A stretch of 64,000 bases of DNA from contig NZ_CP092915.1 in NCBI RefSeq assembly GCF_022557175.1, forward strand, positions 5,208,001 to 5,272,000, read 5' to 3'. Positions 1-64,000 of this stretch are shown here, one piece after another. Source of the stretch: Mycolicibacterium sp. YH-1. Lineage in GTDB: Bacteria; Actinomycetota; Actinomycetes; Mycobacteriales; Mycobacteriaceae. How positions within the stretch are numbered: position 1 is the stretch's first letter; every line of letters begins with the position of its first letter. The notes under the pieces are model-generated. The model had not been told where the DNA came from, did no database searches, and saw only the letters and a program-made list of their open reading frames with translations. The translations under genes were made by a program, and so were the position numbers.

Positions 1-1
1 A

Positions 2-919
2 GCGGGCGGCGGCTACTTTTTCCGCCAGCTGACCGACGGATCGATATCCGAGGCCGACGCGAAACAGGCACTGTGGGAGCTGATCTGGGCCGGCTGGGTC
101 ACCGGTGACACCTTCGGTCCGGTGCGCGCCCAACTGGCGGGCGCGGGGCGGCGCGGCGGCACCCATCGGCAGCGATCGCGTCCGCCGCGGCTGAGCCGGT
201 ACAGCGTGAGCCATGCCCAGACCCGCTCAACCGATCCGACCGTCGCGGGCCGCTGGTCGGCACTTCCGCCCGCCGAGCCGGCCTCCACCGTTCGCGCGCA
301 CTTCTACGCCGAACTCCTGATGAACCGGTACGGGGTGCTGACGAAGGGCGCGGCGCAGGGCGTGCCGGGCGGCTTCGCCATGCTCTACAAGGTGCTGACC
401 GCCTTCGAGGACGCCGGCCGCTGCCAGCGCGGCTACTTCGTCGAGTCATTGGGCGGGGCGCAGTTCGCGCTCGCGTCGACGGTCGACCGCCTGCGCACCC
501 ACATCGACGGGGTCGACGCTGGGCGGCGGGCGTACCGCGCCGTCGCGCTGGCCGCGGCCGATCCGGCCAATCCGTATGGCGCGGCACTGTCCTGGCCGTC
601 GGACACCGACGAGTCCGGGCACCGTCCCGGCCGCAAGGCGGGCGCCCTGGTCGTGCTGGTGGACGGCGAGCTGGCCTGGTTCCTGGAGCGCGGTGGCCGG
701 TCGCTGCTGTCGTTCACGAACGACACCGAGGCGCACGCGGCGGCCGCGGCCGCGCTGGCTGGCCTGGTCTCGGGTAGGCACCTGCAGTCCATGCTGGTCG
801 AACGAGTCAACGGCGTCCCGGTCCTCGAACCGGGGGTCGACCCCCAGCGCGGCCCGGTGCACGACGCGCTGATCGGCAGCGGTTTCTCCCGCACTCCGCG
901 GGGCCTACGCCTCCGCTGA
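2..919 (+). CDS. lhr: Lhr-family helicase, C-terminal part (5' end outside window)
   Basis: This is the last ~305 codons of the large superfamily 2 DNA helicase Lhr; the frame is open at the left edge. Mycobacterial Lhr is about 1,500 residues and works in DNA repair. The helicase core lies outside the window. What is visible is the conserved Lhr C-terminal domain, with the signature RGYFVESLGGAQFA near fragment residue 143 and a preceding block (HFYAELLMNRYGVLTKGAA) typical of the winged-helix part. The stop is TGA at 917-919. In M. tuberculosis lhr (Rv3296) also precedes nei (Rv3297). Here two genes, a DUF2834 protein and a flavoprotein, lie between them. Confidence 0.9.
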   Translation, partial: AGGGYFFRQLTDGSISEADAKQALWELIWAGWVTGDTFGPVRAQLAGAGRRGGTHRQRSRPPRLSRYSVSHAQTRSTDPTVAGRWSALPPAEPASTVRAHFYAELLMNRYGVLTKGAAQGVPGGFAMLYKVLTAFEDAGRCQRGYFVESLGGAQFALASTVDRLRTHIDGVDAGRRAYRAVALAAADPANPYGAALSWPSDTDESGHRPGRKAGALVVLVDGELAWFLERGGRSLLSFTNDTEAHAAAAAALAGLVSGRHLQSMLVERVNGVPVLEPGVDPQRGPVHDALIGSGFSRTPRGLRLR

Positions 920-927
920 CACGAAAG

Positions 928-945
928 TTTGTCAAAAGTGACAAA
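928..945. promoter_or_regulatory. Perfect inverted repeat upstream of the DUF2834 gene
   Basis: TTTGTCA and TGACAAA are perfect 7-bp arms with a 4-bp AAAG spacer. A weaker outer symmetry (ACGAA / TTCGT) extends the palindrome on both sides. It lies in the 55-bp gap between lhr and the DUF2834 gene, 30 bp before its ATG. The geometry fits a dimeric repressor operator. No candidate regulator gene is adjacent. Confidence 0.45.
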
Positions 946-974
946 ACCTTCGTTTGGCGAGCGATACTGACGGC

Positions 975-1463
975 ATGGTCTCGCTCATCGTTCACCTGGT
1001 TCTCGGCATCGCCGTCATCGCCTGGATTGTCCGGGCCAACCCGCAGGTCTTCTCGCGGCCCGCTGGCGGTCCGATGTTCTCGCCGTTGGAGATCGCCTTC
1101 TACGTCATCGGCGTGGCGTCGATTGGACTCGGCTACTACTTCAACCATCAGTTCGTCGCGGCGTACGCGGTCGAGGGCGGCAACCCCATCTGGGGCCCGG
1201 GCAGCTGGCAGCAGTTCATCGTGCTCGGCTACGACAATCCCGCGGCCGCCTCGGCCAGCCAGGACTACACCATCATCAACGTGATCCTGTTACCGCTGTT
1301 CACGATCGTCGACGGGTACCGACGCGGCATCCGACGCCCGTGGCTGTTCTTCGTGGCGAGCCTGTTCACCAGCTGCGCCTTCGCCTACGCGTTCTACTTC
1401 GCCGTCGTGGACCGCCAGTACCGTCACGAGAAGGCGGCCAAGCTGGACTCCATTCCCGCCTGA
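975..1463 (+). CDS. DUF2834-type small membrane protein
   Basis: A 162-residue hydrophobic protein resembling DUF2834 membrane proteins, whose function is unknown. About four membrane segments are visible: residues 3-20, 33-52, a stretch near 95-110 (VILLPLFTIVDGY) and one near 120-145. The C-terminal cytoplasmic tail is charged. The LLPLFTIVDGYRRGIRRPW block is the most family-like part. ATG 975 is chosen because the hydrophobic N-terminus starts immediately; an in-frame TTG at 954 would add seven residues and lies just downstream of an inverted repeat (928-945). It does not look translationally coupled to lhr. Confidence 0.7.
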   Translation: MVSLIVHLVLGIAVIAWIVRANPQVFSRPAGGPMFSPLEIAFYVIGVASIGLGYYFNHQFVAAYAVEGGNPIWGPGSWQQFIVLGYDNPAAASASQDYTIINVILLPLFTIVDGYRRGIRRPWLFFVASLFTSCAFAYAFYFAVVDRQYRHEKAAKLDSIPA

Positions 1464-1504
1464 CCCCCCAACCGAGCGCGTGCCACCCTGCCTACAGTGC
1501 AGGG

Positions 1505-2473
1505 ATGGCATTGCACACCGCACTGACCGACATGTTCGGCATCGAGCATCCGATAGTGCTGGCACCCATGGGCGGTGTCGCAGGAGGACTTCTGACCGCC
1601 GCGGTGTCCGAGGGCGGTGGGCTCGGGATGATCGGCAGCGGCGGTGGTGCACGCGACTGGATGCGGCGCGAGTGTGCCATCGCGCGCGATGGCACCGAGA
1701 AGCCCTGGGGCATAGGGCTGTTGTCGTGGGCGGTGGATCACGGCGCCATCGACTGCGCGATCGAGCAGCAGCCGGCAGCGATCATGCTGTCCTTCGGTGA
1801 CCCGACACCGTTCGTCGACGCGGTGCGGTCGGCGGGTATTCCGCTGATGATCCAGGTGACCACACTGGCCGACGCCCAGCGTGCGCTCGACCTGGGTGCC
1901 GATGTCGTTGTGGCCCAGGGCGCGGAGGCCGGCGGACACGGCGAGGGCCGCGGCACACTGCCGTTCGTACCCGCGGTGGTCGACGTGGCGGGCACGACGC
2001 CCGTGCTGGCCGCGGGCGGTATCGCCGACGGCCGCGGGCTGGCCGCCGCGGTGGTGCTCGGCGCGGCAGGCGCTGTGATCGGCACCCGCTTCGAGGTGAC
2101 GACCGAGGCGCTGCTGTCCGCCGAGGAACTCAAGGCGATCACCGCGGCGACGGCTGCCGACACCGTGCGCGACCGCGTGCTCGACATCGTTCGGGACTCA
2201 CCCTGGCCGGCCCGCTTCACCGCCAGGACGCTGCGCAACCGGTTCACCGACGCCTGGCACGACGACGAGGACGGGTTACAGACCGACGCCGACGCCAGGG
2301 TCGAGTTCCGCGAGGGTGTGGAACGTGGCGATCTCGACTACATGCCGATCTGGGCCGGTGAGGCCGTCGACCTGATCACCGAACTCGACACCGCCGCTGC
2401 CCTGGTCGCACGCATCGCCGACGAGGCCGCGCGCGCGATTTCCGGTGCGCACGACCGTATCCGCGGGGCGTGA
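1505..2473 (+). CDS. NAD(P)H-dependent flavin oxidoreductase, nitronate monooxygenase-like
   Basis: A 322-residue TIM-barrel FMN enzyme of the nitronate monooxygenase/2-nitropropane dioxygenase family, which oxidises nitronates or related anions with oxygen. The N-terminus has the expected IEHPIVLAPMGGVAGG loop. The barrel contains the GAEAGGHGEG phosphate/flavin loop with the family histidine, followed by GIADGRGLAAAVVLGAAGAVIGTRF, which holds the second FMN-phosphate motif (quoted here in part: AVIGTRF). ATG 1505 gives the usual family N-terminus; the frame is open further upstream but that would read through the DUF2834 gene. The true substrate cannot be read from sequence. nei follows after 18 bp on the same strand. 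Confidence 0.8.
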   Translation: MALHTALTDMFGIEHPIVLAPMGGVAGGLLTAAVSEGGGLGMIGSGGGARDWMRRECAIARDGTEKPWGIGLLSWAVDHGAIDCAIEQQPAAIMLSFGDPTPFVDAVRSAGIPLMIQVTTLADAQRALDLGADVVVAQGAEAGGHGEGRGTLPFVPAVVDVAGTTPVLAAGGIADGRGLAAAVVLGAAGAVIGTRFEVTTEALLSAEELKAITAATAADTVRDRVLDIVRDSPWPARFTARTLRNRFTDAWHDDEDGLQTDADARVEFREGVERGDLDYMPIWAGEAVDLITELDTAAALVARIADEAARAISGAHDRIRGA

Positions 2474-2491
2474 GGACGGTAGCGTGGCGGC

Positions 2492-3259
2492 ATGCCTGAG
2501 GGCGACACCGTCTACCGCACCGCGGCCAAGCTGCGCGATGCGCTGGTGGGCCGGGAACTGACCCGGTGCGACGTTCGGGTGCCGAAGTTCGCCACGGTGG
2601 ACCTGACGGGTGGTGTCGTCGATGAGGTCCTCAGTCGCGGCAAGCACCTCTTCATCCGTGTCGGCGGGGAGTCCGGGGCCAGCATCCACTCGCATCTGAA
2701 GATGGACGGCGCCTGGCTCATCGGCGGCCAGGCTCGCCGGACACCCGAGTTCAAGGTGCGGATCGTCCTGGAGACGGCCGACACTCGGGCCGTCGGCGTC
2801 GATCTCGGCGTGCTCGAGATCCTCGAACGCGAGCACGACATGGAGGCCGTCGCGCACCTCGGGCCCGACCTGCTCGACGACGCCTGGGAGCCGCGCGTCG
2901 CCGCGGCGAACCTGACGGCCGATCCGCAGCGGCCGCTGGCCGAGACGCTGCTGGATCAACGAGTGATGGCCGGGATCGGCAACGTCTACGCCAACGAACT
3001 GTGCTTCATCATGGGACACCTGCCCACCACGCCGGTCGGCCGCGTCAAGGACCCCCTGCGGGTGGTGCAGCGCGCCCGGGACATGCTGTGGCTCAACCGG
3101 TCCCGCGTGAATCGAGTCACCACCGGAGACACTCGACCCGGGCGTGACCTGTGGGTCTACGGCCGGGCCGGACGTCCGTGTCGACGGTGCGGCACCTCCA
3201 TCAGCTCGGACAACGCAGGCGATCGCATCGCGTTCTGGTGCCCCTCCTGCCAGACCTGA
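2492..3259 (+). CDS. nei: Endonuclease VIII-type DNA glycosylase/AP lyase
   Basis: A 255-residue Fpg/Nei-family base-excision repair glycosylase and beta-elimination lyase that removes oxidised bases. Mature residues Pro2 and Glu3 (MPEGDTVYR) are the catalytic nucleophile and acid. A conserved lysine lies in [11 protein letters not shown] near residue 53. The C-terminal zinc finger has four cysteines (CRRCG near 230 and WCPSC near 250). The H2TH region ([12 protein letters not shown]) is also present. It corresponds to Rv3297 (called nei, or Nei2 in some papers). It is convergent with the desaturase gene, with a strong palindrome in the gap. Confidence 0.92.
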
Positions 3260-3260
3260 C

Positions 3261-3323
3261 CGCCGAACGTGAAGTTGTTGGCGAGACGCCTGCGTGGATT
3301 CGTCAACAACTTCACGTTCGGCG
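3261..3323. repeat. Intergenic palindromic element, copy 1
   Basis: A perfect 20-bp inverted repeat (3261-3280 with 3304-3323) around a 23-nt loop. The outer arm is CGCCGAACGTGAA, shared with three other copies in this window. The inner stem here is GTTGTTG/CAACAAC, different from the other copies but still fully paired. It starts two bases after the nei stop and ends seven bases before the desaturase stop, so it could act as a bidirectional terminator. No U-tract follows. Confidence 0.85.
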
Positions 3324-3330
3324 AGAGGGC

Positions 3331-4467
3331 CTAGTTCGGCAGGGCCAACTTGAAGATCTTGCGGATGACGGTGCCGAACTGCCTGGGCAGCGGACCCTTG
3401 TTGTAGGGCACGCCGTAGCGCTCGCAGATGTCCTGCACCTGGGGAGCGATCTCGGCGTGTCGGTGAGCCGGGATGTCGGGGAACAGGTGGTGCTCGATCT
3501 GGAATGACAGGTTGCCGCTCATGATGTGAAACAGCTTTCCACCCGTGAGGTTCGCCGATCCGAGGATCTGACGGAAGTACCACATGCCGCGACTCTCGTT
3601 CGCGGTCTCCTCCTTGGTGAATTCCTGTGTGCCGTCTGGGAAGTGGCCACAGAAGATGATCGAGTACGACCAGATGTTGCGGATCAGGTTGGCGGTCATG
3701 TTGCCGGTGAAGACCCACGGCGCGAAGGGGCCGGCGAGCAGCGGGAACGCAAGGTAGTCCTTGACTGTCTGGCGACTGACCTTGTGCCAGATGCCCGTGA
3801 GGGTCTCGCGCTTGTCGGCGATCGAGATCTCACCGGAGCGGATGCGCTCGGTCTCCAGTTCGTGCAGGGCGACGCCGTACTGGAAGAACACCATCAACAG
3901 GAATGCGTAGACGGGGTTGCCGAGGAAGTACGGCTTCCAGCGCTGGTCCTCGCTCATCCGGAGGATGCCGTAGCCGATGTCGCGGTCCATGTCGACGACG
4001 TTGGTGTAGGTGTGGTGCATGTAGTTGTGCGAGTGACGCCACTGATCGCTCGGGCACGCCGAGTCCCATTCGAAGTTGCGGCCCGTGAGCGCGGGGTCAC
4101 CCATCCAGTCGTACTGGCCGTGCATGACGTTGTGGCCGATCTCCATGTTGTCCAGGATCTTCGACGCGGCCAACATGGCGGTGCCGGCCAACCAGGCTGG
4201 CGGCAGCACGCCCGCGAACAGCAGTCCGCGACCGCCGACCTCCAGCGCCCGCTGCGCCTTGATGACGCGCCGGATGTAGGTGGCGTCGCGCGCGCCGAGA
4301 TCGGCGACGACACGCTCCCTGATGGCGTCGAGTTCGCGGCCGAAGGCCTCCGCGGTCTCGGGCGTCATGGTGACGGTCTTGCCGGCGACGGTCTTGGTGA
4401 TGGTCTTGGGTTCGGGGCGTTCGAGCGTGGGGCGTTCGGGCGTGGGGCGTTCGAGTGTGGCAGTCAT
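3331..4467 (-). CDS. Membrane acyl-CoA/acyl-lipid desaturase (DesA3-like)
   Basis: A 378-residue integral-membrane fatty acyl desaturase that places a double bond in acyl chains using a di-iron centre. The three histidine boxes are present: HNVMH near residue 112, HSHNYMHH near 145 and FQIEHHLF near 325. Hydrophobic pairs lie around residues 85-105 and 215-270. ATG 4467 is preceded by a strong GAAGGAG site. The N-terminus has a short Pro/Glu-rich repeat (RPTPERPTLERPEP). It is co-transcribed with the ferredoxin reductase 32 bp upstream, which would supply electrons, as with DesA3 and Rv3230c in M. tuberculosis. Fast growers carry several DesA3 paralogues, so the exact orthologue is not assigned. 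Confidence 0.88.
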   Translation of the reverse strand: MTATLERPTPERPTLERPEPKTITKTVAGKTVTMTPETAEAFGRELDAIRERVVADLGARDATYIRRVIKAQRALEVGGRGLLFAGVLPPAWLAGTAMLAASKILDNMEIGHNVMHGQYDWMGDPALTGRNFEWDSACPSDQWRHSHNYMHHTYTNVVDMDRDIGYGILRMSEDQRWKPYFLGNPVYAFLLMVFFQYGVALHELETERIRSGEISIADKRETLTGIWHKVSRQTVKDYLAFPLLAGPFAPWVFTGNMTANLIRNIWSYSIIFCGHFPDGTQEFTKEETANESRGMWYFRQILGSANLTGGKLFHIMSGNLSFQIEHHLFPDIPAHRHAEIAPQVQDICERYGVPYNKGPLPRQFGTVIRKIFKLALPN

Positions 4468-4499
4468 GGTGAACTCCTTCTCGGTTGAGATCGGTTGGG

Positions 4500-5585
4500 C
4501 TAGAGCGCCAGGGCGACGTCGCCGACCGGGGCGGTGACGCAGATCTGCACGTCCTCCCCGTCGGACGTCGACACGGCGCCGGTGATGAGGTTCTTGACCG
4601 CACCACTGGTCTTGCGGCGGGTGCAGGTGTGGCAGATGCCCATCCGGCATCCGCTCTCGGGTGTGAGCCCGGCGGCCTCGGCCTGCTCGAGCAGCGAGCG
4701 GCCGTCGTCGGTGATCTCGACGCCACTCTGCGCGAAGGTCACGGTGCCACCGGATGCCGCGGTCGGAGCCGCGAACACGGGCGGGACGAAGCTCTCGGAC
4801 CTCGCGTCCGGGCAGTGCCTCCGAACGGCCTCGACCAATGCTGGCGGACCGCAGACGAACACCGAGTCGGGGTTCGGCATCGCGAGCGCCAGGTGGTCGG
4901 CGTCGAAACGTCCGACGAGGTCTCCCGAGCCGCCCCGGGTGAACCCATGCAGGACCCGGACTCCGGTCATGGCCGCGAGCTGGTCGGCGTAGCAGGCGTC
5001 CGCCGGGGTGCGCGCGTAGTGAATGAATGCGATCTCGGCGCCGTCCTGATCGGTGTGCCGTTCGGCGACGAGTGTCCGCAGCATCGCCAGCACCGGCGTG
5101 ATGCCGCTGCCGCCGGAGACGAACAGAATGCGCTTGGGCCGCTCGGCGGGCAGGACGAAATCGCCGCCGACGGCCTCGAGCCCGACGACCATGCCGGGCC
5201 GCGCATTGCGGTGGAGGTGCCCTGAGACCAGTCCCCCGTCGTGTACGCCGACGGTCAGCTCGATCAGTCGGTCATTCTCGGCGTTGGCAGGTGAGTAGCA
5301 GCGGGTCCGTCGGCGGCCGTCGACCTCGACGGTGAGGTTGACGTGTTGGCCCGCCGCCAGGGTGCCGCGTTGAGTGAACACGGCGTTCGATTCCAGCGTA
5401 AGGGTGACGCTGCGCGGGGTGTCTCGCCGGACCGCGACGATCTTGGCGCGGGCATCACCCAGGGTCCAGGTGGGCTCGACCAGCTCGGTGTAGCGGTCGA
5501 CACCGTGGGGTCCGGCCAGGACGCTGACCAGGGCTGAGCGCAGCACTCGATCGCGGAGGCGCGGCTTCGAAGTTTCGGTGAACAT
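4500..5585 (-). CDS. Ferredoxin reductase partner of the desaturase
   Basis: A 361-residue oxidoreductase with an N-terminal FAD domain (RCYSPANAEN, the RxYS flavin motif, near residue 100), an NAD(P)H domain (FVSGGSGITPVLAM near 165) and a C-terminal plant-type [2Fe-2S] domain with GCRMGICHTCTRR and a last cysteine in VQICVTA. It resembles Rv3230c, which delivers electrons to DesA3. ATG 5585 is preferred. A GTG at 5651 would add 22 residues but lies inside the palindromic operator shared with the divergent TetR gene, so it is probably promoter DNA. Confidence 0.87.
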   Translation of the reverse strand: MFTETSKPRLRDRVLRSALVSVLAGPHGVDRYTELVEPTWTLGDARAKIVAVRRDTPRSVTLTLESNAVFTQRGTLAAGQHVNLTVEVDGRRRTRCYSPANAENDRLIELTVGVHDGGLVSGHLHRNARPGMVVGLEAVGGDFVLPAERPKRILFVSGGSGITPVLAMLRTLVAERHTDQDGAEIAFIHYARTPADACYADQLAAMTGVRVLHGFTRGGSGDLVGRFDADHLALAMPNPDSVFVCGPPALVEAVRRHCPDARSESFVPPVFAAPTAASGGTVTFAQSGVEITDDGRSLLEQAEAAGLTPESGCRMGICHTCTRRKTSGAVKNLITGAVSTSDGEDVQICVTAPVGDVALAL

Positions 5586-5640
5586 GTGTATACCGTCCGC
5601 CTCGTCGGTCCAGATCGTCAAGGGGTTTCCGCACGTTGTG

Positions 5641-5670
5641 GTACGGTTCACAAACAGTGAACAGTCGTAC
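5641..5670. promoter_or_regulatory. Palindromic operator between desaturase operon and TetR gene
   Basis: GTTCAC-AAACA-GTGAAC (5646-5662) is a perfect inverted repeat. It is embedded in outer arms GTACG (5641-5645) and CGTAC (5666-5670), giving a nearly 30-bp palindrome. It lies between the divergent desaturase operon and the TetR gene and overlaps the likely TetR start. The TGAAC/GTTCA core resembles my recollection of sites for TetR-type regulators of fatty acid desaturation such as Pseudomonas DesT. A role as the operator for the adjacent regulator is inferred. Confidence 0.6.
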
Positions 5671-6322
5671 TCCTAAGTCACAGTCGTCTCGCTCTCGGCG
5701 GGACGGCTTGTCACGTGAGGAACGGAAAGAGGTCACCCGACGAGCGATCGTCGACGCCGCTCTCGCGCTTCTGGAGAACCGCAGCTTCAGCGCGTTGAGC
5801 CTCCGTGAGGTGACCCGTGAGGCCGGTATCGTTCCCGCCGCGTTCTACCGGCACTTCGAGTCGATGGACGCGCTCGGCCTGGTCCTGATCGACGAGTCAT
5901 TCCGTGCGCTGCGCGACATGCTGCGCGGCGCCCGCGCGGGCAAACTCGACCCGAACCGGGTCATCGAATCGTCGGTCGACATCGTGATCGCGAGCGTCAA
6001 CGAGCGCCGCGAGCACTGGCGACTCATCGGCCGCGAACGCAACAGCGGAGTGACCGTGCTGCGGTACGCCATCCGCACCGAGATCCGCCTCATCACCTCT
6101 GAACTGGCGATCGACCTGACGCGCTTCCCCGGCCTGCACACGTGGAGCGGCGAGGACCTCAACATCCTGGCCACACTGATCGTCAACGCGATGATCTCGA
6201 TCGCCGAGGCCATTGAGGACGCCAAGGACGCGGCCGCCATCGAGGACGTTCGACGCACCGCGGTCAAGCAGCTGCGCCTCATCGTCGTCGGCATCACGGG
6301 GTGGCACAGCAGCACTCCCTGA
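5657..6322 (+). CDS. TetR-family regulator of the desaturase operon
   Basis: A 221-residue TetR repressor. The helix-turn-helix is at about residues 30-70 (SFSALSLREVTREAGIVPAAFYRHF) quoted in part as REAGIVPAAFYRHF. The rest is a ligand-binding all-helical domain with no recognised metal site. It is divergent from the desaturase/reductase operon, the arrangement of the DesT and FabR systems that sense saturated and unsaturated acyl-CoA. The GTG at 5657 is chosen by similarity of the basic leader to related proteins; an in-frame GTG at 5636 would add seven residues. The start codon lies inside the palindrome at 5641-5670, so autorepression is likely. Confidence 0.8.
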   Translation: MNSRTPKSQSSRSRRDGLSREERKEVTRRAIVDAALALLENRSFSALSLREVTREAGIVPAAFYRHFESMDALGLVLIDESFRALRDMLRGARAGKLDPNRVIESSVDIVIASVNERREHWRLIGRERNSGVTVLRYAIRTEIRLITSELAIDLTRFPGLHTWSGEDLNILATLIVNAMISIAEAIEDAKDAAAIEDVRRTAVKQLRLIVVGITGWHSSTP

Positions 6323-6358
6323 GTCGCGCATAGGGTCGGGCCAGACCGAGGAGAAACA

Positions 6359-7141
6359 ATGGCGAACCTGGAACTGTCCCGTCCGCGTCCGGACATCGTG
6401 GTGCTCACCCTGAACCGGCCCGACAAGCTCAACGCGTTGAACCACGGCCTGGTCGAGGATCTGCACGCCACACTCGATGACATCCGGGCTGACGACCAGT
6501 GCCGCGTCGTCGTCCTGACGGGTGCGGGCCGCGGATTCTGCTCGGGGCTGGACCTCACCGAACCGTCCCCGGACGCGGCCTCCGGTGGCCTGGAGTTTCC
6601 GCGTTCGGGTATGCGGTGGCAGGAGCGCATCGCCGAGCTGACCACGAAGTTGTCTCGCCTGCGGCAGCCGGTGATCGCGGCGGTCAATGGGCCGGCCTAC
6701 GGAGGTGGCTTCGCGCTGGCGCTGGCGTCAGACATTCGCATCGCCTCGGAGTCGGCCAGGTTCTGCACACAGTTCATCAAGTTGGGCCTGGGTGGCTGCG
6801 ATATCGGGGTGAGCTACACACTGCCGCGCATCGTCGGCGCGGGCCAGGCGTTCGACCTGATCCTCACGGCCCGCACGGTCGATGCCGCCGAGGCGCTCGA
6901 GCTCGGGCTCGTCTCACGACTCTCGGCGGGTTCGGTAGTCGAGGACGCACTGGCGCTGGCCGAAACACTGTGCGGCTACGGTAAGTTCGGGGTGGAGTCG
7001 ACCAAGCAGGTGCTGTGGGCCAACCTGGAGGCACCCAGCCTGGATGCGGCGTTGCAGGTGGAGAACCGCAGCCAGATCCTTGCGTCCACCAGCGGTGAGC
7101 TTCTAGAGGCGGCCGCGGCGTTCACGAAGCGGAAGGCCTAG
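6359..7141 (+). CDS. Enoyl-CoA hydratase/isomerase family protein
   Basis: A 260-residue crotonase-fold enzyme. The two oxyanion-hole segments are GAGRGFCSGLDL (near residue 60) and NGPAYGGGFALALASDIRIA (near 110). The second catalytic acid region reads GGCDIGVSY, with Asp where classical hydratases have Glu; this variant is common in actinobacterial family members. A GAGGAG ribosome site lies seven bases before ATG 6359. The substrate is unknown. It is followed after six bases by the threonine aldolase-like gene, so the two are probably co-transcribed. Confidence 0.82.
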   Translation: MANLELSRPRPDIVVLTLNRPDKLNALNHGLVEDLHATLDDIRADDQCRVVVLTGAGRGFCSGLDLTEPSPDAASGGLEFPRSGMRWQERIAELTTKLSRLRQPVIAAVNGPAYGGGFALALASDIRIASESARFCTQFIKLGLGGCDIGVSYTLPRIVGAGQAFDLILTARTVDAAEALELGLVSRLSAGSVVEDALALAETLCGYGKFGVESTKQVLWANLEAPSLDAALQVENRSQILASTSGELLEAAAAFTKRKA

Positions 7142-7147
7142 CCGGAC

Positions 7148-8233
7148 ATGACCCCCGCCTCGCTCCACGATCCCGACTGGCGCGGGTTCGCCAGCGACAA
7201 CTACGCCGGCGTCCACCAGGAGGTCCTAGATGCAATCGCCGCGGCGAACGGCGGCCATCAGGTCGCCTACGGTGAGGACGCCTACACCACCCAACTGCAG
7301 GACGTCGTCCGGCAGCACTTCGGCACCCGAGCGGAGACGTTCCCGGTGTTCAACGGCACGGGAGCCAACGTCGTGTCGCTCACGAGCCTGCTCCCCCGCT
7401 GGGGAGCGGTTGTCGCGGCGACGTCGGCGCACATCAACACCGACGAAGCGGGCGCCCCCGAACGGATGACGGGCATCAAACTGCTCACCGTGCCGACACC
7501 AGACGGCAAGCTCACCCCGGAGTTGATCGCCACCGAGGCCTGGGGGTGGGGCGACGAGCATCGCGCGCAGCCACTCGCGGTGAGCATCACGCAGACAACG
7601 GAACTCGGCACGGTGTACACACCCGACGAGGTGCGCGCGATCGCTGACTTCGCCCATGAACAGGGTATGGCGCTGCACATGGACGGCGCCCGACTGTGGA
7701 ACGCGGCCGCGGCGATCGGGGTCCCGTTGCGCGCGTTCACGACCGACGCGGGGGTCGACGTTCTCAGCATCGGCGGCACCAAGATTGGAGCGCTCGGCGC
7801 GGAGTCCGTCGTGGTTCTCGACCCGACCAGAACCACCGGCCTGATCTATCTACGCAAGTTGACGATGCAGCTCGCGAGCAAGATGCGGTTCATCTCCGCC
7901 CAGCTGCTCGCCCTTTTCGAGGACGACCTCGGTCTGCGCAGCGCCACAAACGCCAATGCGATGGCGCGGCGGCTCCGGCGCGCCCTTGAGGCAGGCATCG
8001 CCGATGGTGCGATCCGTGGGCTCGAGTTCATTCAACCGACGCAGGCGAACGCGATCTTCGCCACGTTGCCGACGGAGGCGGCCGATCGGATCCGCGAGCA
8101 CGTGCGCTTCTACGACTGGAACCGTGCCCGCGGCGAGGTGCGCTGGATGTGCGCGTGGGACACCACTGAGGCCGACGTCGACCACTTCGTAGAGGTCGTC
8201 CGCAGCGAACTCGACCGGCACTGGCGCGGCTAG
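7148..8233 (+). CDS. Threonine aldolase-family PLP enzyme
   Basis: A 361-residue fold-type I PLP enzyme of the beta-eliminating lyase/threonine aldolase family, which cleaves L-threonine or L-allo-threonine to glycine and acetaldehyde. Visible are the N-terminal SDNYAGVHQEV block, the Asp of LHMDGARLWNAA that pairs with the PLP nitrogen (near residue 178), and the Schiff-base lysine in SIGGTKIGALG near residue 211. Its stop codon overlaps that of the convergent SDR gene (sequence CTAG). Confidence 0.85.
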   Translation: MTPASLHDPDWRGFASDNYAGVHQEVLDAIAAANGGHQVAYGEDAYTTQLQDVVRQHFGTRAETFPVFNGTGANVVSLTSLLPRWGAVVAATSAHINTDEAGAPERMTGIKLLTVPTPDGKLTPELIATEAWGWGDEHRAQPLAVSITQTTELGTVYTPDEVRAIADFAHEQGMALHMDGARLWNAAAAIGVPLRAFTTDAGVDVLSIGGTKIGALGAESVVVLDPTRTTGLIYLRKLTMQLASKMRFISAQLLALFEDDLGLRSATNANAMARRLRRALEAGIADGAIRGLEFIQPTQANAIFATLPTEAADRIREHVRFYDWNRARGEVRWMCAWDTTEADVDHFVEVVRSELDRHWRG

Positions 8234-9000
8234 CGCGGCGTGCCGCCTCCGTCGACGATGATGACGGTCCCCGTGATGTAACTGCCTGCGTCCGAACACA
8301 ACAGCAGTGCCGCGCCGACCATCTCATCCGGTGTCGCCAGACGCTTCATCAGCGTTCCGCCGATCATGTGGTCGATGGCCTGCTGTGGGTTGTTGCGCAT
8401 CATGTCGGTGTCGACGGGGCCGGGCGCGATGGCGTTGACCCGGATCCCATCGCCCACGAACTCGGCCGCCATCGACCGGGTGAACGACATCATCGCGGCC
8501 TTGCCCGCCGCATACAGCGACAGGCTCGGCGCGAAGTTGAACGCACCGACCGAGACCATGTTGAGCACCGCGGCGTGCTTGCTTGCCTTGAGATGCGGCA
8601 GCGCCTTCTGCGCGAGGAACACCGGGCCGCGGACGTTGACCTCATTGGACTTGGCCCACGCGTCGACAGTCATCTCGCCCAGCGGTTGTGCCAGCGCGTT
8701 GGCGGCGTTGTTGACCAGGACATCCAGTGCCCCGAACTCGGCGACGGTGCGGTCGACCAGGATGTCCAGATCTTCGATGCTGCCCGCGTGGGTGGGCACG
8801 CCGACGGCCTGGCCACCAAGTCCGCGTAGGTGTTTGGCCGCTTGCTCGCATGCGTCGGCCTTGCGACTGGCCACCACCACGTTGGCGCCGGCGAGCACGA
8901 AGCCCTCCGCGAGCGCGAGGCCGATTCCCCTGGTGCCACCCGTGACGATCACGGTGCGGCCGGTCATGTCGAAGAGGCGGTCGAAGGCGTCACGATCCAT
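8230..9000 (-). CDS. Short-chain dehydrogenase/reductase
   Basis: A 256-residue classical SDR. The cofactor motif is TGGTRGIGLALA (residues 20-31). NNAAN is near residue 92. The catalytic serine lies in NMVSVGAF and the YAAGK motif near 165 supplies Tyr and Lys. The C-terminal VDGGG ending is typical. The catalytic block is intact, so it is probably active on an alcohol or ketone, substrate unknown. Its stop overlaps that of the convergent threonine aldolase-like gene by four bases. Confidence 0.83.
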   Translation of the reverse strand: MDRDAFDRLFDMTGRTVIVTGGTRGIGLALAEGFVLAGANVVVASRKADACEQAAKHLRGLGGQAVGVPTHAGSIEDLDILVDRTVAEFGALDVLVNNAANALAQPLGEMTVDAWAKSNEVNVRGPVFLAQKALPHLKASKHAAVLNMVSVGAFNFAPSLSLYAAGKAAMMSFTRSMAAEFVGDGIRVNAIAPGPVDTDMMRNNPQQAIDHMIGGTLMKRLATPDEMVGAALLLCSDAGSYITGTVIIVDGGGTPR

Positions 9001-9052
9001 GCCCGTCAGTAGAACACGGTGCGAAACCGCCGTGACCGTTAGTGCGTGATCG

Positions 9053-9436
9053 TCAGTCCTTCATGGTCCAGACCGATGTCGCGATCAGGTCACCGTGCTC
9101 GAGCGCCGCGGTCCGGTGTTCGTGCACCTTGAGGTATTCCGGATCGGCGATCATGTCCAGGAACGCCTGTGGTGAGGGGTACTCGACGATCAGAATCGCG
9201 TCCCAACCCGGTCGCTCACCGGCGCCGATCACCGTCTCAGGTGACACTCCGGCGTAGCGCACCGTCGCTCCTGCCCGCGCAATGTGCGGCATCACCTCGC
9301 TGGCGTAGCGCAGATAGCGCTCTCTACCGCCGTCCACGCGGAACGTGAGCAGATTGACCATCACGACCGGCTGATCCGGCGGCCGCGCCGCGAGCTGCGC
9401 GAGCTGTCCGGGAGTGGGTTCCAACCGATTACTCAT
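9053..9436 (-). CDS. DUF1330 family protein
   Basis: A 127-residue protein with the dimeric alpha+beta barrel DUF1330 pattern: PVVMVNLLTF near the start, RYASEVMPHIARAGATV, then WDAILIVEYPSPQAFLDMI and the terminal HRTAALEHGDLI. The function of the family is unknown. ATG 9436 is chosen because the family begins there; the open frame continues upstream through the neighbouring secreted-protein gene. It lies five bases downstream of that gene's stop on the same strand. Confidence 0.8.
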   Translation of the reverse strand: MSNRLEPTPGQLAQLAARPPDQPVVMVNLLTFRVDGGRERYLRYASEVMPHIARAGATVRYAGVSPETVIGAGERPGWDAILIVEYPSPQAFLDMIADPEYLKVHEHRTAALEHGDLIATSVWTMKD

Positions 9437-9441
9437 GTCGA

Positions 9442-9756
9442 TCAGATACAGCCGCTGACGCTGATGCGGCGTCCCACATTCGCGCAGACGTTGACATTCG
9501 GTGGCGGCGGCGGGACGTACACCGGCGGTGGAGGTGGTGGCGGTGGAGGTGGCTCCTCGCCCGGCGGTGGGGGCGGTGGGGGCGGTGGTGGCGGCGCGAG
9601 CGCGTCGTTGAGTTCGTACAGCGGATCCGAGCATCCACTCACGTCGACGTGGCGGCCACCGACCGAACCGCAGACGGCGCCGGCCGTTGGCATCACCGGC
9701 AGCACCAGCCCGCCGACCAACGCGATCATCGCCGCAGACAGCCAAACCTTGCGCAT
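9442..9756 (-). CDS. Secreted polyproline protein with two Cys-loop motifs
   Basis: A 104-residue protein of unknown function. ATG 9756 has an AAGGAG ribosome site. A Sec signal peptide covers about residues 1-30 (hydrophobic core AAMIALVGGLVLPVM, likely cleavage near AGA). The mature part has two similar cysteine segments: VCGSVGGRHVDVSGC near the N-terminus and VCANVGRRISVSGC at the extreme C-terminus. Between them is a rod of more than 25 prolines interrupted by GEE and VYV. Each cysteine pair could form a disulfide after export. The coding strand is very C-rich here. Confidence 0.72.
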   Translation of the reverse strand: MRKVWLSAAMIALVGGLVLPVMPTAGAVCGSVGGRHVDVSGCSDPLYELNDALAPPPPPPPPPPPGEEPPPPPPPPPPVYVPPPPPNVNVCANVGRRISVSGCI

Positions 9757-9817
9757 GCTCACTCCTTGGGCCGCTGCTGTGCATCTTGCCCCGCGGCGTG
9801 CACCGCGTGCGTCAATT

Positions 9818-10696
9818 TCACGATCTGAGCCGAGCCACGCTCTCGAACACCCGTCGGCCACCTGTAAGCGGGTCGACGAACTCCAGCCGATGAGCCAGCA
9901 GCTGCAACGGTGTCGAGAAGTCATCGGGTGCCACGTCGATGACGCTCGGGTACAGCGAGTCCCCGTGGATGGGCACTCCGAGCGAGGCCATGTGCACACG
10001 TAATTGATGCGTGCGTCCCGTGCGTGGGGTCAGCCGGTAGGTGCCCTCATCGTCCGAGCTGTCCAACAACTCGATCAGCGTCTCAGCATTCGACTCACCG
10101 GGCTCGGTGAAGGCCTGTAACTGGCCGCGTTCCTTGATGATTCGACTGCGCAGGGTCACGGGAAGCTCCAGCGCCGGGTCGACGTCAGCGCGCGCGAGGT
10201 AGGTCTTGGCCACCTCACCACGGGCGAACAGGGTCTGGTAGGCACCACGCACCTGCGGCCGCGCGGTGAACAGCAGCACCCCTGCGGTCAACCGGTCCAA
10301 CCGGTGCGCGGGTGAGAGATCCGGGAGATCCAACGATCGCCGCAGCTTCACCAGGGCCGTCTGCGCGACGTGCCCTCCGCGTGGCATCGTCGCCAGGAAG
10401 TGCGGCTTGTCGACCACCACGATGTCGTCATCGCGGTACAGGATGGGAATGTCGAACGGGACTTCAACCTCGTCGGGCAGGTCACGGTAGAGGTAGACGT
10501 GTGCGTTCGGCGGTAGCACGGTGGCGGCGGTGACGACGCTCCCATCTGCGCAGACCACCTCTCCCGCAAATACTTTCGCGGCGGCCTGCGCGCCGAAGCG
10601 GTCGGCCAACTCCACCAGCACGGCACCGCCGCGCAGCCGGACCCGGGCAGGCCCGAGCCCGTCGCGCGCGGGAAGTGGTGCGGGTCGCCGGCTCAC
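9818..10696 (-). CDS. RluA-family RNA pseudouridine synthase
   Basis: A 292-residue pseudouridine synthase of the RluA/RsuA-type fold, orthologous in position to Rv3300c. The catalytic aspartate lies in the signature HRLDRLTAGVLLF near residue 135. Upstream, DDDIVVVDKPHFLAT is the usual motif I region, and TGRTHQLRVHMASLG near 230 is the conserved late block. The RNA target is unknown. Its start overlaps the glpD stop by four bases (ATGA), so it is translationally coupled and belongs to the lpdA-glpD operon. Confidence 0.87.
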   Translation of the reverse strand: MSRRPAPLPARDGLGPARVRLRGGAVLVELADRFGAQAAAKVFAGEVVCADGSVVTAATVLPPNAHVYLYRDLPDEVEVPFDIPILYRDDDIVVVDKPHFLATMPRGGHVAQTALVKLRRSLDLPDLSPAHRLDRLTAGVLLFTARPQVRGAYQTLFARGEVAKTYLARADVDPALELPVTLRSRIIKERGQLQAFTEPGESNAETLIELLDSSDDEGTYRLTPRTGRTHQLRVHMASLGVPIHGDSLYPSVIDVAPDDFSTPLQLLAHRLEFVDPLTGGRRVFESVARLRS

Positions 10697-12468
10697 TTCA
10701 GCGGCACGGGTTCCAGGATCTCCGCGCGGGCCTCGGGTGCGGCGGCACGCAACGCATCCGCGGACTCGTCATCGGGCTGCGCCTGGGAGAGCACCTCGGC
10801 CTCCACCCTTGCCAGATATGTGGCGACCTCGCGGTCGACGTCCTCGGCACTCCAACCCAGCACGGGCGCAACCACTTCGGCGACCTCGCGAGCGCAGTCC
10901 ACGCCGCGGTGCGGGTACTCGATCGAGATCCGCATGCGCCGGGCGAGGATGTCCTCGAGGTGCAGTGCGCCCTCCGCCGCGGCGGCGTAGGCGGCCTCGA
11001 CCTTCAGGTAGACCGGAGCCTCGGTGATCGGCGTCAGCAGCTCGGGATTGCCGTCGGCCAGCGCCAGCACCTCCCCGATCAGCGAGCCGTAGCGGTCCAG
11101 GAGATGCCGCACCCGGTAGGGGTGCAGGCCGTAGTGCGCTCCGACGTGCTCTGTCTGGTTCACCAGCGCGAAGTAGCCGTCGGCACCCATCAGCGGCACC
11201 TTCTCGGTGATCGACGGTGCCACACGGGTGGGGACGAACTCGCTGGCCGCGTCGATCGCGTCGGCACCCATCACGCGGTAGGTGGTGTACTTGCCGCCCG
11301 CGATCGCGACCAGGCCGGGCGCGGGCACCGCCACCGCGTGCTCGCGTGACAGCTTGGAGGTCTCCTCGCTCTCCCCCGCCAACAGCGGCCGCAGGCCCGC
11401 GTACACACCGTCGATGTCGTCGTGGGTGAGCGGCGTCGCCAGCACGGTGTTGACGTGATGCAGGATGTAGTCAATATCCGCCTTGGTCGCCGCAGGATGC
11501 GCCAGATCGAGGTTCCAGTCGGTGTCGGTGGTGCCGATGATCCAGTGCGTGCCCCACGGGATCACGAAGAGCACCGACTTCTCGGTACGCAGAATGATCG
11601 CGACCTCGCTGACGACGCGATCACGCGGCACCACGATGTGCACACCCTTGGAGGCCCGCACCCGGAATCGGCCGCGCTGTTTGGACAGCGCCTGGATCTC
11701 GTCGGTCCACACGCCGGTCGCGTTGACCACCACGTGCCCATGAACGTCTGTGACCCGGCCGTCCTCGGAGTCGCGGACCTTCACCCCGGTCACCCGGTCA
11801 CCCTCGCGCAGCAGCGACACGACCTGCGTCGAGGTCCGCACCACCGCGCCGTAGTGCGCCGCGGTGCGCGCCACCGTCATGGTGTGGCGCGCGTCGTCGA
11901 CCACGGTGTCGTAGTAGCGGATGCCACCGATCAGCGAGCTGCGCTTGAGGCCCGGGGCCAGTCTCAGCGCGCCTGCCTTGAACAGATGCTTCTGCGCGGG
12001 AACGGATTTCGCCCCACCCAGCTGGTCGTAGAGGAAGATTCCCGCGGCCATGTACGGCCGTTCCCACAACCGCTTGGTCAGCGGGAACAGGAACGGCAGC
12101 GGCTTGACCAAATGCGGCGCCAGCGTCTTGAGGGAGAGCTCGCGCTCGTGCAGCGCCTCGCGAACCAGTCCGAACTCGAGCTGCTCCAGATAGCGCAGTC
12201 CGCCGTGGAACATCTTCGAGGATCGGCTCGACGTGCCGGAGGCGAAGTCACGCGCCTCGACGAGCGCCACCTTGAGCCCGCGGGTCGCGGCGTCCAGCGC
12301 GGCACCCGCCCCCACCACTCCGCCGCCGATGACGACGACGTCGAACTGTTCGCGGCTGAGCCGCCCCCAGGCGGCCTCGCGCTGGTCAGGGCCAAGGAGG
12401 GTCTGCCCACTACCCGGGCCGGAAATCGGGTCGACGATGCCGATGGGTCGTTCGGAAGCTTCGCTCAC
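10693..12468 (-). CDS. glpD: FAD-dependent glycerol-3-phosphate dehydrogenase
   Basis: A 591-residue membrane-associated flavoenzyme that oxidises glycerol-3-phosphate to dihydroxyacetone phosphate and passes electrons to quinone. The FAD-binding Rossmann motif VIGGGVVGAGAALDAATRG starts near residue 46. Family blocks follow, including SSRSSKMFHGGLRYLEQ near 82 and GGKYTTYRVMG near 390. The length is normal. GTG 12468 has GGAG nine bases upstream. It corresponds to glpD2 (Rv3302c). lpdA is 48 bp upstream on the same strand, and the pseudouridine synthase overlaps downstream. Confidence 0.93.
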   Translation of the reverse strand: MSEASERPIGIVDPISGPGSGQTLLGPDQREAAWGRLSREQFDVVVIGGGVVGAGAALDAATRGLKVALVEARDFASGTSSRSSKMFHGGLRYLEQLEFGLVREALHERELSLKTLAPHLVKPLPFLFPLTKRLWERPYMAAGIFLYDQLGGAKSVPAQKHLFKAGALRLAPGLKRSSLIGGIRYYDTVVDDARHTMTVARTAAHYGAVVRTSTQVVSLLREGDRVTGVKVRDSEDGRVTDVHGHVVVNATGVWTDEIQALSKQRGRFRVRASKGVHIVVPRDRVVSEVAIILRTEKSVLFVIPWGTHWIIGTTDTDWNLDLAHPAATKADIDYILHHVNTVLATPLTHDDIDGVYAGLRPLLAGESEETSKLSREHAVAVPAPGLVAIAGGKYTTYRVMGADAIDAASEFVPTRVAPSITEKVPLMGADGYFALVNQTEHVGAHYGLHPYRVRHLLDRYGSLIGEVLALADGNPELLTPITEAPVYLKVEAAYAAAAEGALHLEDILARRMRISIEYPHRGVDCAREVAEVVAPVLGWSAEDVDREVATYLARVEAEVLSQAQPDDESADALRAAAPEARAEILEPVPLK

Positions 12469-12516
12469 TGCCAGCAGCTCCTAGTTACTCGTCAGTACGC
12501 ATCCAGGCTAGCCGTA

Positions 12517-13932
12517 TCAGTTCAAATCGTCGTGCGCCATCAACCGGCGGGCCGCCTCGACGGTAGATCCAGACAGCGACGGATACACCGACAATGTCTG
12601 CGCGAGGTCGGTCACGGAGATGTTGTTCTGCACCGCGAGCGCGATCGGCAGGATCAGTTCCGAGGCGATCGGCGCGACCACCACACCGCCGATGACGACG
12701 CCGGTGGCCGGTCGGCAGAAGATCTTGACGAAGCCACGCCGCAGCAGTGACATCTTCGCGCGGGCATTGGTGGTCAACGGCAGCATCAGCGTGCGCGCCG
12801 GCACTGTGCCGTCGTCGATCGCGGTTTGGGGCACCCCGACGGCGGCGATCTCGGGCCGGGTGAACACCGCGGCGGCCACGGTGCGCAGCCGGATCGGTGA
12901 CACCCCCTCGCCCAGCGCGTGATACATCGCGATACGCCCCTGCATCGCCGCGACCGACGCCAGCGGCAGCAGACCGGTGCAGTCGCCGGCCGCATAGATT
13001 CCAGACGCCGACGTACGCGAAACCCGGTCCACGGAAAGGTAGTTGCCCTGTCCCAGCTCGATGCCAACCCGCTCCAGGCCAAGTCCGCTGGTGTTGGGCA
13101 CCGAGCCCACCGTCATCAGCGCGTGGCTGCCCTCGACGGTGCGTCCGTCGGCCAGCGACACCCGAACCCCGTCGGCGGTACGGGTCACCGAGTCGGCGCG
13201 GGCGTTCTTCACCAGCTTCACGCCGCGTTCGGCGAACGTCTCCTCCAGGACGGCCGCGGCGTCGCGGTCCTCGTGCGGCAGGATCTGGTCCCGGCTGGCC
13301 ACGACCGTGACCTGGACCCCGAGTTCGGTGTAGGCGTTGCAGAACTCCGCGCCCGTCACGCCGGAGCCGACGATCACCAGGTGCTCGGGAAGCTCGGTGA
13401 GGTCGTAGAGCTGGCGCCAGTTCAGGATGCGCTCGCCGTCGGGCTCTGCGTTGGGCAGCACACGCGGCCGGGCGCCCGTCGCGATCAGCACCACGTCGGC
13501 CTTCAACACGCCCACCTTGCCGTCGGATGTGGTGACTCTCACCCGGTGATGCGCCATGCCGGGTACGTCGTCGACGAGTTCGCCGCGGCCCTGCACGACC
13601 GTGACGCCCTCCTTCAGGAGGTTGGACCCGATGTCGGCCGATTGTGATCTCGCCAGCGTCTTGACCCGGTTGTGGATCTGCTCAAGGGAGATCTTGGCGT
13701 CCTCGATGGCGATGTCGAAGCCCAGGCCATTGGCGCGCCGGAGCTCCGTGCGCACGCCCGTCGACGCGATGAACGTCTTGGACGGGACACAGTCGAAGAG
13801 CACACAGGCGCCGCCGATCCCGTCGGAGTCGACCACGGTGACCTGCGCAACCTCTGGGCCGCGGGCCGCAGCGACGAGCGCTGCCTCATAGCCGGCGGGG
13901 CCGCCGCCGATGATCACGATGCGGGTAACCAC
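12517..13932 (-). CDS. lpdA: LpdA, flavoprotein disulfide reductase-like NAD(P)H:quinone reductase
   Basis: A 471-residue FAD/NAD(P) pyridine nucleotide-disulfide oxidoreductase, the Rv3303c orthologue by position. The FAD motif IIGGGPAGYEAALVAA begins at residue 7, the NAD(P) motif IVGSGVTGAEF is near 185, and GIYAAGDCTG is near 305. The redox loop reads GGACVLFDCVPSK, so cysteines are present at both 43 and 48 (C-x4-C). The C-terminal segment reads VYPSLSGS where true lipoamide dehydrogenases have a His-Glu pair, so dihydrolipoamide chemistry is unlikely. M. tuberculosis LpdA reduces quinones and is reported to lack one of the two cysteines; that residue seems to be present here. GTG start. 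Confidence 0.9.
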   Translation of the reverse strand: MVTRIVIIGGGPAGYEAALVAAARGPEVAQVTVVDSDGIGGACVLFDCVPSKTFIASTGVRTELRRANGLGFDIAIEDAKISLEQIHNRVKTLARSQSADIGSNLLKEGVTVVQGRGELVDDVPGMAHHRVRVTTSDGKVGVLKADVVLIATGARPRVLPNAEPDGERILNWRQLYDLTELPEHLVIVGSGVTGAEFCNAYTELGVQVTVVASRDQILPHEDRDAAAVLEETFAERGVKLVKNARADSVTRTADGVRVSLADGRTVEGSHALMTVGSVPNTSGLGLERVGIELGQGNYLSVDRVSRTSASGIYAAGDCTGLLPLASVAAMQGRIAMYHALGEGVSPIRLRTVAAAVFTRPEIAAVGVPQTAIDDGTVPARTLMLPLTTNARAKMSLLRRGFVKIFCRPATGVVIGGVVVAPIASELILPIALAVQNNISVTDLAQTLSVYPSLSGSTVEAARRLMAHDDLN

Positions 13933-14024
13933 GGGCTCTATCTAACCCCGTGTGCTCGAAGTCTCGCCCACCGATAGGTGACTCCTACCCCCGAGAGGTG
14001 CTGTGTACCCCTTAGGCTTGCCCC

Positions 14025-14498
14025 GTGCCGCTCTACGCCGCTTACGGATCGAACATGCATCCGGAGCAGATGCTTCAGCGAGCCCCGCACTCTCCGATGG
14101 CCGGGACTGGGTGGCTGCATGGCTGGCGGCTGACCTTCGGCGGTGCTGACATCGGCTGGGAGGGCGCGCTGGCGACCCTGGTCGAGGACCCGCAGGAGAA
14201 GGTTTTCGTCGTCCTGTACGACATGACCAAGGAGGACGAGGAGAACCTCGACCGGTGGGAGGGGTCCGAACTGGGCTTCCACAAGAAGATCCGCTGCCGA
14301 GTGCATCGCGAGTCCTCCGACACCAGCACCGATCCCGTGCTCGCGTGGCTGTACGTCGTGGACGCGTGGGAGGGCGGCATTCCCTCGGCGCGCTATCTGG
14401 GCGTGATGGCCGACGCCGCCGAGATCGCAGGCGCCCCCGAGGAGTACGTGCACCATCTGCGCACCCGTCCGGCCGGAAACGTCGGCCCGGGTACCTAA
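14025..14498 (+). CDS. Gamma-glutamylcyclotransferase-fold protein (Rv3304-like)
   Basis: A 157-residue protein of the gamma-glutamylcyclotransferase/AIG2-like fold. The phosphate-like binding loop is at the N-terminus (YAAYGSNMHPEQM, residues 4-16), and a candidate catalytic Glu lies in DRWEGSELGF near residue 84. The family releases 5-oxoproline from gamma-glutamyl compounds; the substrate here is not known. GTG 14025 is preceded by a -10-like TAGGCT at 14014-14019, consistent with a leaderless mRNA. It is divergent from lpdA and its stop overlaps amiA1's by four bases. Confidence 0.75.
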   Translation: MPLYAAYGSNMHPEQMLQRAPHSPMAGTGWLHGWRLTFGGADIGWEGALATLVEDPQEKVFVVLYDMTKEDEENLDRWEGSELGFHKKIRCRVHRESSDTSTDPVLAWLYVVDAWEGGIPSARYLGVMADAAEIAGAPEEYVHHLRTRPAGNVGPGT

Positions 14499-15670
14499 CC
14501 CGCGATCGCGGCAGCCTGTTCAACGATGTTGACCAGCACCCGCACCCCGACCGCGAGCGCCCGCTCGTCGAGATCGAATGTGGGCTGGTGCAGGTCCAGC
14601 TGCGGCCCTCGACCCGACCACACGCCCAGCCGCGCCATCGCGCCAGGCACCTCCTCGAGATACCAGGAGAAGTCCTCGCCGCCGCCGGACTGACGGGTGT
14701 CGGCGAGCACGTCGACGCCGACCGACTCGACGGCGTGGGTGAGGATTCGCGTGGACACCTCTTCGTTCACCACAGGCGGGACGCCGCGCCGGTACTCCAC
14801 GCTGAACTCGATGTTCAGCGGCGCCAACAGCGACGAAACGATATCGCGGACAAGGTCTTCCATCGCGACCCAGGCCTCACGGCTGGCCGTTCGGATGGTT
14901 CCGGACAGCGTGCCGGACTGGGGAATCGCGTTGGCCGCGACCCCGGCGTTGACCGCACCCCACACCATGACGGTGCTCTGGCGCGGGTCGACGCGGCGCG
15001 ACAGCACGCCCGGTACCCCGGTGATCAACGTGCCCAGCGCGTAGACCAGGTCACCGGTCAGGTGTGGCCGTGACGTGTGCCCGCCTGGCGAGGCCAGGGT
15101 GATCTCCATCTGATCGGCCGCCGAGGTGATCGGCCCGACCATCGTGGCGACCTTGCCCACCTCGAGCCGAGGGTCGCAGTGCAGCGCGAAGATCCGCGAC
15201 ACCCCCGCCAGCGCGCCTGCCGCGATCGCGTCGATCGCCCCGCCGGGCATCAGCTCCTCGGCGGGCTGGAAGATCAGCCGCACCCCCACAGGCAGCTCCG
15301 GCACCGACGCCAGCGCCAAACCCGTCCCGAGCAGCACCGACGTGTGGCCGTCGTGACCACAGGCATGCGCCACACCGGGTACCAGCGACGTGTAGGGCGC
15401 ACCGGTGAGCTCGGCCATCGGCAGCGCGTCCATATCGGCGCGCAGCGCCACCCGTGGCCCGTGGTCGGGACCGATGTCACAGGTCAGGCCGGTGCCGCCG
15501 GGCAGCACCTTCGGGTTGAGACCCGCATTGGCCAGATGCGACGCGACGAACTGCGTGGTGGCGAATTCCTGACGCCCGAGTTCGGGGTTGGCGTGGATGT
15601 GCCGACGCCAGGCGACGAGGTCGTCGAAGTGCGCCGCCAGCCATGCGGTGGAGTACTGGTCGAAGCTCAC
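14495..15670 (-). CDS. amiA1: M20-family amidohydrolase AmiA1
   Basis: A 391-residue M20D metallo-amidohydrolase/peptidase. Metal-ligand segments include ADMDALPM, VAHACGHDGHTSVLLG (near residue 100), FQPAEELMPGG (near 134) and a late GGGEDFSWYLEEVPG. A dimerisation lid domain occupies about residues 180-290. It corresponds to Rv3305c. The natural substrate is unknown; related enzymes release amino acids from N-acyl or amide conjugates. Its start overlaps the stop of amiB1 by four bases, so the two are translationally coupled paralogues. Confidence 0.88.
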   Translation of the reverse strand: MSFDQYSTAWLAAHFDDLVAWRRHIHANPELGRQEFATTQFVASHLANAGLNPKVLPGGTGLTCDIGPDHGPRVALRADMDALPMAELTGAPYTSLVPGVAHACGHDGHTSVLLGTGLALASVPELPVGVRLIFQPAEELMPGGAIDAIAAGALAGVSRIFALHCDPRLEVGKVATMVGPITSAADQMEITLASPGGHTSRPHLTGDLVYALGTLITGVPGVLSRRVDPRQSTVMVWGAVNAGVAANAIPQSGTLSGTIRTASREAWVAMEDLVRDIVSSLLAPLNIEFSVEYRRGVPPVVNEEVSTRILTHAVESVGVDVLADTRQSGGGEDFSWYLEEVPGAMARLGVWSGRGPQLDLHQPTFDLDERALAVGVRVLVNIVEQAAAIAG

Positions 15671-16851
15671 GATGCGGCCCGCCGTTCGTGGGCGGCGAGG
15701 ACTCGGTCGCGTTCTGCGGGGTTCTCCGCCAGCCGGACCACCGTGCGCGCCAACATCACTGCTCCCTCGACAACGGCCTCGTCGGCACTGGGTCCGGCTG
15801 CTGCCGCGGCGAACGCCGGCTGGTGCACCGACGCTCCCCCGGCGTCGATTCCCACGATCGGGTGGATACCCGGCAGCAGCTGCGTCACATTGCCCATATC
15901 GGTGCTGCCGAGCGGCAGTGCCGCCTCGACGTCGACACCGACGGGTGTCCTGCCCAGCCGCACCATCTCCTCACGGAACACATCGGCCAGCCAGGTGTCG
16001 GGAGTCAGTTCGTGATAGGCGGGTTCGGCCGCCTCGACCTGGTGATCGCAGCCGGTGGCGATCGCGCCGGCGAGGAAACAGTCGGACATGCGGCCCTCGA
16101 GTTCGCGCAGCGACGCGGCGTCGTTGGCGCGCATCGTGTAGTGCATCTGGGTGTGGCCGGGGATGACATTTGTCGCCTGGCCGCCGTTGGTGACGATGCC
16201 GTGCGCCATCTGCCCGGGGGCCATCTGCTGTCGGAGCAGACCGATCGCGACCTGCGCCACGGTGATGGCGTCGGCGGCGTTCAAGCCCAGGTAGGGCGCG
16301 ACCGCCGCATGCGCCTCACGGCCCGTGTAGCCGACGGCCACCTGGGACAACGCCAGTGACCGCGCGCGGGCGATATCGAGCGGGCCGGGGTGCAGCATGA
16401 CCGCGGCGCTGATGTCGTCGAAGGCACCCGCCTCGAGCATCAGCACCTTGCCGCCGCCTGCCTCCTCGGCGGGCGTGCCGAGCAGCACGACGGTCAGGCC
16501 GAGTTCACCGGCGACGTCGGCCAGCGCGAGCGCGGTACCGACCGCCGACGCCGCGATGATGTTGTGGCCGCACGCGTGACCGATCTCGGGCAGCGCGTCG
16601 TACTCGGCGCAGACGCCGATGACCAGCGAGCCATTGCCGTAGACGGCGCGAAACGCGGTGTCGAGTCCGGCGGGTGCCGCGGTGATCTCGAAACCACGCT
16701 CGGCGACTAGTGCCTGGGTCTTGGCGCAGCTCTTGTGCTCCTCGAACGCGAGTTCCGGTTCGGCGTGAATGGAGTGCGAGAGCTCGACCAGGTCGTCGCG
16801 ATAACGTCGGACGGTTTCCTCGACGGTGCTCGACGCGCTGGCACGGGACAT
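15667..16851 (-). CDS. amiB1: M20-family amidohydrolase AmiB1
   Basis: A 394-residue M20 amidohydrolase, paralogue of amiA1 and orthologue by position of Rv3306c. Metal-site segments are [18 protein letters not shown] (near residue 85), [13 protein letters not shown] (near 130) and a late [10 protein letters not shown]. It is the first gene of the amiB1-amiA1 pair. ATG 16851 lies 37 bp from the divergent punA GTG, so both promoters must overlap within a very short region. Confidence 0.88.
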
Positions 16852-16888
16852 CCTCGCAGTATCTCACCGACGGATAGGCTCCCTGTCC

Positions 16889-17695
16889 GTGACTGGTGTG
16901 CCATCGGATCCCCAGGCCGACGCCGACGCGGCGGCAGCCGAGATTCGTCGCCGCACGGGGGCCGACCGGTTCGACGTCGCCGTGGTGCTCGGCTCGGGCT
17001 GGGCGCCCGCGGCCGCCGAGCTGGGCGAGCCCTCGGCCGTCGTCGCCATGGCCGATCTGCCGGGCTTCAGCGCGCCCACCGCGGCCGGTCACGGCGGTCA
17101 GGTGCAGGTTCTCACCGTGGGCGGCAAGCGGGTGCTGGTGCTGTTGGGCCGCAGCCACGCCTACGAGGGTCACGAGTTGCGCCACGTCGTGCATCCCGTG
17201 CGGACCGCCTGCGCGGCAGGGGCCACGACGGTCGTGCTGACCAACGCCGCGGGCGGTCTGCGCGAGGACTTCTCGGTCGGCCAGCCGGTGCTCATCAGCG
17301 ATCACCTCAACCTCACGGCCCGCTCGCCGTTGATCGGCGCGCAGTTCGTCGACCTGGTGGATGCGTACTCACCGAGGCTGCGTGACCTCGCGCGCACGGT
17401 CGACCCGACGCTCACCGAGGGTGTCTATGCCGGGCTGCCCGGCCCGCACTACGAGACGCCCGCCGAGATCCGCATGCTGCGCACACTCGGCGCCGACCTG
17501 GTCGGGATGTCCACGGTGCACGAGACCATCGCGGCGCGCGCGGCAGGCGCGGAGGTCCTGGGGCTCTCGCTGGTGACGAACCTGGCGGCGGGTATGACCG
17601 GCCAGCCGCTCTCGCACGCCGAGGTGCTCGAGGCTGGCCGTCAGTCGGCGACCCGAATGGGTTCCCTGCTGCGCGAGGTGCTCTCCGGCGTGTAG
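16889..17695 (+). CDS. punA: Purine nucleoside phosphorylase
   Basis: A 268-residue trimeric-type purine nucleoside phosphorylase that splits inosine and guanosine with phosphate for purine salvage. Blocks match the mycobacterial enzyme: [10 protein letters not shown] (phosphate loop), [40 protein letters not shown] and [13 protein letters not shown]. The GTG at 16889 gives exactly 268 residues, the same as my recollection of Rv3307 (deoD/punA). Upstream in-frame ATG 16826 would run into amiB1. The 3' end overlaps the convergent AbrB-type permease by 55 bp. Confidence 0.93.
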
Positions 17696-18750
17696 TTCGT
17701 CTTGGCGAAGCGCTTGTTGAGCGAGACGAGGCCACGTGCCAGGAACGGCGCCGCGAAGAGCATCAGCAGCACACGCACCACCTGCGCGGCAATGATGAAC
17801 GTGACATTCGAGCCGGTCTCCACTGCGGTCGCCAGCACGGCGTAGATGCCGCCCGGACTGGTGGCCAGGTATCCGTCGAGCAGGCTTATGCCGGCCATGC
17901 GGGACAACAGCACGCCCAGCCCCGCGCAGGCCACGTTGAGGACCACGATGAGACCGATCGCGGCGGGCAACGCCCGGCCGATGGCCCGCACCGCCTCGCG
18001 GGTGAAGGCGACACCCGCCTGCCAGCCGATCACGGCGTAACCGACCTGCACCAGCACCAGCGGCACCGCCAACCCCAGCGACGCACCCGTGAGTTCCAGG
18101 ACGATGGTGACGGCCATCGGACCGAGTAGCCCGGCGCCGGGCAGTCGGATCAACCGGGCTGCCAGCACGCCGACCAGCACGATGACCGTGAGCATGGCGA
18201 TGCTGAGATACCAAGGCAGGGAATCGGTTTGGCTGGGCGCGGCGGCATGCGGAGCCTTCTCGGCGTGGTAGACCAGGGTGACAACGACGGGCATCGAGGC
18301 GGTGATGAGCGCGACGCGCAGGTACTGCACCACGGCCACCACACGGTCATCGCCGCCGAGTTCGCGGGCGATGGCGACCAGTCCCGACGCCCCGCCCGCC
18401 ACCATCGCGAGCGAGCCGGTGAGTGGCGAGATGTCACGCTGCAGACCGAGGAGCACCCCGGCACCCACGCTGAGGACGAGCGTGGCAACGGCGACGCCCA
18501 GCACGATCGGCCAGTGCGGGCCCAGGGCGTCGATCGCGTCGCGATGGACCATCGTGCCGATGTAGACGCCCAAGACGCCCTGGGCCGCGACGCCCGCCTT
18601 GCGCGGCACGCCGGCAGGCGCCAGCGACAGCAGTGCCAGCGCGATGCCCACCAGTAGCGCCGCGAACAGTGCGGCCGAGGGAACGCCGATCAACTCCAAT
18701 GGCACGGTCACCGCGACCGTGACCACCACCAACAGCAGCCACCTTCCCAT
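17641..18750 (-). CDS. AbrB-family membrane protein
   Basis: A 369-residue polytopic membrane protein of the AbrB/ammonia-monooxygenase-like family, consisting of two homologous halves of about five helices. [18 protein letters not shown] motif lies in the first half (near residue 105), and a similar [19 protein letters not shown] block in the second (near 300) shows the internal duplication. The substrate is unknown. ATG 18750 begins a hydrophobic N-terminus and has a -10-like TACTTT on the minus strand seven bases before it, within an inverted repeat. It is divergent from a MarR gene that probably controls it. Confidence 0.78.
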
Positions 18751-18769
18751 AAGTGCAAAGTATGCACTT
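18751..18769. promoter_or_regulatory. Inverted repeat at the AbrB-type gene start
   Basis: AAGTGCA and TGCACTT form perfect 7-bp arms with a 5-bp spacer, directly adjoining the ATG at 18750. On the minus strand the spacer region contains TACTTT, a plausible -10 for a leaderless transcript. A protein bound here would block transcription of the permease gene. The arms differ from those of the second palindrome at 18806. Confidence 0.5.
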
Positions 18770-18805
18770 GCTAAATCACGATCACAAACTGGTGTTCTTT
18801 GAACG

Positions 18806-18829
18806 ATTACCAAGGTATAACTTGGTAAT
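18806..18829. promoter_or_regulatory. MarR operator overlapping the regulator's own start
   Basis: ATTACCAAG and CTTGGTAAT are perfect 9-bp arms around GTATAA. The TATAAC (18816-18821) in the centre is a good -10 hexamer seven bases before the MarR ATG at 18828. The palindrome therefore covers promoter, transcription start and start codon, which fits tight autorepression of a leaderless gene. Confidence 0.6.
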
Positions 18830-19289
18830 GCGTCCCAGCACCGAGAACGCCACCGAATTGCGGGAGTCGATCATGGCCCTGACCCGGCAACTCCGCAGGC
18901 ACCGCAGCGACAACGGCCTCACCCTCAGCCAGCAGCAGGTCCTCGGCGAGGTCAGCCGGTCCGGGGTGACCACTCCCGCCGAACTCGCCACCCGCCTGCA
19001 CGTGCGTGTCCAGTCCCTCACCGACGCCATCAACACACTCGAGACGCGGGGCCTGGTGGCGCGTCGCACCGATGCCGACGACCGGCGCCGCCAACTCATC
19101 GAGGTGACTCCCGACGGCATGTCCCTGCTGGAGGCCGACCGCGCGGAACGCGACCAGTGGCTCAACACCGCGATGCGCGACACCCTGACCGACCTCGAGT
19201 TCGACCTGCTCATGCTCGTCGCGCCGGTACTGCGCAAGCTGGCCGACGGCGATGAGCGCTCCGACGCCGAGCCCCGCTCGGCACAATGA
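18828..19289 (+). CDS. MarR-family transcriptional regulator
   Basis: A 153-residue winged-helix regulator. The DNA-binding region spans about residues 35-95 with TTPAELATRLHVRVQSLTDA quoted only as ELATRLHVRVQSLTD, and the wing has ADDRRRQLIEVTPDG. No redox cysteines are present. The start at ATG 18828 lies at the end of a perfect 24-bp palindrome. It is divergent from the AbrB-type permease, and its stop overlaps the pmmB start by four bases (ATGA), so it may be co-expressed with pmmB. Confidence 0.82.
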   Translation: MRPSTENATELRESIMALTRQLRRHRSDNGLTLSQQQVLGEVSRSGVTTPAELATRLHVRVQSLTDAINTLETRGLVARRTDADDRRRQLIEVTPDGMSLLEADRAERDQWLNTAMRDTLTDLEFDLLMLVAPVLRKLADGDERSDAEPRSAQ

Positions 19290-20815
19290 GCCCCATGACC
19301 GACCAACCACTGACGTTCGGCACCGCCGGCCTGCGCGGCCCCATGCGCGACGGACCGGGCGGTATGAACGTCGAGACCGTGATGAGGGCGACCTGGGCAC
19401 TGGCCAAGGTGCTCAAGGATGATCCCGGGGGCGGATCGACGGTGGTGGTCGGCCGCGACGCACGACACCACTCCGATGACTTCGCCCTTGCCGCCGCCGA
19501 AGTCCTTGCCGCCGAGGGCTTCTCCGTCACACTGCTCCTTGACGCGGTTCCGACGCCGGTGGTCGCGTTCGCCGTCCGGGACCGCGACGCCGTCGCGGGT
19601 GTGCAGATCACCGCCTCGCACAACCCGGCGACCGACAACGGCTACAAGGTGTTCGCCGCGGGCGGCATGCAGATCATCAGCCCGACCGACCGGGATATCG
19701 AGGCGGCGATGTCGGCCGCGCCAGCCGACATCGCGCGCGCCGAGGTCGACCCCACGGGCGCCGATGTGATCCACGAGTACATCCGCCGAGCGGCCTCGGT
19801 GCGCCGCGGTGACGGCGCCGTGCGGGTGGCCCTGACCCCCATGCACGGCGTCGGCGGCGAGATCGCGCTGCAGGCGCTGCGCCAGGCGGGCATCACCGAC
19901 GTGCACGTCGTCGAGTCCCAGTACGACCCCGACCCCGACTTCCCCACCGTCGCCTTCCCCAACCCCGAGGAACCCGGCGCCACCGACCAGCTCCTCGCGC
20001 TGGCCGCCGAGGTGAACGCCGACGTCGCGATCGCACTGGACCCGGACGCCGACCGGTGCGCCGTCGGCATCCCGACCGCGAACGGGTGGCGCATGCTCTC
20101 CGGCGACGAAACTGGTTGGCTATTGGGCGATTACGTGCTCACCCAGGTCGATCCCGGCGTGACCTCGAGCTGCGTGGTGGCGAGCACCGTGGTGTCATCG
20201 CGGATGCTCGCCGCGATCGCGGCCCACCACGGCGCCGAGCATGTCGAGACGCTCACCGGGTTCAAGTGGCTGGCCCGCGCCGACGCCGGACTGCCCGGCA
20301 AGACGCTGGTCTACGCCTACGAGGAGGCAATCGGACACTGCGTCGACCCCGCCGCGGTACGCGATAAGGACGGCATCAGCGCCGCGGTGCTGGTGTGCGA
20401 TCTGGTCGCCGAGCTACGCCGCGACGACCGCACGGTGCCCGACGCGCTCGACGCACTGTTTCAGCGGCACGGGCTGCACGTGACGGGTGCTGTGTCGGCC
20501 CGCTTCCCCGACGCCTCCGCGGCCGCGACGGCCGTGGCGCGCCTGCGCGACGCTCCCCCGGACCGGCTGGCCGGCTACCCGGTCACCGTCGAGGATCTCT
20601 CGTTGCGGCGCGGACAGTTCCAGACCGATGCGCTGATCCTGTCGGGCGGTGATGCCGACACGGCCGTGCGTGTGGTGGTCCGGCCGTCGGGCACCGAGCC
20701 CAAACTCAAGTCCTACATCGAGGTTGGTCTAACGCGTTGCGACGACCTGGTTTTCGCACGCGCCAAGGCGCAACGTCTCATGTCCGAGCTGATCGGCGCC
20801 GTCGAGAGCTGGTGA
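19286..20815 (+). CDS. pmmB: Phosphomannomutase/phosphoglucomutase
   Basis: A 509-residue alpha-D-phosphohexomutase, orthologue by position of Rv3308. The active-site phosphoserine loop is ITASHNPATDNGYKVF (near residue 110), the magnesium loop is DPDADRCAVG (near 253), the sugar-binding EEAIGH follows near 350 and the phosphate-binding RPSGTEPKLKSY is near 475. It interconverts hexose 1- and 6-phosphates, or possibly pentose phosphates as expected for a nucleoside-salvage neighbour. ATG 19286 overlaps the MarR stop; ATG 19295 is an alternative. Confidence 0.9.
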   Translation: MSPMTDQPLTFGTAGLRGPMRDGPGGMNVETVMRATWALAKVLKDDPGGGSTVVVGRDARHHSDDFALAAAEVLAAEGFSVTLLLDAVPTPVVAFAVRDRDAVAGVQITASHNPATDNGYKVFAAGGMQIISPTDRDIEAAMSAAPADIARAEVDPTGADVIHEYIRRAASVRRGDGAVRVALTPMHGVGGEIALQALRQAGITDVHVVESQYDPDPDFPTVAFPNPEEPGATDQLLALAAEVNADVAIALDPDADRCAVGIPTANGWRMLSGDETGWLLGDYVLTQVDPGVTSSCVVASTVVSSRMLAAIAAHHGAEHVETLTGFKWLARADAGLPGKTLVYAYEEAIGHCVDPAAVRDKDGISAAVLVCDLVAELRRDDRTVPDALDALFQRHGLHVTGAVSARFPDASAAATAVARLRDAPPDRLAGYPVTVEDLSLRRGQFQTDALILSGGDADTAVRVVVRPSGTEPKLKSYIEVGLTRCDDLVFARAKAQRLMSELIGAVESW

Positions 20816-20838
20816 GGGCGGGACCGTCTCTCCGGGTG

Positions 20839-20855
20839 CACTCGCGCCGCGAGTG
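20839..20855. terminator. Possible bidirectional hairpin between pmmB and upp
   Basis: CACTCGCG and CGCGAGTG are perfect 8-bp arms around one base in the 96-bp gap between the convergent genes pmmB and upp. A hairpin with a small GC loop could form in either transcript. There is no U-tract, as is common in mycobacteria, so the terminator role is inferred from position. Confidence 0.4.
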
Positions 20856-20911
20856 GTCAACATGTGATGACGCCCCACAACCGGCATGCTTCTCTCCTGA
20901 CCGGTCCGCCT

Positions 20912-21535
20912 TTAGCGCGGGCCGAACTGCCGATCACCCGCGTCGCCGAGGCCCGGCACGATGTAGGCGGCCTCGTTGAGACCGTCGTCGATGGCCGCGG
21001 TGATCAGTCGCAGCCCCGGCACCACCCGTTCTATCGCCGCAATGCCCGCCGGTGCGCACACCACGCACACCGCGGTGACGTCGACGGCATTGCGAGCGAG
21101 CAGCAGCCGCAGTGTGTGGGCCATCGATCCCCCGGTGGCCAGCATCGGGTCGAGGACCATTACCGGCTGTGTCGACAGGTCCTCGGGCAGCGACTCCAGA
21201 TACGGCGTCGGCTGATGCGTTGTCTCGTCGCGGGCGATACCGACGAACCCGACCCGGGCCTCCGGGATCAGCGCGTGCGCCTGGTCGACCATGCCGAGGC
21301 CAGCGCGCAGCACCGGCACCAGAAGCGGCGGTGTGGCCAGCCGCGATCCGGTGGTGTCAGTGACCGGAGTGCGAACGGGGATCGACTCGACGGCGGCCTC
21401 ACGGGTGGCCTCGTAGACCAACATCATGGTCAGGTCGCGTAGCGTCGACCGGAAGCCCGCGTTGTCGGTGCGCTCGTCGCGCAGCGTGGTGAGCCGCGCC
21501 GCGGCGAGGGGATGGTCGATGACCCGGACGTCCAT
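20912..21535 (-). CDS. upp: Uracil phosphoribosyltransferase
   Basis: A 207-residue type I phosphoribosyltransferase that makes UMP from uracil and PRPP. The PRPP loop is [13 protein letters not shown] near residue 130, and the C-terminal uracil-binding region [11 protein letters not shown] is intact. The length equals that of mycobacterial Upp (Rv3309c). The open frame extends far upstream but the family start is ATG 21535. With punA, pmmB, add, deoA and cdd it forms a dispersed nucleoside salvage set in this window. Confidence 0.93.
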
Positions 21536-21585
21536 GCGCAGGAACCCTAATGGAACCGTCTGGCCTCCGACGTCGTCATAACGAC

Positions 21586-21882
21586 GTGCACGCCGACACT
21601 TCCGCGCTTCGCCTCCTCGCCGCAGCCCAGTCCCGCCACGCCGCCGATCTCGCCGACACCGCTTCCCGGCTGGTCGCAGCCAATCCGTCGACCGATGCGT
21701 TCGGCCCGGTCGGTGCCCGCTTCCTCGCCGCAATGAGCGACGAGTTGGCGCGGAGCGCGCGTGCGGTGGCTGAGCTGAGCGAGCGGCTGGCGACCGCCGG
21801 CGGGTCGACCACCGCCGCCGCGTCGTCATTCGACGACACCGACCGGCGTGTGGGGCATGCCGTCGGGTCCGTCGGGGTCTGA
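21586..21882 (+). CDS. EspC-like (DUF2580) small protein, possible type VII secretion substrate
   Basis: A 98-residue helical protein. The pattern [21 protein letters not shown] at the start, quoted here as [11 protein letters not shown], resembles EspC/DUF2580 type VII secretion proteins, with two helices separated near residue 42 and a Ser/Thr-rich tail. GTG 21586 gives the family-like N-terminus; ATG 21550 would add 12 residues. It ends two bases before the start of a WXG-NlpC/P60 gene, so the two are co-transcribed and possibly secreted as partners. In M. tuberculosis this locus between upp and Rv3311 holds sapM instead. Confidence 0.6.
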
Positions 21883-21884
21883 CG

Positions 21885-22982
21885 GTGCCGAGCACGCTGG
21901 CGACGGCGTTGTCGGCACCCCTGCGCGAGGTGCGGGCGCTGTTGGGGACGGGCGATGCGTCGTCCGAGACGGTGGCGGCGCTGGCCGATGCGCGCGATGC
22001 CCTGGGCGGCGTCTCGGTCGCCGCGGGGCGGTCATGGGATGCGACGAGCCCGGGATGGACCGGAGCAGCTGCCGACGCGGCACGTGAGTTCGTCGAGGCG
22101 ACCATCGCGGAGATCGACGCCCTGTCACTGCGCACCGAACATCTCGGCACCACCGCCGCACGCGCGGCCGAGGCGGTGGCCCGCGCACGCGTCCGGCTCG
22201 ATGCGATCATCGAGGAGTTCGAGGCCCGCGTCGACGCGTTGGAGACCACGCTGGACTCCCCCGGTGCCGCCGAGGAACTCGCCGACGAGGCGCGGCGGGC
22301 GCTCGACGAGGCGAACGCGGTCGTCGATGAGCTGACCGCCGAACTGGACTCGCACGCCACCGAGGTCGCCGCACCGGCGGGCCCCACCGCGATGTCGCCG
22401 CCGATCCCGGGAGCGCGCGGGTGGGGCCTGGGTTCGGGCGCGGGCGTCGGCTCGGGCGCGGGTGTCGGCTCGGGCACAGGCTTGGGGGCAAGCGCCGCAC
22501 CGTTCGGCGAGTCACCGGATCTGGGGACAGCTATCGGCCGCGGCGTCCCCGAGCCGGCGATCCCATCGGACCCCGGCGTGTTCGGCAGCGGTACGGAGGT
22601 CCAGCTGCCCGGCGGGCAGAAGGCAACCGCGCCCAACGCCGTTGCGGCGAGTGCGGTTCGGCACGCGCTGACTCAGCTGGGCGTGCCCTACGACTGGGGC
22701 GGCACCACGCCCGGCGTCGGATTGGACTGCAGCGCGCTGACCCAGTGGGCCTACCGAGAGGCCGGACTGGAGATTCCCCGGCTCGCCCAGGAGCAGGACA
22801 TCGGAGCGGCGGTCGACCGCGGATCGCTGCGTCCGGGAGACCTCGCCGTCTGGGACGGGCACGTCGCGATGATCGTGGGTGGCGGCCTCATGGTCGAGGC
22901 GGGTGACCCCGTGCAGCTCTCGTCGATCCGCACCACCAATGCGGGACAGGGCTTTCAGGGGTTCTGGCGTCCTACGGCTTGA
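21885..22982 (+). CDS. WXG100-like/NlpC-P60 fusion, putative ESX-secreted peptidoglycan hydrolase
   Basis: A 365-residue two-domain protein. Residues 1-165 are long helices with a WTG turn at 58-60 and a coiled-coil-like Glu/Ala stretch, as in ESX-type substrates; there is no Sec signal peptide. Residues 170-205 are a Gly/Ser/Ala-rich linker. Residues 245-365 are an NlpC/P60 (C40) cysteine peptidase with Cys282 in LDCSALTQW and His326 in DGHVAMI, and a third polar residue probably in VEAGDP. Such enzymes cut D-Glu-DAP bonds in cell-wall stem peptides. GTG start 21885. The 3' end overlaps the convergent cyclase gene by 28 bp. Confidence 0.75.
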
Positions 22983-25900
22983 ATGGAGTCAGGCATCGAC
23001 TCGGCCCATTGCATGTGTCCCTCGAGGCCTATCGAGGTGGCGGCCTCGCGGTGGTGCTGCCGATGCTGGCGATAGTCGGCCTCATCGCCGAGCCGATACG
23101 CCAGGAGTGCCCGGAGCCGCAGGACTATGACACCGACCGTCGTGAGGCTGCCAACGCCGATCGCGGCCGCGACTCGCTCGATCGCGGCGGCCGCCTCGAC
23201 GAGATCGCTGTCATCCCCGTGCTGAATGAGCGCTTCCACGAGTACTTGGCTGGTCAAGACAAAGGTGCCGGGCTGCCCCGTACGAAGCGAATCCTCAATT
23301 GCGGCCCGTAGCAGGACCACAGCACCGTCAAGATCGCCCTCGTCGGCCCTCGCCCGCGCGAAGTACAAGTTGATGAGCGGAGCCAGAAAAGTCATGTCGC
23401 CGGACGATTCACGGACTTGCGCAAGCACCTCGAGTCCGCGTTGGCGGTCTGCCTGCGACTCTCGATACATCAGCGCAAGGCCCAGCGCCATCTGGGCGTT
23501 GAGCAGCGCCGAATCATCGGCCCAACCGCGGGCGTTCTGCAGCGCCTCGTCGATGACTCCAAGCGCGTGGTCGTCCGCCAACAGCACCCCGAACGGGATC
23601 GCCAAGCCATACGTTGCATAGACCACATAGGTGTGTGACACCGGATCGACCTGGCGGGCCATCTCCACCGCCTCATCAAAGTCCTCACGCCACCCGGGTA
23701 GCCCCGCAACCCATCTCGCGACACTGCGCGTTGCGAGCGCCCACGCCAACGGTGCGCCGATGATGAGATCGCCCCTAGTCGGATCTCCACCTGCCAGGTC
23801 GATGACGTCCTGAGACCATCGCAGCATGTCGGCCACGCCGCCGGACGCGTGTTTACCGATGATCGCCGCAAACGACAGCCCGATCTTCAGGGTGGTGTCG
23901 CCAACCGCGTCGAGCAGCGCCATTTGTTCGGATGCCAACTGCGACGCCTCGCGCACCCGGCCGTAGGCGATATGCCCCATGATGCCGCCGGCCATGGCAA
24001 TGGCGAGCGAAGCCTTGTCACCGCTCACCGCGCACAGTTGTCGAAGCTCTTCGAACTCCTGCTCAGAACTGCGCGCACGAACCCGCCAGGCACTTGCGCA
24101 CAGCATGCCTCGGGGTGCGACACGCATCGCGGCACGGTCCGCGACGTCGACGGCCAGCGCATCGGCAATCTGACGCGCGTTCTCCCAACTCAGCCTCGCC
24201 GCGGCGATATCCCGCTTGGCCAACCACCCTCCGGCGCGCATATGCCATTGGTACGCATCACGGAAGTCACCGGCAGCACCCAAATGGTCGGCTATCAGTG
24301 CCGCATTCGCGTCGAGGTCCTCTGGGCCACGATCACGAATCGCCCGGGCCAGCCGCCGATGTAGCTCAGCGCGGTCCGTCTTCAGTTGCGCGTCATAGGC
24401 AACCGTGCGAATCAACGAATGATGGAACGCATACACCGCGCGCGGTATGAACCTCACCTGGTCGATCAGCTCTGCCCTGACCAGCTCGTCGAGCATCGGA
24501 TCGACGACGAGCATCTTCAACAGTTCGGTGTCAAAGCTCGTCCCGATCACCGCTGCTGCAGTCAAGGTCCGTTTGGCTCGCGGGTCGAGGCGATCGATAC
24601 GTGCGGCCAGGGCGGCTTGCAGCGTTGCGGGAACACTCGGCACGGCAACGTCGGTTCGACAGACGTAGGACCCTGGTTGCCCTTCCAAGGCGCCGCGCTC
24701 ACTGAGGTCTCGCACGATCTCGTGCGCGAAATACGGATTCCCGCAGGCGCGTTCCGCTATTGACCCCGGCAACTCGGCAATCGAGGGGTCATCTCCCAAC
24801 AACCGAGCGATCAACCCCTCCGATTCCGAACGAGAAAGGGGTACGAGCCCAATGGTCTGTACGCCGTGCACCCTCGCGAAGGCTCCCTCGTAATCGGTGC
24901 GGTAGGTGGCCAAGACCATCGTCGAGGTCTGCGGGATGACCGTGAGGACGTCGGCGAGCATTGCCTCGCTGGCGACATCGATCCAATGCACGTCCTCTAC
25001 GACGAACACCCTCGGCGCCACCTTGGTCAACAACGCCGCGCTGATCAGCGCTGTCAACCGGCGCCGCCGGGCATCCGGGTCGATTCTCGGAAGGTTCACC
25101 GCGGGATCAGCGACGCCCAGAAGATCATCAAGTAGCACCAGATCGTGCGGATCAGCGTCGCGGAACTGGGAGCGTACACGCGAACGGGCCTCCTCATCTT
25201 CGAGGCCGCGGATCCCGAGGGATGCGCGCAGCAAGCGCGTCACCACATTGAAAGATATTTCAGTGGAATGTGATTCGCAGAAGGTCGACACGACCTCGAT
25301 ACCGCGCGCCTTCGCGAGCGAGACGACTTCATCGACGAGCCGTGTTTTGCCGATACCTGCTGGACCTTCCACGCATACCACGCATCCACGCCCACTCACC
25401 GACCGTTCCAGCAGGCCGACAACGGTTCTCAGCTCTAGATCACGCCCGACCAGCATGGTGCGCGATGCGTCTTTCCGTTCGGGCGGGGTGATACCCAGAA
25501 GGCGACGCGTCACCGTGGGGGCCTCCCGGCCCTTCAGCTGGGCCATCTCCGGTTCACCGAACACGGCCGCACCCTCGACCAGTCGCGCAGTGGACTCGCT
25601 CAGCATCACACCGCCGGGAGGAGCAATCGACTCCATCCGCTGCGCCAACCCAACCTGCTCGCCCATCGCGGTGTAACCGAAAGCGCTGGAGCCGATCTCG
25701 CCGGCTATCACCTGACCCGAGTTCAAACCCACACGCAGCCGCAGATCCACGCCATCGCGGCCCTGCACCGTGGTCGCCTGCTTGCGCACCTCCTCCTGGA
25801 TGGCAAGCGCGGCTAGGCAGGCGCGTTCCGCGTGGTCCTCCAACGCAATCGGTGCGCCGAAGACGGCCATGATGCCGTCGCCGGTGAAATGAGCGACCGT

Positions 25901-26140
25901 CCCCCCATAGCGGTGCACCTTCACCGCCGCTCGGTCGGCGAGTTCGGCCATGATCTCCCGTAGACGCTCAGCCCCGACGGCCGCGGCAATGTCCATTGAG
26001 TGCACTACATCGGCGAAGAGAACGGTGACCTGCTTGTACTCAGCGGACTGGGGGTCTTGGACCACAGGTGTACCGCACTCACCGCAGAACTTGGCCTTAG
26101 CGCCCAACTCGGTCCCGCATGACCCGCAGGGAACGCTCAT
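22955..26140 (-). CDS. Zinc ribbon-class III cyclase-AAA ATPase-helical repeat protein
   Basis: A 1,061-residue multidomain signalling protein. A CxxC-x10-CxxC zinc ribbon occupies residues 5-22. A class III nucleotidyl cyclase homology domain follows at about 35-215, with metal aspartates at 44 (LFADVVHS) and 88 (FTGDGIMAVFG). An AAA/STAND-type ATPase begins near 240 with Walker A GPAGIGKT and Walker B VVEDVHWID. The rest is a helical, TPR-like repeat region without a C-terminal HTH. By eye, the adenine-selecting lysine position is His84 and the transition-state Asn position is Gly164 (GEQVGLAQR, Arg168 kept), so cyclase activity may be weak or altered. It is 10 bp downstream of a Usp gene on the same strand. 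Confidence 0.85.
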   Translation of the reverse strand: MSVPCGSCGTELGAKAKFCGECGTPVVQDPQSAEYKQVTVLFADVVHSMDIAAAVGAERLREIMAELADRAAVKVHRYGGTVAHFTGDGIMAVFGAPIALEDHAERACLAALAIQEEVRKQATTVQGRDGVDLRLRVGLNSGQVIAGEIGSSAFGYTAMGEQVGLAQRMESIAPPGGVMLSESTARLVEGAAVFGEPEMAQLKGREAPTVTRRLLGITPPERKDASRTMLVGRDLELRTVVGLLERSVSGRGCVVCVEGPAGIGKTRLVDEVVSLAKARGIEVVSTFCESHSTEISFNVVTRLLRASLGIRGLEDEEARSRVRSQFRDADPHDLVLLDDLLGVADPAVNLPRIDPDARRRRLTALISAALLTKVAPRVFVVEDVHWIDVASEAMLADVLTVIPQTSTMVLATYRTDYEGAFARVHGVQTIGLVPLSRSESEGLIARLLGDDPSIAELPGSIAERACGNPYFAHEIVRDLSERGALEGQPGSYVCRTDVAVPSVPATLQAALAARIDRLDPRAKRTLTAAAVIGTSFDTELLKMLVVDPMLDELVRAELIDQVRFIPRAVYAFHHSLIRTVAYDAQLKTDRAELHRRLARAIRDRGPEDLDANAALIADHLGAAGDFRDAYQWHMRAGGWLAKRDIAAARLSWENARQIADALAVDVADRAAMRVAPRGMLCASAWRVRARSSEQEFEELRQLCAVSGDKASLAIAMAGGIMGHIAYGRVREASQLASEQMALLDAVGDTTLKIGLSFAAIIGKHASGGVADMLRWSQDVIDLAGGDPTRGDLIIGAPLAWALATRSVARWVAGLPGWREDFDEAVEMARQVDPVSHTYVVYATYGLAIPFGVLLADDHALGVIDEALQNARGWADDSALLNAQMALGLALMYRESQADRQRGLEVLAQVRESSGDMTFLAPLINLYFARARADEGDLDGAVVLLRAAIEDSLRTGQPGTFVLTSQVLVEALIQHGDDSDLVEAAAAIERVAAAIGVGSLTTVGVIVLRLRALLAYRLGDEADYRQHRQHHREAATSIGLEGHMQWAESMPDSIQAVGRQNP

Positions 26141-26150
26141 GACCGTTTGG

Positions 26151-26603
26151 TCAGTCGGTGGTGTGGACGATCAGAACGTCAGACTTGGCCCTGGTCGAGA
26201 CCTGGCCGGCGACCGAGAACAACCGCCCGAGGATGGCGCGTCGCGCATTCAGCCCCACATTGCCGACCACTAGAAGGTCAGCCCCGACCTCCTCCGCGAG
26301 GTGGACCAGGGCGTGCACCGGGGCGTCCTCGATGGATCGCTCCTCGACGACGGTCGCCCCTGCCGCCGCTGCGCGGGCGTGGGCCTCCCGCAGCACCGCG
26401 TAGATGGGGGCGTTGCCCTGCACCATGTAGGCCTCGTCCTTGAGTGCGTCGGCCGCGCGCCGATCGTCCTCGTGGCGGAAGTACCCGGTGGCAATGATCA
26501 ACTTCGCTCCCGCGTCGGCGGCGATCTCGCCCGCTCGGCTCACCGCACGCAGCGACGACTCCGAACCGTCGGTCCCCACCAACACCGTCTGGTAACCGTC
26601 CAC
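26151..26603 (-). CDS. Universal stress protein, Rv1636-like (cAMP-binding type)
   Basis: A 150-residue single-domain Usp. The start VLVGTDGSESS and the glycine-rich nucleotide loop VVGNVGLNARRAILGRLFS are typical, and the ending KSDVLIVHTT is very close to my recollection of Rv1636, a mycobacterial Usp shown to bind cAMP. The GTG at 26603 is chosen because it aligns with the Rv1636 N-terminus; a GTG at 26642 would add 13 residues. It is the first gene of a two-gene operon with a cyclase-domain protein (gap 10 bp), which makes cyclic nucleotide binding plausible here too, though unproven. Confidence 0.8.
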   Translation of the reverse strand: MDGYQTVLVGTDGSESSLRAVSRAGEIAADAGAKLIIATGYFRHEDDRRAADALKDEAYMVQGNAPIYAVLREAHARAAAAGATVVEERSIEDAPVHALVHLAEEVGADLLVVGNVGLNARRAILGRLFSVAGQVSTRAKSDVLIVHTTD

Positions 26604-26785
26604 GTCGCCGTCCCCCGTCCCCTGAAATCCTCCAGAGTTCACTCAGGATAGGCAGCTGAGGACCCCGCCCACCAGGCATTCTTGACTTCAGAAGCAGTTT
26701 GTCGAGGCTGTCGACGCCGGCGTGCGCGATCACTTCGACCGGTGACTGTCGAACTCGTCCCAGCGACGTAGTTAGGCTGTGCCGC

Positions 26786-28036
26786 ATGGCTGCAGAAATC
26801 GTGCCGGTTCGGCTCGGGCTGACCAAGGGCGATCTGTACACGTTGTGGGCGCCGTCGTGGCGTGATTCCGACGACGAGTGGCAGGGATTCCTCGGCAAGG
26901 ACGAGGACCTCTACGCTTTCGAGTCGGTCGCCGACCTGACAGCGTTCGTCCGGACCGACACGGACAACGACCTGGTCGACCATCCGGCGTGGACGGCGCT
27001 CACCGAGGCGAACGCGCACCGTTGCGACCCCGACGATCGCCACACCTACGACCTCATCGGTGTGCCCGACGCGGTCGCCGAGAAGCCCACCGAGGAGTCG
27101 GTGAAGTCGCTTCTCCAGGCACTGTCGTTCGTTCAGGCCCTCGGCTCGGTGTGCGATCTGACGGCCGTCACGAAGTTCTTCAACGGCAACCCGGTGCTGG
27201 GCTCGCTCGGCGGCGGCATCGACGCGTTCGACGGGCGGCCCGGCCGCAAGCGCTGGGCCGAGATCGAGGCCGCGATCGGTCGTAGTTGGGATGGCGTCGT
27301 CGACGCCATCGACGAGATCATCACGACACCCGACGTCAACTCGGCCGCGGTGAAGAAGGCCGAGGAAGAACTCGCCGAGCCCGCACCGGAGCCCGAGGTC
27401 GAGGAGCCGGTGATCGATGACGTCGTCGACACCGATGAGGAGGTCGACGCGCTCGCGGCCCACGCCGAGGACCAGGTGCTCGGCAGTGACGAGGACTTCT
27501 GGACCCGCGTCGGCATCGATCCCATCCGCATCATGAGCCGCGGCGGCACGTTCTACACCCTGCGCTGCTACGTCGGCGACGAGCCGAAGTTCCTCGGCCG
27601 CAACGGCCGAATCAGCGTCTTCAACTCCGAGCGGTCATTGGCGCGGTTCCTGGCCGACGAGCACGAGAACGATCTCTCCGGGTTCGACTCCTACGACGAC
27701 ATCCGCACCGCCGCCACCGACGGCTCGCTGCAGATCGACGTCCTCGACGAGAACATCTACGTGTTGAGCGGCCTCGCCGACGATATCGCCGACGGTCCCG
27801 AGGCCGTCGACCGCGATCAGCTCGACCTCGCGGTGGAACTGCTGCGCGACGTGGCCGACTACGCCGAGGATCCCGCCGTCGACACCGCCCTGGACGCCGA
27901 CCAGCCCCTGGGCCGGTTCGTCGCCCACGTGCTCGACGCCGACACCGTCAGCAAGCCCCCCGCGCCGTACGCCAAGGCCGTCGCGCAGTGGGAGGAACTG
28001 GAGACCTTCGTCGAATCGCGACTGCGCGCCGAGTAG
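26786..28036 (+). CDS. Conserved mycobacterial protein (Rv3311 orthologue) with duplicated halves
   Basis: A 416-residue, very acidic, cytosolic-looking protein of unknown function, conserved at this locus in mycobacteria. It has two related segments. The first, near residues 5-75, contains DLYTLWAP, GFLGKDEDLYAF and TDNDLVDHPAW. The second, near 250-320, contains TFYTLRCYV, KFLGRNGRISVF and HENDLSGFDSY. A Glu/Asp/Pro-rich linker (about 190-230) separates them. ATG 26786 gives the conserved MAAEIVPVRLGL start. No enzymatic motif is recognised. It is convergent with add. Confidence 0.82.
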   Translation: MAAEIVPVRLGLTKGDLYTLWAPSWRDSDDEWQGFLGKDEDLYAFESVADLTAFVRTDTDNDLVDHPAWTALTEANAHRCDPDDRHTYDLIGVPDAVAEKPTEESVKSLLQALSFVQALGSVCDLTAVTKFFNGNPVLGSLGGGIDAFDGRPGRKRWAEIEAAIGRSWDGVVDAIDEIITTPDVNSAAVKKAEEELAEPAPEPEVEEPVIDDVVDTDEEVDALAAHAEDQVLGSDEDFWTRVGIDPIRIMSRGGTFYTLRCYVGDEPKFLGRNGRISVFNSERSLARFLADEHENDLSGFDSYDDIRTAATDGSLQIDVLDENIYVLSGLADDIADGPEAVDRDQLDLAVELLRDVADYAEDPAVDTALDADQPLGRFVAHVLDADTVSKPPAPYAKAVAQWEELETFVESRLRAE

Positions 28037-28048
28037 CTCGCGCCGACA

Positions 28049-29137
28049 TCACCCGACCAGGACGGCGTATCGCGGTTTGATGACGTCGTCGATCAGGGCG
28101 AGGCGCTCGTCGAACGGGATGAACGCCGACTTCATCGCATTGATGGTGAACCGCTCGAGGTCGCTCCAGCCGTAGCCGAAGGCCTCGACCAGGCGCAGCA
28201 TCTCCTGGCTCATCGTGGTGTCGCTCATCAACCGGTTGTCGGTGTTGACGGTGACCCGGAACCGCAGCCGCGCCAGCATGTCGAACGGGTGATCCTCGAT
28301 GCTGGGCGCCGCACCGGTCTGAACATTGCTGCTGGGGCACATCTCGAAGGGAATTCGCTTGTCCCGCAGGATGGATGCCAACCTGCCCAGCCGCATCGAA
28401 CCGTCGGGCATGGTTTCGATGTCATCGACGATCCGCACGCCGTGTCCGAGCCGGTCCGCGCCACAGAACGCGATCGCCTCGTGGATCGACGGCAGGCCGA
28501 ACGCCTCGCCGGCATGAATCGTGAACCGCGCGTTGTTGCCTCGCATGTACTCGAACGCGTCCAGATGCCGGGTGGGCGGGTAACCCGCCTCGGCGCCCGC
28601 GATGTCGAAGCCGACGACGCCCCGGTCCCGGAATCTGACCGCGAGTTCGGCGATCTCACGTGACCGGGCGGCATGGCGCATCGCGGTCACCAGGCAGCGC
28701 ACCGTGATGGGCTTGCCCCCGGCGGCCGCGGCCTTGGCGCCATCGGCGAAACCCGCCAACACCGCGTCGACCACCGCGTCCAACGACAACCCGTTGTCGA
28801 TGTGGAGTTCGGGAGCGAACCGCACCTCGGCGTAGACCACCGAGTCGGCCGCCAGGTCCTCGGCGCACTCGTAGGCGACCCGGTGTAACGCCTCCGAGTT
28901 CTGCATGACGCCGACGGTGTGCGCGAAGGGCTCGAGGTAGCGCACCAACGACCCGCTGTGGGCCTGCGTCTTGAACCACGTCGCCAGCTCGTCGACGTCG
29001 GTGGCCGGCAACTCCGCATAACCGAACTGATCGGCCAGCTCCACCACGGTCGCCGGGCGGAGCCCGCCGTCGAGGTGGTCGTGCAGCAGCGCCTTGGGTG
29101 CCTGCCTGATCGAGTCCAACGTCAGGAGTGTCGTCAT
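28049..29137 (-). CDS. add: Adenosine deaminase
   Basis: A 362-residue zinc TIM-barrel hydrolase that converts adenosine and deoxyadenosine to the inosines. Zinc ligands are in LHDHLDGG (residues 17-24), the family TIHAGEAFG near 210 carries His and the catalytic Glu, and the metal-site Asp lies in [10 protein letters not shown] near 305. It is the Rv3313c orthologue and belongs with deoA, cdd, punA and upp in nucleoside salvage. ATG 29137. Confidence 0.93.
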
Positions 29138-29425
29138 CTCCCCATCTTGCGCAACAACTCCGGCGACGGCGAGGTAATCGGGCCGCTACACACTCAATGT
29201 TCGGGTGATGATCAGCTCCCGGTGCTCGAGCCATCCCGTATTCGCCGCCCCAGTGCAGCGGCCTCAAGATTTAGCAAACACAGGAGCTGTCGACGGACAC
29301 ACTCGCCGCCGACGGTCGAATGCTCCCCCCAACAACCGGAAGCGCGCCAGGAATTCTCGTCAGTCGCTGACAGTCGGTTGACTATTCAAGCGCAAGCACG
29401 CGTTGTTCGCAGCTAGGATCGCCGA
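29138..29425. other. Intergenic region between add and the first GGDEF gene
   Basis: This divergent gap of 288 bp holds the add promoter and the promoter of the diguanylate cyclase pair. A TAGGAT hexamer at 29414-29419, six bases before the ATG at 29426, fits a leaderless -10. I see no long inverted repeat, no RNA gene and no convincing small coding frame. Confidence 0.4.
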
Positions 29426-30901
29426 ATGTGGATACCCGCCGTCGAGCGTATTCGCTCGAGTCGACGGGCCACCGCAGGCGCCGCAATGGTGCTGGCGCTC
29501 TCGTACGTACTTCTCGGTCGGCTGACATTCTCGGTATCCGTCGAACACAGCAACGTCACCAGCGTCGTCTTCGCCCCCGAGGGCATCGCCTTGGCGTTCT
29601 GCATACTGTTCGGGCCGCGTGTCGCATGGGGCGTGTTCCTCGGCCAGACCATCCTGTCGATCTGGACGGGTCCGTCGGTGCTGGGCGGTGCCGGCATCGG
29701 GCTGGTGAACAGCCTCGAGGGCATCCTCGGCGCGGCGCTGTTCGCGCGGTGGCGGATATCGCCGCAGTTCGCCCGGCCGCGCGATGTAGCCCTGTTCGTC
29801 GCCCTGGTGTTCCTGATCTTGCAGCCCATCAGTGCGACCGCCGGCGTGAGTGTGTTGTGGGGAGTGGGGGTCACCCCCGCCGATTGGATCCCCAGCGGCT
29901 GGGACGCCATGTGGATTCACGGGATTCAACGCCCGATCTCCGATCCGAGCCAGCTCCCGTCGGCGTGGGTGCACTGGTGGATCGGAAACTCCCTCGGCCA
30001 AATCCTGGTCGCACCACTGCTGCTGGCCTGGGCCACGAAGGGAACGTGGCGGCGGCCCGATAGCCGCGGCGACTTGCTTGCCAGTGCACTGGTCATCGGA
30101 CTGACGGGAATAGCAGCCACCGTGTTGCCCATTCACCCCGTGCTGGTGCTCGGCGTGACCTTCCCATTGCTGGTACTGATCGGGCTTCGGCGCGGCCTGC
30201 GCGGTGTGACCACGGCCAATGTCGTCATCACGCCAGCCGTCCTCTGGGCCGGCACCTCCGCCAAGAGATTCCTGGACCAGGTCAGCGTTCCGGATCGCCT
30301 TGCCTACGTCGGATTCTTTGTCGCGACCGCCTTCATCCTCTTCTCCTTGATGCTGTTCTCGATGTTCGAGGAACGCCGATTGCTGGTCGAACGGCTGGCA
30401 CGTCTCGCGCGCCAGGACTCGCTGGTTCCGCTGGATAACCGGCGCCATTTCGTCGAGCAGCTCGAGCCACTCATCCAGCAGGCAACCGCACGCGGCAGCC
30501 CTTTGGCAGCAATAACTTTCGACATCGACCACTTCAAGCTCATCAACGACACCAACGGCCACGCGGCCGGCGACCGAGTACTCATCGCTGTGGCCAACAC
30601 ATGCAAAGCACTGCTACGCGACACCGACATCGCCGCTCGGATCGGTGGCGAGGAGTTCGCCATCGTGCTCCCCGACACCGACGTCGCCGACGCGCAACGA
30701 TTCGCCGATCGACTCCGCAGTACCATCGCTGTGCAGCACCTCGTGGCCTCTGACGCAACGGCGGCCGCTGCCATCACCATCAGCGTCGGTGTCGCCGCCC
30801 TGCAGCCGGGTGATTCCCTCGATGACTTCCTCAACCGCGCCGACGCGGCCCTGTACGACGCGAAACGAGGTGGCCGGGACATGGTGGTGGTTGGTCGGTG
30901 A
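29426..30901 (+). CDS. MASE1-GGDEF diguanylate cyclase, copy 1 (with I-site)
   Basis: A 491-residue membrane diguanylate cyclase that would make c-di-GMP from GTP. Residues 15-320 are an eight-or-so-helix MASE1-type sensor (blocks VVFAPEGIALAFCILFGPR and HWWIGNSLGQILVAPLLLAW, quoted as FAPEGIALAF and WWIGNSLGQ). Residues 330-490 are the GGDEF domain with the active loop RIGGEEF (GGEEF 407-411). An RxxD inhibitory site, R398-D401, lies five residues before it, so feedback inhibition is expected. The sensor ligand is unknown. A close paralogue follows immediately. Confidence 0.88.
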   Translation: MWIPAVERIRSSRRATAGAAMVLALSYVLLGRLTFSVSVEHSNVTSVVFAPEGIALAFCILFGPRVAWGVFLGQTILSIWTGPSVLGGAGIGLVNSLEGILGAALFARWRISPQFARPRDVALFVALVFLILQPISATAGVSVLWGVGVTPADWIPSGWDAMWIHGIQRPISDPSQLPSAWVHWWIGNSLGQILVAPLLLAWATKGTWRRPDSRGDLLASALVIGLTGIAATVLPIHPVLVLGVTFPLLVLIGLRRGLRGVTTANVVITPAVLWAGTSAKRFLDQVSVPDRLAYVGFFVATAFILFSLMLFSMFEERRLLVERLARLARQDSLVPLDNRRHFVEQLEPLIQQATARGSPLAAITFDIDHFKLINDTNGHAAGDRVLIAVANTCKALLRDTDIAARIGGEEFAIVLPDTDVADAQRFADRLRSTIAVQHLVASDATAAAAITISVGVAALQPGDSLDDFLNRADAALYDAKRGGRDMVVVGR

Positions 30902-30933
30902 CTCGCCTGCTCCCCACTGACATCCGCACCGAC

Positions 30934-32406
30934 ATGTGGACGAAATCGATCGAGCGGATTCGGTCGAACCCAAGGCACACCGCACTCGCTGCTCTTGTGC
31001 TGGCGTTCGCCTACGTTGTGCTGGGTCGGCTCACGTTCTCGGTGTCGGTCGAGAACAGCAATGTCACGAGTGTCGTCTTCGCACCCGAGGGCATCGCCTT
31101 GGCCTTCTGCATACTGTTCGGGCCGCGTGTCGCTTGGGGCGTGCTTGTCGGGCAGACGATCCTGTCCATCTGGTCTGGTCCGTCGGTGCTGGGCGGTGCC
31201 GCCATCGGACTGGTGAACAGCCTCGAATGCGCCCTCGGCGCGATTCTGTTCGCGCGCTGGCGGATCTCGCCGCAGTTCGCCCGGCCGCGCGATGTCCTCC
31301 TGTTCGTCGCATTGGTCTTCCTGATCTTGCAGCCGATCAGCGCCACCGGCGGGGTAAGCGTGCTCTGGGCGATCGGCACTACACCCGCGGATTGGATTCC
31401 GGACGCGTGGCAGGCGTTCTGGATTCAGGGGATCCAGCGCCCGCTTGCCGACCCGAGTGAGATCGCCCCGGCGTGGATTCATTGGTGGATCGGCAACTCC
31501 GTGGGACAGATGCTGATCGCACCGTTGCTACTCGCCTGGGCGATAAGGGGCGTCTCGCGCCGGCCGAAGTCGAGTTACGACCTCCTTGTCAGCGCGCTGG
31601 CCATCGGCCTGCTGGGCCTCGCCGCGACCAAGTTGACCATCTACCCGTTGCTGGTGCTCGGCGTGACCTATCCGCTGCTGGTCTGGATCGGGCTTCGGCG
31701 TGGCCTGCGCGGTGTCACCACTGCGAACGTCCTGATCGCACCGGCAATCACGTGGGCGGGAGCGGTCGGAACCGGTTTCCTATCGCATCTCGACGTTTCC
31801 GACCGCCTCGCCTATGTCAGCTTCTTCATCGCCACGGCCTCCATCTTCTCGTTGATGCTGTTTGCGATGTTCGAGGAGCGTCGGGTGTTGGTCGAACGGC
31901 TGGACGATCTCGCACGCCTCGACTCATTGGTGCCCTTGGCGAATCGCCGACACTTCGTCGAGAGCCTGCAACACGAACTCAGGAGGAGGACCGAACGCGA
32001 CGGTCCAGTGGCGGTCGTGGTCTTCGATGTGGACCACTTCAAACGCATCAACGACGAACACGGCCACGCGGCAGGCGATTCGGTGTTGATCGCCATCGCG
32101 CTCACCTGTCAGACGCGGCTGAAAGCGGGTGGGCTGGCGGCCAGGATCGGCGGCGAGGAGTTCGCCCTCGCTCTACCCGACACCGAACTCTCAGACGCCC
32201 ACCGATTCGCCGACCAGCTCCGCGACGCCATCGCACACCAGCATCTGACTCAGGACGCTTCCGACACGTTGATCCCCGTCACCGTCAGCGTGGGCGTCAC
32301 CGTGGCGCGGACTGCGGATTCGATCGACGCGATTCTCACCCGCGCGGACGAGGCTCTCTACGGCGCCAAAAGGGGCGGCCGGAACACCGTGGTTGTCAGC
32401 GAGTGA
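30934..32406 (+). CDS. MASE1-GGDEF diguanylate cyclase, copy 2 (I-site lost)
   Basis: A 490-residue tandem paralogue of the preceding gene, alike in both the MASE1 sensor and the GGDEF domain. The catalytic loop RIGGEEF is intact (GGEEF 406-410). The residues matching the RxxD site are K397 and G400, so product inhibition is probably lost. ATG 30934 aligns with the start of copy 1 (MWTKSIERI versus MWIPAVERI). A GTG at 30898 overlapping the copy 1 stop (GTGA) would add 12 residues and is a real alternative. The 3' end overlaps deoA by 11 bp. Confidence 0.87.
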   Translation: MWTKSIERIRSNPRHTALAALVLAFAYVVLGRLTFSVSVENSNVTSVVFAPEGIALAFCILFGPRVAWGVLVGQTILSIWSGPSVLGGAAIGLVNSLECALGAILFARWRISPQFARPRDVLLFVALVFLILQPISATGGVSVLWAIGTTPADWIPDAWQAFWIQGIQRPLADPSEIAPAWIHWWIGNSVGQMLIAPLLLAWAIRGVSRRPKSSYDLLVSALAIGLLGLAATKLTIYPLLVLGVTYPLLVWIGLRRGLRGVTTANVLIAPAITWAGAVGTGFLSHLDVSDRLAYVSFFIATASIFSLMLFAMFEERRVLVERLDDLARLDSLVPLANRRHFVESLQHELRRRTERDGPVAVVVFDVDHFKRINDEHGHAAGDSVLIAIALTCQTRLKAGGLAARIGGEEFALALPDTELSDAHRFADQLRDAIAHQHLTQDASDTLIPVTVSVGVTVARTADSIDAILTRADEALYGAKRGGRNTVVVSE

Positions 32407-33706
32407 TCCGATCGATGATGAGCGGGCCGATATCGGGTGGCTGCTCCCCTGGGCCGCTGACGCTCCACGCGCCGTCGAGTTCGGCGATCGCACCCGGGTA
32501 GCGCTGCGGGGTGTCGGTGTACAGCGTGAACAACGTCTCACCTGCGGTGACGGGCTCGCCGGGCCTTCGGTGGATCCTCATACCCGCGCCGAACTGCACG
32601 TGCTCGCCCGGCGCCGACCTGCCCGCCCCTAGTCGCCACACCGCAAGGCCCACCGCCATGGCGTCGGTATCCCCCATCGTGCCGCCATGGGGCGCCGTGA
32701 TCGTCTCGGAGTACGCCCCGACGGGCAGCGGCTGGTCCAGGTCGCCACCCTGGGCGGCGACCAGCGCCCGGAACCGGTCCATCGCCGTGCCGTCAGCCAG
32801 CGTGTCCGCGGGGTCGATCCCGTCGACCCCGGCGGCGTCGAGCATCTCGCGGGCCAGCGCCAGGGTCAGCTCCACCACGTCGGCGGGGCCGCCACCGGCC
32901 AGCACGTCGATCGACTCGGCGACCTCGATGGCATTGCCCACGGCCAGGCCCAGCGGGCGGTTCATATCGGTGAGCAGCGCCCGGGTCGGTACCCCGTAGG
33001 CGGCACCCAGGTCGACCATCGTGCGGGCCAGCTCGCGCGACTGCGCCTCGGTCTTGAGGAAGGCGCCCCTGCCCACCTTGGAGTCCAGCACGAGTGCGCG
33101 AGCGCCCTCGGCGAGCTTCTTGCTCATCACCGAGCTCGCGATCAGCGGTAGCGACTCGGTGGTCCCCGTGACGTCGCGCAGCGCGTAGATCTTGCGGTCG
33201 GCCGGCGCCAGGTCCCCGGCGGCGAACACTGCGGCGCCGATGGTCTGAAGTTGTTGGCGGATTTGGTCTTTTGAGATCTCCGCGGTGAAGCCGGCGATGG
33301 CCTCGAGCTTGTCCAGGGTGCCGCCGGTGTGCCCGAGACCGCGCCCGGCGGCCTGGGGCACCGCCGCGCCGCACGCCATCACCACCGGCACCAGCGGGAT
33401 GGTGATCTTGTCGCCGACGCCGCCCGTGGAGTGCTTGTCCACCAACGCCAGTGGCTTGCCGTCACGCCGAAGGTCGCCGAAGTCGAACCGATCACCGGAA
33501 GCGATCATCGCCGCCGTCCAACGGGCGATCTCGCCGGTCTCCATACCGCGCAGGAAGATGGCCATCAACAGCGCCGACATCTGCTCCGGGTGCACCCGAC
33601 CGTGCGTGTAGCCGTCGATGACCCAGTCGATCGCGGCGTCCGACAGGACACCGCCGTCGCGCTTGGTCCGGATGACGGACGGAGCATCGAATGTGAACTG
33701 GGTCAC
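32396..33706 (-). CDS. deoA: Thymidine phosphorylase
   Basis: A 436-residue pyrimidine nucleoside phosphorylase that splits thymidine and deoxyuridine with phosphate. Family blocks are DKHSTGGVGDKITIPLVP (phosphate-binding, near residue 83), RGLGHTGGTLDKLE (near 120) and a VMSKKLAEGARALVLDSKVG segment (quoted as SKKLAEG and DSKVGRGAF) near 195-215. The glycine-rich C-terminal domain is complete. It is the Rv3314c orthologue. Its start overlaps the cdd stop by four bases, so cdd-deoA is a coupled operon. Confidence 0.93.
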   Translation of the reverse strand: MTQFTFDAPSVIRTKRDGGVLSDAAIDWVIDGYTHGRVHPEQMSALLMAIFLRGMETGEIARWTAAMIASGDRFDFGDLRRDGKPLALVDKHSTGGVGDKITIPLVPVVMACGAAVPQAAGRGLGHTGGTLDKLEAIAGFTAEISKDQIRQQLQTIGAAVFAAGDLAPADRKIYALRDVTGTTESLPLIASSVMSKKLAEGARALVLDSKVGRGAFLKTEAQSRELARTMVDLGAAYGVPTRALLTDMNRPLGLAVGNAIEVAESIDVLAGGGPADVVELTLALAREMLDAAGVDGIDPADTLADGTAMDRFRALVAAQGGDLDQPLPVGAYSETITAPHGGTMGDTDAMAVGLAVWRLGAGRSAPGEHVQFGAGMRIHRRPGEPVTAGETLFTLYTDTPQRYPGAIAELDGAWSVSGPGEQPPDIGPLIIDRITR

Positions 33707-34122
33707 TGCGATTGCCCCTGGCGCTGCACCCGATCGAGATCGTCGGGGCCGAATGCGTCGGGTAGCAGTTCACCGAGCGTGCGTGGCCCAGCCGGATGGT
33801 CGATCAGCATGCCGGGACCGCCATGCTCGAGCAGCACCTGCCGACACCGTCCGCACGGCATGAGCAACGCGCCGGAACCGTCCACACACGCCAGTGCGAC
33901 GAGCCTGCCGCCTCCACTCGAATGCATCGCGCAGACCACAGAACACTCGGCACAGAGACCTAGGCCATATGAGACATTCTCCACATTGCAACCGACCACC
34001 ACGCGGCCGTCCTCGGTCAGCGCGGCCGCCCCAACCGGAAAACCGGAATATGGCGCATAAGCCAGCTTGGAAACTCTAATTGCGTTGTGCCGCAAATTCT
34101 TCCAGTCGATATCCGTTGCCAT
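33703..34122 (-). CDS. cdd: Cytidine deaminase
   Basis: A 139-residue homotetrameric-type cytidine deaminase. The catalytic zinc motifs are CAECSVVCA (near residue 56, with the proton-shuttle Glu) and PCGRCRQVL (near 90). The substrate motif NVENVSYG precedes them. ATG 34122 gives the normal N-terminus (DIDWKNLR); ATG 34140 is possible. It is the Rv3315c orthologue and first gene of cdd-deoA, divergent from sdhC. Confidence 0.93.
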   Translation of the reverse strand: MATDIDWKNLRHNAIRVSKLAYAPYSGFPVGAAALTEDGRVVVGCNVENVSYGLGLCAECSVVCAMHSSGGGRLVALACVDGSGALLMPCGRCRQVLLEHGGPGMLIDHPAGPRTLGELLPDAFGPDDLDRVQRQGQSQ

Positions 34123-34360
34123 ATCAGGCCTTCCGTCCATCTTCTGAATGCATTCCGAAGAACCTCTCAAGCGGCTCGAATAGCTAGATAGGTGACCCTA
34201 ACTTTCTACGCCAGTGGGTCATCCGCCCTTCCACGCTAGTTCTTTCAGTGGGACATTTGGGATTAGAGTCCCCCGTGGTTTCGGGCAGTTCGAATCGATG
34301 GCTTGCGCTACCGGTTACGACGGGATTCCGAAGTCCACCGATGACGTTGGAGGGTCGGAG
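34123..34360. promoter_or_regulatory. Divergent cdd / sdhC promoter region
   Basis: This 238-bp gap must contain the promoters of the cdd-deoA operon and of sdhCDAB. The part near 34130-34260 is noticeably less GC-rich than its surroundings. A purine-rich ribosome site (GGAGGGTCGGAG) ends directly before the sdhC ATG. I cannot place -10/-35 elements or operators with confidence. Confidence 0.4.
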
Positions 34361-34789
34361 ATGAGTACAGCGACAGCCGCGGATTCGGCCATACCGGCCC
34401 CGCGTTCGTCACCCCCGCGCCGCCGCACCTTGTATCGCGGCGACCCGGGCATGTGGTCGTGGGTGCTGCACCGCATCACCGGCGCCACGATCTTCTTCTT
34501 CCTCTTCGTCCACGTGCTGGACACCGCGCTGGTCCGCGTCAGCCCCGAGGCCTACAACCAGGTCATCGAGACCTACAAGACGCCGATCGTCGGGCTCATG
34601 GAGATCGGCCTGGTGGCCGCGGTGCTCTACCACGCCCTCAATGGCGTCAGGATCATCCTGATCGACTTCTGGAAGGACGGCCCGAGGCACCAGCGCAAGA
34701 TGCTGTGGATCGTCGCCGGCGTGTTCATCGCCGTCCTCATCGCCTCGCTTGGAGTGATCGGCATGCACATGGTGGAGCGATTCCTATGA
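34361..34789 (+). CDS. sdhC: Succinate dehydrogenase cytochrome b subunit
   Basis: A 142-residue membrane anchor of complex II. After a ~30-residue Ser/Pro/Arg-rich leader come three hydrophobic helices near 42-62, 80-105 and 120-140. RITGATIFFFLFVHVLD carries the family RxTG start and a heme-ligand-type histidine (near residue 57), and LYHALNGVR near 100 is the second typical block. ATG 34361 directly follows a GGAGGG-type site. It corresponds to Rv3316. Its stop overlaps the sdhD start by four bases. Confidence 0.92.
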   Translation: MSTATAADSAIPAPRSSPPRRRTLYRGDPGMWSWVLHRITGATIFFFLFVHVLDTALVRVSPEAYNQVIETYKTPIVGLMEIGLVAAVLYHALNGVRIILIDFWKDGPRHQRKMLWIVAGVFIAVLIASLGVIGMHMVERFL

Positions 34790-35268
34790 GCCCCTCGGTG
34801 GAGAACCCCTACGACCACGTGACCGAGCGCGGCGGCCCCGCGCCGGTCATGCAGCGCGCCTTCGACCGGCCCGCCAGCCTGGACAATCCGCGTTCACCGC
34901 GGAGGCGCGGCGGAATGCCGAACTTCGAGAAGTACGCCTGGCTGTTCATGCGGATGTCCGGTGTCGTCCTGATCTTCCTTGCGCTCGGACATCTCTTCAT
35001 CATGTTGATGTGGGAGAACGGCGTCTACCGGATCGACTTCAACTACGTCGCGCAGCGCTGGTCGTCGCCGTTCTGGCAGACCTGGGACCTGCTGCTGCTC
35101 TGGCTGGCGCAACTGCACGGCGGCAACGGCATGCGCACGATCATCGCCGACTACACCCGCAAGGACTCGACGAAGTTCTGGCTGAACACGGTGTTGTTGC
35201 TCTCGATTGTGTTCACCCTGGTTCTGGGCACGTATGTGCTGCTGACATTCGACGCGAACATCTCTTGA
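34786..35268 (+). CDS. sdhD: Succinate dehydrogenase membrane anchor subunit
   Basis: A 160-residue hydrophobic anchor of complex II with three helices near 48-72, 95-112 and 132-155. HLFIMLMW and LAQLHGGNGMRTI give the histidines expected near quinone and heme. The N-terminal ~45 residues are polar and proline/arginine-rich, as in mycobacterial SdhD. The start overlaps the sdhC stop (ATGA), and sdhA follows after 16 bp. Confidence 0.92.
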   Translation: MSPSVENPYDHVTERGGPAPVMQRAFDRPASLDNPRSPRRRGGMPNFEKYAWLFMRMSGVVLIFLALGHLFIMLMWENGVYRIDFNYVAQRWSSPFWQTWDLLLLWLAQLHGGNGMRTIIADYTRKDSTKFWLNTVLLLSIVFTLVLGTYVLLTFDANIS

Positions 35269-35284
35269 CCCAGGAGTCCTGCAA

Positions 35285-37039
<1,755 letters not shown>

Positions 37040-37041
37040 CG

Positions 37042-37818
37042 ATGAGCGCACCCGTCATCGACAAGGTCGATCAGCAGGAACCCCCCGTGCCCGAGGGTGC
37101 GGTGATGGTGACCCTGAAGATCGCACGGTTCAACCCCGAGGATCCCGACGGCGCGGGCTTCCAGAGCTTCCGCGTGCCGTGCCTGCCGACGGACCGACTG
37201 CTGAACCTGCTGCACTACGTGAAGTGGTACCTCGACGGAACGCTGACCTTCCGCCGGTCGTGCGCGCACGGCGTGTGCGGTTCGGACGCCATGCGCATCA
37301 ACGGTGTGAACCGGCTGGCGTGCAAGGTGCTGATGCGCGACATGCTGCCCAAGAAGGCAGGCAAGCAGCTGACCATCACGATCGAGCCGATCCGCGGGCT
37401 GCCCGTGGAGAAGGACCTCGTCGTCGACATGGAGCCGTTCTTCGACGCGTTCCGCGCGGTCAAGCCGTTCCTGATCACCAGCGGCAACGAGCCCACCCGC
37501 GAGCGCATTCAGAGCCAGACGGACCGGGCGCGCTACGACGACACCACCAAGTGCATCCTCTGCGCGTGCTGCACGACGAGCTGCCCGGTGTTCTGGAGTG
37601 AGGGTTCCTACTTCGGGCCCGCGGCGATCGTCAACGCCCACCGGTTCATCTTCGACAGCCGCGACGAGGCCGCCGCCGAGCGCCTCGACATCCTCAACGA
37701 GGTCGACGGCGTGTGGCGTTGCCGCACCACGTTCAACTGCACCGAGGCCTGCCCCCGCGGCATCGAGGTGACCAAGGCAATTCAAGAGGTCAAGCGCGCG
37801 CTGATGTTCGCGCGCTAG
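37042..37818 (+). CDS. sdhB: Succinate dehydrogenase iron-sulfur subunit
   Basis: A 258-residue Fe-S subunit carrying electrons from FAD to quinone. The [2Fe-2S] motif CAHGVCGSDAM is near residue 74. The C-terminal ferredoxin domain has CILCACCTTSCPVFW near 172 and CTEACPRGIEVTKA near 232 for the 4Fe and 3Fe clusters. It is two bases downstream of sdhA. A palindromic element follows its stop. Confidence 0.96.
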   Translation: MSAPVIDKVDQQEPPVPEGAVMVTLKIARFNPEDPDGAGFQSFRVPCLPTDRLLNLLHYVKWYLDGTLTFRRSCAHGVCGSDAMRINGVNRLACKVLMRDMLPKKAGKQLTITIEPIRGLPVEKDLVVDMEPFFDAFRAVKPFLITSGNEPTRERIQSQTDRARYDDTTKCILCACCTTSCPVFWSEGSYFGPAAIVNAHRFIFDSRDEAAAERLDILNEVDGVWRCRTTFNCTEACPRGIEVTKAIQEVKRALMFAR

Positions 37819-37827
37819 ATGCAGGCG

Positions 37828-37892
37828 GCGTCGAACGTGAACTAAATGGCGAGTCCTCGCTGAATTCTCGCCATCTACTTCACGTTCGGCGG
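37828..37892. repeat. Intergenic palindromic element, copy 2
   Basis: Left arm 37828-37853 and right arm 37867-37892 pair over 26 bp with four mismatches. The outer core CGAACGTGAA/TTCACGTTCG and inner ATGGCGAG/CTCGCCAT are conserved. It lies between the convergent genes sdhB and the DUF559 gene and touches the DUF559 stop codon, so it can end both transcripts. Confidence 0.8.
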
Positions 37893-38744
37893 CTAGAAAG
37901 GGCCACCCGAGGCCTGTAATGCGGCCCGGGTCCGCCCGATGACAGTGGCCTCCCGGTACCGCATAAGGTCGGCGCCGACACGGACGATGCGCCAGCCCAG
38001 CTCGGCGTAGGCGACGCCCTGATCGATGTCACGGGCACGCTGCACAGGGTCGTCCCAGTGCTGCTTCCCGTCGTACTGGACGCCGACCTTCCATTCCGGC
38101 CAGCCCATGTCGAGTCGCCCCACGAACTGGTCGTACTCGTCGAACACCTCGATCTGCGTGTGCGAGGGACGCATACCCGCGAAGGTCAGCAGCAGACGCA
38201 GCCGGGTCTCCTGCGGCGACTCGGCGCCGTAGTCGGCCAGATCGAGCACGCGGCGCAGCTGGACCACACCGCGTGCGCCGCGATGCGAATCGAGAAGCGT
38301 CTGCACGTCAGGCAGTTTCAGCTCCCCTGCCTGCAGGAGCGCATCAACCCGGATGACCGCGGTCACCAGTCCGCGCTGGCGACCGAGGTCGAATGCGGTG
38401 CGCGCCGGTGTGGTCACCCGAATGCCGTCGAGCGCGCAGACGTCGTCCTCGGCGAGGTGATCGCTGTGCAGGATGATGCCGGTCGTCCTGTGCCTGCTGG
38501 GCTGGTTCAGCTCGGCGGGCAGGTTCGCGTCGATCCACAGCGATCCGTGCAGCGCCGCGGCCGAGAGACCCGCCACGACCCCGCGCCGCCCCGACCACAG
38601 CCATGCCGCCACCGCCTTGTCGACGGGGGTGAGCACCGCTCCGCTCGGCACGAACACATCGCGGTGCAGCATGTCGTGGCGGGTATTCAGCTGATATCGG
38701 TTTACGGCGCCCGCCGCGAGCGCCTCACTTCCCAGAAATGGCAT
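37893..38744 (-). CDS. DUF559/AbiEi-like protein with nuclease-like C-terminal domain
   Basis: A 283-residue protein of a family with many copies in mycobacteria. Residues 1-90 resemble an AbiEi-type winged helix (AWLWSGRRGVVAGLSAAALHG). The C-terminal 110 residues resemble DUF559/Vsr-like folds, with RLDMGWPEWKVGVQYDGKQHW, quoted in part as VGVQYDGKQHW. Relatives often have Glu where this has Gln in VQYDG, so nuclease activity is doubtful. ATG 38744 gives the family start MPFLGSEALA. ATG 38780 would begin two bases from palindrome copy 3, leaving no room for a leader. The gene is bracketed by palindrome copies 2 and 3. Confidence 0.7.
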   Translation of the reverse strand: MPFLGSEALAAGAVNRYQLNTRHDMLHRDVFVPSGAVLTPVDKAVAAWLWSGRRGVVAGLSAAALHGSLWIDANLPAELNQPSRHRTTGIILHSDHLAEDDVCALDGIRVTTPARTAFDLGRQRGLVTAVIRVDALLQAGELKLPDVQTLLDSHRGARGVVQLRRVLDLADYGAESPQETRLRLLLTFAGMRPSHTQIEVFDEYDQFVGRLDMGWPEWKVGVQYDGKQHWDDPVQRARDIDQGVAYAELGWRIVRVGADLMRYREATVIGRTRAALQASGGPF

Positions 38745-38781
38745 GTGGATAGGACGGTGCACGGGTCCGCCGCGTTCCATC

Positions 38782-38848
38782 CCCGCCGAACGTGAACAAG
38801 ATTGCGATAAATCCGTGGAGTTTCGCCATCTTGTTCACGTTCGGCGGG
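38782..38848. repeat. Intergenic palindromic element, copy 3
   Basis: Perfect 19-bp arms, 38782-38800 and 38830-38848, with outer sequence CCCGCCGAACGTGAACAAG. The stem continues inward with GCGA/TCGC pairing around a loop rich in AAATCCGTGGAG. It lies between the GntR gene stop and the 5' end of the DUF559 gene, both on the minus strand. Confidence 0.85.
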
Positions 38849-38865
38849 CAGCGCGAGTTCGGGGC

Positions 38866-39531
38866 CTACTCCAGCACGCCCAGCCCGGCCAAGTGATCAA
38901 TGAGCGGTTTCGCTCCCGCACACAGATGCTCGGCCATTGCCGTGCGGGCCGATTCGCCGTCGCGCTCCCTCAGCGCCGACAACACGCGCCGGTGATCGTG
39001 CATGGACTGTTCGGCCCAGCCGTCGACCGTCGGGAACACGGATTCCAGGGCGTACCGGGTGATCTGGGACATCAGCTGCGCCAGCTTCGGGGACCGAGCG
39101 GCGATGTTCACGCCGCGGTGGAACTCATGGTTGAGCCGGACCGCCCGATCCTGGTCATTCTGGGCGTGCGCGTCCTCGAGCTGCACCTGGAGGCGTTCGA
39201 GTTCGGCGATCTGATCATCCGTGATGTGCGCGGCAGCGCGCGCCGCCAGCTCACCACCGATGTGGCCCTGCACCCCGGCGACATCGTCGATGTCTCGTCG
39301 AGTGACGGGTAATACCGCGAAGCCACGTCGGGGCTGCTGAGTCAGCAGTCCCTCGGCCTGCAGACCGAATAGCGCTTCGCGCACGGGCGTCACGCTGATA
39401 CCCAGTTCCGCCGCGAGCTGTTCGAGACGGACGTACTTCCCTGCCGGGTAGGTGCCGTCGAATATCCGCCGGCGTACCAGGCGCGCCACATCGTCGGCCA
39501 GCTGCGGCACCGATGAATCCGGAGCGCTCAC
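38866..39531 (-). CDS. GntR-family (FCD) regulator of the acyl-CoA locus
   Basis: A 221-residue regulator with an N-terminal winged helix (about 10-75; YVRLEQLAAELGISVTPVREALF, quoted as LAAELGISVTPVREALF) and an all-helical FCD ligand domain (about 90-215), whose histidines (RLNHEFHRG near residue 130 and HDHRRVL near 180) suggest a bound metal or acid. It is the last gene of the SDR-thiolase-dehydrogenase operon, three bases after the dehydrogenase stop. Two TNGTATACNA-type sites in the divergent promoter at 42742-42777 are good candidates for its operators. Confidence 0.85.
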   Translation of the reverse strand: MSAPDSSVPQLADDVARLVRRRIFDGTYPAGKYVRLEQLAAELGISVTPVREALFGLQAEGLLTQQPRRGFAVLPVTRRDIDDVAGVQGHIGGELAARAAAHITDDQIAELERLQVQLEDAHAQNDQDRAVRLNHEFHRGVNIAARSPKLAQLMSQITRYALESVFPTVDGWAEQSMHDHRRVLSALRERDGESARTAMAEHLCAGAKPLIDHLAGLGVLE

Positions 39532-39534
39532 TGA

Positions 39535-40728
39535 TCAGATCCGGTAGTCGGCCAGCAACCGCTTGCTGATGATGTTCTTCTGGATCTCACTGGTGCCCTC
39601 ACCGATGAGCAGGAATGGCGCATCACGCATCAGGCGTTCGATCTCGTACTCCTTGGAGTAGCCGTAACCACCGTGAATCCGGAAGCTCTGTTGCGTGACC
39701 TCGGCACAGAACTCACTGGCGAGGTACTTGGCCATTCCGGCGGCGACGTCGTTGCGCTCTCCGGAGTCCTTCAGCCGCGCCGCGTTGACCATCATGAGGT
39801 GGGCGGCCTCGACCTTGGTGGCCATTTCGGCCAGCTGAAAGGCGATGGCCTGATGGTCGGCGATCGGCTTGCCGAACGTCTCCCGTTGCTGCGCATAGCG
39901 AATCGCGAGTTCGAAGGCACGGATGCCGACGCCGCAGGCGCGGGCCGAGACGTTGACCCGGCCCACCTCGACGCCGTCCATCATCTGGACGAAGCCCTGC
40001 CCGGCCACACCGCCGAGGACGTCGTCCGCGTCGGCGCGATAACCGTCGAAGATCAGCTCGGTGGTGTCGATGCCCTTGTACCCCAGCTTGTCGAGCTTGC
40101 CCGGGATCGTCAGGCCCGGCACCACCTCGCCGAATCCGGCTGGCTTCTCGATCAGGAAGGCGGTCAGGTTTCGGTGCGGTTTGTCCGCTCCCTCATCGGT
40201 TTTCACCAATGCGGCGACCAGGGTCGAACTTCCACCATTGGTCAGCCACATCTTCTGGCCGGAGATGCTGTAGTTGCCGTCCGCATCGCGGACACCCTTG
40301 GTGCGGATCGCCGCGACATCAGAGCCCAACTCGGGCTCCGACATGGAGAACGCGCCGCGGACCTCACCGGTGGCCATGCGCGGCAGGAACCGCTGCTTCT
40401 GCGCATCGGTGCCGTGCTGGCGGATCATGTAGGCCACGATGAAGTGGGTGTTGATGACGCCGGAAACACTCATCCAGCCGCGAGCCAGCTCCTCGACGCA
40501 CAGCGCGTAGGTCAGCAGCGACTCGCCGAGCCCGCCGTACTCCTCGGGGATCATCAGCCCGAACAGGCCCATGTCCTTCATCTGGTCGACGATGGCCTGC
40601 GGGTAGGTGTCGGAGTGCTCCAGTTCCTGGGCGGTCGGGATGACCTCCTTGTCGACGAACTGTCTTACCGTCGAGACGATCTCGGTCTGAATCTCGGTCA
40701 AACCCAGAGTCTGTGCCAGCTTGGTCAT
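39535..40728 (-). CDS. Acyl-CoA dehydrogenase
   Basis: A 397-residue FAD enzyme that introduces the alpha-beta double bond in an acyl-CoA. Visible are GAFSMSEPELGSDVAAIRT (FAD/substrate block near residue 130), ISGQKMWLTNGGSS near 165, and the C-terminal RIHGGYGYSKEYEIERLMRD with GEGTSEIQKNIISKRLL quoted as GEGTSEIQ. A Glu in the GYSKEYEIE region is a candidate catalytic base. It overlaps the thiolase stop by four bases (ATGA), and the GntR gene follows. The substrate is not known. Confidence 0.88.
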   Translation of the reverse strand: MTKLAQTLGLTEIQTEIVSTVRQFVDKEVIPTAQELEHSDTYPQAIVDQMKDMGLFGLMIPEEYGGLGESLLTYALCVEELARGWMSVSGVINTHFIVAYMIRQHGTDAQKQRFLPRMATGEVRGAFSMSEPELGSDVAAIRTKGVRDADGNYSISGQKMWLTNGGSSTLVAALVKTDEGADKPHRNLTAFLIEKPAGFGEVVPGLTIPGKLDKLGYKGIDTTELIFDGYRADADDVLGGVAGQGFVQMMDGVEVGRVNVSARACGVGIRAFELAIRYAQQRETFGKPIADHQAIAFQLAEMATKVEAAHLMMVNAARLKDSGERNDVAAGMAKYLASEFCAEVTQQSFRIHGGYGYSKEYEIERLMRDAPFLLIGEGTSEIQKNIISKRLLADYRI

Positions 40729-41951
40729 CGCGCGATCCTCTCGAACACGGCGGCCAGCCCCTGGCCGCCGCCGATGCACATGGTCTCCAGTCCGTAGCGG
40801 GCCTCGCGCAATTCGAGTTCACGGGCCAGGGTGGCCAGCATTCGTCCCCCGGTGGCGCCGACCGGATGGCCGAGCGAGATACCCGAGCCGCGCACATTGG
40901 TGCGCTCCAGATCGGCGTCGGTGAACTTCCATTCGCGCATACAGGCCAGCGCCTGGGCCGCGAACGCCTCGTTGAGTTCGATGAGGTCGATATCCGACAA
41001 TGCCAGCCCGGCATTATCCAGGGCTCGTGCAGTGGCGGGCACCGGGCCGATACCCATGATGTTGGGCGCGACACCGGCCAATCCCCAGGACACCAGTCGG
41101 ACAAGGGGTTTCAGGCCGAGTTCGGCCGCACGTTCGGGCGTTGTCACGATGCACATGGACGCGGCGTCATTCTGGCCGCTGGAGTTTCCGGCGGTCACAG
41201 TGGCGTCGGGATCGTTCTTGCCCAGCACCGGCCGCAGCTTGCTCAGCGCCTCAACCGAGGTGTCGGCGCGCGGGTGTTCGTCGGTATCGATCACCTCAGA
41301 ACCTTTGCGGGATGTCACGGTGACCGCAACGATCTCCTCCGCGAGTACCCCGCTGCGCTGGGCGGCGACTGCTCTCTGGTGCGAGCGGACCGCAAGTTCG
41401 TCCTGTTCAGTGCGCGAAATGCCGTACTGGCGGCGCAGATTCTCCGCGGTCTCCAGCATTCCGCCGGGCACCGGGTAGTTCTTGCCGCCTGCGGTGACCC
41501 GGCCACGGGCCAACCCGTCATGCACGGTGACACCACCCCGGGACCCGCCCCACCGCATGTCGGTGGAGTGGAACGCCACGTTGCTCATCGACTCAGCACC
41601 GCCAGCAATGACGAGATCGTTGCCGCCACTGGCCACCTGAAGGCAGGCCTGGATAACGGCCTGCAGCCCCGATCCGCAGCGGCGATCAATCTGCATACCG
41701 GGCACCGTGATCGGCAGTCCGGCGTCCAGTGCCACCACCCGTCCGATCGCCGGAGCCTCGCCCGACGGGTAGCAGTGCCCGAGAATGACGTCCTGCACGG
41801 CGTCGGCGGGCACCCCGGCGCGTTCCAGCAGGCCCTTGAGTACCGCGACCCCGAGTTCAACTGCGGTCAGTGATCCGAACATGCCGCCGTAGCGCCCGAT
41901 CGGGGTGCGAACCGGTTCGCAGATGACCGCTTCACGGGTGCCCGTGCTCAT
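40725..41951 (-). CDS. Acetyl-CoA acetyltransferase (thiolase)
   Basis: A 408-residue thiolase. The nucleophilic cysteine is in [16 protein letters not shown] (near residue 90). [12 protein letters not shown] near 340, [13 protein letters not shown] near 370 and the final cysteine in [14 protein letters not shown] near 395 complete the active site. It would cleave 3-ketoacyl-CoA in degradation, given its dehydrogenase neighbours. It is coupled by four-base overlaps to the SDR upstream and the acyl-CoA dehydrogenase downstream. ATG 41951. Confidence 0.9.
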
Positions 41952-42688
41952 ACGTGCCGACCCCCAGTCACTTCGAGCACGGTCCCGGTCATGTACGACG
42001 ACAGATCGCTCGCCAGGAACAGCGCCACCTTGGCGACCTCGTCTGGCTCACCGGCCCGGCCGATCGGAATCTCAGCGAGCTTCTGATCCCAGATACGTTG
42101 CGGCATGGCCTCGGTCATCGCCGAGCGGATCAGGCCCGGCTGGATCGCGTTGACCCGCACACCGAGGTGCGCCAGCTCCTTGGCCGCGGCCTTGGTCATC
42201 CCGACGATGCCCGCCTTGGCCGCCGAGTAGTTGGTCTGGCCGACCAGACCAACCTTGCCCGAGATGGACGACATGTTGACGATCGCGCCGGACTTGTTCT
42301 CCCGCATGATCGCCGTGGCGGACTTGAGGCCGTTCCAGGTGCCCTTCAGGTGGACGGCGATGACCTGGTCGAACTGGTCCTCGGTCATCTTGCGCAGCGT
42401 CGCGTCACGCGTGATGCCGGCGTTGTTCACCATGATGTCCAGCCCGCCGAACCGCTCCACCGCCGCCGCGACCAGTGCGTCGACGTCGGACCCGCGGGTC
42501 ACGTCACACTGGACCGCGGTGGCGACAGCGGCGCCGCCCAGCTGTTCGACAGCGGCCTCCGTTGCCTCCAGATTGAGGTCACCGAGCACCACCCGGGCAC
42601 CTTCGGAGATGAAGCGCTGCGCGATGGCAAGGCCGAGGCCCTGGGCACCACCTGTCACGACTGCAGTCTGGCCGGCCAGTAACGACAC
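41948..42688 (-). CDS. SDR, probable 3-hydroxyacyl-CoA dehydrogenase/FabG-like
   Basis: A 246-residue SDR resembling FabG. The cofactor motif is [15 protein letters not shown] (residues 10-24), NNAGITRD is near 87, the catalytic Ser is in [10 protein letters not shown] near 140 and YSAAK gives Tyr/Lys near 153. The ending [13 protein letters not shown] is typical. Its position as first gene of an operon with thiolase and acyl-CoA dehydrogenase suggests it oxidises a 3-hydroxyacyl-CoA. No hydratase gene is in the operon. GTG start. Confidence 0.85.
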
Positions 42689-42741
42689 CTGATCACCTGT
42701 CCCAACTCGATATCCGTGGTTCCGCCACCGTCGGCGTCCGC

Positions 42742-42777
42742 ATTTTCGTATACGATAGCAGTTTCATATACGAAAAT
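42742..42777. promoter_or_regulatory. Paired GntR-type operators in the divergent lipid promoter
   Basis: Two sites, TCGTATACGA (42746-42755, perfect palindrome) and TCATATACGA (42764-42773), lie 18 bp apart. Together they form a larger inverted repeat with ATTTTC/GAAAAT flanks and one mismatch in 14 bp. The TNGTATACNA form is characteristic of FCD-type GntR operators. The pair sits between the divergent SDR operon and the acyl-CoA dehydrogenase gene, so the GntR protein encoded at 38866-39531 probably controls both. Confidence 0.65.
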
Positions 42778-42834
42778 AACGCGCGGTTTCGCCGTGCTGC
42801 GAGCCAACCAGCCGAGCCAACAAGGAGTCCGTCT

Positions 42835-44031
42835 GTGACCCCCACCGCGAGTGACACCCCAGCCGTCGCCGAGGTCAGCGACGAGGACTTCAAGGAGATC
42901 CTGGCGCAGACCCGCACCTTCATCCGCAGCGCCGTCGTCCCGCGCGAGAACGAGATCCTGGCCAACGACAAGGTGCCCGACGATCTTCGCGACCAGGCCA
43001 AGGCGATGGGGCTGTTCGGCTACGCGATCCCCCAACAGTGGGGCGGCCTGGGCCTCAACCTCGCCCAGGATGTCGAGCTGGCAATGGAATTCGGCTATAC
43101 CTCGCTGGCCCTGCGGTCGATGTTCGGCACCAACAACGGCATCGCCGGTCAGGTGCTGGTGGGCTTCGGCACCGAGGAGCAGAAGAGCACGTGGCTGGAG
43201 GGGATCGCGTCCGGGGATGTCGTGGCGTCGTTCGCGCTGACCGAGCCCGGCGCCGGGTCGAACCCGGCGGGCCTGCGCACCAAGGCCGTCCGAGACGGGA
43301 ACGACTGGGTGATCAATGGGCAGAAGCGCTTCATCACCAACGCCCCGACGGCGAATCTGTTCGTCGTGTTCGCCCGGACCCGGCCGGCCGACGATGCCGG
43401 CCCCGGGATCGCGGTGTTCCTGGTGCCCGCCGACGCCGCCGGCATCGCGGTCAGCGGCAAGGACGCCAAGATGGGCCAGGAGGGCGCCTGGACCGCCGAT
43501 GTCAGCTTCACCGACGTGCGGGTCTCCGGCAACGCGCTGATCGGTGGCAGTGAGGACGTCGGCTACCGCGCCGCAATGACATCGCTGGCCCGCGGCCGGG
43601 TGCACATCGCCGCGCTCGCCGTCGGCGCGGCCCAGCGGGCGCTCGACGAGTCGGTGGCCTACGCCGCCGCGGCCACCCAGGGTGGTCAGCCGATCGGCAG
43701 CTTTCAGCTGGTGCAGGCCATGCTCGCCGACCAGCAGACCGGGGTGATGGCGGGCCGCGCACTGGTCCGCGACGCCGCCGCCAAATGGGTGTCGGGCGAG
43801 GACCGCCGGATCGCCCCGTCGGCAGCCAAGCTGTTCTGCACCGAGATGGCCGGCAATGTCGCCGACCTCGCGGTACAGGTGCACGGCGGCACCGGCTACA
43901 TGCGCGAGGTGCCTGTGGAACGGATCTACCGGGAGGTCCGACTACTGCGTCTGTACGAGGGCACCAGCGAGATCCAGCGCCTCATCATCGGTGGCGGTCT
44001 GGTCAAGGCCGAACAGAGGAAGACTCGCTGA
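42835..44031 (+). CDS. Acyl-CoA dehydrogenase, divergent member of the GntR locus
   Basis: A 398-residue FAD acyl-CoA dehydrogenase. Blocks are FALTEPGAGSNPAGLRT (near residue 135), VINGQKRFITNAPT near 160 and VHGGTGYMREVPVERIYRE near 350, with LYEGTSEIQRLII at the C-terminus. GTG 42835 is preceded by AAGGAG. It is a paralogue of the dehydrogenase at 39535-40728 and is transcribed away from that operon across the shared GntR-type operators. Palindrome copy 4 follows its stop. Confidence 0.88.
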   Translation: MTPTASDTPAVAEVSDEDFKEILAQTRTFIRSAVVPRENEILANDKVPDDLRDQAKAMGLFGYAIPQQWGGLGLNLAQDVELAMEFGYTSLALRSMFGTNNGIAGQVLVGFGTEEQKSTWLEGIASGDVVASFALTEPGAGSNPAGLRTKAVRDGNDWVINGQKRFITNAPTANLFVVFARTRPADDAGPGIAVFLVPADAAGIAVSGKDAKMGQEGAWTADVSFTDVRVSGNALIGGSEDVGYRAAMTSLARGRVHIAALAVGAAQRALDESVAYAAAATQGGQPIGSFQLVQAMLADQQTGVMAGRALVRDAAAKWVSGEDRRIAPSAAKLFCTEMAGNVADLAVQVHGGTGYMREVPVERIYREVRLLRLYEGTSEIQRLIIGGGLVKAEQRKTR

Positions 44032-44044
44032 CCCTCTAGCCCCC

Positions 44045-44109
44045 CTGCCGAACGTGAAGAGAATTGCGAGAAATCCGCGAAGTTTCGTCATCTTGTTCAC
44101 GTTCGGCGG
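44045..44109. repeat. Intergenic palindromic element, copy 4
   Basis: The outer arms GCCGAACGTGAA and TTCACGTTCGGC are perfect; the inner stem is imperfect (GAGAATTGCGA opposite TCGTCATCTTG). It lies between the acyl-CoA dehydrogenase and the AhpD-like gene, both on the plus strand, and ends within the candidate -35 box of the SigJ-type promoter. It would shield that promoter from read-through if it terminates transcription. Confidence 0.8.
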
Positions 44110-44134
44110 TCACATATCGACGGGCTGTCTCGTC
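44108..44134 (+). promoter_or_regulatory. Candidate ECF41 (SigJ) promoter
   Basis: GGTCACA (44108-44114), a 16-bp spacer and CGTC (44131-44134) lie just before the ATG at 44143. ECF41 sigma factors are known to use TGTCACA-N16-CGTC promoters in front of their linked COE partner gene; here only the first base differs. The sigma gene sigJ is the next gene, convergent. The assignment is by motif and context. Confidence 0.6.
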
Positions 44135-44142
44135 TGAGGGTT

Positions 44143-44724
44143 ATGACCACGAGAATCGCACCGTTATCCCCCAAGAAAGCCCCGCTCGTGACGCGGCTGA
44201 TGTGGCGCTACGCCAAGCGCCGCTACGGCGAGGTCCCCGAACCGTTCACGATCTACGCCCATCACACGGGCCTGCTGGTCACCGGCGCCGCACACGAGGG
44301 CATGTTGGAGAAGGCGTCGAGAACGCTGCCCGCCAACATCCGCGAACTCGCCGTCTACTGGACAGCGCGCCGCGTCGGCTGCTCTTGGTGCGTGGACTTC
44401 GGATCGATGCTGATGCGCATGGAGGGCCTGGACATGGCGCGGCTGAAGCACATCGACGACTACGCCACCTCGTCGCACTTCTCCGACGACGAGCGTGCCG
44501 CCATCGCCTACGCCGACGCCATGACCACCGATCCGCACAACGTCACCGATGAACAGGTCGAGGACCTGAGGCGACGCTTCGGCGACAAGGGCGTGATGGA
44601 GCTGACGTACCAGATCGGCGTCGAGAACATGCGGGCCCGGATGAACACCGCACTCGGAATCACCGAGCAGGGCTTCAATTCCGGTGATGCGTGCCGGGTT
44701 CCGTGGGCCGACTCTAACGGCTAG
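44143..44724 (+). CDS. Carboxymuconolactone decarboxylase/AhpD-family protein, SigJ partner
   Basis: A 193-residue helical protein of the carboxymuconolactone decarboxylase/AhpD superfamily. The redox motif is WTARRVGCSWCVDFG with CxxC near residue 81, preceded by a Glu (RELAVYW) and followed by the usual helices. Peroxidase or disulfide chemistry is expected, substrate unknown. ECF41-type sigma factors are typically linked to a gene of this class (COE proteins); sigJ is directly downstream in convergent orientation with an 11-bp overlap. The promoter motif at 44108-44134 supports control by SigJ. Confidence 0.82.
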   Translation: MTTRIAPLSPKKAPLVTRLMWRYAKRRYGEVPEPFTIYAHHTGLLVTGAAHEGMLEKASRTLPANIRELAVYWTARRVGCSWCVDFGSMLMRMEGLDMARLKHIDDYATSSHFSDDERAAIAYADAMTTDPHNVTDEQVEDLRRRFGDKGVMELTYQIGVENMRARMNTALGITEQGFNSGDACRVPWADSNG

Positions 44725-45619
44725 CCAGCGGTGACGCGGTGAACTTGTCCGGGTTGGCGACGTCCCAGATCGCGCACACCAGACCGTCGCGCACGGTCAG
44801 CGCCTGAATGCGCGGCGCCAACTCGGGCCACTGCCCGTCCGTGTCGAACCTGTCGTTGTAGATGCCGAGTTCGCCGTTGATGAGTGCAAACTGCGGGGCC
44901 TCGAAGATCCTCGGGCCGTACCGCGACACCAGACCGAGAATGAATCTGGCCACCTTGTCGGATCCGTGGATGACGCGGGCGGCGGTGGGCGCCATACGAT
45001 TCGAGTCCCCGGTGAAGGTGATGTCGGGCGCAAGCACGGCGACAACGGCGTTCAGGTCACCGCTCGCCATGGCCGCCATCAGCTTGCCGACGACCTCGTC
45101 ATGAGATGAGTCCCGGGGCGGCGCCTGCGCACCGGCCACCGACCGACGCGCGCGTGAGGCGAGCTGACGGGCCGAGGCCTCGGTGACGTCGAGCACCGCG
45201 GCAATCTCACCGAACGGCACCGAGAAGCCGTCGTGCAGAACGAACGCGACCCGCTGGTCGGGGGTGAGCCGCTCCAGCACGACCATCGCGGCGAACCGCG
45301 CGTCCTCGTCGGCGACCACCGCGGCCAGTGGATCCGAGCCGTCCAGCGGCGTCACGACCGGCTCGGGCAGCCACTCCCCGACATAAGTCTCGCGCCGGTG
45401 CGCCGCCGACCGCAGCCGGTCCAGCCCGATGCGGCTGACGACGGTGGTCAACCACGCCCGGGTGTCGATGATGCCGTCACGCTTGGAACCCAGCGCGTCC
45501 CAACGCAGCCAGGCGTCCTGGACCGCGTCCTCGGCGTCCGCGAACGTCCCGGTGAGCCGGTACGCCACTGCAAGCAGATGCGAACGCAGGCCCTCGAACT
45601 CATCGACGCTGGTCGTCAC
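44714..45619 (-). CDS. sigJ: ECF41 sigma factor SigJ
   Basis: A 301-residue extracytoplasmic-function sigma factor. Sigma region 2 is at about 8-75 (YRLTGTFADAEDAVQDAWLRW, quoted as ADAEDAVQDAWLRW) and region 4 at about 115-165 (FGEIAAVLDVTEASARQLASR, quoted as EASARQLASRA). The C-terminal ~115 residues are the SnoaL-like extension specific to ECF41, ending with WDVANPDKF, a conserved regulatory motif. It matches my recollection of M. tuberculosis SigJ (Rv3328c) closely. There is no anti-sigma gene; the extension regulates activity. The GTG at 45619 overlaps the MFS stop (GTGA). Confidence 0.92.
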   Translation of the reverse strand: MTTSVDEFEGLRSHLLAVAYRLTGTFADAEDAVQDAWLRWDALGSKRDGIIDTRAWLTTVVSRIGLDRLRSAAHRRETYVGEWLPEPVVTPLDGSDPLAAVVADEDARFAAMVVLERLTPDQRVAFVLHDGFSVPFGEIAAVLDVTEASARQLASRARRSVAGAQAPPRDSSHDEVVGKLMAAMASGDLNAVVAVLAPDITFTGDSNRMAPTAARVIHGSDKVARFILGLVSRYGPRIFEAPQFALINGELGIYNDRFDTDGQWPELAPRIQALTVRDGLVCAIWDVANPDKFTASPLASR

Positions 45620-46803
45620 CTCCTCGAGCCTAGTAACCCGACGACGACTGACGCCACCGCCGCGACCGCGCCGCCCGCCACCATCAGCGCCACCACCGAC
45701 ACCCCGTCGATGAGCACCCCGCCCAGTAGCGCACCGATCGAGATGGTCACCTGGAACGAGCTGGTGAAAAGCACCGTGGCCGCCTCGTCCGCTCCGCCCG
45801 ACACCCGCGCCAGCCACGTCTGGCTGCACGCGGGCACCGCGCCATATCCCACGCCCCACAACAGCAGCAGCACGACCGCCCCGCCGACATGACCGCCGAT
45901 GACGGGCAGCAGCAGCGTCGCAATAGCGATCAGTGCGGCCGCGCACCCGAAGGTGGCACCCACGCTGCGCCCCAGGGTCACACCGGCGATGGCATTGCCC
46001 GCCAGCCCCGCCGCGCCGTACAACAGCAGCAGCGCGCTGACCGCCGCCAATCCGACACCCGTGACCTCGGTCAGGAACGCCGACACATAGGTGTAGGTGC
46101 CGAAGTGTGCGAGGACGACCAGGAATGTGATCAGCAGGCCGACCCTGACGTCGCGGACGCGCAGCAGCCGACCGAGCACCGAGAGTCGCGTCACCTCAGC
46201 GGCGGGCAGCGCCGGCACGGTGCACGCCAACGCGATCAGTACGACGGCCGACAGGGCGGTAAGCCCGACGAACGCGGCGCGCCAGCCTGCGACGTCTGCG
46301 ACGAATGTGCCCAGTGGGACACCGAGAACCGATCCCAGCGGCACCGCCAGGAAGATCGTCGACGTGGCCCTGGCGACGTGCCGAGACTCGACGAGGCGAC
46401 CGGACAGGCCGGCGCCGATGGACCAGAATCCGCCGATCACCACGCCCACCAGGACGCGCGCGGCGAGGATCATCCAGAAGTCGGCCGCGACGGCGCAGAT
46501 CAGGTTCGACACGACGAGCAACGCCGTCCACACCATCAGCATCGTGCGCCGGTCGAGCCGGGCAGTGGCCACGGTCGCCAGCGGCGCCGCCACCGCGGCC
46601 ACGAACCCGGGCACGGTCATCATCACGCCGGACACTCCGGGCGTCACCGCGAACTCCGATGCGATCGGCAGCAGGAGCCCGATGGGAAGGATCTCGGCGG
46701 TCACGATCGCGAAGATCCCCGCCATGATGGACACCACGGCCAGCCATCGGTTGGACGGTGGAGCCGCGGGATCGGCCCGAAACGGGTTGAGGGCGAACGT
46801 CAC
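45616..46803 (-). CDS. MFS (DHA1-type) efflux transporter
   Basis: A 395-residue 12-helix major facilitator transporter. The N-terminus carries the family signature EILPIGLLLPIASE, the loop after helix 2 has ARLDRRTML (motif A variant, near residue 84), and the motif C-like GSVLGVPLGTFVAD is in helix 5. This subgroup exports drugs, sugars or metabolites; the substrate is unknown. It overlaps sigJ downstream by four bases and is probably co-transcribed with it. I saw no SigJ-type promoter before it. Confidence 0.83.
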   Translation of the reverse strand: MTFALNPFRADPAAPPSNRWLAVVSIMAGIFAIVTAEILPIGLLLPIASEFAVTPGVSGVMMTVPGFVAAVAAPLATVATARLDRRTMLMVWTALLVVSNLICAVAADFWMILAARVLVGVVIGGFWSIGAGLSGRLVESRHVARATSTIFLAVPLGSVLGVPLGTFVADVAGWRAAFVGLTALSAVVLIALACTVPALPAAEVTRLSVLGRLLRVRDVRVGLLITFLVVLAHFGTYTYVSAFLTEVTGVGLAAVSALLLLYGAAGLAGNAIAGVTLGRSVGATFGCAAALIAIATLLLPVIGGHVGGAVVLLLLWGVGYGAVPACSQTWLARVSGGADEAATVLFTSSFQVTISIGALLGGVLIDGVSVVALMVAGGAVAAVASVVVGLLGSRR

Positions 46804-46972
46804 TGAGTCTCCGATCGAGTGATGAGCTACTCGTCGCAGTTCAGCACCCCATCGCCGTCAACGCTGGCGGGTTTGCGACGGCGCAGTCGCACGGCACTGC
46901 GATGTCGCGATGCCGCTAGTGCGCTCAACCGAACGGGCTCGCACAGCCGATCGGGACCGTATATTCCCTGAA

Positions 46973-48490
46973 ATGGCAATCGCTGAACCGTCGGCTCCCT
47001 CCCCGCCGACCGTTGCGGGCAAGGGACTCCAGGCCGGGGCGCTGGGCCTGGTCGGCAACATCGTCATCGGTCTCGCCGCGGTCGCACCCGCGTACAGCCT
47101 GGCGGCCACGCTGGGCTATGTCGTGCTCGCGGTGGGCGACAAGGCGCCCGCGATGTTCGTTCTCGCGTTCATCCCGATGCTGCTCGTCGCCTTCGCCTAC
47201 AAGGAGCTGTCGCAGGACACCCCCGACTGCGGCACGACCTTCACGTGGGGCACAAAGGCGTTCGGACCGTGGATCGGCTGGATCGGCGGCTGGGGTCTGG
47301 CCGTGTCGGCGATCATCGTGCTGGCCAATGTCGCCGAAGTCGCCGCCATCTATCTGTTCAAGTTCCTGGGCCAGGACGCGCTCGCCGAGAACCTATGGGC
47401 GAAGGTCACGCTGGGTTCGTTCTTCATCATCTCCATGACCCTCGTCAGCGCCCGTGGCGTGGTGCTGTCCGAGCGAATCCAGAACGTCCTGATCGCCATT
47501 CAGTTCGGTGTGCTGATCATCGTCAGCATCTGGGCGTTGGTCCGCGTGTTCGCCGGAAACGCCGGGGCGCAGGCCATCACGCCGTCACTGGCCTGGCTGT
47601 GGCCGGGCGGTCTCGACGCCTCCTCGATCGCCGCGGCGATCATCCTCTGCATCTTCATCTACTGGGGCTGGGACGCCTGCCTGGCCGTCGGCGAGGAGAC
47701 CAAGAACCCTGGCCGCACACCGGGTATCGCGGCCGTCCTCACCACGCTGATCCTGGTGTGCACCTACGTTCTCGTCGCCTACGCAGTGCAGTCGTTCGCG
47801 GGTTTCGGCACAGTCGGGATCGGCCTGAACAACGCCAACAACACCGACGACGTGCTGACGGTGCTCGGCAAGCCCGTCGCCGGCAGCATCGCGGCGTCGC
47901 TGCTGTTGTTGACCGTCTCGGTGTCGGCCCTGTCCTCGACGCAGACGACGATCCTCCCCACCGCACGCGGCACGCTGTCGATGGCGGTCTACGAGGCGCT
48001 GCCGAAGCGGTTCGCCGCCGTCCACCCGAAGTACATGACGCCTGCGTTCGGCACCATGGTGATGGGTGCCGCCGCGCTGTTCTTCTACCTCGTGCTGACA
48101 TTCGTCTCCGAGAACGCCCTGGCCGACTCGGTGGCCTCCCTCGGTCTGGCGGTGGCGTTCTACTACGGCATCACCGCCTACGCCTGCGTGTGGTACTTCC
48201 GCAGGACCCTGTTCGTCTCGGCCAAGAACCTGTTCATGCGTGGCATCTTCCCCCTGCTCGGGGCGCTGGCCATGACGTGGGCGTTCATCCAGAGCGCCAC
48301 CGACATGATCGCGCCGGACTACGGCTACACGGCGTTCGGTCCCATTGGCGGCGTCTTCGTCCTCGGTGTCGGCATGCTGGTCCTCGGCATCCCATTGATG
48401 TTGGCCTGCTTCGCATTCGGCACCAAGCGCTTCTTCCGGGGCGAGACGCTCAACGCGTCGACGGAGGTCAAGGTCCCGGACGTCTACTGA
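46973..48490 (+). CDS. APC-family amino acid/polyamine permease
   Basis: A 505-residue membrane transporter with about 12 helices. The first helix contains LGLVGNIVIGLAAVAPAYS with the unwound glycine region typical of APC transporters; YWGWDACLAVGEETKNPGRT near residue 230, quoted as GEETKNPGRT, is the family loop. ATG 46973 is preceded by a TATATT hexamer (46960-46965), suggesting a leaderless transcript. With the Usp gene 40 bp downstream and the aminobutyraldehyde/aminotransferase genes beyond, import of putrescine, GABA or an amino acid is likely. Confidence 0.83.
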   Translation: MAIAEPSAPSPPTVAGKGLQAGALGLVGNIVIGLAAVAPAYSLAATLGYVVLAVGDKAPAMFVLAFIPMLLVAFAYKELSQDTPDCGTTFTWGTKAFGPWIGWIGGWGLAVSAIIVLANVAEVAAIYLFKFLGQDALAENLWAKVTLGSFFIISMTLVSARGVVLSERIQNVLIAIQFGVLIIVSIWALVRVFAGNAGAQAITPSLAWLWPGGLDASSIAAAIILCIFIYWGWDACLAVGEETKNPGRTPGIAAVLTTLILVCTYVLVAYAVQSFAGFGTVGIGLNNANNTDDVLTVLGKPVAGSIAASLLLLTVSVSALSSTQTTILPTARGTLSMAVYEALPKRFAAVHPKYMTPAFGTMVMGAAALFFYLVLTFVSENALADSVASLGLAVAFYYGITAYACVWYFRRTLFVSAKNLFMRGIFPLLGALAMTWAFIQSATDMIAPDYGYTAFGPIGGVFVLGVGMLVLGIPLMLACFAFGTKRFFRGETLNASTEVKVPDVY

Positions 48491-48530
48491 TCATCTCGAG
48501 AGGCTCGGGCACGCGGACTTAGGAGACACC

Positions 48531-49385
48531 ATGCATTTGACCGTCGGCTATCTGGCCACCCCCACCGGTGATGACGGCGTGGCACTCGCAGGCGTGTTGG
48601 CGAAGACCTTCGGCGCGACCGTTGACGTCGTTCTCGTCGTGCGCGAGGAGCTGCCCGACGGCCATCCCGGCCGCGCGCAGTACCAGGAGTTCCTGCTCGA
48701 GCGTGGCAAGGAGTGGATCAGCAAGGCCATATCGACCCTCGCCGCCGCGGGCATCAAGGCAGCTGCCACGGTGACGATCGGCGACTCGTTCCCCGAGACG
48801 CTGATGTCGTTCGCCGAGGAACACCACTCGGACCTGATCGTCGTGGGCGGTGCGCGGGACGGGTTCTTCGGCGGTCACGTGATCGGTCCGGTCTCCAGCG
48901 CGCTGCTGCACACCTCCTCGATTCCGGTGGCCCTCGCGCCACGCGGTTACGCCGAGGACCCGCCGGCCGCCATCACCGCGGTGACGGCTGCGGTCCCGAC
49001 GAAGGCGGGTGACGACAACCCGCTCCCCTTCGCCATCACCCTGGCCAGCGCCGCGGGGCTGTCCATCCGAATGGTGTCACTGGTTTCCGCCGAGAATCTT
49101 GCGACGGCCGAGAACCTGGAAGACCTACGCGCACAGCAGATTGCGGCTGCGCGCGAGAACCTCGCGGTCGCCGATCGCGCCCTGCCGGACACCACTATCG
49201 AGTCGTTGGTGGCTGATGGCATGACCCTGGAGTCGGCGCTGAAGAAGCTGAACTGGTCCGACTCGGAGGTGTTGGTCGTCGGCTCCAGCCGGTTCGCCGC
49301 ACCCAAACGAATCTTCCTGGGCTCCACTGCGTCCCGGATCCTGGCGGGCACCGACGCTCCGGTGATCGTCATTCCCCGCGACTAG
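48531..49385 (+). CDS. Two-domain universal stress protein
   Basis: A 284-residue tandem Usp. Domain 1 (1-140) ends with VVGGARDGFFGGHVIGPVSS, and domain 2 (150-284) ends with VVGSSRFAAPKRIFLGSTAS; both are the glycine-rich ATP-binding type of loop in variant form. ATG 48531 has AGGAGA seven bases upstream. It is probably co-transcribed with the permease and could modulate it, as in other Usp-transporter pairs. Convergent with the aldehyde dehydrogenase after nine bases. Confidence 0.82.
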   Translation: MHLTVGYLATPTGDDGVALAGVLAKTFGATVDVVLVVREELPDGHPGRAQYQEFLLERGKEWISKAISTLAAAGIKAAATVTIGDSFPETLMSFAEEHHSDLIVVGGARDGFFGGHVIGPVSSALLHTSSIPVALAPRGYAEDPPAAITAVTAAVPTKAGDDNPLPFAITLASAAGLSIRMVSLVSAENLATAENLEDLRAQQIAAARENLAVADRALPDTTIESLVADGMTLESALKKLNWSDSEVLVVGSSRFAAPKRIFLGSTASRILAGTDAPVIVIPRD

Positions 49386-49394
49386 CGGCGAACG

Positions 49395-50870
49395 TCAGCG
49401 CTTGCTGAAGATGATGCGGTGCCAGTCCTTCTCGGCCACGGCGGTGATATCGCTCATCACGTGCTTGATGGTGAGATACTCCTCGAAGGAGTAGTCGCTC
49501 ATGTCCTTGCCGAAGCCCGATGCGCCGACGCCACCGTGCGGCATCTCGCTGATGATCGGGATGTGATCGTTGATCCACACGCAGCCGGCGTGGATCTCGC
49601 GCGAGGCCCGCTGCGCCCGGTAGACGTCGCGGGTCCAGGCCGAGGCCGCCAGGCCGTACTCGGTGTCGTTGGCCTGCCGGAGCGCATCGTCGTCGTCGGT
49701 GAACGCGCGCGCCACCAGGACCGGCCCGAAGACCTCGTCGCGGTAGATCTCGGAGCGCTCGTCGACGTCGGCGATCAGCGTCGGCCGGTAGAAGGAGCCG
49801 GGCCCCTCGGGTGCGCTGCCGCCGGTCACGATCCGCCCGCCCTCACCCGGGGCGCGGGCGACCATGGCGGCGACCTTCTCGCGGTGCGCCGTCGTGATCA
49901 GCGGGCCCAGGTCGGTGTCGGGATCGTGCGGGTTACCGACGACGATCTTGCCCATCAGCTCGCCGACACCCGCGACGAAGTCGTCGTAGAGCGGGCGGGC
50001 GACGATCGCACGGGTGGCGGCGGTGCAGTCCTGGCCGGTGTTGATCAGTGATGCGGCGACCGCGCCGTGGATGGCGGCGTCCAGGTCGGCGTCCTCGAAC
50101 ACCACGAACGGCGCCTTGCCGCCCAGTTCCAGCTGGGTGCGGCGCCCGTGCAGCGAGGCGGCGGCCATCACCTTGCGGCCGACGGCCGTCGAGCCGGTGA
50201 ACGTCACCAGGTCGACGCCCGGGTGCCCGGCAAGTGCCGTGCCGACGTCGTGCCCCGCGCCGGTGACGACGTTGAGCACACCGTCGGGCAGGCCGGCCTC
50301 GCTGGCCAGCCTGGCCAGCGTCAGCGTCGTCAACGGGGTGATCTCGGCGGGCTTGATCACCACCGAGCAGCCGGCGGCCAACGCGGGCAACACCTTCCAC
50401 ACCGCCATCTGCAGCGGGTAGTTCCACGGGGTGATCGTGGCGACGACGCCGATGGCCTCGCGCCGAATGCTCGAGGTGTGATCGGCCGAGTACTCGGCGG
50501 TCGCCTTGCCCTCGAGGTGACGGGCGGCGCCCGCGAAGAAGTCGATGTTGTCGATGCTGCCGGGCACGTCGAACTCGGTCGCCAGCCGGACCGGCTTGCC
50601 GGTCTGGCTGACCTCCTCGGCGACCAGACTCTCGGCGTTCGCGCCGGCCAGCTCGGCCAGTTTGGCCAGTACCGCCGAGCGGTCCGCCGGAGTCGCCGTC
50701 GCCCAACCCGAGAGCGCCTTGCGTGCCGACGCGACCGCGGTGTCGACCTCCGTCGGGGTCGCCAGCGCGTACTCGTTGACCACGTCGCCGGTGGCCGGAT
50801 TGATGATCTTGTGGGTTGGGCCTCCGGTCAGAACCTCGCGACCGTCGATCCAGCTGCTCGCCATCGTCAT
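49395..50870 (-). CDS. Gamma-aminobutyraldehyde dehydrogenase-type aldehyde dehydrogenase
   Basis: A 491-residue NAD(P)-dependent aldehyde dehydrogenase. The catalytic Glu is in QLELGGKAPF (near residue 265) and the nucleophile Cys in NTGQDCTAATRA near 300; the cofactor blocks TPWNYPLQMAVWK and FTGSTAVGRKV are present. The C-terminal segment ASGFGKDMSDYSFEEYL strongly resembles actinobacterial 4-aminobutanal dehydrogenases, which make GABA. ATG 50870; ATG 50864 also possible. It is divergent from the AsnC gene, so it belongs to the putrescine-type locus. Confidence 0.83.
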   Translation of the reverse strand: MTMASSWIDGREVLTGGPTHKIINPATGDVVNEYALATPTEVDTAVASARKALSGWATATPADRSAVLAKLAELAGANAESLVAEEVSQTGKPVRLATEFDVPGSIDNIDFFAGAARHLEGKATAEYSADHTSSIRREAIGVVATITPWNYPLQMAVWKVLPALAAGCSVVIKPAEITPLTTLTLARLASEAGLPDGVLNVVTGAGHDVGTALAGHPGVDLVTFTGSTAVGRKVMAAASLHGRRTQLELGGKAPFVVFEDADLDAAIHGAVAASLINTGQDCTAATRAIVARPLYDDFVAGVGELMGKIVVGNPHDPDTDLGPLITTAHREKVAAMVARAPGEGGRIVTGGSAPEGPGSFYRPTLIADVDERSEIYRDEVFGPVLVARAFTDDDDALRQANDTEYGLAASAWTRDVYRAQRASREIHAGCVWINDHIPIISEMPHGGVGASGFGKDMSDYSFEEYLTIKHVMSDITAVAEKDWHRIIFSKR

Positions 50871-50994
50871 GCCACCAAGCTAGCCGACCCTCGACGGCGT
50901 CCGCCACGCAATACCGCAGCATCGGGCACTCGAAACACACGATTTCAGATGTATCGGTTGCCCCTGACGACTGATTCCGTGCACAATCGTGGGC

Positions 50995-51516
50995 ATGGAC
51001 ACCCCTGACGCTCGCCCCGGGTTGCAGGCCGTCTCACTCCGCATCAACCATTCTCGGCCAGGCGCGGCCTATCACCTGGACGAGCTGTCCAAGGCGATCG
51101 TCGAGAAGCTGCAGCAGGACGGCCGGCGGTCGTACGCGGGGATCGGCAAGGCGGTGGGGTTGTCCGAGGCCGCGGTGCGCCAGCGCGTGCAGCGCATGGT
51201 GGACGCCGGGGTGATGCAGATCGTCGCCGTCACCGATCCCATGCAGCTGGGCTTCGCCCGCCAGGCCATGATCGGCATCCGCTGCACGGGCGACACCCTC
51301 AAGGTCGCCGAGCAGCTGGCCGCCATCGAGTCCGTCGACTACGTCGTGCTGACCGCGGGGTCCTTCGACGCCATCGCCGAGGTCGTGTGCGAGGACGATG
51401 ACGACCTTCTAGACCTACTCAACACCAAGATCCGCGCCGTGCCAGGAGTGATAACCACCGAAACCTTGGTTTACCTTAAACTCGTTAAGCAGCAATACAA
51501 TTGGGGCACAAGATGA
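50995..51516 (+). CDS. Lrp/AsnC-family regulator
   Basis: A 173-residue regulator. The HTH lies at about 32-75 (DGRRSYAGIGKAVGLSEAAVRQRVQRM, quoted as VGLSEAAVRQRVQRM) and the C-terminal RAM/AsnC ligand domain at 85-170 contains GSFDAIAEVVCEDDDDL. It probably senses an amino acid or polyamine product and controls the flanking dehydrogenase and aminotransferase. ATG 50995; GTG 50989 is an alternative. The stop overlaps the aminotransferase start by four bases. Confidence 0.85.
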   Translation: MDTPDARPGLQAVSLRINHSRPGAAYHLDELSKAIVEKLQQDGRRSYAGIGKAVGLSEAAVRQRVQRMVDAGVMQIVAVTDPMQLGFARQAMIGIRCTGDTLKVAEQLAAIESVDYVVLTAGSFDAIAEVVCEDDDDLLDLLNTKIRAVPGVITTETLVYLKLVKQQYNWGTR

Positions 51517-52898
51517 CACTCATCGACTCAACGAACGACACCACTTCCAACCTGAGCGCCAAGGCCGACCGCCACCTGTGGGGACACTTCTCCCGGCACG
51601 GCGCCGGCATCACCCCGCCGATCATCACCCGCGGCGAGGGCGTGCACATCTTCGACGACAAGGGCAAGAGCTACATCGACGGGCTCTCAGGGCTCTTCGT
51701 GGTCCAGGTCGGGCACGGCCGCAAGGAACTCGCCGAAGCCGCGGCCAAGCAGGCCGAGACCCTGGCGTTCTTCCCCCTGTGGTCCTACGCCACGCCGCCG
51801 GCGATCGAACTCGCCGACCGGCTCGCCGGGTACGCACCGGGCGATCTGAACCGCGTCTTCTTCACCACCGGCGGCGGCGAGGCCGTCGAGAGCGCCTGGA
51901 AGCTGGCCAAGCAGTACTTCAAGCTGACCGGCAAACCCGGCAAGTACAAGGTGCTCTCGCGGTCCATCGCCTATCACGGCACCCCGCAGGGAGCGCTGGC
52001 CATCACCGGCATCCCGGCGTTCAAGGCGCCGTTCGATCCGCCGACCCCCGGCGGTTTCCGGGTGCCCAACACCAACTTCTACCGGGCACCCGAGCGCTAT
52101 GACAACGACCCGAAGGCGTTCGGCCGCTACTGTGCTGACCGCATCGCCGAGGCCATCGAGTTCGAGGGCCCCGACACCGTCGCGGCCGTGTTCCTCGAGC
52201 CGGTGCAGAACGCCGGCGGCTGCTTCCCGCCCCCACCCGGGTACTTCGAGCGGGTCCGTGAGATCTGCGACGAGTACGACGTGCTGCTGGTCTCGGACGA
52301 GGTGATCTGCGCCTACGGCCGGATCGGTTCGATGTTCGCCTGCCAGGACTTCGACTACATCCCCGACATCATCACCTGCGCCAAGGGTATGACCTCGGGG
52401 TACTCCCCGATCGGGGCGATGATCGCGAGCGACCGGCTCTTCGAGCCCTTCGACGACGGTCAGACGGTCTTCGGGCACGGCTACACCTTCGGCGGGCACC
52501 CGGTGTCCTCGGCGGTCGCGCTGGCCAACCTCGACATCTTCGAGCGCGAGGGCATCAACGACCACGTCAAGACCATGGCACCCGCGTTCCGGGCGACCCT
52601 GGAGAAGCTGTACGACCTACCCATCGTCGGCGACGTCCGCGGCGAGGGCTTCTTCTACGGCATCGAATTGGTCAAGGACAAGGCCACCAAGGAGACCTTC
52701 AACGACGAGGAATCCGAACGGCTGCTCCGGGGCTTCCTGACCCCCGCACTGTGGGAGGCCGGGCTGTACTGCCGCGCCGATGACCGTGGCGACCCAGTCG
52801 TTCAGCTCGCGCCCCCGCTGATCAGCGGGCAGAAGGAGTTCGACGCGATCTACGACATCCTGCACAACGTGTTGAGCGAAGCCAGCGCCCGCATGTAG
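51513..52898 (+). CDS. Class III aminotransferase (Rv3329-like), probable putrescine/diamine aminotransferase
   Basis: A 461-residue PLP enzyme of the omega-aminotransferase class. Blocks are FFTTGGGEAVESAWKLA (near residue 115), YHGTPQGALAITG near 155, LVSDEVICAYGRIG with the PLP-pairing Asp near 264, and the Schiff-base lysine in CAKGMTSGYSPIG near 291. The family transfers amino groups from diamines, GABA or beta-alanine to pyruvate. Together with the 4-aminobutanal dehydrogenase it could turn putrescine into GABA. ATG 51513 is coupled to the AsnC stop. Confidence 0.85.
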   Translation: MTLIDSTNDTTSNLSAKADRHLWGHFSRHGAGITPPIITRGEGVHIFDDKGKSYIDGLSGLFVVQVGHGRKELAEAAAKQAETLAFFPLWSYATPPAIELADRLAGYAPGDLNRVFFTTGGGEAVESAWKLAKQYFKLTGKPGKYKVLSRSIAYHGTPQGALAITGIPAFKAPFDPPTPGGFRVPNTNFYRAPERYDNDPKAFGRYCADRIAEAIEFEGPDTVAAVFLEPVQNAGGCFPPPPGYFERVREICDEYDVLLVSDEVICAYGRIGSMFACQDFDYIPDIITCAKGMTSGYSPIGAMIASDRLFEPFDDGQTVFGHGYTFGGHPVSSAVALANLDIFEREGINDHVKTMAPAFRATLEKLYDLPIVGDVRGEGFFYGIELVKDKATKETFNDEESERLLRGFLTPALWEAGLYCRADDRGDPVVQLAPPLISGQKEFDAIYDILHNVLSEASARM

Positions 52899-52919
52899 CA
52901 GGAGCGTTATCGTCGGCGC

Positions 52920-53921
52920 GTGCCGACGAAGCTGCGGAAGCCGCCGATCGACCCCGTCCGATGGAGGCCGCCGCCAGTCGACGCCCTCCCCGACCCGCCC
53001 GCCCGACCGGTCACAATCGTGCCGGTCGGCGGGATGGGCCCGGAGGACGTCGTCGTCGACGCCGAGGGTCAGCTCTGGACGGGTTTGGTCGACGGACGCA
53101 TCGTGCGGATCTCACCCGATGACGGCGAGTACTCCGTGGTCGCCGACACCGGCGGTCGACCGCTGGGCCTGCATGTGGCCCGCGACGGACGGGTGCTCAT
53201 CTGCGACTGCGACCGAGGCCTGCTCGCGCTGGATCCAAGCAGTGGCGTGCTGAGCACCCTCGCCACGTCGGTCGATGGCCGCCCACTGGGGTTCTGTTCC
53301 AATGTCACCGAGACCGCGGACGGCACAATCTATTTCACTGAGTCGACAAGTGCCGACTTCGGCTTCGAGAACTTCCTCGGCCCATTCCTCGAGGCGCGGG
53401 GCCGCGGGGGCCTGTTCCGCCTCGACGCCGATGGCACCGTCACGACACTCGTCTCGGGGCTGTACTTCACCAACGGGGTCACGGTGACCGCCGACGGGTC
53501 GGCGCTGGTGTTCGCCGAGACGATGGGCCGCAGGCTGTCCAAGTACTGGCTCACGGGCCCGCTAGCTGGAACCGTGACGCCCCTGGCGGTTCATCTGCCC
53601 GGCATGCCAGACAACATCTCGACGGGTTCCGACGGTCGGATCTGGACCGCAATGGTGACCCCGGTGAACACCGCCGCCGAGAGCCTGATGCCGCGGGCGC
53701 CGTGGCTCCGAAAGCTCGTCTGGCGACTCCCGGCTCGACTGCATCCGAAGATCGCTCCCGAGATCTGGGTGATCGGGTTCGACCCCGACAGTGGATCCGC
53801 GGTCGGTGGCATCCGCACCACACACCCTGACTTCGGCGCTGTCACCGGCGTCGTCGAGTCCGGCGGGCGGCTGTGGATGTCGACCATCGAGTTTCCCGCC
53901 CTTGCGTACTACGAGCTGTGA
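52920..53921 (+). CDS. SMP-30/strictosidine synthase-like beta-propeller protein
   Basis: A 333-residue beta-propeller of the SMP-30/gluconolactonase/strictosidine synthase-like superfamily. Repeated blade motifs include GPEDVVVDAEGQLWTG, TADGTIYFTEST, NGVTVTADGSALVFAET and PDNISTGSDGRIWTAM. Calcium-dependent lactone or ester hydrolysis is typical but the substrate is unknown. No signal peptide is seen. GTG 52920 follows the aminotransferase by 21 bp and may belong to its operon. The 3' end overlaps a convergent MarR gene by 13 bp. Confidence 0.78.
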   Translation: MPTKLRKPPIDPVRWRPPPVDALPDPPARPVTIVPVGGMGPEDVVVDAEGQLWTGLVDGRIVRISPDDGEYSVVADTGGRPLGLHVARDGRVLICDCDRGLLALDPSSGVLSTLATSVDGRPLGFCSNVTETADGTIYFTESTSADFGFENFLGPFLEARGRGGLFRLDADGTVTTLVSGLYFTNGVTVTADGSALVFAETMGRRLSKYWLTGPLAGTVTPLAVHLPGMPDNISTGSDGRIWTAMVTPVNTAAESLMPRAPWLRKLVWRLPARLHPKIAPEIWVIGFDPDSGSAVGGIRTTHPDFGAVTGVVESGGRLWMSTIEFPALAYYEL

Positions 53922-54427
53922 CGGAAGCGGTCATCAGTCTGGTTTCTCAAGCCGTCACTGAGTCGACTGGCGGTGTCCCCCAACGCGGTCATCCGGTCTC
54001 GGGTAAGGGAACCGAGGTAGTACTGCCGCACGAGATCGGCATAGGTGTGCAGCGCGAGCCGCAGATGATCCTCTCCCTTTCGGGTGATCCCGACGACGAC
54101 GATTCGTCTGTCCTTGCGGCTACGGACCCTGCCCACCAGGCCCCGATCCTCCAGTCGGGTCACCAACCATGTGACTCGACTGGGAGAGACCACCAAAGTC
54201 TCTGCCAGAGCCCCCATTCGAACAAGACCACTCGGGTCGGTGTTGAGCTGTTGAAGTATCTGCACATCGCGGATCGCGAGGTCGTGCTTGTCCGTGAGGG
54301 CGGTGTTGATCTCTCGGTAGAGCCGACTGGCCGAGTCCGCGAAGCGCTTCCAGCTCCACTGCTCCTCGTCACTCATCTCCAGGAATCCTCGACCCAGGAC
54401 TTGCTCTCCAGATGCAGCTGCCGACAT
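53909..54427 (-). CDS. MarR-family regulator (related group, member 1)
   Basis: A 172-residue winged-helix regulator. The core is QILQQLNTDPSGLVRMGALAETLVVSPSRVTWLVTRLEDRGLV, quoted as SPSRVTWLVTRLEDRGLV, with the wing SRKDRRIVVVGITRKG. It shares WxxF/Y, HxLxxxDxxxLxxL and VRM/ARM features with the MarR genes at 58754 and 59408. ATG 54427 has GAGGGAGG upstream; ATG 54376 and an ATG at 54499 are alternatives. It is divergent from an AraC-type gene. Confidence 0.78.
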   Translation of the reverse strand: MSAAASGEQVLGRGFLEMSDEEQWSWKRFADSASRLYREINTALTDKHDLAIRDVQILQQLNTDPSGLVRMGALAETLVVSPSRVTWLVTRLEDRGLVGRVRSRKDRRIVVVGITRKGEDHLRLALHTYADLVRQYYLGSLTRDRMTALGDTASRLSDGLRNQTDDRFRHSS

Positions 54428-54565
54428 CGCGTTCGACACCTCCCTCGTCCACTGAAACGCCCATTGCGCGGTGTGGTGGGTCACCGCTGTGGAGATCACA
54501 ACGGAGCCAGAGAATGCGGTCTATGCAGATTTGGACAACGGCCCGATGTCCTACACTGACGCTTT

Positions 54566-55498
54566 ATGCAGGTGCCGTTCGCTCGGACGCAGATCGATCG
54601 ACTCGAAGATCTATGCGACGCGGTCGACAACGCGGGACTCAGTGCCTTCCAGCTATCGCGCCAACCTCCCATCGGCAGTCTGGTGCACGCCGCCCACGAC
54701 GGCATAACGCTGAGTTCTGGCCAACACGAAGGCCGGATACAGCTCCGCGGGCCACTGTCCGATGAGGAGATTTCCGTCTGTGTTGGCCTGCGGATGCCCA
54801 GGAGCCGACTCCTGCTGCGTGACATCGACAGCGGGATCGTCTGCATGCTTCGCCCCGGCGAAGAGCAGGAGGCATTTCACGATCTGGACACCCGCTACGC
54901 CGTCCTAACCCTCAGCGAGGAGACATTGGAGCGCGAGGCGGAGCGCCTTGGCTTACCCTTCTCCCGCAACGCCTTTCGGCGCACTCGCGTTCACCCGCAG
55001 TCGATGGCACCCGCACACCTCACGATGATCTCCGACATCCTGGCCCGCCTGCACCAGGCCGACAGCCAGTCCCGACTCAGCTCCGCCACGTTCGCCGATA
55101 TCGTCGCGGCCCTCATCGGCCATTTCGCGCAGCGCCCCGAATCCCTGATCCTGCGGCCGCTGCGGCAACGCGAGAGAATCGTCGAGTCGACCCGTGCCCA
55201 CATAGACCAGAACCTGGGTCAACGCCTCGACATCGAGGATCTCGCACGCCGCGCAGGCGTCTCCCGCCGAACTCTCACAAGGTCTTTCGAGGAAACGCTC
55301 GGCGAGTCACCGTGGTCGTACATCGCACGCATGCGACTGCACCGCATCCGGGCCGACCTGCTCGCCGCCGACCCGCGGACCTCAACGATCGCCGATGTGG
55401 CCAATCAATGGGGAATCAGCGAATTGGGTCGCATGTCGGCCAGGTACCGCACCCTGTTCGGCGAACTCCCGTCACAGACCCGGGCGCGAGGGGCCTGA
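54566..55498 (+). CDS. AraC-family transcriptional regulator
   Basis: A 310-residue regulator. The C-terminal ~100 residues carry two HTHs: IEDLARRAGVSRRTLTRSFEE near residue 225 (quoted as LARRAGVSRRTLTRSF) and IADVANQWGISELGRMSARY near 275. The N-terminal 190 residues are a sensory domain of unknown ligand. A -10-like TACACT lies eight bases before ATG 54566. It is divergent from the MarR gene, with a 138-bp shared promoter region. Confidence 0.83.
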   Translation: MQVPFARTQIDRLEDLCDAVDNAGLSAFQLSRQPPIGSLVHAAHDGITLSSGQHEGRIQLRGPLSDEEISVCVGLRMPRSRLLLRDIDSGIVCMLRPGEEQEAFHDLDTRYAVLTLSEETLEREAERLGLPFSRNAFRRTRVHPQSMAPAHLTMISDILARLHQADSQSRLSSATFADIVAALIGHFAQRPESLILRPLRQRERIVESTRAHIDQNLGQRLDIEDLARRAGVSRRTLTRSFEETLGESPWSYIARMRLHRIRADLLAADPRTSTIADVANQWGISELGRMSARYRTLFGELPSQTRARGA

Positions 55499-55855
55499 TG
55501 ATCGCCTGGCCGTAGGCACCAGCCCGGTGACTCGGCGACGTCACGCAAACCGATGATCGTGTTAGCGGACGGCTGGCCGCCGGGCCAAACTGGCAACGCT
55601 CGCTGGCTGAACGTGTTCCATTCTATGCCGTGAAATACTTCCATCCTTAACTATTCACCGTTGCAGAACCTTGATTGCTATGTTGCACCACTTTGATCGC
55701 TCAACAGGCACTTCTCGGCCCCAGATAGATTGCCCACTATCTATCCATCGGCATGCATTCCGCCCATGATTGCTCGACGCTTGACGAAACTGAGATTCTT
55801 CTCAGTTACGTTCGTCGCTGGCTCAAATCCCAGGCCGTCCAGCAAAGGATCCAAC
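55499..55855. other. AT-richer leader region of the exported repeat protein
   Basis: This 357-bp gap is less GC-rich than its surroundings. It contains a small inverted repeat AGATAG-N8-CTATCT (55723-55742) and a perfect 8-bp-arm hairpin at 55788-55807. An ATG-started frame at 55753 overlaps the start of the exported protein gene in another frame and has no supporting features. I see no RNA gene. Confidence 0.4.
55788..55807 (+). promoter_or_regulatory. Leader hairpin before the exported repeat protein
   Basis: AACTGAGA and TCTCAGTT are perfect 8-bp arms around TTCT, 48 bp before the TTG start at 55856. In RNA it forms a compact stem-loop in the 5' leader; as DNA it could instead be an operator. 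Nothing in the sequence decides between these. Confidence 0.4.
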
Positions 55856-57205
55856 TTGCAACTCGCACTTCGCCCCTACGTCACCACCGGCATCGCGATG
55901 GTCGGCGCCGCCGCCATCGCCGTCACGCCGATATCAGTGACACCACACGACATCCACGTGCCCGCGGTCTACAGCAGTGACGTGCAACTCGCCGCGCTGT
56001 TGAATCCGTTCGAGGTCTTCGCGCCCATCGTTGGGCAGGCGGTTGCAAACGCACAGGTCATCGGCCAGAAGGTCTTTGACAACCCCATGCCGATCCTGCG
56101 GGCGCTGACCCTCAACCAACTCGACAGCGCCGGTACCCTCGCCGGGTTGGGAGTCGATGTCGCCACCGCGCTCGCCACCATGGTGCTCGCCGTGCCGGGA
56201 AACCTACAGACCGCGATCGGTCTGCTCCAGCAGGGGAAGGTCGATCAGGCGCTCAAGGTCGTCGAGAACGGCTTCGTCAGCCCGTTCATTCCCCTGTTCA
56301 TGAGCGGACTCCCCAAACTCATCGAGGTCCTGAAGCGACCGCTCATCGATGCACAGGTATTGCTTGACACCCTTCCGAGTTCATTGATCGTAGGCGTCGG
56401 TTTCCCGCTTCTGAACACGGCGTACGGCCTCCAAACCCAGTTCATCAATGGCATCACCGGTGTGGTCGCCGCGTTGGGCACCGGGAACCCCGAAGCGGTC
56501 GTGAATGCCATCATCACCGGCGCGGCGAACTTCACTCAAGAACTGCTCAACGGAAATCCGGCCAACGGCACCCATGGGCTTCTAGGCATATACGGCGCCA
56601 TCAACGGGTTCCTGGACGCACGGACACTGGCTGAGTATTTCCTCCGGCCACCGGCGGAGTTCGCCGCGCGGACCGCTGCACCCGCAGCTGTGGAATCTAC
56701 GCCCGACCTGTTGGTGGCTGACGTCTCGAGCATCTCGAGCATCTCGAGCACCGCGGTATCGGCGATCAGCGGGGCGGGAACCGTCACGTTGTCGCCAGCG
56801 ACTGAGACCCCAGCTGCCGAGACGCCAGTCGCGGAGACCCCAGCTGCCGAAACTCCCGTCGAAGTGACCCCGGTCGCCGAGACCCCCGTTGAGGACACCC
56901 CGGTCGCCGAGACCCCCGTCGAGGAGACCCCGGCTGCCGAGACCCCCGTCGTCGACGCCGAGCCGCTTGTTGAAACGGAGCCCACCACACTCGTTCGCGA
57001 CAGCGCCCAGGCCAAGCCAGGTCAGCTCGGATTGACCAAGGCCAGCGAAGCAGGTGCGGGCCTGGCCAAATCCGTCCGTGGCGAAATCTCCAAGGTTGCC
57101 AGCAAGATTGATGAAGGCATCAAGAAGGCCTTCGGACAACCGACCAAGACCGCTGCCACGCAATCCGCCGGCAGCGGCAGCTCCGACACCGGAAGCAACG
57201 AGTAA
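55856..57205 (+). CDS. Exported mycobacterial protein with pentapeptide ETP repeats
   Basis: A 449-residue protein of unknown function. The start resembles a mycobacterial exported family (LQLALRPYVTTGIAMVGAA with a hydrophobic stretch at 8-28, then TPHDIHVPAVYSSDVQLAAL). The middle (40-285) is hydrophobic and helical, rich in NP and GL turns. Residues 316-365 are ten tandem 5-residue units of the form (A/E)(A/E)ETP(V/A). The tail is lysine-rich and amphipathic (SKIDEGIKKAFGQ). TTG 55856 is chosen for AAAGGA upstream and the family-like N-terminus; earlier in-frame ATGs precede the leader hairpin. Confidence 0.65.
   Translation: MQLALRPYVTTGIAMVGAAAIAVTPISVTPHDIHVPAVYSSDVQLAALLNPFEVFAPIVGQAVANAQVIGQKVFDNPMPILRALTLNQLDSAGTLAGLGVDVATALATMVLAVPGNLQTAIGLLQQGKVDQALKVVENGFVSPFIPLFMSGLPKLIEVLKRPLIDAQVLLDTLPSSLIVGVGFPLLNTAYGLQTQFINGITGVVAALGTGNPEAVVNAIITGAANFTQELLNGNPANGTHGLLGIYGAINGFLDARTLAEYFLRPPAEFAARTAAPAAVESTPDLLVADVSSISSISSTAVSAISGAGTVTLSPATETPAAETPVAETPAAETPVEVTPVAETPVEDTPVAETPVEETPAAETPVVDAEPLVETEPTTLVRDSAQAKPGQLGLTKASEAGAGLAKSVRGEISKVASKIDEGIKKAFGQPTKTAATQSAGSGSSDTGSNE
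56801..56950 (+). repeat. Ten 15-bp coding repeats (ETP pentapeptides)
   Basis: Ten in-frame 15-bp units encode TETPA, AETPV, AETPA, AETPV, EVTPV, AETPV, EDTPV, AETPV, EETPA and AETPV. Third-position differences between units show they are not newly duplicated. The segment would be an extended acidic, proline-rich spacer in the protein. Confidence 0.85.
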
Positions 57206-57217
57206 CTAGTTCGAACC

Positions 57218-57254
57218 GATCGGCCCCTCTCCCTTCACGGGAGGGGGGCCGATC
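57218..57254. terminator. GC-rich hairpin after the exported repeat protein
   Basis: GATCGGCCCCTCTCCC (57218-57233) pairs with GGGAGGGGGGCCGATC (57239-57254) with one mismatch around a 5-nt loop, 13 bp after the stop codon. It is followed by TCTCCTTGCCCGACCG. A second hairpin with the same flank occurs at 57406-57433, so this is a duplicated terminator-like element. Confidence 0.65.
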
Positions 57255-57287
57255 TCCTTGCCCGACCGACCAATGGAGACGAAGCAA

Positions 57288-57401
57288 GTGGATTCCGCGT
57301 GGTGGCTACTACTCAGGGTGTCGACGACTTGGCCGCTGCTGTTCATCACCAAGCCCGTTGCAGAAGCGGCAGCTGACCTGTTGCCAAGTCATCGGACGTA
57401 A
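57288..57401 (+). CDS. Possible small membrane protein between two hairpins
   Basis: A 37-codon frame starting at GTG 57288, with GGAG ten bases upstream, or ATG 57273 (42 codons). The product has a tryptophan/leucine-rich stretch, WWLLLRVSTTWPLLFI, then a short polar tail ending PSHRT. A hairpin starts five bases after the stop. Length, hydrophobicity and terminator-like borders are suggestive, but I know no homologue and codon evidence is slim. Confidence 0.3.
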   Translation: MDSAWWLLLRVSTTWPLLFITKPVAEAAADLLPSHRT

Positions 57402-57405
57402 GAGA

Positions 57406-57433
57406 TCGGCCCTCTCCACTCGCGGAGGAGGCC
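57406..57433. terminator. Second GC-rich hairpin before dacB
   Basis: CGGCCCTCTCC and GGAGGAGGCCG pair with two mismatches around a 6-nt loop, followed by TTCTCCCTGCCCGACCG, closely matching the flank of the hairpin at 57218-57254. It closes the small open frame at 57288-57401 and lies ~90 bp before dacB. Confidence 0.55.
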
Positions 57434-57525
57434 GTTCTCCCTGCCCGACCGTTTTCACATCAGTCACACACGTCACAGCGTGCCTCCCCGAAAATCAACG
57501 CTCGATCTCCTAATCTGCACACACC

Positions 57526-58725
57526 ATGTCTGGATCCGTATCGCGCCGCGTGGCCTGCGTGGCCGCGGCTCTCGCCTTCGGCGCGGCTCCCGTGTTCGTC
57601 GGCGTCCCGGTTGCGGGCGCCGACCCGGACCCCTGCCCGTACAAGGTCGTCACCCCACCCGCCGTCGACTCCTCCGAGGTGCCGAAGGCAGGGCCGCCGC
57701 CAGCGCCGCTGCCCGTCCCGGCCAAACCGCTTGGCGGCGACGCACTGTCGGGGTGCGGCATCATCACCGCGCCCGGCACTCCCCCAGTCCCGGGCGACAT
57801 CTCGGCCGAGGCCTGGCTCGTCGCCGACCTCGACTCCGGTGACGTCATCGCCGCCCGCGACCCGCACGGCCGACACCGCCCCGCCAGCATCATCAAGGTC
57901 CTGGTGGCGATGCAGTCCATCAAGGACGTGCCGATCAACAAGCAGGTCGTCGGCACCGCCGACGACGCCGCCGCCGAGGGCACCAAGATCGGCGTCAAGG
58001 ACGGCAGCGTCTACACCGTGAACGACCTGTTGCACGGGCTGCTGATGCACTCCGGCAACGACGCCGCCCACGCGCTGGCCGGCCAGCTCGGCGGCATGGA
58101 CTCCGCGCTGGGCAAGATCAACGAGCTCGCGGGCAAGCTCGGCGGCCGCGACACCAGAGCCGCCACCCCGTCGGGCCTCGACGGCCCCGGTATGAGCACG
58201 TCGGCCTACGACATCGGGCTGTTCTACCGCTACGCCTGGCAGAACCCGGTGTTCACCGACATCGTGGCCACCCGCAGGTACAACCTGCCCGAGTACGAAC
58301 TCGAGAACGACAACAAGCTTCTCGACAACTACCCCGGCGCCCTCGGCGGCAAGACCGGCTTCACCGACGACGCCGGCCAGACGTTCGTCGGCGCCGCCGA
58401 ACGTGACGGCCGCCGACTGGTCGCGGTGCTGTTGCGTGGCACCCGCGTGCCGATCGCCCCGTGGGAGCAGGCCGCCCGCCTCCTCGACTATGGCTTCGCC
58501 ACCGAGCCGGGGACCAAGATCGGCACGCTCATCGACCCCGACCCCTCGCTGACCGTCAAGGACCCGGCCACGTTGTCGAATCTCGAAGCGGCCCAAGACC
58601 TTGCGTCGGCGCTGCCACCCGAGGACGCCACCCCGGTGCGCGTCGGAGTCGGCATCGTCGGATCGCTGATCGTCTTCGCGCTCATCATGGGCGCACGGTC
58701 ATTGAACCGACGCCCCACCCACTAG
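57526..58725 (+). CDS. dacB: D-alanyl-D-alanine carboxypeptidase (PBP5-type)
   Basis: A 399-residue penicillin-binding DD-carboxypeptidase that trims the terminal D-Ala of peptidoglycan stem peptides. A Sec signal covers about 1-32 (cleavage near VAGA-DP). A proline-rich stretch follows to ~75. The active site is complete: S121-x-x-K124 (RPASIIKV), S176-G-N178 (HSGNDAA) and K276-T-G278 (GGKTGF). A C-terminal transmembrane segment (365-390) anchors it. It is the Rv3330 (dacB1) orthologue. Confidence 0.93.
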
Positions 58726-58753
58726 CGCACCGCGAACACCGACACGCTTTAGC

Positions 58754-59260
58754 ATGACGCCCATGGAGCGTCGTCAGCATCGCCGGTCGGCCAGTGATCT
58801 TCCCGGGCTGGATATCGCCGAACAGAAGTCGTGGCAGAACTATCTGGACGCGACGCTGCGCTCTCGTGCGGCGGTCAACCGGCAGTTGACCGACGAGCAC
58901 CAGCTGCGCGTGGTCGACCTGCGGGTGCTGGACATCCTGGCCAAAGCCACCGACGGATCGGTGCGAATGGGCGATCTGGCCGAAGCGGTGGAATCACTGC
59001 CCGGCCGCCTCACCAAGCGGGTCCGTCGCCTGGAGGAGCGCGGACTGATGCGCCGCGAGACGTGTGCAGACGACAGACGCGGCGTGCTGGCCATCATCAC
59101 CGACGACGGTCTGGCACTGGTGGCCAAGGCGACCGCGACATATGGACGCAGTGTTCGCACAGATCTCCTCGGTGGGTTATCGCGTCCGCAGATCGCCGCC
59201 ATCGAGGAGAACAGCCGGCGGATCAACACCGCCCTGAAGCCGTACCGTCCCACTGCGTAG
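58754..59260 (+). CDS. MarR-family regulator (related group, member 2)
   Basis: A 168-residue winged-helix regulator with the recognition region LPGRLTKRVRRLEERGLM and wing ADDRRGVLAIITDDG. The N-terminal helix carries SWQNYLDATLRSRAAVN. It resembles the MarR proteins at 59408 and 53909. ATG 58754, or ATG 58763 three codons later. It lies 28 bp after dacB on the same strand, so it may share its transcript. Confidence 0.78.
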   Translation: MTPMERRQHRRSASDLPGLDIAEQKSWQNYLDATLRSRAAVNRQLTDEHQLRVVDLRVLDILAKATDGSVRMGDLAEAVESLPGRLTKRVRRLEERGLMRRETCADDRRGVLAIITDDGLALVAKATATYGRSVRTDLLGGLSRPQIAAIEENSRRINTALKPYRPTA

Positions 59261-59407
59261 TCCGCCTCCGGCGCAGTTCCCGCTTGCGAGCTACTCCACC
59301 CGGATGGTCAACCGACTACACAAAATAGAATGAGTTCGAATAATAATCGGCGCATAGACGGCCATTCCTCAGCGGCCCGGCGGTGTCACTAATTAGCGTC
59401 GCCCGCC

Positions 59408-59896
59408 ATGCAGGTGGACACAGATCTAGAGCCGTCAACGTGTCATCTACTGGAGGCTGATGAGGCCGAGATTAGGTGCTGGCAACAGTTTTTCACCTCG
59501 TCAACGCGACTCTTGGCCACCTTGAACAACAATGTGATGGACGCACACGGGCTCACACTGTTCGACGTGCTACTGCTCGATTATCTCGCCAAATCGGACT
59601 TCGGGAGCGCTCGAATGCGCGATATCGCCGACGCATTCGCGATGATGCCCAGTCGGGTGACCCAACAGATTCGCCGCTTGCAATCTCAGGGCCTGGTCAG
59701 TCGCAGCCCCGATCCGGGCGATCGGAGGGGCGTGCTCGCCACCATCACCACTAGGGGCCGATCCCGGCTCGGACCTGCGCTGAAGACGTATGCCCGAGGG
59801 ATCCGCGCGCACTACCTCAATCACATGTCACGCGAACAGATGATCGCGCTCGGCGACAGCTGCCATCGGGTCAGCACGGCAGGAAAGCGTGCATGA
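59408..59896 (+). CDS. MarR-family regulator (related group, member 3)
   Basis: A 162-residue winged-helix regulator with MMPSRVTQQIRRLQSQGLV as recognition region and wing DPGDRRGVLATITTRG. The leader CWQQFFTSSTRLLATLNN matches the helix 1 pattern of its neighbours. The preceding 147-bp gap is AT-rich, with GAATAATAATCGG and TCACTAATTAGCG stretches, and probably holds its own promoter. ATG 59408. Confidence 0.78.
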   Translation: MQVDTDLEPSTCHLLEADEAEIRCWQQFFTSSTRLLATLNNNVMDAHGLTLFDVLLLDYLAKSDFGSARMRDIADAFAMMPSRVTQQIRRLQSQGLVSRSPDPGDRRGVLATITTRGRSRLGPALKTYARGIRAHYLNHMSREQMIALGDSCHRVSTAGKRA

Positions 59897-59940
59897 CCGG
59901 TGGACTCCTCCTCTCCTCCGAGGAGGGGCCCACCTTCATG

Positions 59941-60963
59941 TCAGCGACGCCGCATCAACCGGGAAAGACCAAGCGCGCCAAGCGCACCGGCGACCACCGC
60001 CGTCACCGCACCCGCCACGCCGAGCCCCTCCCGCACCTGCACGCGAGTGGTGATCTGCGCCGGGCTGGGCGGCTCGACGGGCGCCACCTCCAGGTTGTCC
60101 CTCGACGTGGCTGCCCACGCGGTCGCGAACAGGATCAGCCGGGCAGTGATGTAGGCGAACACCATCAAGCCCAGAACGGGACCGAACGTCGCACCGGCGG
60201 GGCCGGTCACCACCGACTTCAGGTAGATCGAGGCGACCTGTTTGAAGATCTCGAAGCCGACGGCGGCCAGCAGTCCGGCCCGTACCGAACTGCGGAAGCT
60301 CACGGATGCCCGCGGCAGCCGGGCGATGATCCAGGTGAACAGCAGCCAGGACACCATCAGCGATAGCACCAGCGAGATCACCCGCAGCACCACAGCCAAT
60401 GCCGGAAAGTCCGGGATGCCAAGCCAATCGAGCACGTTATTGATGAGGTCCGAACTGCCGAGTGCCGTCAGTGCGATCGTCAGCGCGATGGCAAGAAACG
60501 CCGACATGAGTGCGCCAAGGTCGGACAGCTTCGACTTGATGAAGTTCCCGGGTTCCGGTCGTTGTTCCCACATCGCGCTGAGCGCCTCGCGCAGATTGGC
60601 CATCCAGCCCAGTCCGGCCCACGCGGCGGTAGCCAGGCCGATGACGCCCACCGACGTGCGCGACTCGATAGCGGAGTCCATCAGGTTGACTAATTGGGTG
60701 CCGAGGTCGCCGGAGACCGCCGACTTGATCCGGCTCTCGATCTCGGCGAGCAGTTCCGGATTGCGGGACAGCACGAAGCCGCCGACGGCGAATCCCACCA
60801 TGAGCAGTGGGAACAACGCGAAGATCGTGAAGTAGGTGATTCCGGCGGCGTAGAAATTGCCGTTGCTGTCGGTGTAGCGCTGCTGGGCCCGCATCACACG
60901 GTCAAGCCACCCGAATCTGGCCCGCAGCCGGTCGAGCACTCCCGGTTCGGCCGGCTCGGTCAT
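59941..60963 (-). CDS. YihY/YhjD-family inner-membrane protein
   Basis: A 340-residue protein of the YihY/BrkB (UPF0761) family with six or seven membrane segments between residues 38 and 275. The typical entry motif is FYAAGITYFTIFALFPLLM near residue 38, and ATFGPVLGLMVFAYITARLIL near 255 (quoted as FGPVLGLMVFAYIT) is the late signature. The soluble C-terminus ends in basic residues. The function is uncertain (the YhjD group has been linked to lipid export). It is the Rv3335c orthologue, 17 bp downstream of trpS on the same strand. Confidence 0.85.
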   Translation of the reverse strand: MTEPAEPGVLDRLRARFGWLDRVMRAQQRYTDSNGNFYAAGITYFTIFALFPLLMVGFAVGGFVLSRNPELLAEIESRIKSAVSGDLGTQLVNLMDSAIESRTSVGVIGLATAAWAGLGWMANLREALSAMWEQRPEPGNFIKSKLSDLGALMSAFLAIALTIALTALGSSDLINNVLDWLGIPDFPALAVVLRVISLVLSLMVSWLLFTWIIARLPRASVSFRSSVRAGLLAAVGFEIFKQVASIYLKSVVTGPAGATFGPVLGLMVFAYITARLILFATAWAATSRDNLEVAPVEPPSPAQITTRVQVREGLGVAGAVTAVVAGALGALGLSRLMRRR

Positions 60964-60980
60964 ACCAGCCTCCTGGGGTG

Positions 60981-62021
<1,041 letters not shown>

Positions 62022-62031
62022 TCATTCCGGG

Positions 62032-62469
62032 TCATTCGATTTCGTCACGGGCCAGTCGTCGCAGCACCCGCAGGAACACCCGGCGCTCGTCGGCGTCCAA
62101 CTCCCCCAGCCAGCGCTCCTCGCCACGTTGAATCTCGGCCTGCGCGGCGTCCTTGACCGCCCGGCCGGACTCCGTGATCGCCAGCAACCGCACCCGCCGA
62201 TCGTCGGGATCGGGATGGCGCTCGATGTGACCGTCGGCCTGCAGCTCATCCAGGGTGCGGATGATGCGGGTCTTGTCGGCGCCGATCGCCTCGGCCAGCG
62301 CGGACTGAGAGCGCATCGCCCCTCGATCCAGCGCCAACAGCACCACATACCCCCACATCGACAGTCCGTGGGAGGCCAGCACCGGGCTCTCGGCCGCGAT
62401 GAGATCGCGCATGAGTGGGGCAAGCATCGCCGCCAGATCGGGGCGTCGGGATGAACCGCTCGCGGACAC
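62032..62469 (-). CDS. MarR-family regulator
   Basis: A 145-residue regulator with recognition region IGADKTRIIRTLDELQADG and wing PDDRRVRLLAITESG. GTG 62469 is preceded by TACGAT, a -10-like hexamer six bases upstream, so a leaderless start fits; TTG 62493 would add eight residues. It is divergent from the TIGR03086 gene, and a perfect palindrome lies between the two starts. Confidence 0.8.
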   Translation of the reverse strand: MSASGSSRRPDLAAMLAPLMRDLIAAESPVLASHGLSMWGYVVLLALDRGAMRSQSALAEAIGADKTRIIRTLDELQADGHIERHPDPDDRRVRLLAITESGRAVKDAAQAEIQRGEERWLGELDADERRVFLRVLRRLARDEIE

Positions 62470-62503
62470 CGCGCCATCGTAGGCATTGCACAATCATACG
62501 CTT

Positions 62504-62520
62504 GCGCTTATCGTAAGCGC
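62504..62520. promoter_or_regulatory. Palindrome directly before the TIGR03086 gene
   Basis: GCGCTTA and TAAGCGC are perfect 7-bp arms around TCG; the last base directly precedes the ATG at 62521. The TATCGT within it may serve as -10. It is the best candidate operator for the divergent MarR protein. Confidence 0.55.
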
Positions 62521-63159
62521 ATGCCTATATTCACTGCGCAACACCGCACCGCGGTCCTCGCCTCCGTCGACGTCGTCAACACCGTCCGCCCCACCGACCT
62601 GCACCTGGCCACCCCGTGCGCGGGTTGGACGCTGGCCGACCTGCTCGCCCACATGACCGTGCAGCACCACGGGTTCGCCGCGGCCGCCCGCGGCGTGGGC
62701 GCTGATCCGAACGTGTGGCGCGTGGAGAACGTCGTCGAGGCGGTGACTGCCGACCCGGCCGGCACCTACGCCGCCGCGGCGCACGACGTGCTGGACGCAT
62801 TCGCGGCCGACGGCACGGATGAAGCACCGTTCGGCCTGCCCGAGTTCGGCCCCGACGCGGTCGTCCCCGGCGCGACGGCGAAGGGCTTTCACTTCGTCGA
62901 CTACGTGGTGCACGGCTGGGATGTGGCGGCCTCGCTCGGCGTGCCCTTCGAACTGCCAGCCGACGTCATCGAGGCGGTGCTGCCGATCGTGATGGCGGTG
63001 CCCGACGGCGAGTTCCGCACCCAAGCCGGCTCACCGTTCGCGCGGGCCGTCGAGTCTGAGAGCGCAGACGATTTCGATCGGATCCTGCGCCACCTCGGAC
63101 GCCGACCGGATTGGCACCCGAATTGCGAAACCTCACCGCCGGTCCGCTCCGGGGGCTAA
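62521..63159 (+). CDS. TIGR03086 family/DinB-like metal-binding protein
   Basis: A 212-residue protein of the mycothiol-dependent maleylpyruvate isomerase N-terminal (DinB-like four-helix) superfamily, TIGR03086 type. Metal ligands are probably in LLAHMTVQHHG (near residue 43) and FVDYVVHGWDVA (near 130). PCAGWTLADLLAHM is the classic entry motif. Mycothiol-linked detoxification is the usual guess for the family; the substrate is unknown. A divergent MarR gene and a palindrome at the start suggest repression. Confidence 0.82.
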   Translation: MPIFTAQHRTAVLASVDVVNTVRPTDLHLATPCAGWTLADLLAHMTVQHHGFAAAARGVGADPNVWRVENVVEAVTADPAGTYAAAAHDVLDAFAADGTDEAPFGLPEFGPDAVVPGATAKGFHFVDYVVHGWDVAASLGVPFELPADVIEAVLPIVMAVPDGEFRTQAGSPFARAVESESADDFDRILRHLGRRPDWHPNCETSPPVRSGG

Positions 63160-63168
63160 GCAGGGAAC

Positions 63169-63573
63169 ATGTCCGACACAACGTTTGCTCCCCTGGCCCA
63201 CGTGGCAGTCACGGTCCGCGACCTCGCGGTGAGCGTGCCCTGGTATCGAGCGCTCATCGGCGCCGACCCCGTGCTCGACGAGGACACCGACGGCGGGTTT
63301 CGCCACGTCGTGTTCCTGATCGGCGACGGCATGCTGTTCGGCCTGCATCAGCACAAGACACCCGCGCCGGACGGCGATTTCAGCGAGTACCGAGTCGGCC
63401 TGGACCACGTCGGGTTCGGCTGTCCAAACAGGGCAGCGCTCGAGGAGTGGGCGACCAAGCTGGACGCACTCGGCATCAAGCACGGCGGCGTGGTCGACGC
63501 CGGTTACGGGTCAGGCCTGAGCTTCCGCGACCCCGATGGCATCGCCCTGGAGTTCTTCGCGCCCCCGGGCTGA
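63169..63573 (+). CDS. VOC (glyoxalase-fold) family protein
   Basis: A 134-residue single VOC domain with two beta-alpha-beta-beta-beta units. Metal ligands are probable at His in PLAHVAVTV (near residue 11), His in GLDHVGFG (near 83) and Glu in IALEFFAP (near 129). SFRDPDGIALEFF is the family ending. The reaction is not predictable. It starts nine bases after the TIGR03086 gene, so the two form an operon. Confidence 0.8.
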   Translation: MSDTTFAPLAHVAVTVRDLAVSVPWYRALIGADPVLDEDTDGGFRHVVFLIGDGMLFGLHQHKTPAPDGDFSEYRVGLDHVGFGCPNRAALEEWATKLDALGIKHGGVVDAGYGSGLSFRDPDGIALEFFAPPG

Positions 63574-63579
63574 GTGGCG

Positions 63580-64000
63580 CTACCCGGCGCCGTACTCGAC
63601 GGTGACGGGTGCGTGGTCCGACCAGCGCAACGCGTACGCCTCGGCCCGCTCCACCCGGGCGGACACGACCCGCTTGGCCAGCCGCTCGTTCGCCAGCTGA
63701 TAGTCGATGCGCCAGCCCGCGTCGTTGTCGAACGCCTTGCCTCGCCACGACCACCAGCTGTACGGGCCCGCGACGTCGGCGTGCAGCACCCGCACCACGT
63801 CCACCCAGCCGGTGGCCAGCAGATCGGTCAACCACTGCCGTTCGCTTGGCAGAAAGCCAGCCTTCTTCTGGTTGGCCTTCCATGCCTTGATGTCGAGTTC
63901 GGTGTGGCCGATGTTCCAGTCGCCGCACAGCACGGCGTCACGGTCCTTGCCCCGCAGGTCGGCCATCCGGGCGGCGACGGCGGCCATGAACCGCTCCTTC
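63580..64000 (-). CDS. xthA: Exodeoxyribonuclease III, C-terminal part (5' end outside window)
   Basis: The last ~140 codons of an exonuclease III/AP endonuclease, which cuts DNA at abasic sites in base-excision repair. Visible active-site parts are CGDWNIGHTELDIK (Asp and Asn), GWRIDYQLAN (Asp) and SDHAPVTVEY (the catalytic Asp-His pair). The frame is open at the right edge. Mycobacteria may have two such genes, so the symbol refers to the family. It is convergent with the VOC gene. Confidence 0.88.
   Translation of the reverse strand, partial: KERFMAAVAARMADLRGKDRDAVLCGDWNIGHTELDIKAWKANQKKAGFLPSERQWLTDLLATGWVDVVRVLHADVAGPYSWWSWRGKAFDNDAGWRIDYQLANERLAKRVVSARVERAEAYALRWSDHAPVTVEYGAG

Follow-up and report, generated by a model that had tools for sequence, protein, structure and literature searches.

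The window analysed here, a stretch of 64,000 nucleotides from the chromosome of Mycolicibacterium sp. YH-1, contains four intergenic palindromes of similar size, which raises the question of whether they are signals at gene ends, protein-binding sites, mobile repeats, or unrelated hairpins. The sequence-only reading of this DNA had placed them correctly, and their 61-bp cores lie as follows.

3262-3322: copy 1, 2 nt past the stop of a formamidopyrimidine-DNA glycosylase-like gene (2492-3259, + strand) and 8 nt past that of a fatty acid desaturase gene (3331-4650, - strand), the two genes being convergent.
37830-37890: copy 2, 11 nt past the stop of sdhB (37042-37818, + strand) and 2 nt past that of an ORF without a Pfam or NCBIfam match (37893-38780, - strand).
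38785-38845: copy 3, 20 nt past the stop of a GntR-family gene (38866-39531, - strand) and 4 nt ahead of where the ORF 37893-38780 (- strand) is called to start.
44047-44107: copy 4, 15 nt past the stop of an acyl-CoA dehydrogenase gene (42835-44031, + strand); the next + strand gene (44143-44724) begins 35 nt on.

The outer arms said to be shared are exact in all four copies over CGAACGTGAA/TTCACGTTCG, but over the full 12 nt in three of them, the exception being copy 2, which starts GTCGAACGTGAA. A TTGCGA centre, also described as common, is present in copies 3 and 4 and absent from copies 1 and 2. The predicted RNA folds range from -31.7 to -47.9 kcal/mol, and for each copy none of 200 shuffled sequences folded as well. 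No fifth copy was found in the window by covariance-model search, and Rfam gave no match there at gathering score.

Further copies were identified across both the chromosome and the genus by using a covariance model. At least 35 clear copies and one weak copy (6762259) are spread over the host chromosome, a lower bound based on 150 scored candidates out of 3650 first-look ones, with a one-strand match at 1775805 (E 0.2) left uncounted. The family was detected in 112 of 148 sampled genus genomes, host included (36 candidates scored per genome, so that copy numbers are again lower bounds), and, across the order, in 3 of 49 genera; the matches in G399 are candidates. In the host genome the arm pair was counted 11 times and a reversed-pattern control not once, and thus the family is not a product of chance. 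Copies with exact arms number 19 in the host, 16 of which span 57 bp; 250 of 297 genus genomes contain none, and the control gave none in every genome searched. The positions CGA, TGA and CGA are nearly invariant within the palindrome. In relatives, the copies occupy several syntenic blocks, not just one, and show covariation. Neither outcome that the sequence-only reading had named as refuting it was seen.

With regard to position, a stop codon lies within -10 to 60 nt of 28 of the 35 clear host copies according to a simple gene caller, which found no nearby stop for the other seven; the weak copy was excluded. The statement that every copy follows a gene 3' end is thus true of all four copies in the window and, by this caller, of 28 of the 35 in the genome. 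The 37 gene ends concerned are located 1-23 nt from the copies (median 9), and nine copies have stops on both sides. A U-tract behind the hairpin is absent, with five or more T in the next 9 nt at a single one of the 37 gene ends. According to the available part of PMC12288462, mycobacterial genes mostly use I-shaped terminators, which lack poly-U and lie no more than 50 bp from the stop codon, and transcript ending without a U-tract in mycobacteria is disputed. The palindromes resemble such terminators, as described there, in all these respects, but they differ in forming a repeated family, in which some positions hardly vary and copies change in concert, and termination is here a predicted property.

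Several other known systems were compared. In Haemophilus, as reported in the accessible text of PMC5217627, a repeated uptake-signal word forms inverted pairs at gene 3' ends that serve as terminators; the likeness lies in having a repeated word, in its inverted pairing and in the position. The repeated word here differs in that its pair has a fixed distance of 37 bp and that 49 of its 80 occurrences fall inside the 36 host palindromes. To our knowledge, the palindrome family has no link with DNA uptake. The same accessible text (PMC5217627) describes a CGAAA(N)19TTTCG motif pair distributed among the genes of Mycobacterium, which is likewise palindromic and from the same genus but differs in sequence and spacing. 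Myt-1 and Myt-8 of Mycobacterium tuberculosis, stem-loop families of 72 and 92 bp, are also dispersed structured mycobacterial repeats, a comparison made by description (PMC2267715, available part). REP elements, including REPINs and those associated with RAYT, are similar in being short, extragenic, palindromic and present in many copies per genome. They are given as 20-40 bp in the part of PMC3733652 at hand, whereas the palindromes measure 57-61 bp, end in GCCGAAC/GTTCGGC with variable flanks, and lack the GTAG or CGTC end tag. Most carriers also lack a Y1 transposase. Integron attC sites are imperfect palindromes of similar length with conserved ends, but GCCGAAC/GTTCGGC does not match their R-box pattern, and the palindromes are single dispersed copies, with arrays absent from the host genome. 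In the open-access literature, no account of this palindrome family was evident from titles or the openings of abstracts.

Between species, many of the sites and the pairing within them are conserved. All 19 relatives compared have the sdhB-end palindrome in the matching position, and 17 of them an orthologue of copy 3; these were the best-matching 19 of 396, and hence not random samples. Many copies recur at orthologous positions in relatives whose DNA is only about 80% alike, and recent insertion as a general rule was therefore rejected. In an alignment of the sdhB site from 20 genomes, 15 of 26 pairs had changed on both sides, with 50 double-changed cells compared with 15.2 (sd 3.1) after shuffling, and on the gene tree 39 paired double changes were counted compared with 1-5 in slid controls. 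Some paired changes are private to one copy (CGTGGGATTT/AAATCCCACG in L189). Within the host, inner arms of the same copy match at 151 of 209 positions in the 19 exact-arm copies compared with 137 (sd 5.5) for arms taken from different copies (p ~0.007), and an argument for covariation from this genome alone was rejected as too weak. Thus, the compensating inner stems that had been proposed are strong across species and weak inside the host, and selection for structure is supported by the between-species comparison more than by the two examples originally offered. In the cross-species compensation count, 6 of 70 copies were dropped as not labelled mycobacterial (L057, L076, L078, L095, L098, L115), of which L076 may be a genuine member. 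Two matches that stayed in the count, on which no conclusion leans, behave differently: that of M. leprae (L102) pairs poorly and that of M. lepromatosis (L114) fairly well.

Copies within a genome also appear to change together, a conclusion of moderate confidence. Across 18 genomes, the similarity between two neighbouring sites was 0.657 within and 0.515 between genomes, and none of 20,000 permutations was as high (L148 and L151, in which site 38782 was not found, were left out); only about 950 bp separate these sites, and local conversion could account for their likeness. When 80 copies from seven genomes were compared in non-orthologous pairs only, 5 of 2000 permutations reached the observed within-genome likeness, and none of 2000 did after two sister genomes were merged. 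The 45 copies from the six relatives were the best listed plus one of L140, and the weak host copy was dropped. Exceptions exist, as internal similarity is 0.560 in the host and 0.577 in G213, compared with 0.561-0.615 with G296 or G231. Individual stem flavours were also observed: GATCGCGA occurs in 10 of 13 G296 copies and none of 35 host copies, and GCTTGTG in 5 of 6 G333 copies and 1 of 35 host copies. Several flavours coexist inside one genome, and three relatives, none of them sister to another on the gene tree, carry the GCTTGTG stem after sdhB. Moreover, host copies 6867221 and 6869056 share an identical run of 64 nt (40 nt of upstream gene end including the stop, and 24 nt of left arm) before diverging, which is a conversion-like trace. 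The flanks of copies 356557 and 3091242 are unrelated, yet the two copies agree at 35 of 37 inner bases, indicating that copying or conversion does occur.

These traces could also be left by a selfish, REP- or MITE-like palindrome inserting at the 3' ends of genes, its position reflecting tolerated targets and its enzyme being one that was not recognised. Such a reading would fit the 19 exact-arm host copies beside none in most genus genomes, the near-identical pair just mentioned, and site 3091242, where such a palindrome is missing from G034 and G011 even though the facing gene pair is the same (20 of 22 loci were alignable, and other hairpins there were judged by eye). On the other hand, it is hard to reconcile with the orthologous positions of several copies in the relatives mentioned above. 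The Y1 domain (PF01797, the transposase family searched) is absent from 9 of 10 carrier genomes, and the single protein found, of 145 aa and probably IS200-like by its length, lies more than 200 kb from the nearest copy; a RAYT/Y1 transposase as driver was rejected on this count. No convincing target duplication was found around the 35 clear host copies: a scan of 42 length/offset combinations, excluding the weak copy, gave one signal (3 nt, 4 of 35 copies compared with 0.79 shuffled, p 0.008 uncorrected). The exact arms were not found in viral contigs, and one relative's copy had no match in plasmid or phage records, on which grounds a phage or plasmid origin was rejected. Insertion by a selfish element is accordingly considered unlikely. 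From the original suggestions, a REP-like or terminator family fits the position, copy number and symmetry, while a small non-autonomous mobile repeat is weakly supported.

A slightly more plausible, if still unlikely, alternative is a DNA site, in which a pair of inverted half-sites, each 22-26 bp long and set at a fixed distance, bind a dimeric nucleoid, topological or roadblock protein and arm pairing is a by-product of their shared consensus. The constant span and near-invariant positions are consistent with it, as are the halves, which share one consensus in the host. A second palindrome family, equal in size and built on a related half-site, is carried by another genus: the two half-site profiles agree at 14.4 of 26 expected identities compared with 6.8 (sd 1.5) when permuted. 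The relatives' profile comprised 25 copies from G296, G231 and G333 (L159, L162, L179, L183 and all of G389, G213 and G200 omitted), and the weak host copy was excluded. Inner-arm pairing in the second family does not exceed expectation (192 of 315 compared with 200.7), and with the weak pairing in the host, two half-sites fit as well as a hairpin within genomes. The strong covariation at the orthologous sdhB site argues against this view, as do the private paired changes, since a dimer site needs no complementarity outside its consensus. Template switching within quasi-palindromes, a known mutational process, could instead correct one arm from the other without structural selection, and palindromes are near-perfect in some relatives; but position after stops, fixed span, conserved skeleton and concerted change would be left unexplained, which makes it quite improbable. 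Least probable are ordinary, unrelated intrinsic terminators alike by chance or composition. They would share the position and hairpin shape of I-shaped terminators (as given in the available text of PMC12288462), but not the arm-pair excess over the control or the sequence shared between non-orthologous sites, and as a full explanation they were ruled out by the repeat family itself.

The palindromes are thus best read, with moderate confidence and from sequence comparison, as a REP-like family of 61-bp, two-fold symmetric hairpins that probably act in both directions at gene 3' ends without a U-tract and are probably renewed by conversion or replacement. A few bases past the stop codon, a transcript arriving from either side would form a long hairpin of up to 26 pairs, which may mark the transcript end as an I-shaped intrinsic terminator or, alternatively or in addition, block 3'-5' exonucleases behind a downstream Rho stop. 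Because the element is symmetric, one copy could serve the two genes that converge on it. The sites would be old, with short conversion or replacement events refreshing their sequences from other copies in that genome, so that genomes drift to their own stem flavours while each half retains a skeleton of about CGA-n3-TGA-n8-GCGA, perhaps read by a trans-acting factor. Since many of the sites keep their places and the sequences inside one genome tend to change in concert, the palindromes resemble common gene-end signals and not unrelated hairpins. A terminator function itself needs no conserved sequence, which is a counterpoint to the terminator reading.

A further, tentative possibility is that mycobacteria and at least one other genus of the order possess a dedicated gene-end system, in which a fast-evolving trans-acting factor reads CGA-n3-TGA-n8-GCGA hairpins at dozens of 3' ends. 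Such a factor would form or protect transcript ends, or home replacement copies into the sites, and copies within a genome would therefore change together. If true, this would represent a sequence-specific 3'-end network apart from Rho, U-tract termination and RAYT/REP. Ready test sites, such as the one after sdhB, are provided by a repeated family whose members can be aligned and show natural compensating changes at shared gene ends, and concerted change at fixed sites in carriers that mostly lack RAYT calls for a homogenising or reading factor.

The four palindromes that the sequence-only reading had reported in the window were recovered at its positions, with cores of 61 bp, each just after a gene:

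Palindromes of the window
3262-3322: copy 1, after a formamidopyrimidine-DNA glycosylase-like gene
37830-37890: copy 2, after sdhB
38785-38845: copy 3, after a GntR-family gene
44047-44107: copy 4, after an acyl-CoA dehydrogenase gene

The outer arms described as common to all four held for 10 nt (CGAACGTGAA/TTCACGTTCG, exact in every copy), and the 12-nt arms were exact in only three. On folding, each of the four was far better than its own shuffles. Across the 7,267,399-bp YH-1 chromosome, the 12-nt arm pair with a gap of 25-50 nt was found in 11 places versus 0 for a reversed control, and shorter arms gave 19 copies, of which 16 have a span of exactly 57 bp. A covariance model built from copies of this span detected 36 places at E <=0.06, one of which, the weak copy at 6762259, was left out of later counts, leaving 35. 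The single word CGAACGTGAA occurred 80 times versus 3 for the reversed word, with 49 occurrences inside the 36 palindromes; the 31 outside them also exceed the reversed word's total of 3. Six copies (1309494, 1724368, 1767986, 2638490, 2884562 and 3232029, at 1.3-3.3 Mb) carry the left arm CCAACGTGAA with a right arm starting TTCACG and lacking the matching change, all in the same orientation on the + strand, which may reflect replication or gene direction. The window also holds other repeats: two stretches in tandem at 29442-32246, separated by about 1.5 kb and 72-83% identical in pieces, which look like a duplicated gene, and probably coding direct repeats in 15-bp steps at 56776-56955, where nine overlapping 60-nt copies were listed.

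A stop codon adjoins most of the 36 copies in the chromosome. With a simple GC-frame gene caller, a stop was placed within -10 to 60 nt of 28 of the 35 copies (on both sides of nine), giving 37 gene ends at 1-23 nt from the palindromes, with a median of 9. The caller probably missed some gene ends, because copy 6869056, among the seven without a call, has the upstream 40 nt and stop of copy 6867221, whose stop was called. T content in the 9 nt past the hairpin was 19% over the 37 cases, and only one of them had at least five T there, so a U-tract is generally absent.

Of 297 genus genomes, YH-1 included, 47 had exact short arms (control 0). A second model, which allows arm changes, matched 112 of 148 genus genomes and, in an order-wide draw of 121, 11 genomes from 3 of 49 genera; 62 of the 68 stretches in a named-genome scan were labelled mycobacterial. 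Taken as half of the both-strand matches, copy numbers were about 37 in YH-1, 23 in the compared genomes G389 and G296, 21 in G213 and G231, and about 5-16 in five others. Exact arms were absent from viral contigs, and plasmid and phage records queried with one relative's copy gave nothing similar. A subfamily whose inner stem contains nested TTCACG/CGTGAA words was observed in Mycolicibacter and Mycolicibacillus as well as in some further species (loci L055, L059, L067, L077, L083, L085 and others).

When sdhB-region DNA was compared with 396 genomes, a palindrome followed sdhB in all of the 19 best-matching relatives, and 17 of these also had one about 950 bp further on (the site of window copy 3). 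Since additional sites are also shared between genomes (L015/L175/L158, L122/L171/L161, L163/L182 and L168/L183), many sites are old. The site of copy 3091242 (L014) was less stable: among 20 aligned loci, G389 has a family member, G200, G096, G198 and G231 have by eye a different inverted repeat, G034 and G011 have none, with the same facing pair of genes in place, and the remaining loci differ or were left unclassified. The different repeat, GCGAGCGTGCGTGTCTGC...TTCACGCACGCTC, seen by eye at this gene end in L202, L203, L204 and L209 and also in L216, is perhaps a further family; the 16-nt word GAGCGTGCGTGTCTGC occurs in 4 of 242 loci (L079, L202, L204 and L216).

Among 64 distinct mycobacterial copies, inner arms paired at 497 of 704 positions versus 268 (sd 18) with arms swapped between copies. 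Covariation in 34 copies with a 57-bp span scored 0.188 versus 0.097 (sd 0.011), and pairs with double changes were not unusual in number (11 versus 10.0). In 20 sequences of the sdhB site, both sides had changed in 15 of 26 pairs, with 50 double-changed cells versus 15.2 (sd 3.1) and 5-10 in slid controls. On a gene tree from neighbouring coding DNA, 39 paired double changes fell on single branches versus 1-5 in slid controls; the 39 are not all independent events, because whole stems were swapped in some lineages. On the same tree, 34 single changes broke a pair. Against this evidence of covariation, the pairing effect is small within YH-1 and absent from a second family in another genus. 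Nearly invariant positions approximate CGA-n3-TGA-n8-GCGA per half, with not every base fixed.

That second family, about 61 bp like the first and from another genus of the same order, has arms GATCATGAA/TTCATGATC, with 31 palindromes in G481, 15 in G422, 36 in G439 (control 0) and none in a fourth genome, G399; of the 21 G481 copies examined, 15 had a gene 3' end within 60 nt. Comparing half-site profiles between the two families gave agreement at 14.4 of 26 positions, versus 6.8 (sd 1.5) with columns permuted and 11.6 in the best shifted register, a likeness that is in part ascertainment because the second family was found through matches of the first-family model.

Stem flavours also tend to be genome-specific. 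The GATCGCGA flavour was found in 10 of 13 copies in G296 and 4 of 10 in G231 but in none of the 35 of YH-1, and GCTTGTG in 5 of 6 in G333 versus 1 of 35 in YH-1. At the sdhB site and its neighbour, G389 has GTGCGCGAAAGTGCGAG twice (absent from its other three copies) and G200 has AAAGTGAA arms twice. Similarity between these sites, separated by only about 950 bp, was 0.657 within genomes versus 0.515 between them (reached by 0 of 20000 permutations), and orthologues of each were less similar (0.580 and 0.491). Non-orthologous copies (80 from seven genomes) were likewise more similar within than between genomes (as high in 5 of 2000 permutations, and in none of 2000 once sister genomes were merged). 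Concerted change is nevertheless moderate, because YH-1 and G213 copies were as near to those of G296 and G231 as to themselves, and flavours coexist. Traces of the process are copies 356557 and 3091242, with 35 of 37 inner bases identical (mean of 630 pairs 20.5, sd 4.0) and unrelated flanks, and copies 6867221 and 6869056 at neighbouring gene ends (L006:4182-4245 and 6017-6080), whose sequences are identical over 64 nt (40 nt upstream including the stop codon, plus 24 nt of left arm) and then diverge.

Propagation by a RAYT, the transposase linked with REP elements, is unsupported: its Y1 domain (PF01797) was found in just one of ten carrier genomes searched. The sole hit, a 145-aa transposase in YH-1 (L193, 4962383-4962745), is IS200-like by length. 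Searches of open-access papers turned up no prior description of the 61-bp family. In position, it is like the I-shaped mycobacterial terminators, as a 2025 review (PMC12288462) uses that term; a 2014 paper by Czyz among the review's references has a title that speaks against this notion. Myt-1 and Myt-8, two stem-loop families of M. tuberculosis described in PMC2267715, could overlap with it. The simplest account is that these REP-like elements form a family of symmetric hairpins at gene 3' ends that lack a U-tract and whose copies would be renewed from within their own genome; the hairpin may end transcription, protect the 3' end or be a DNA site for a protein.
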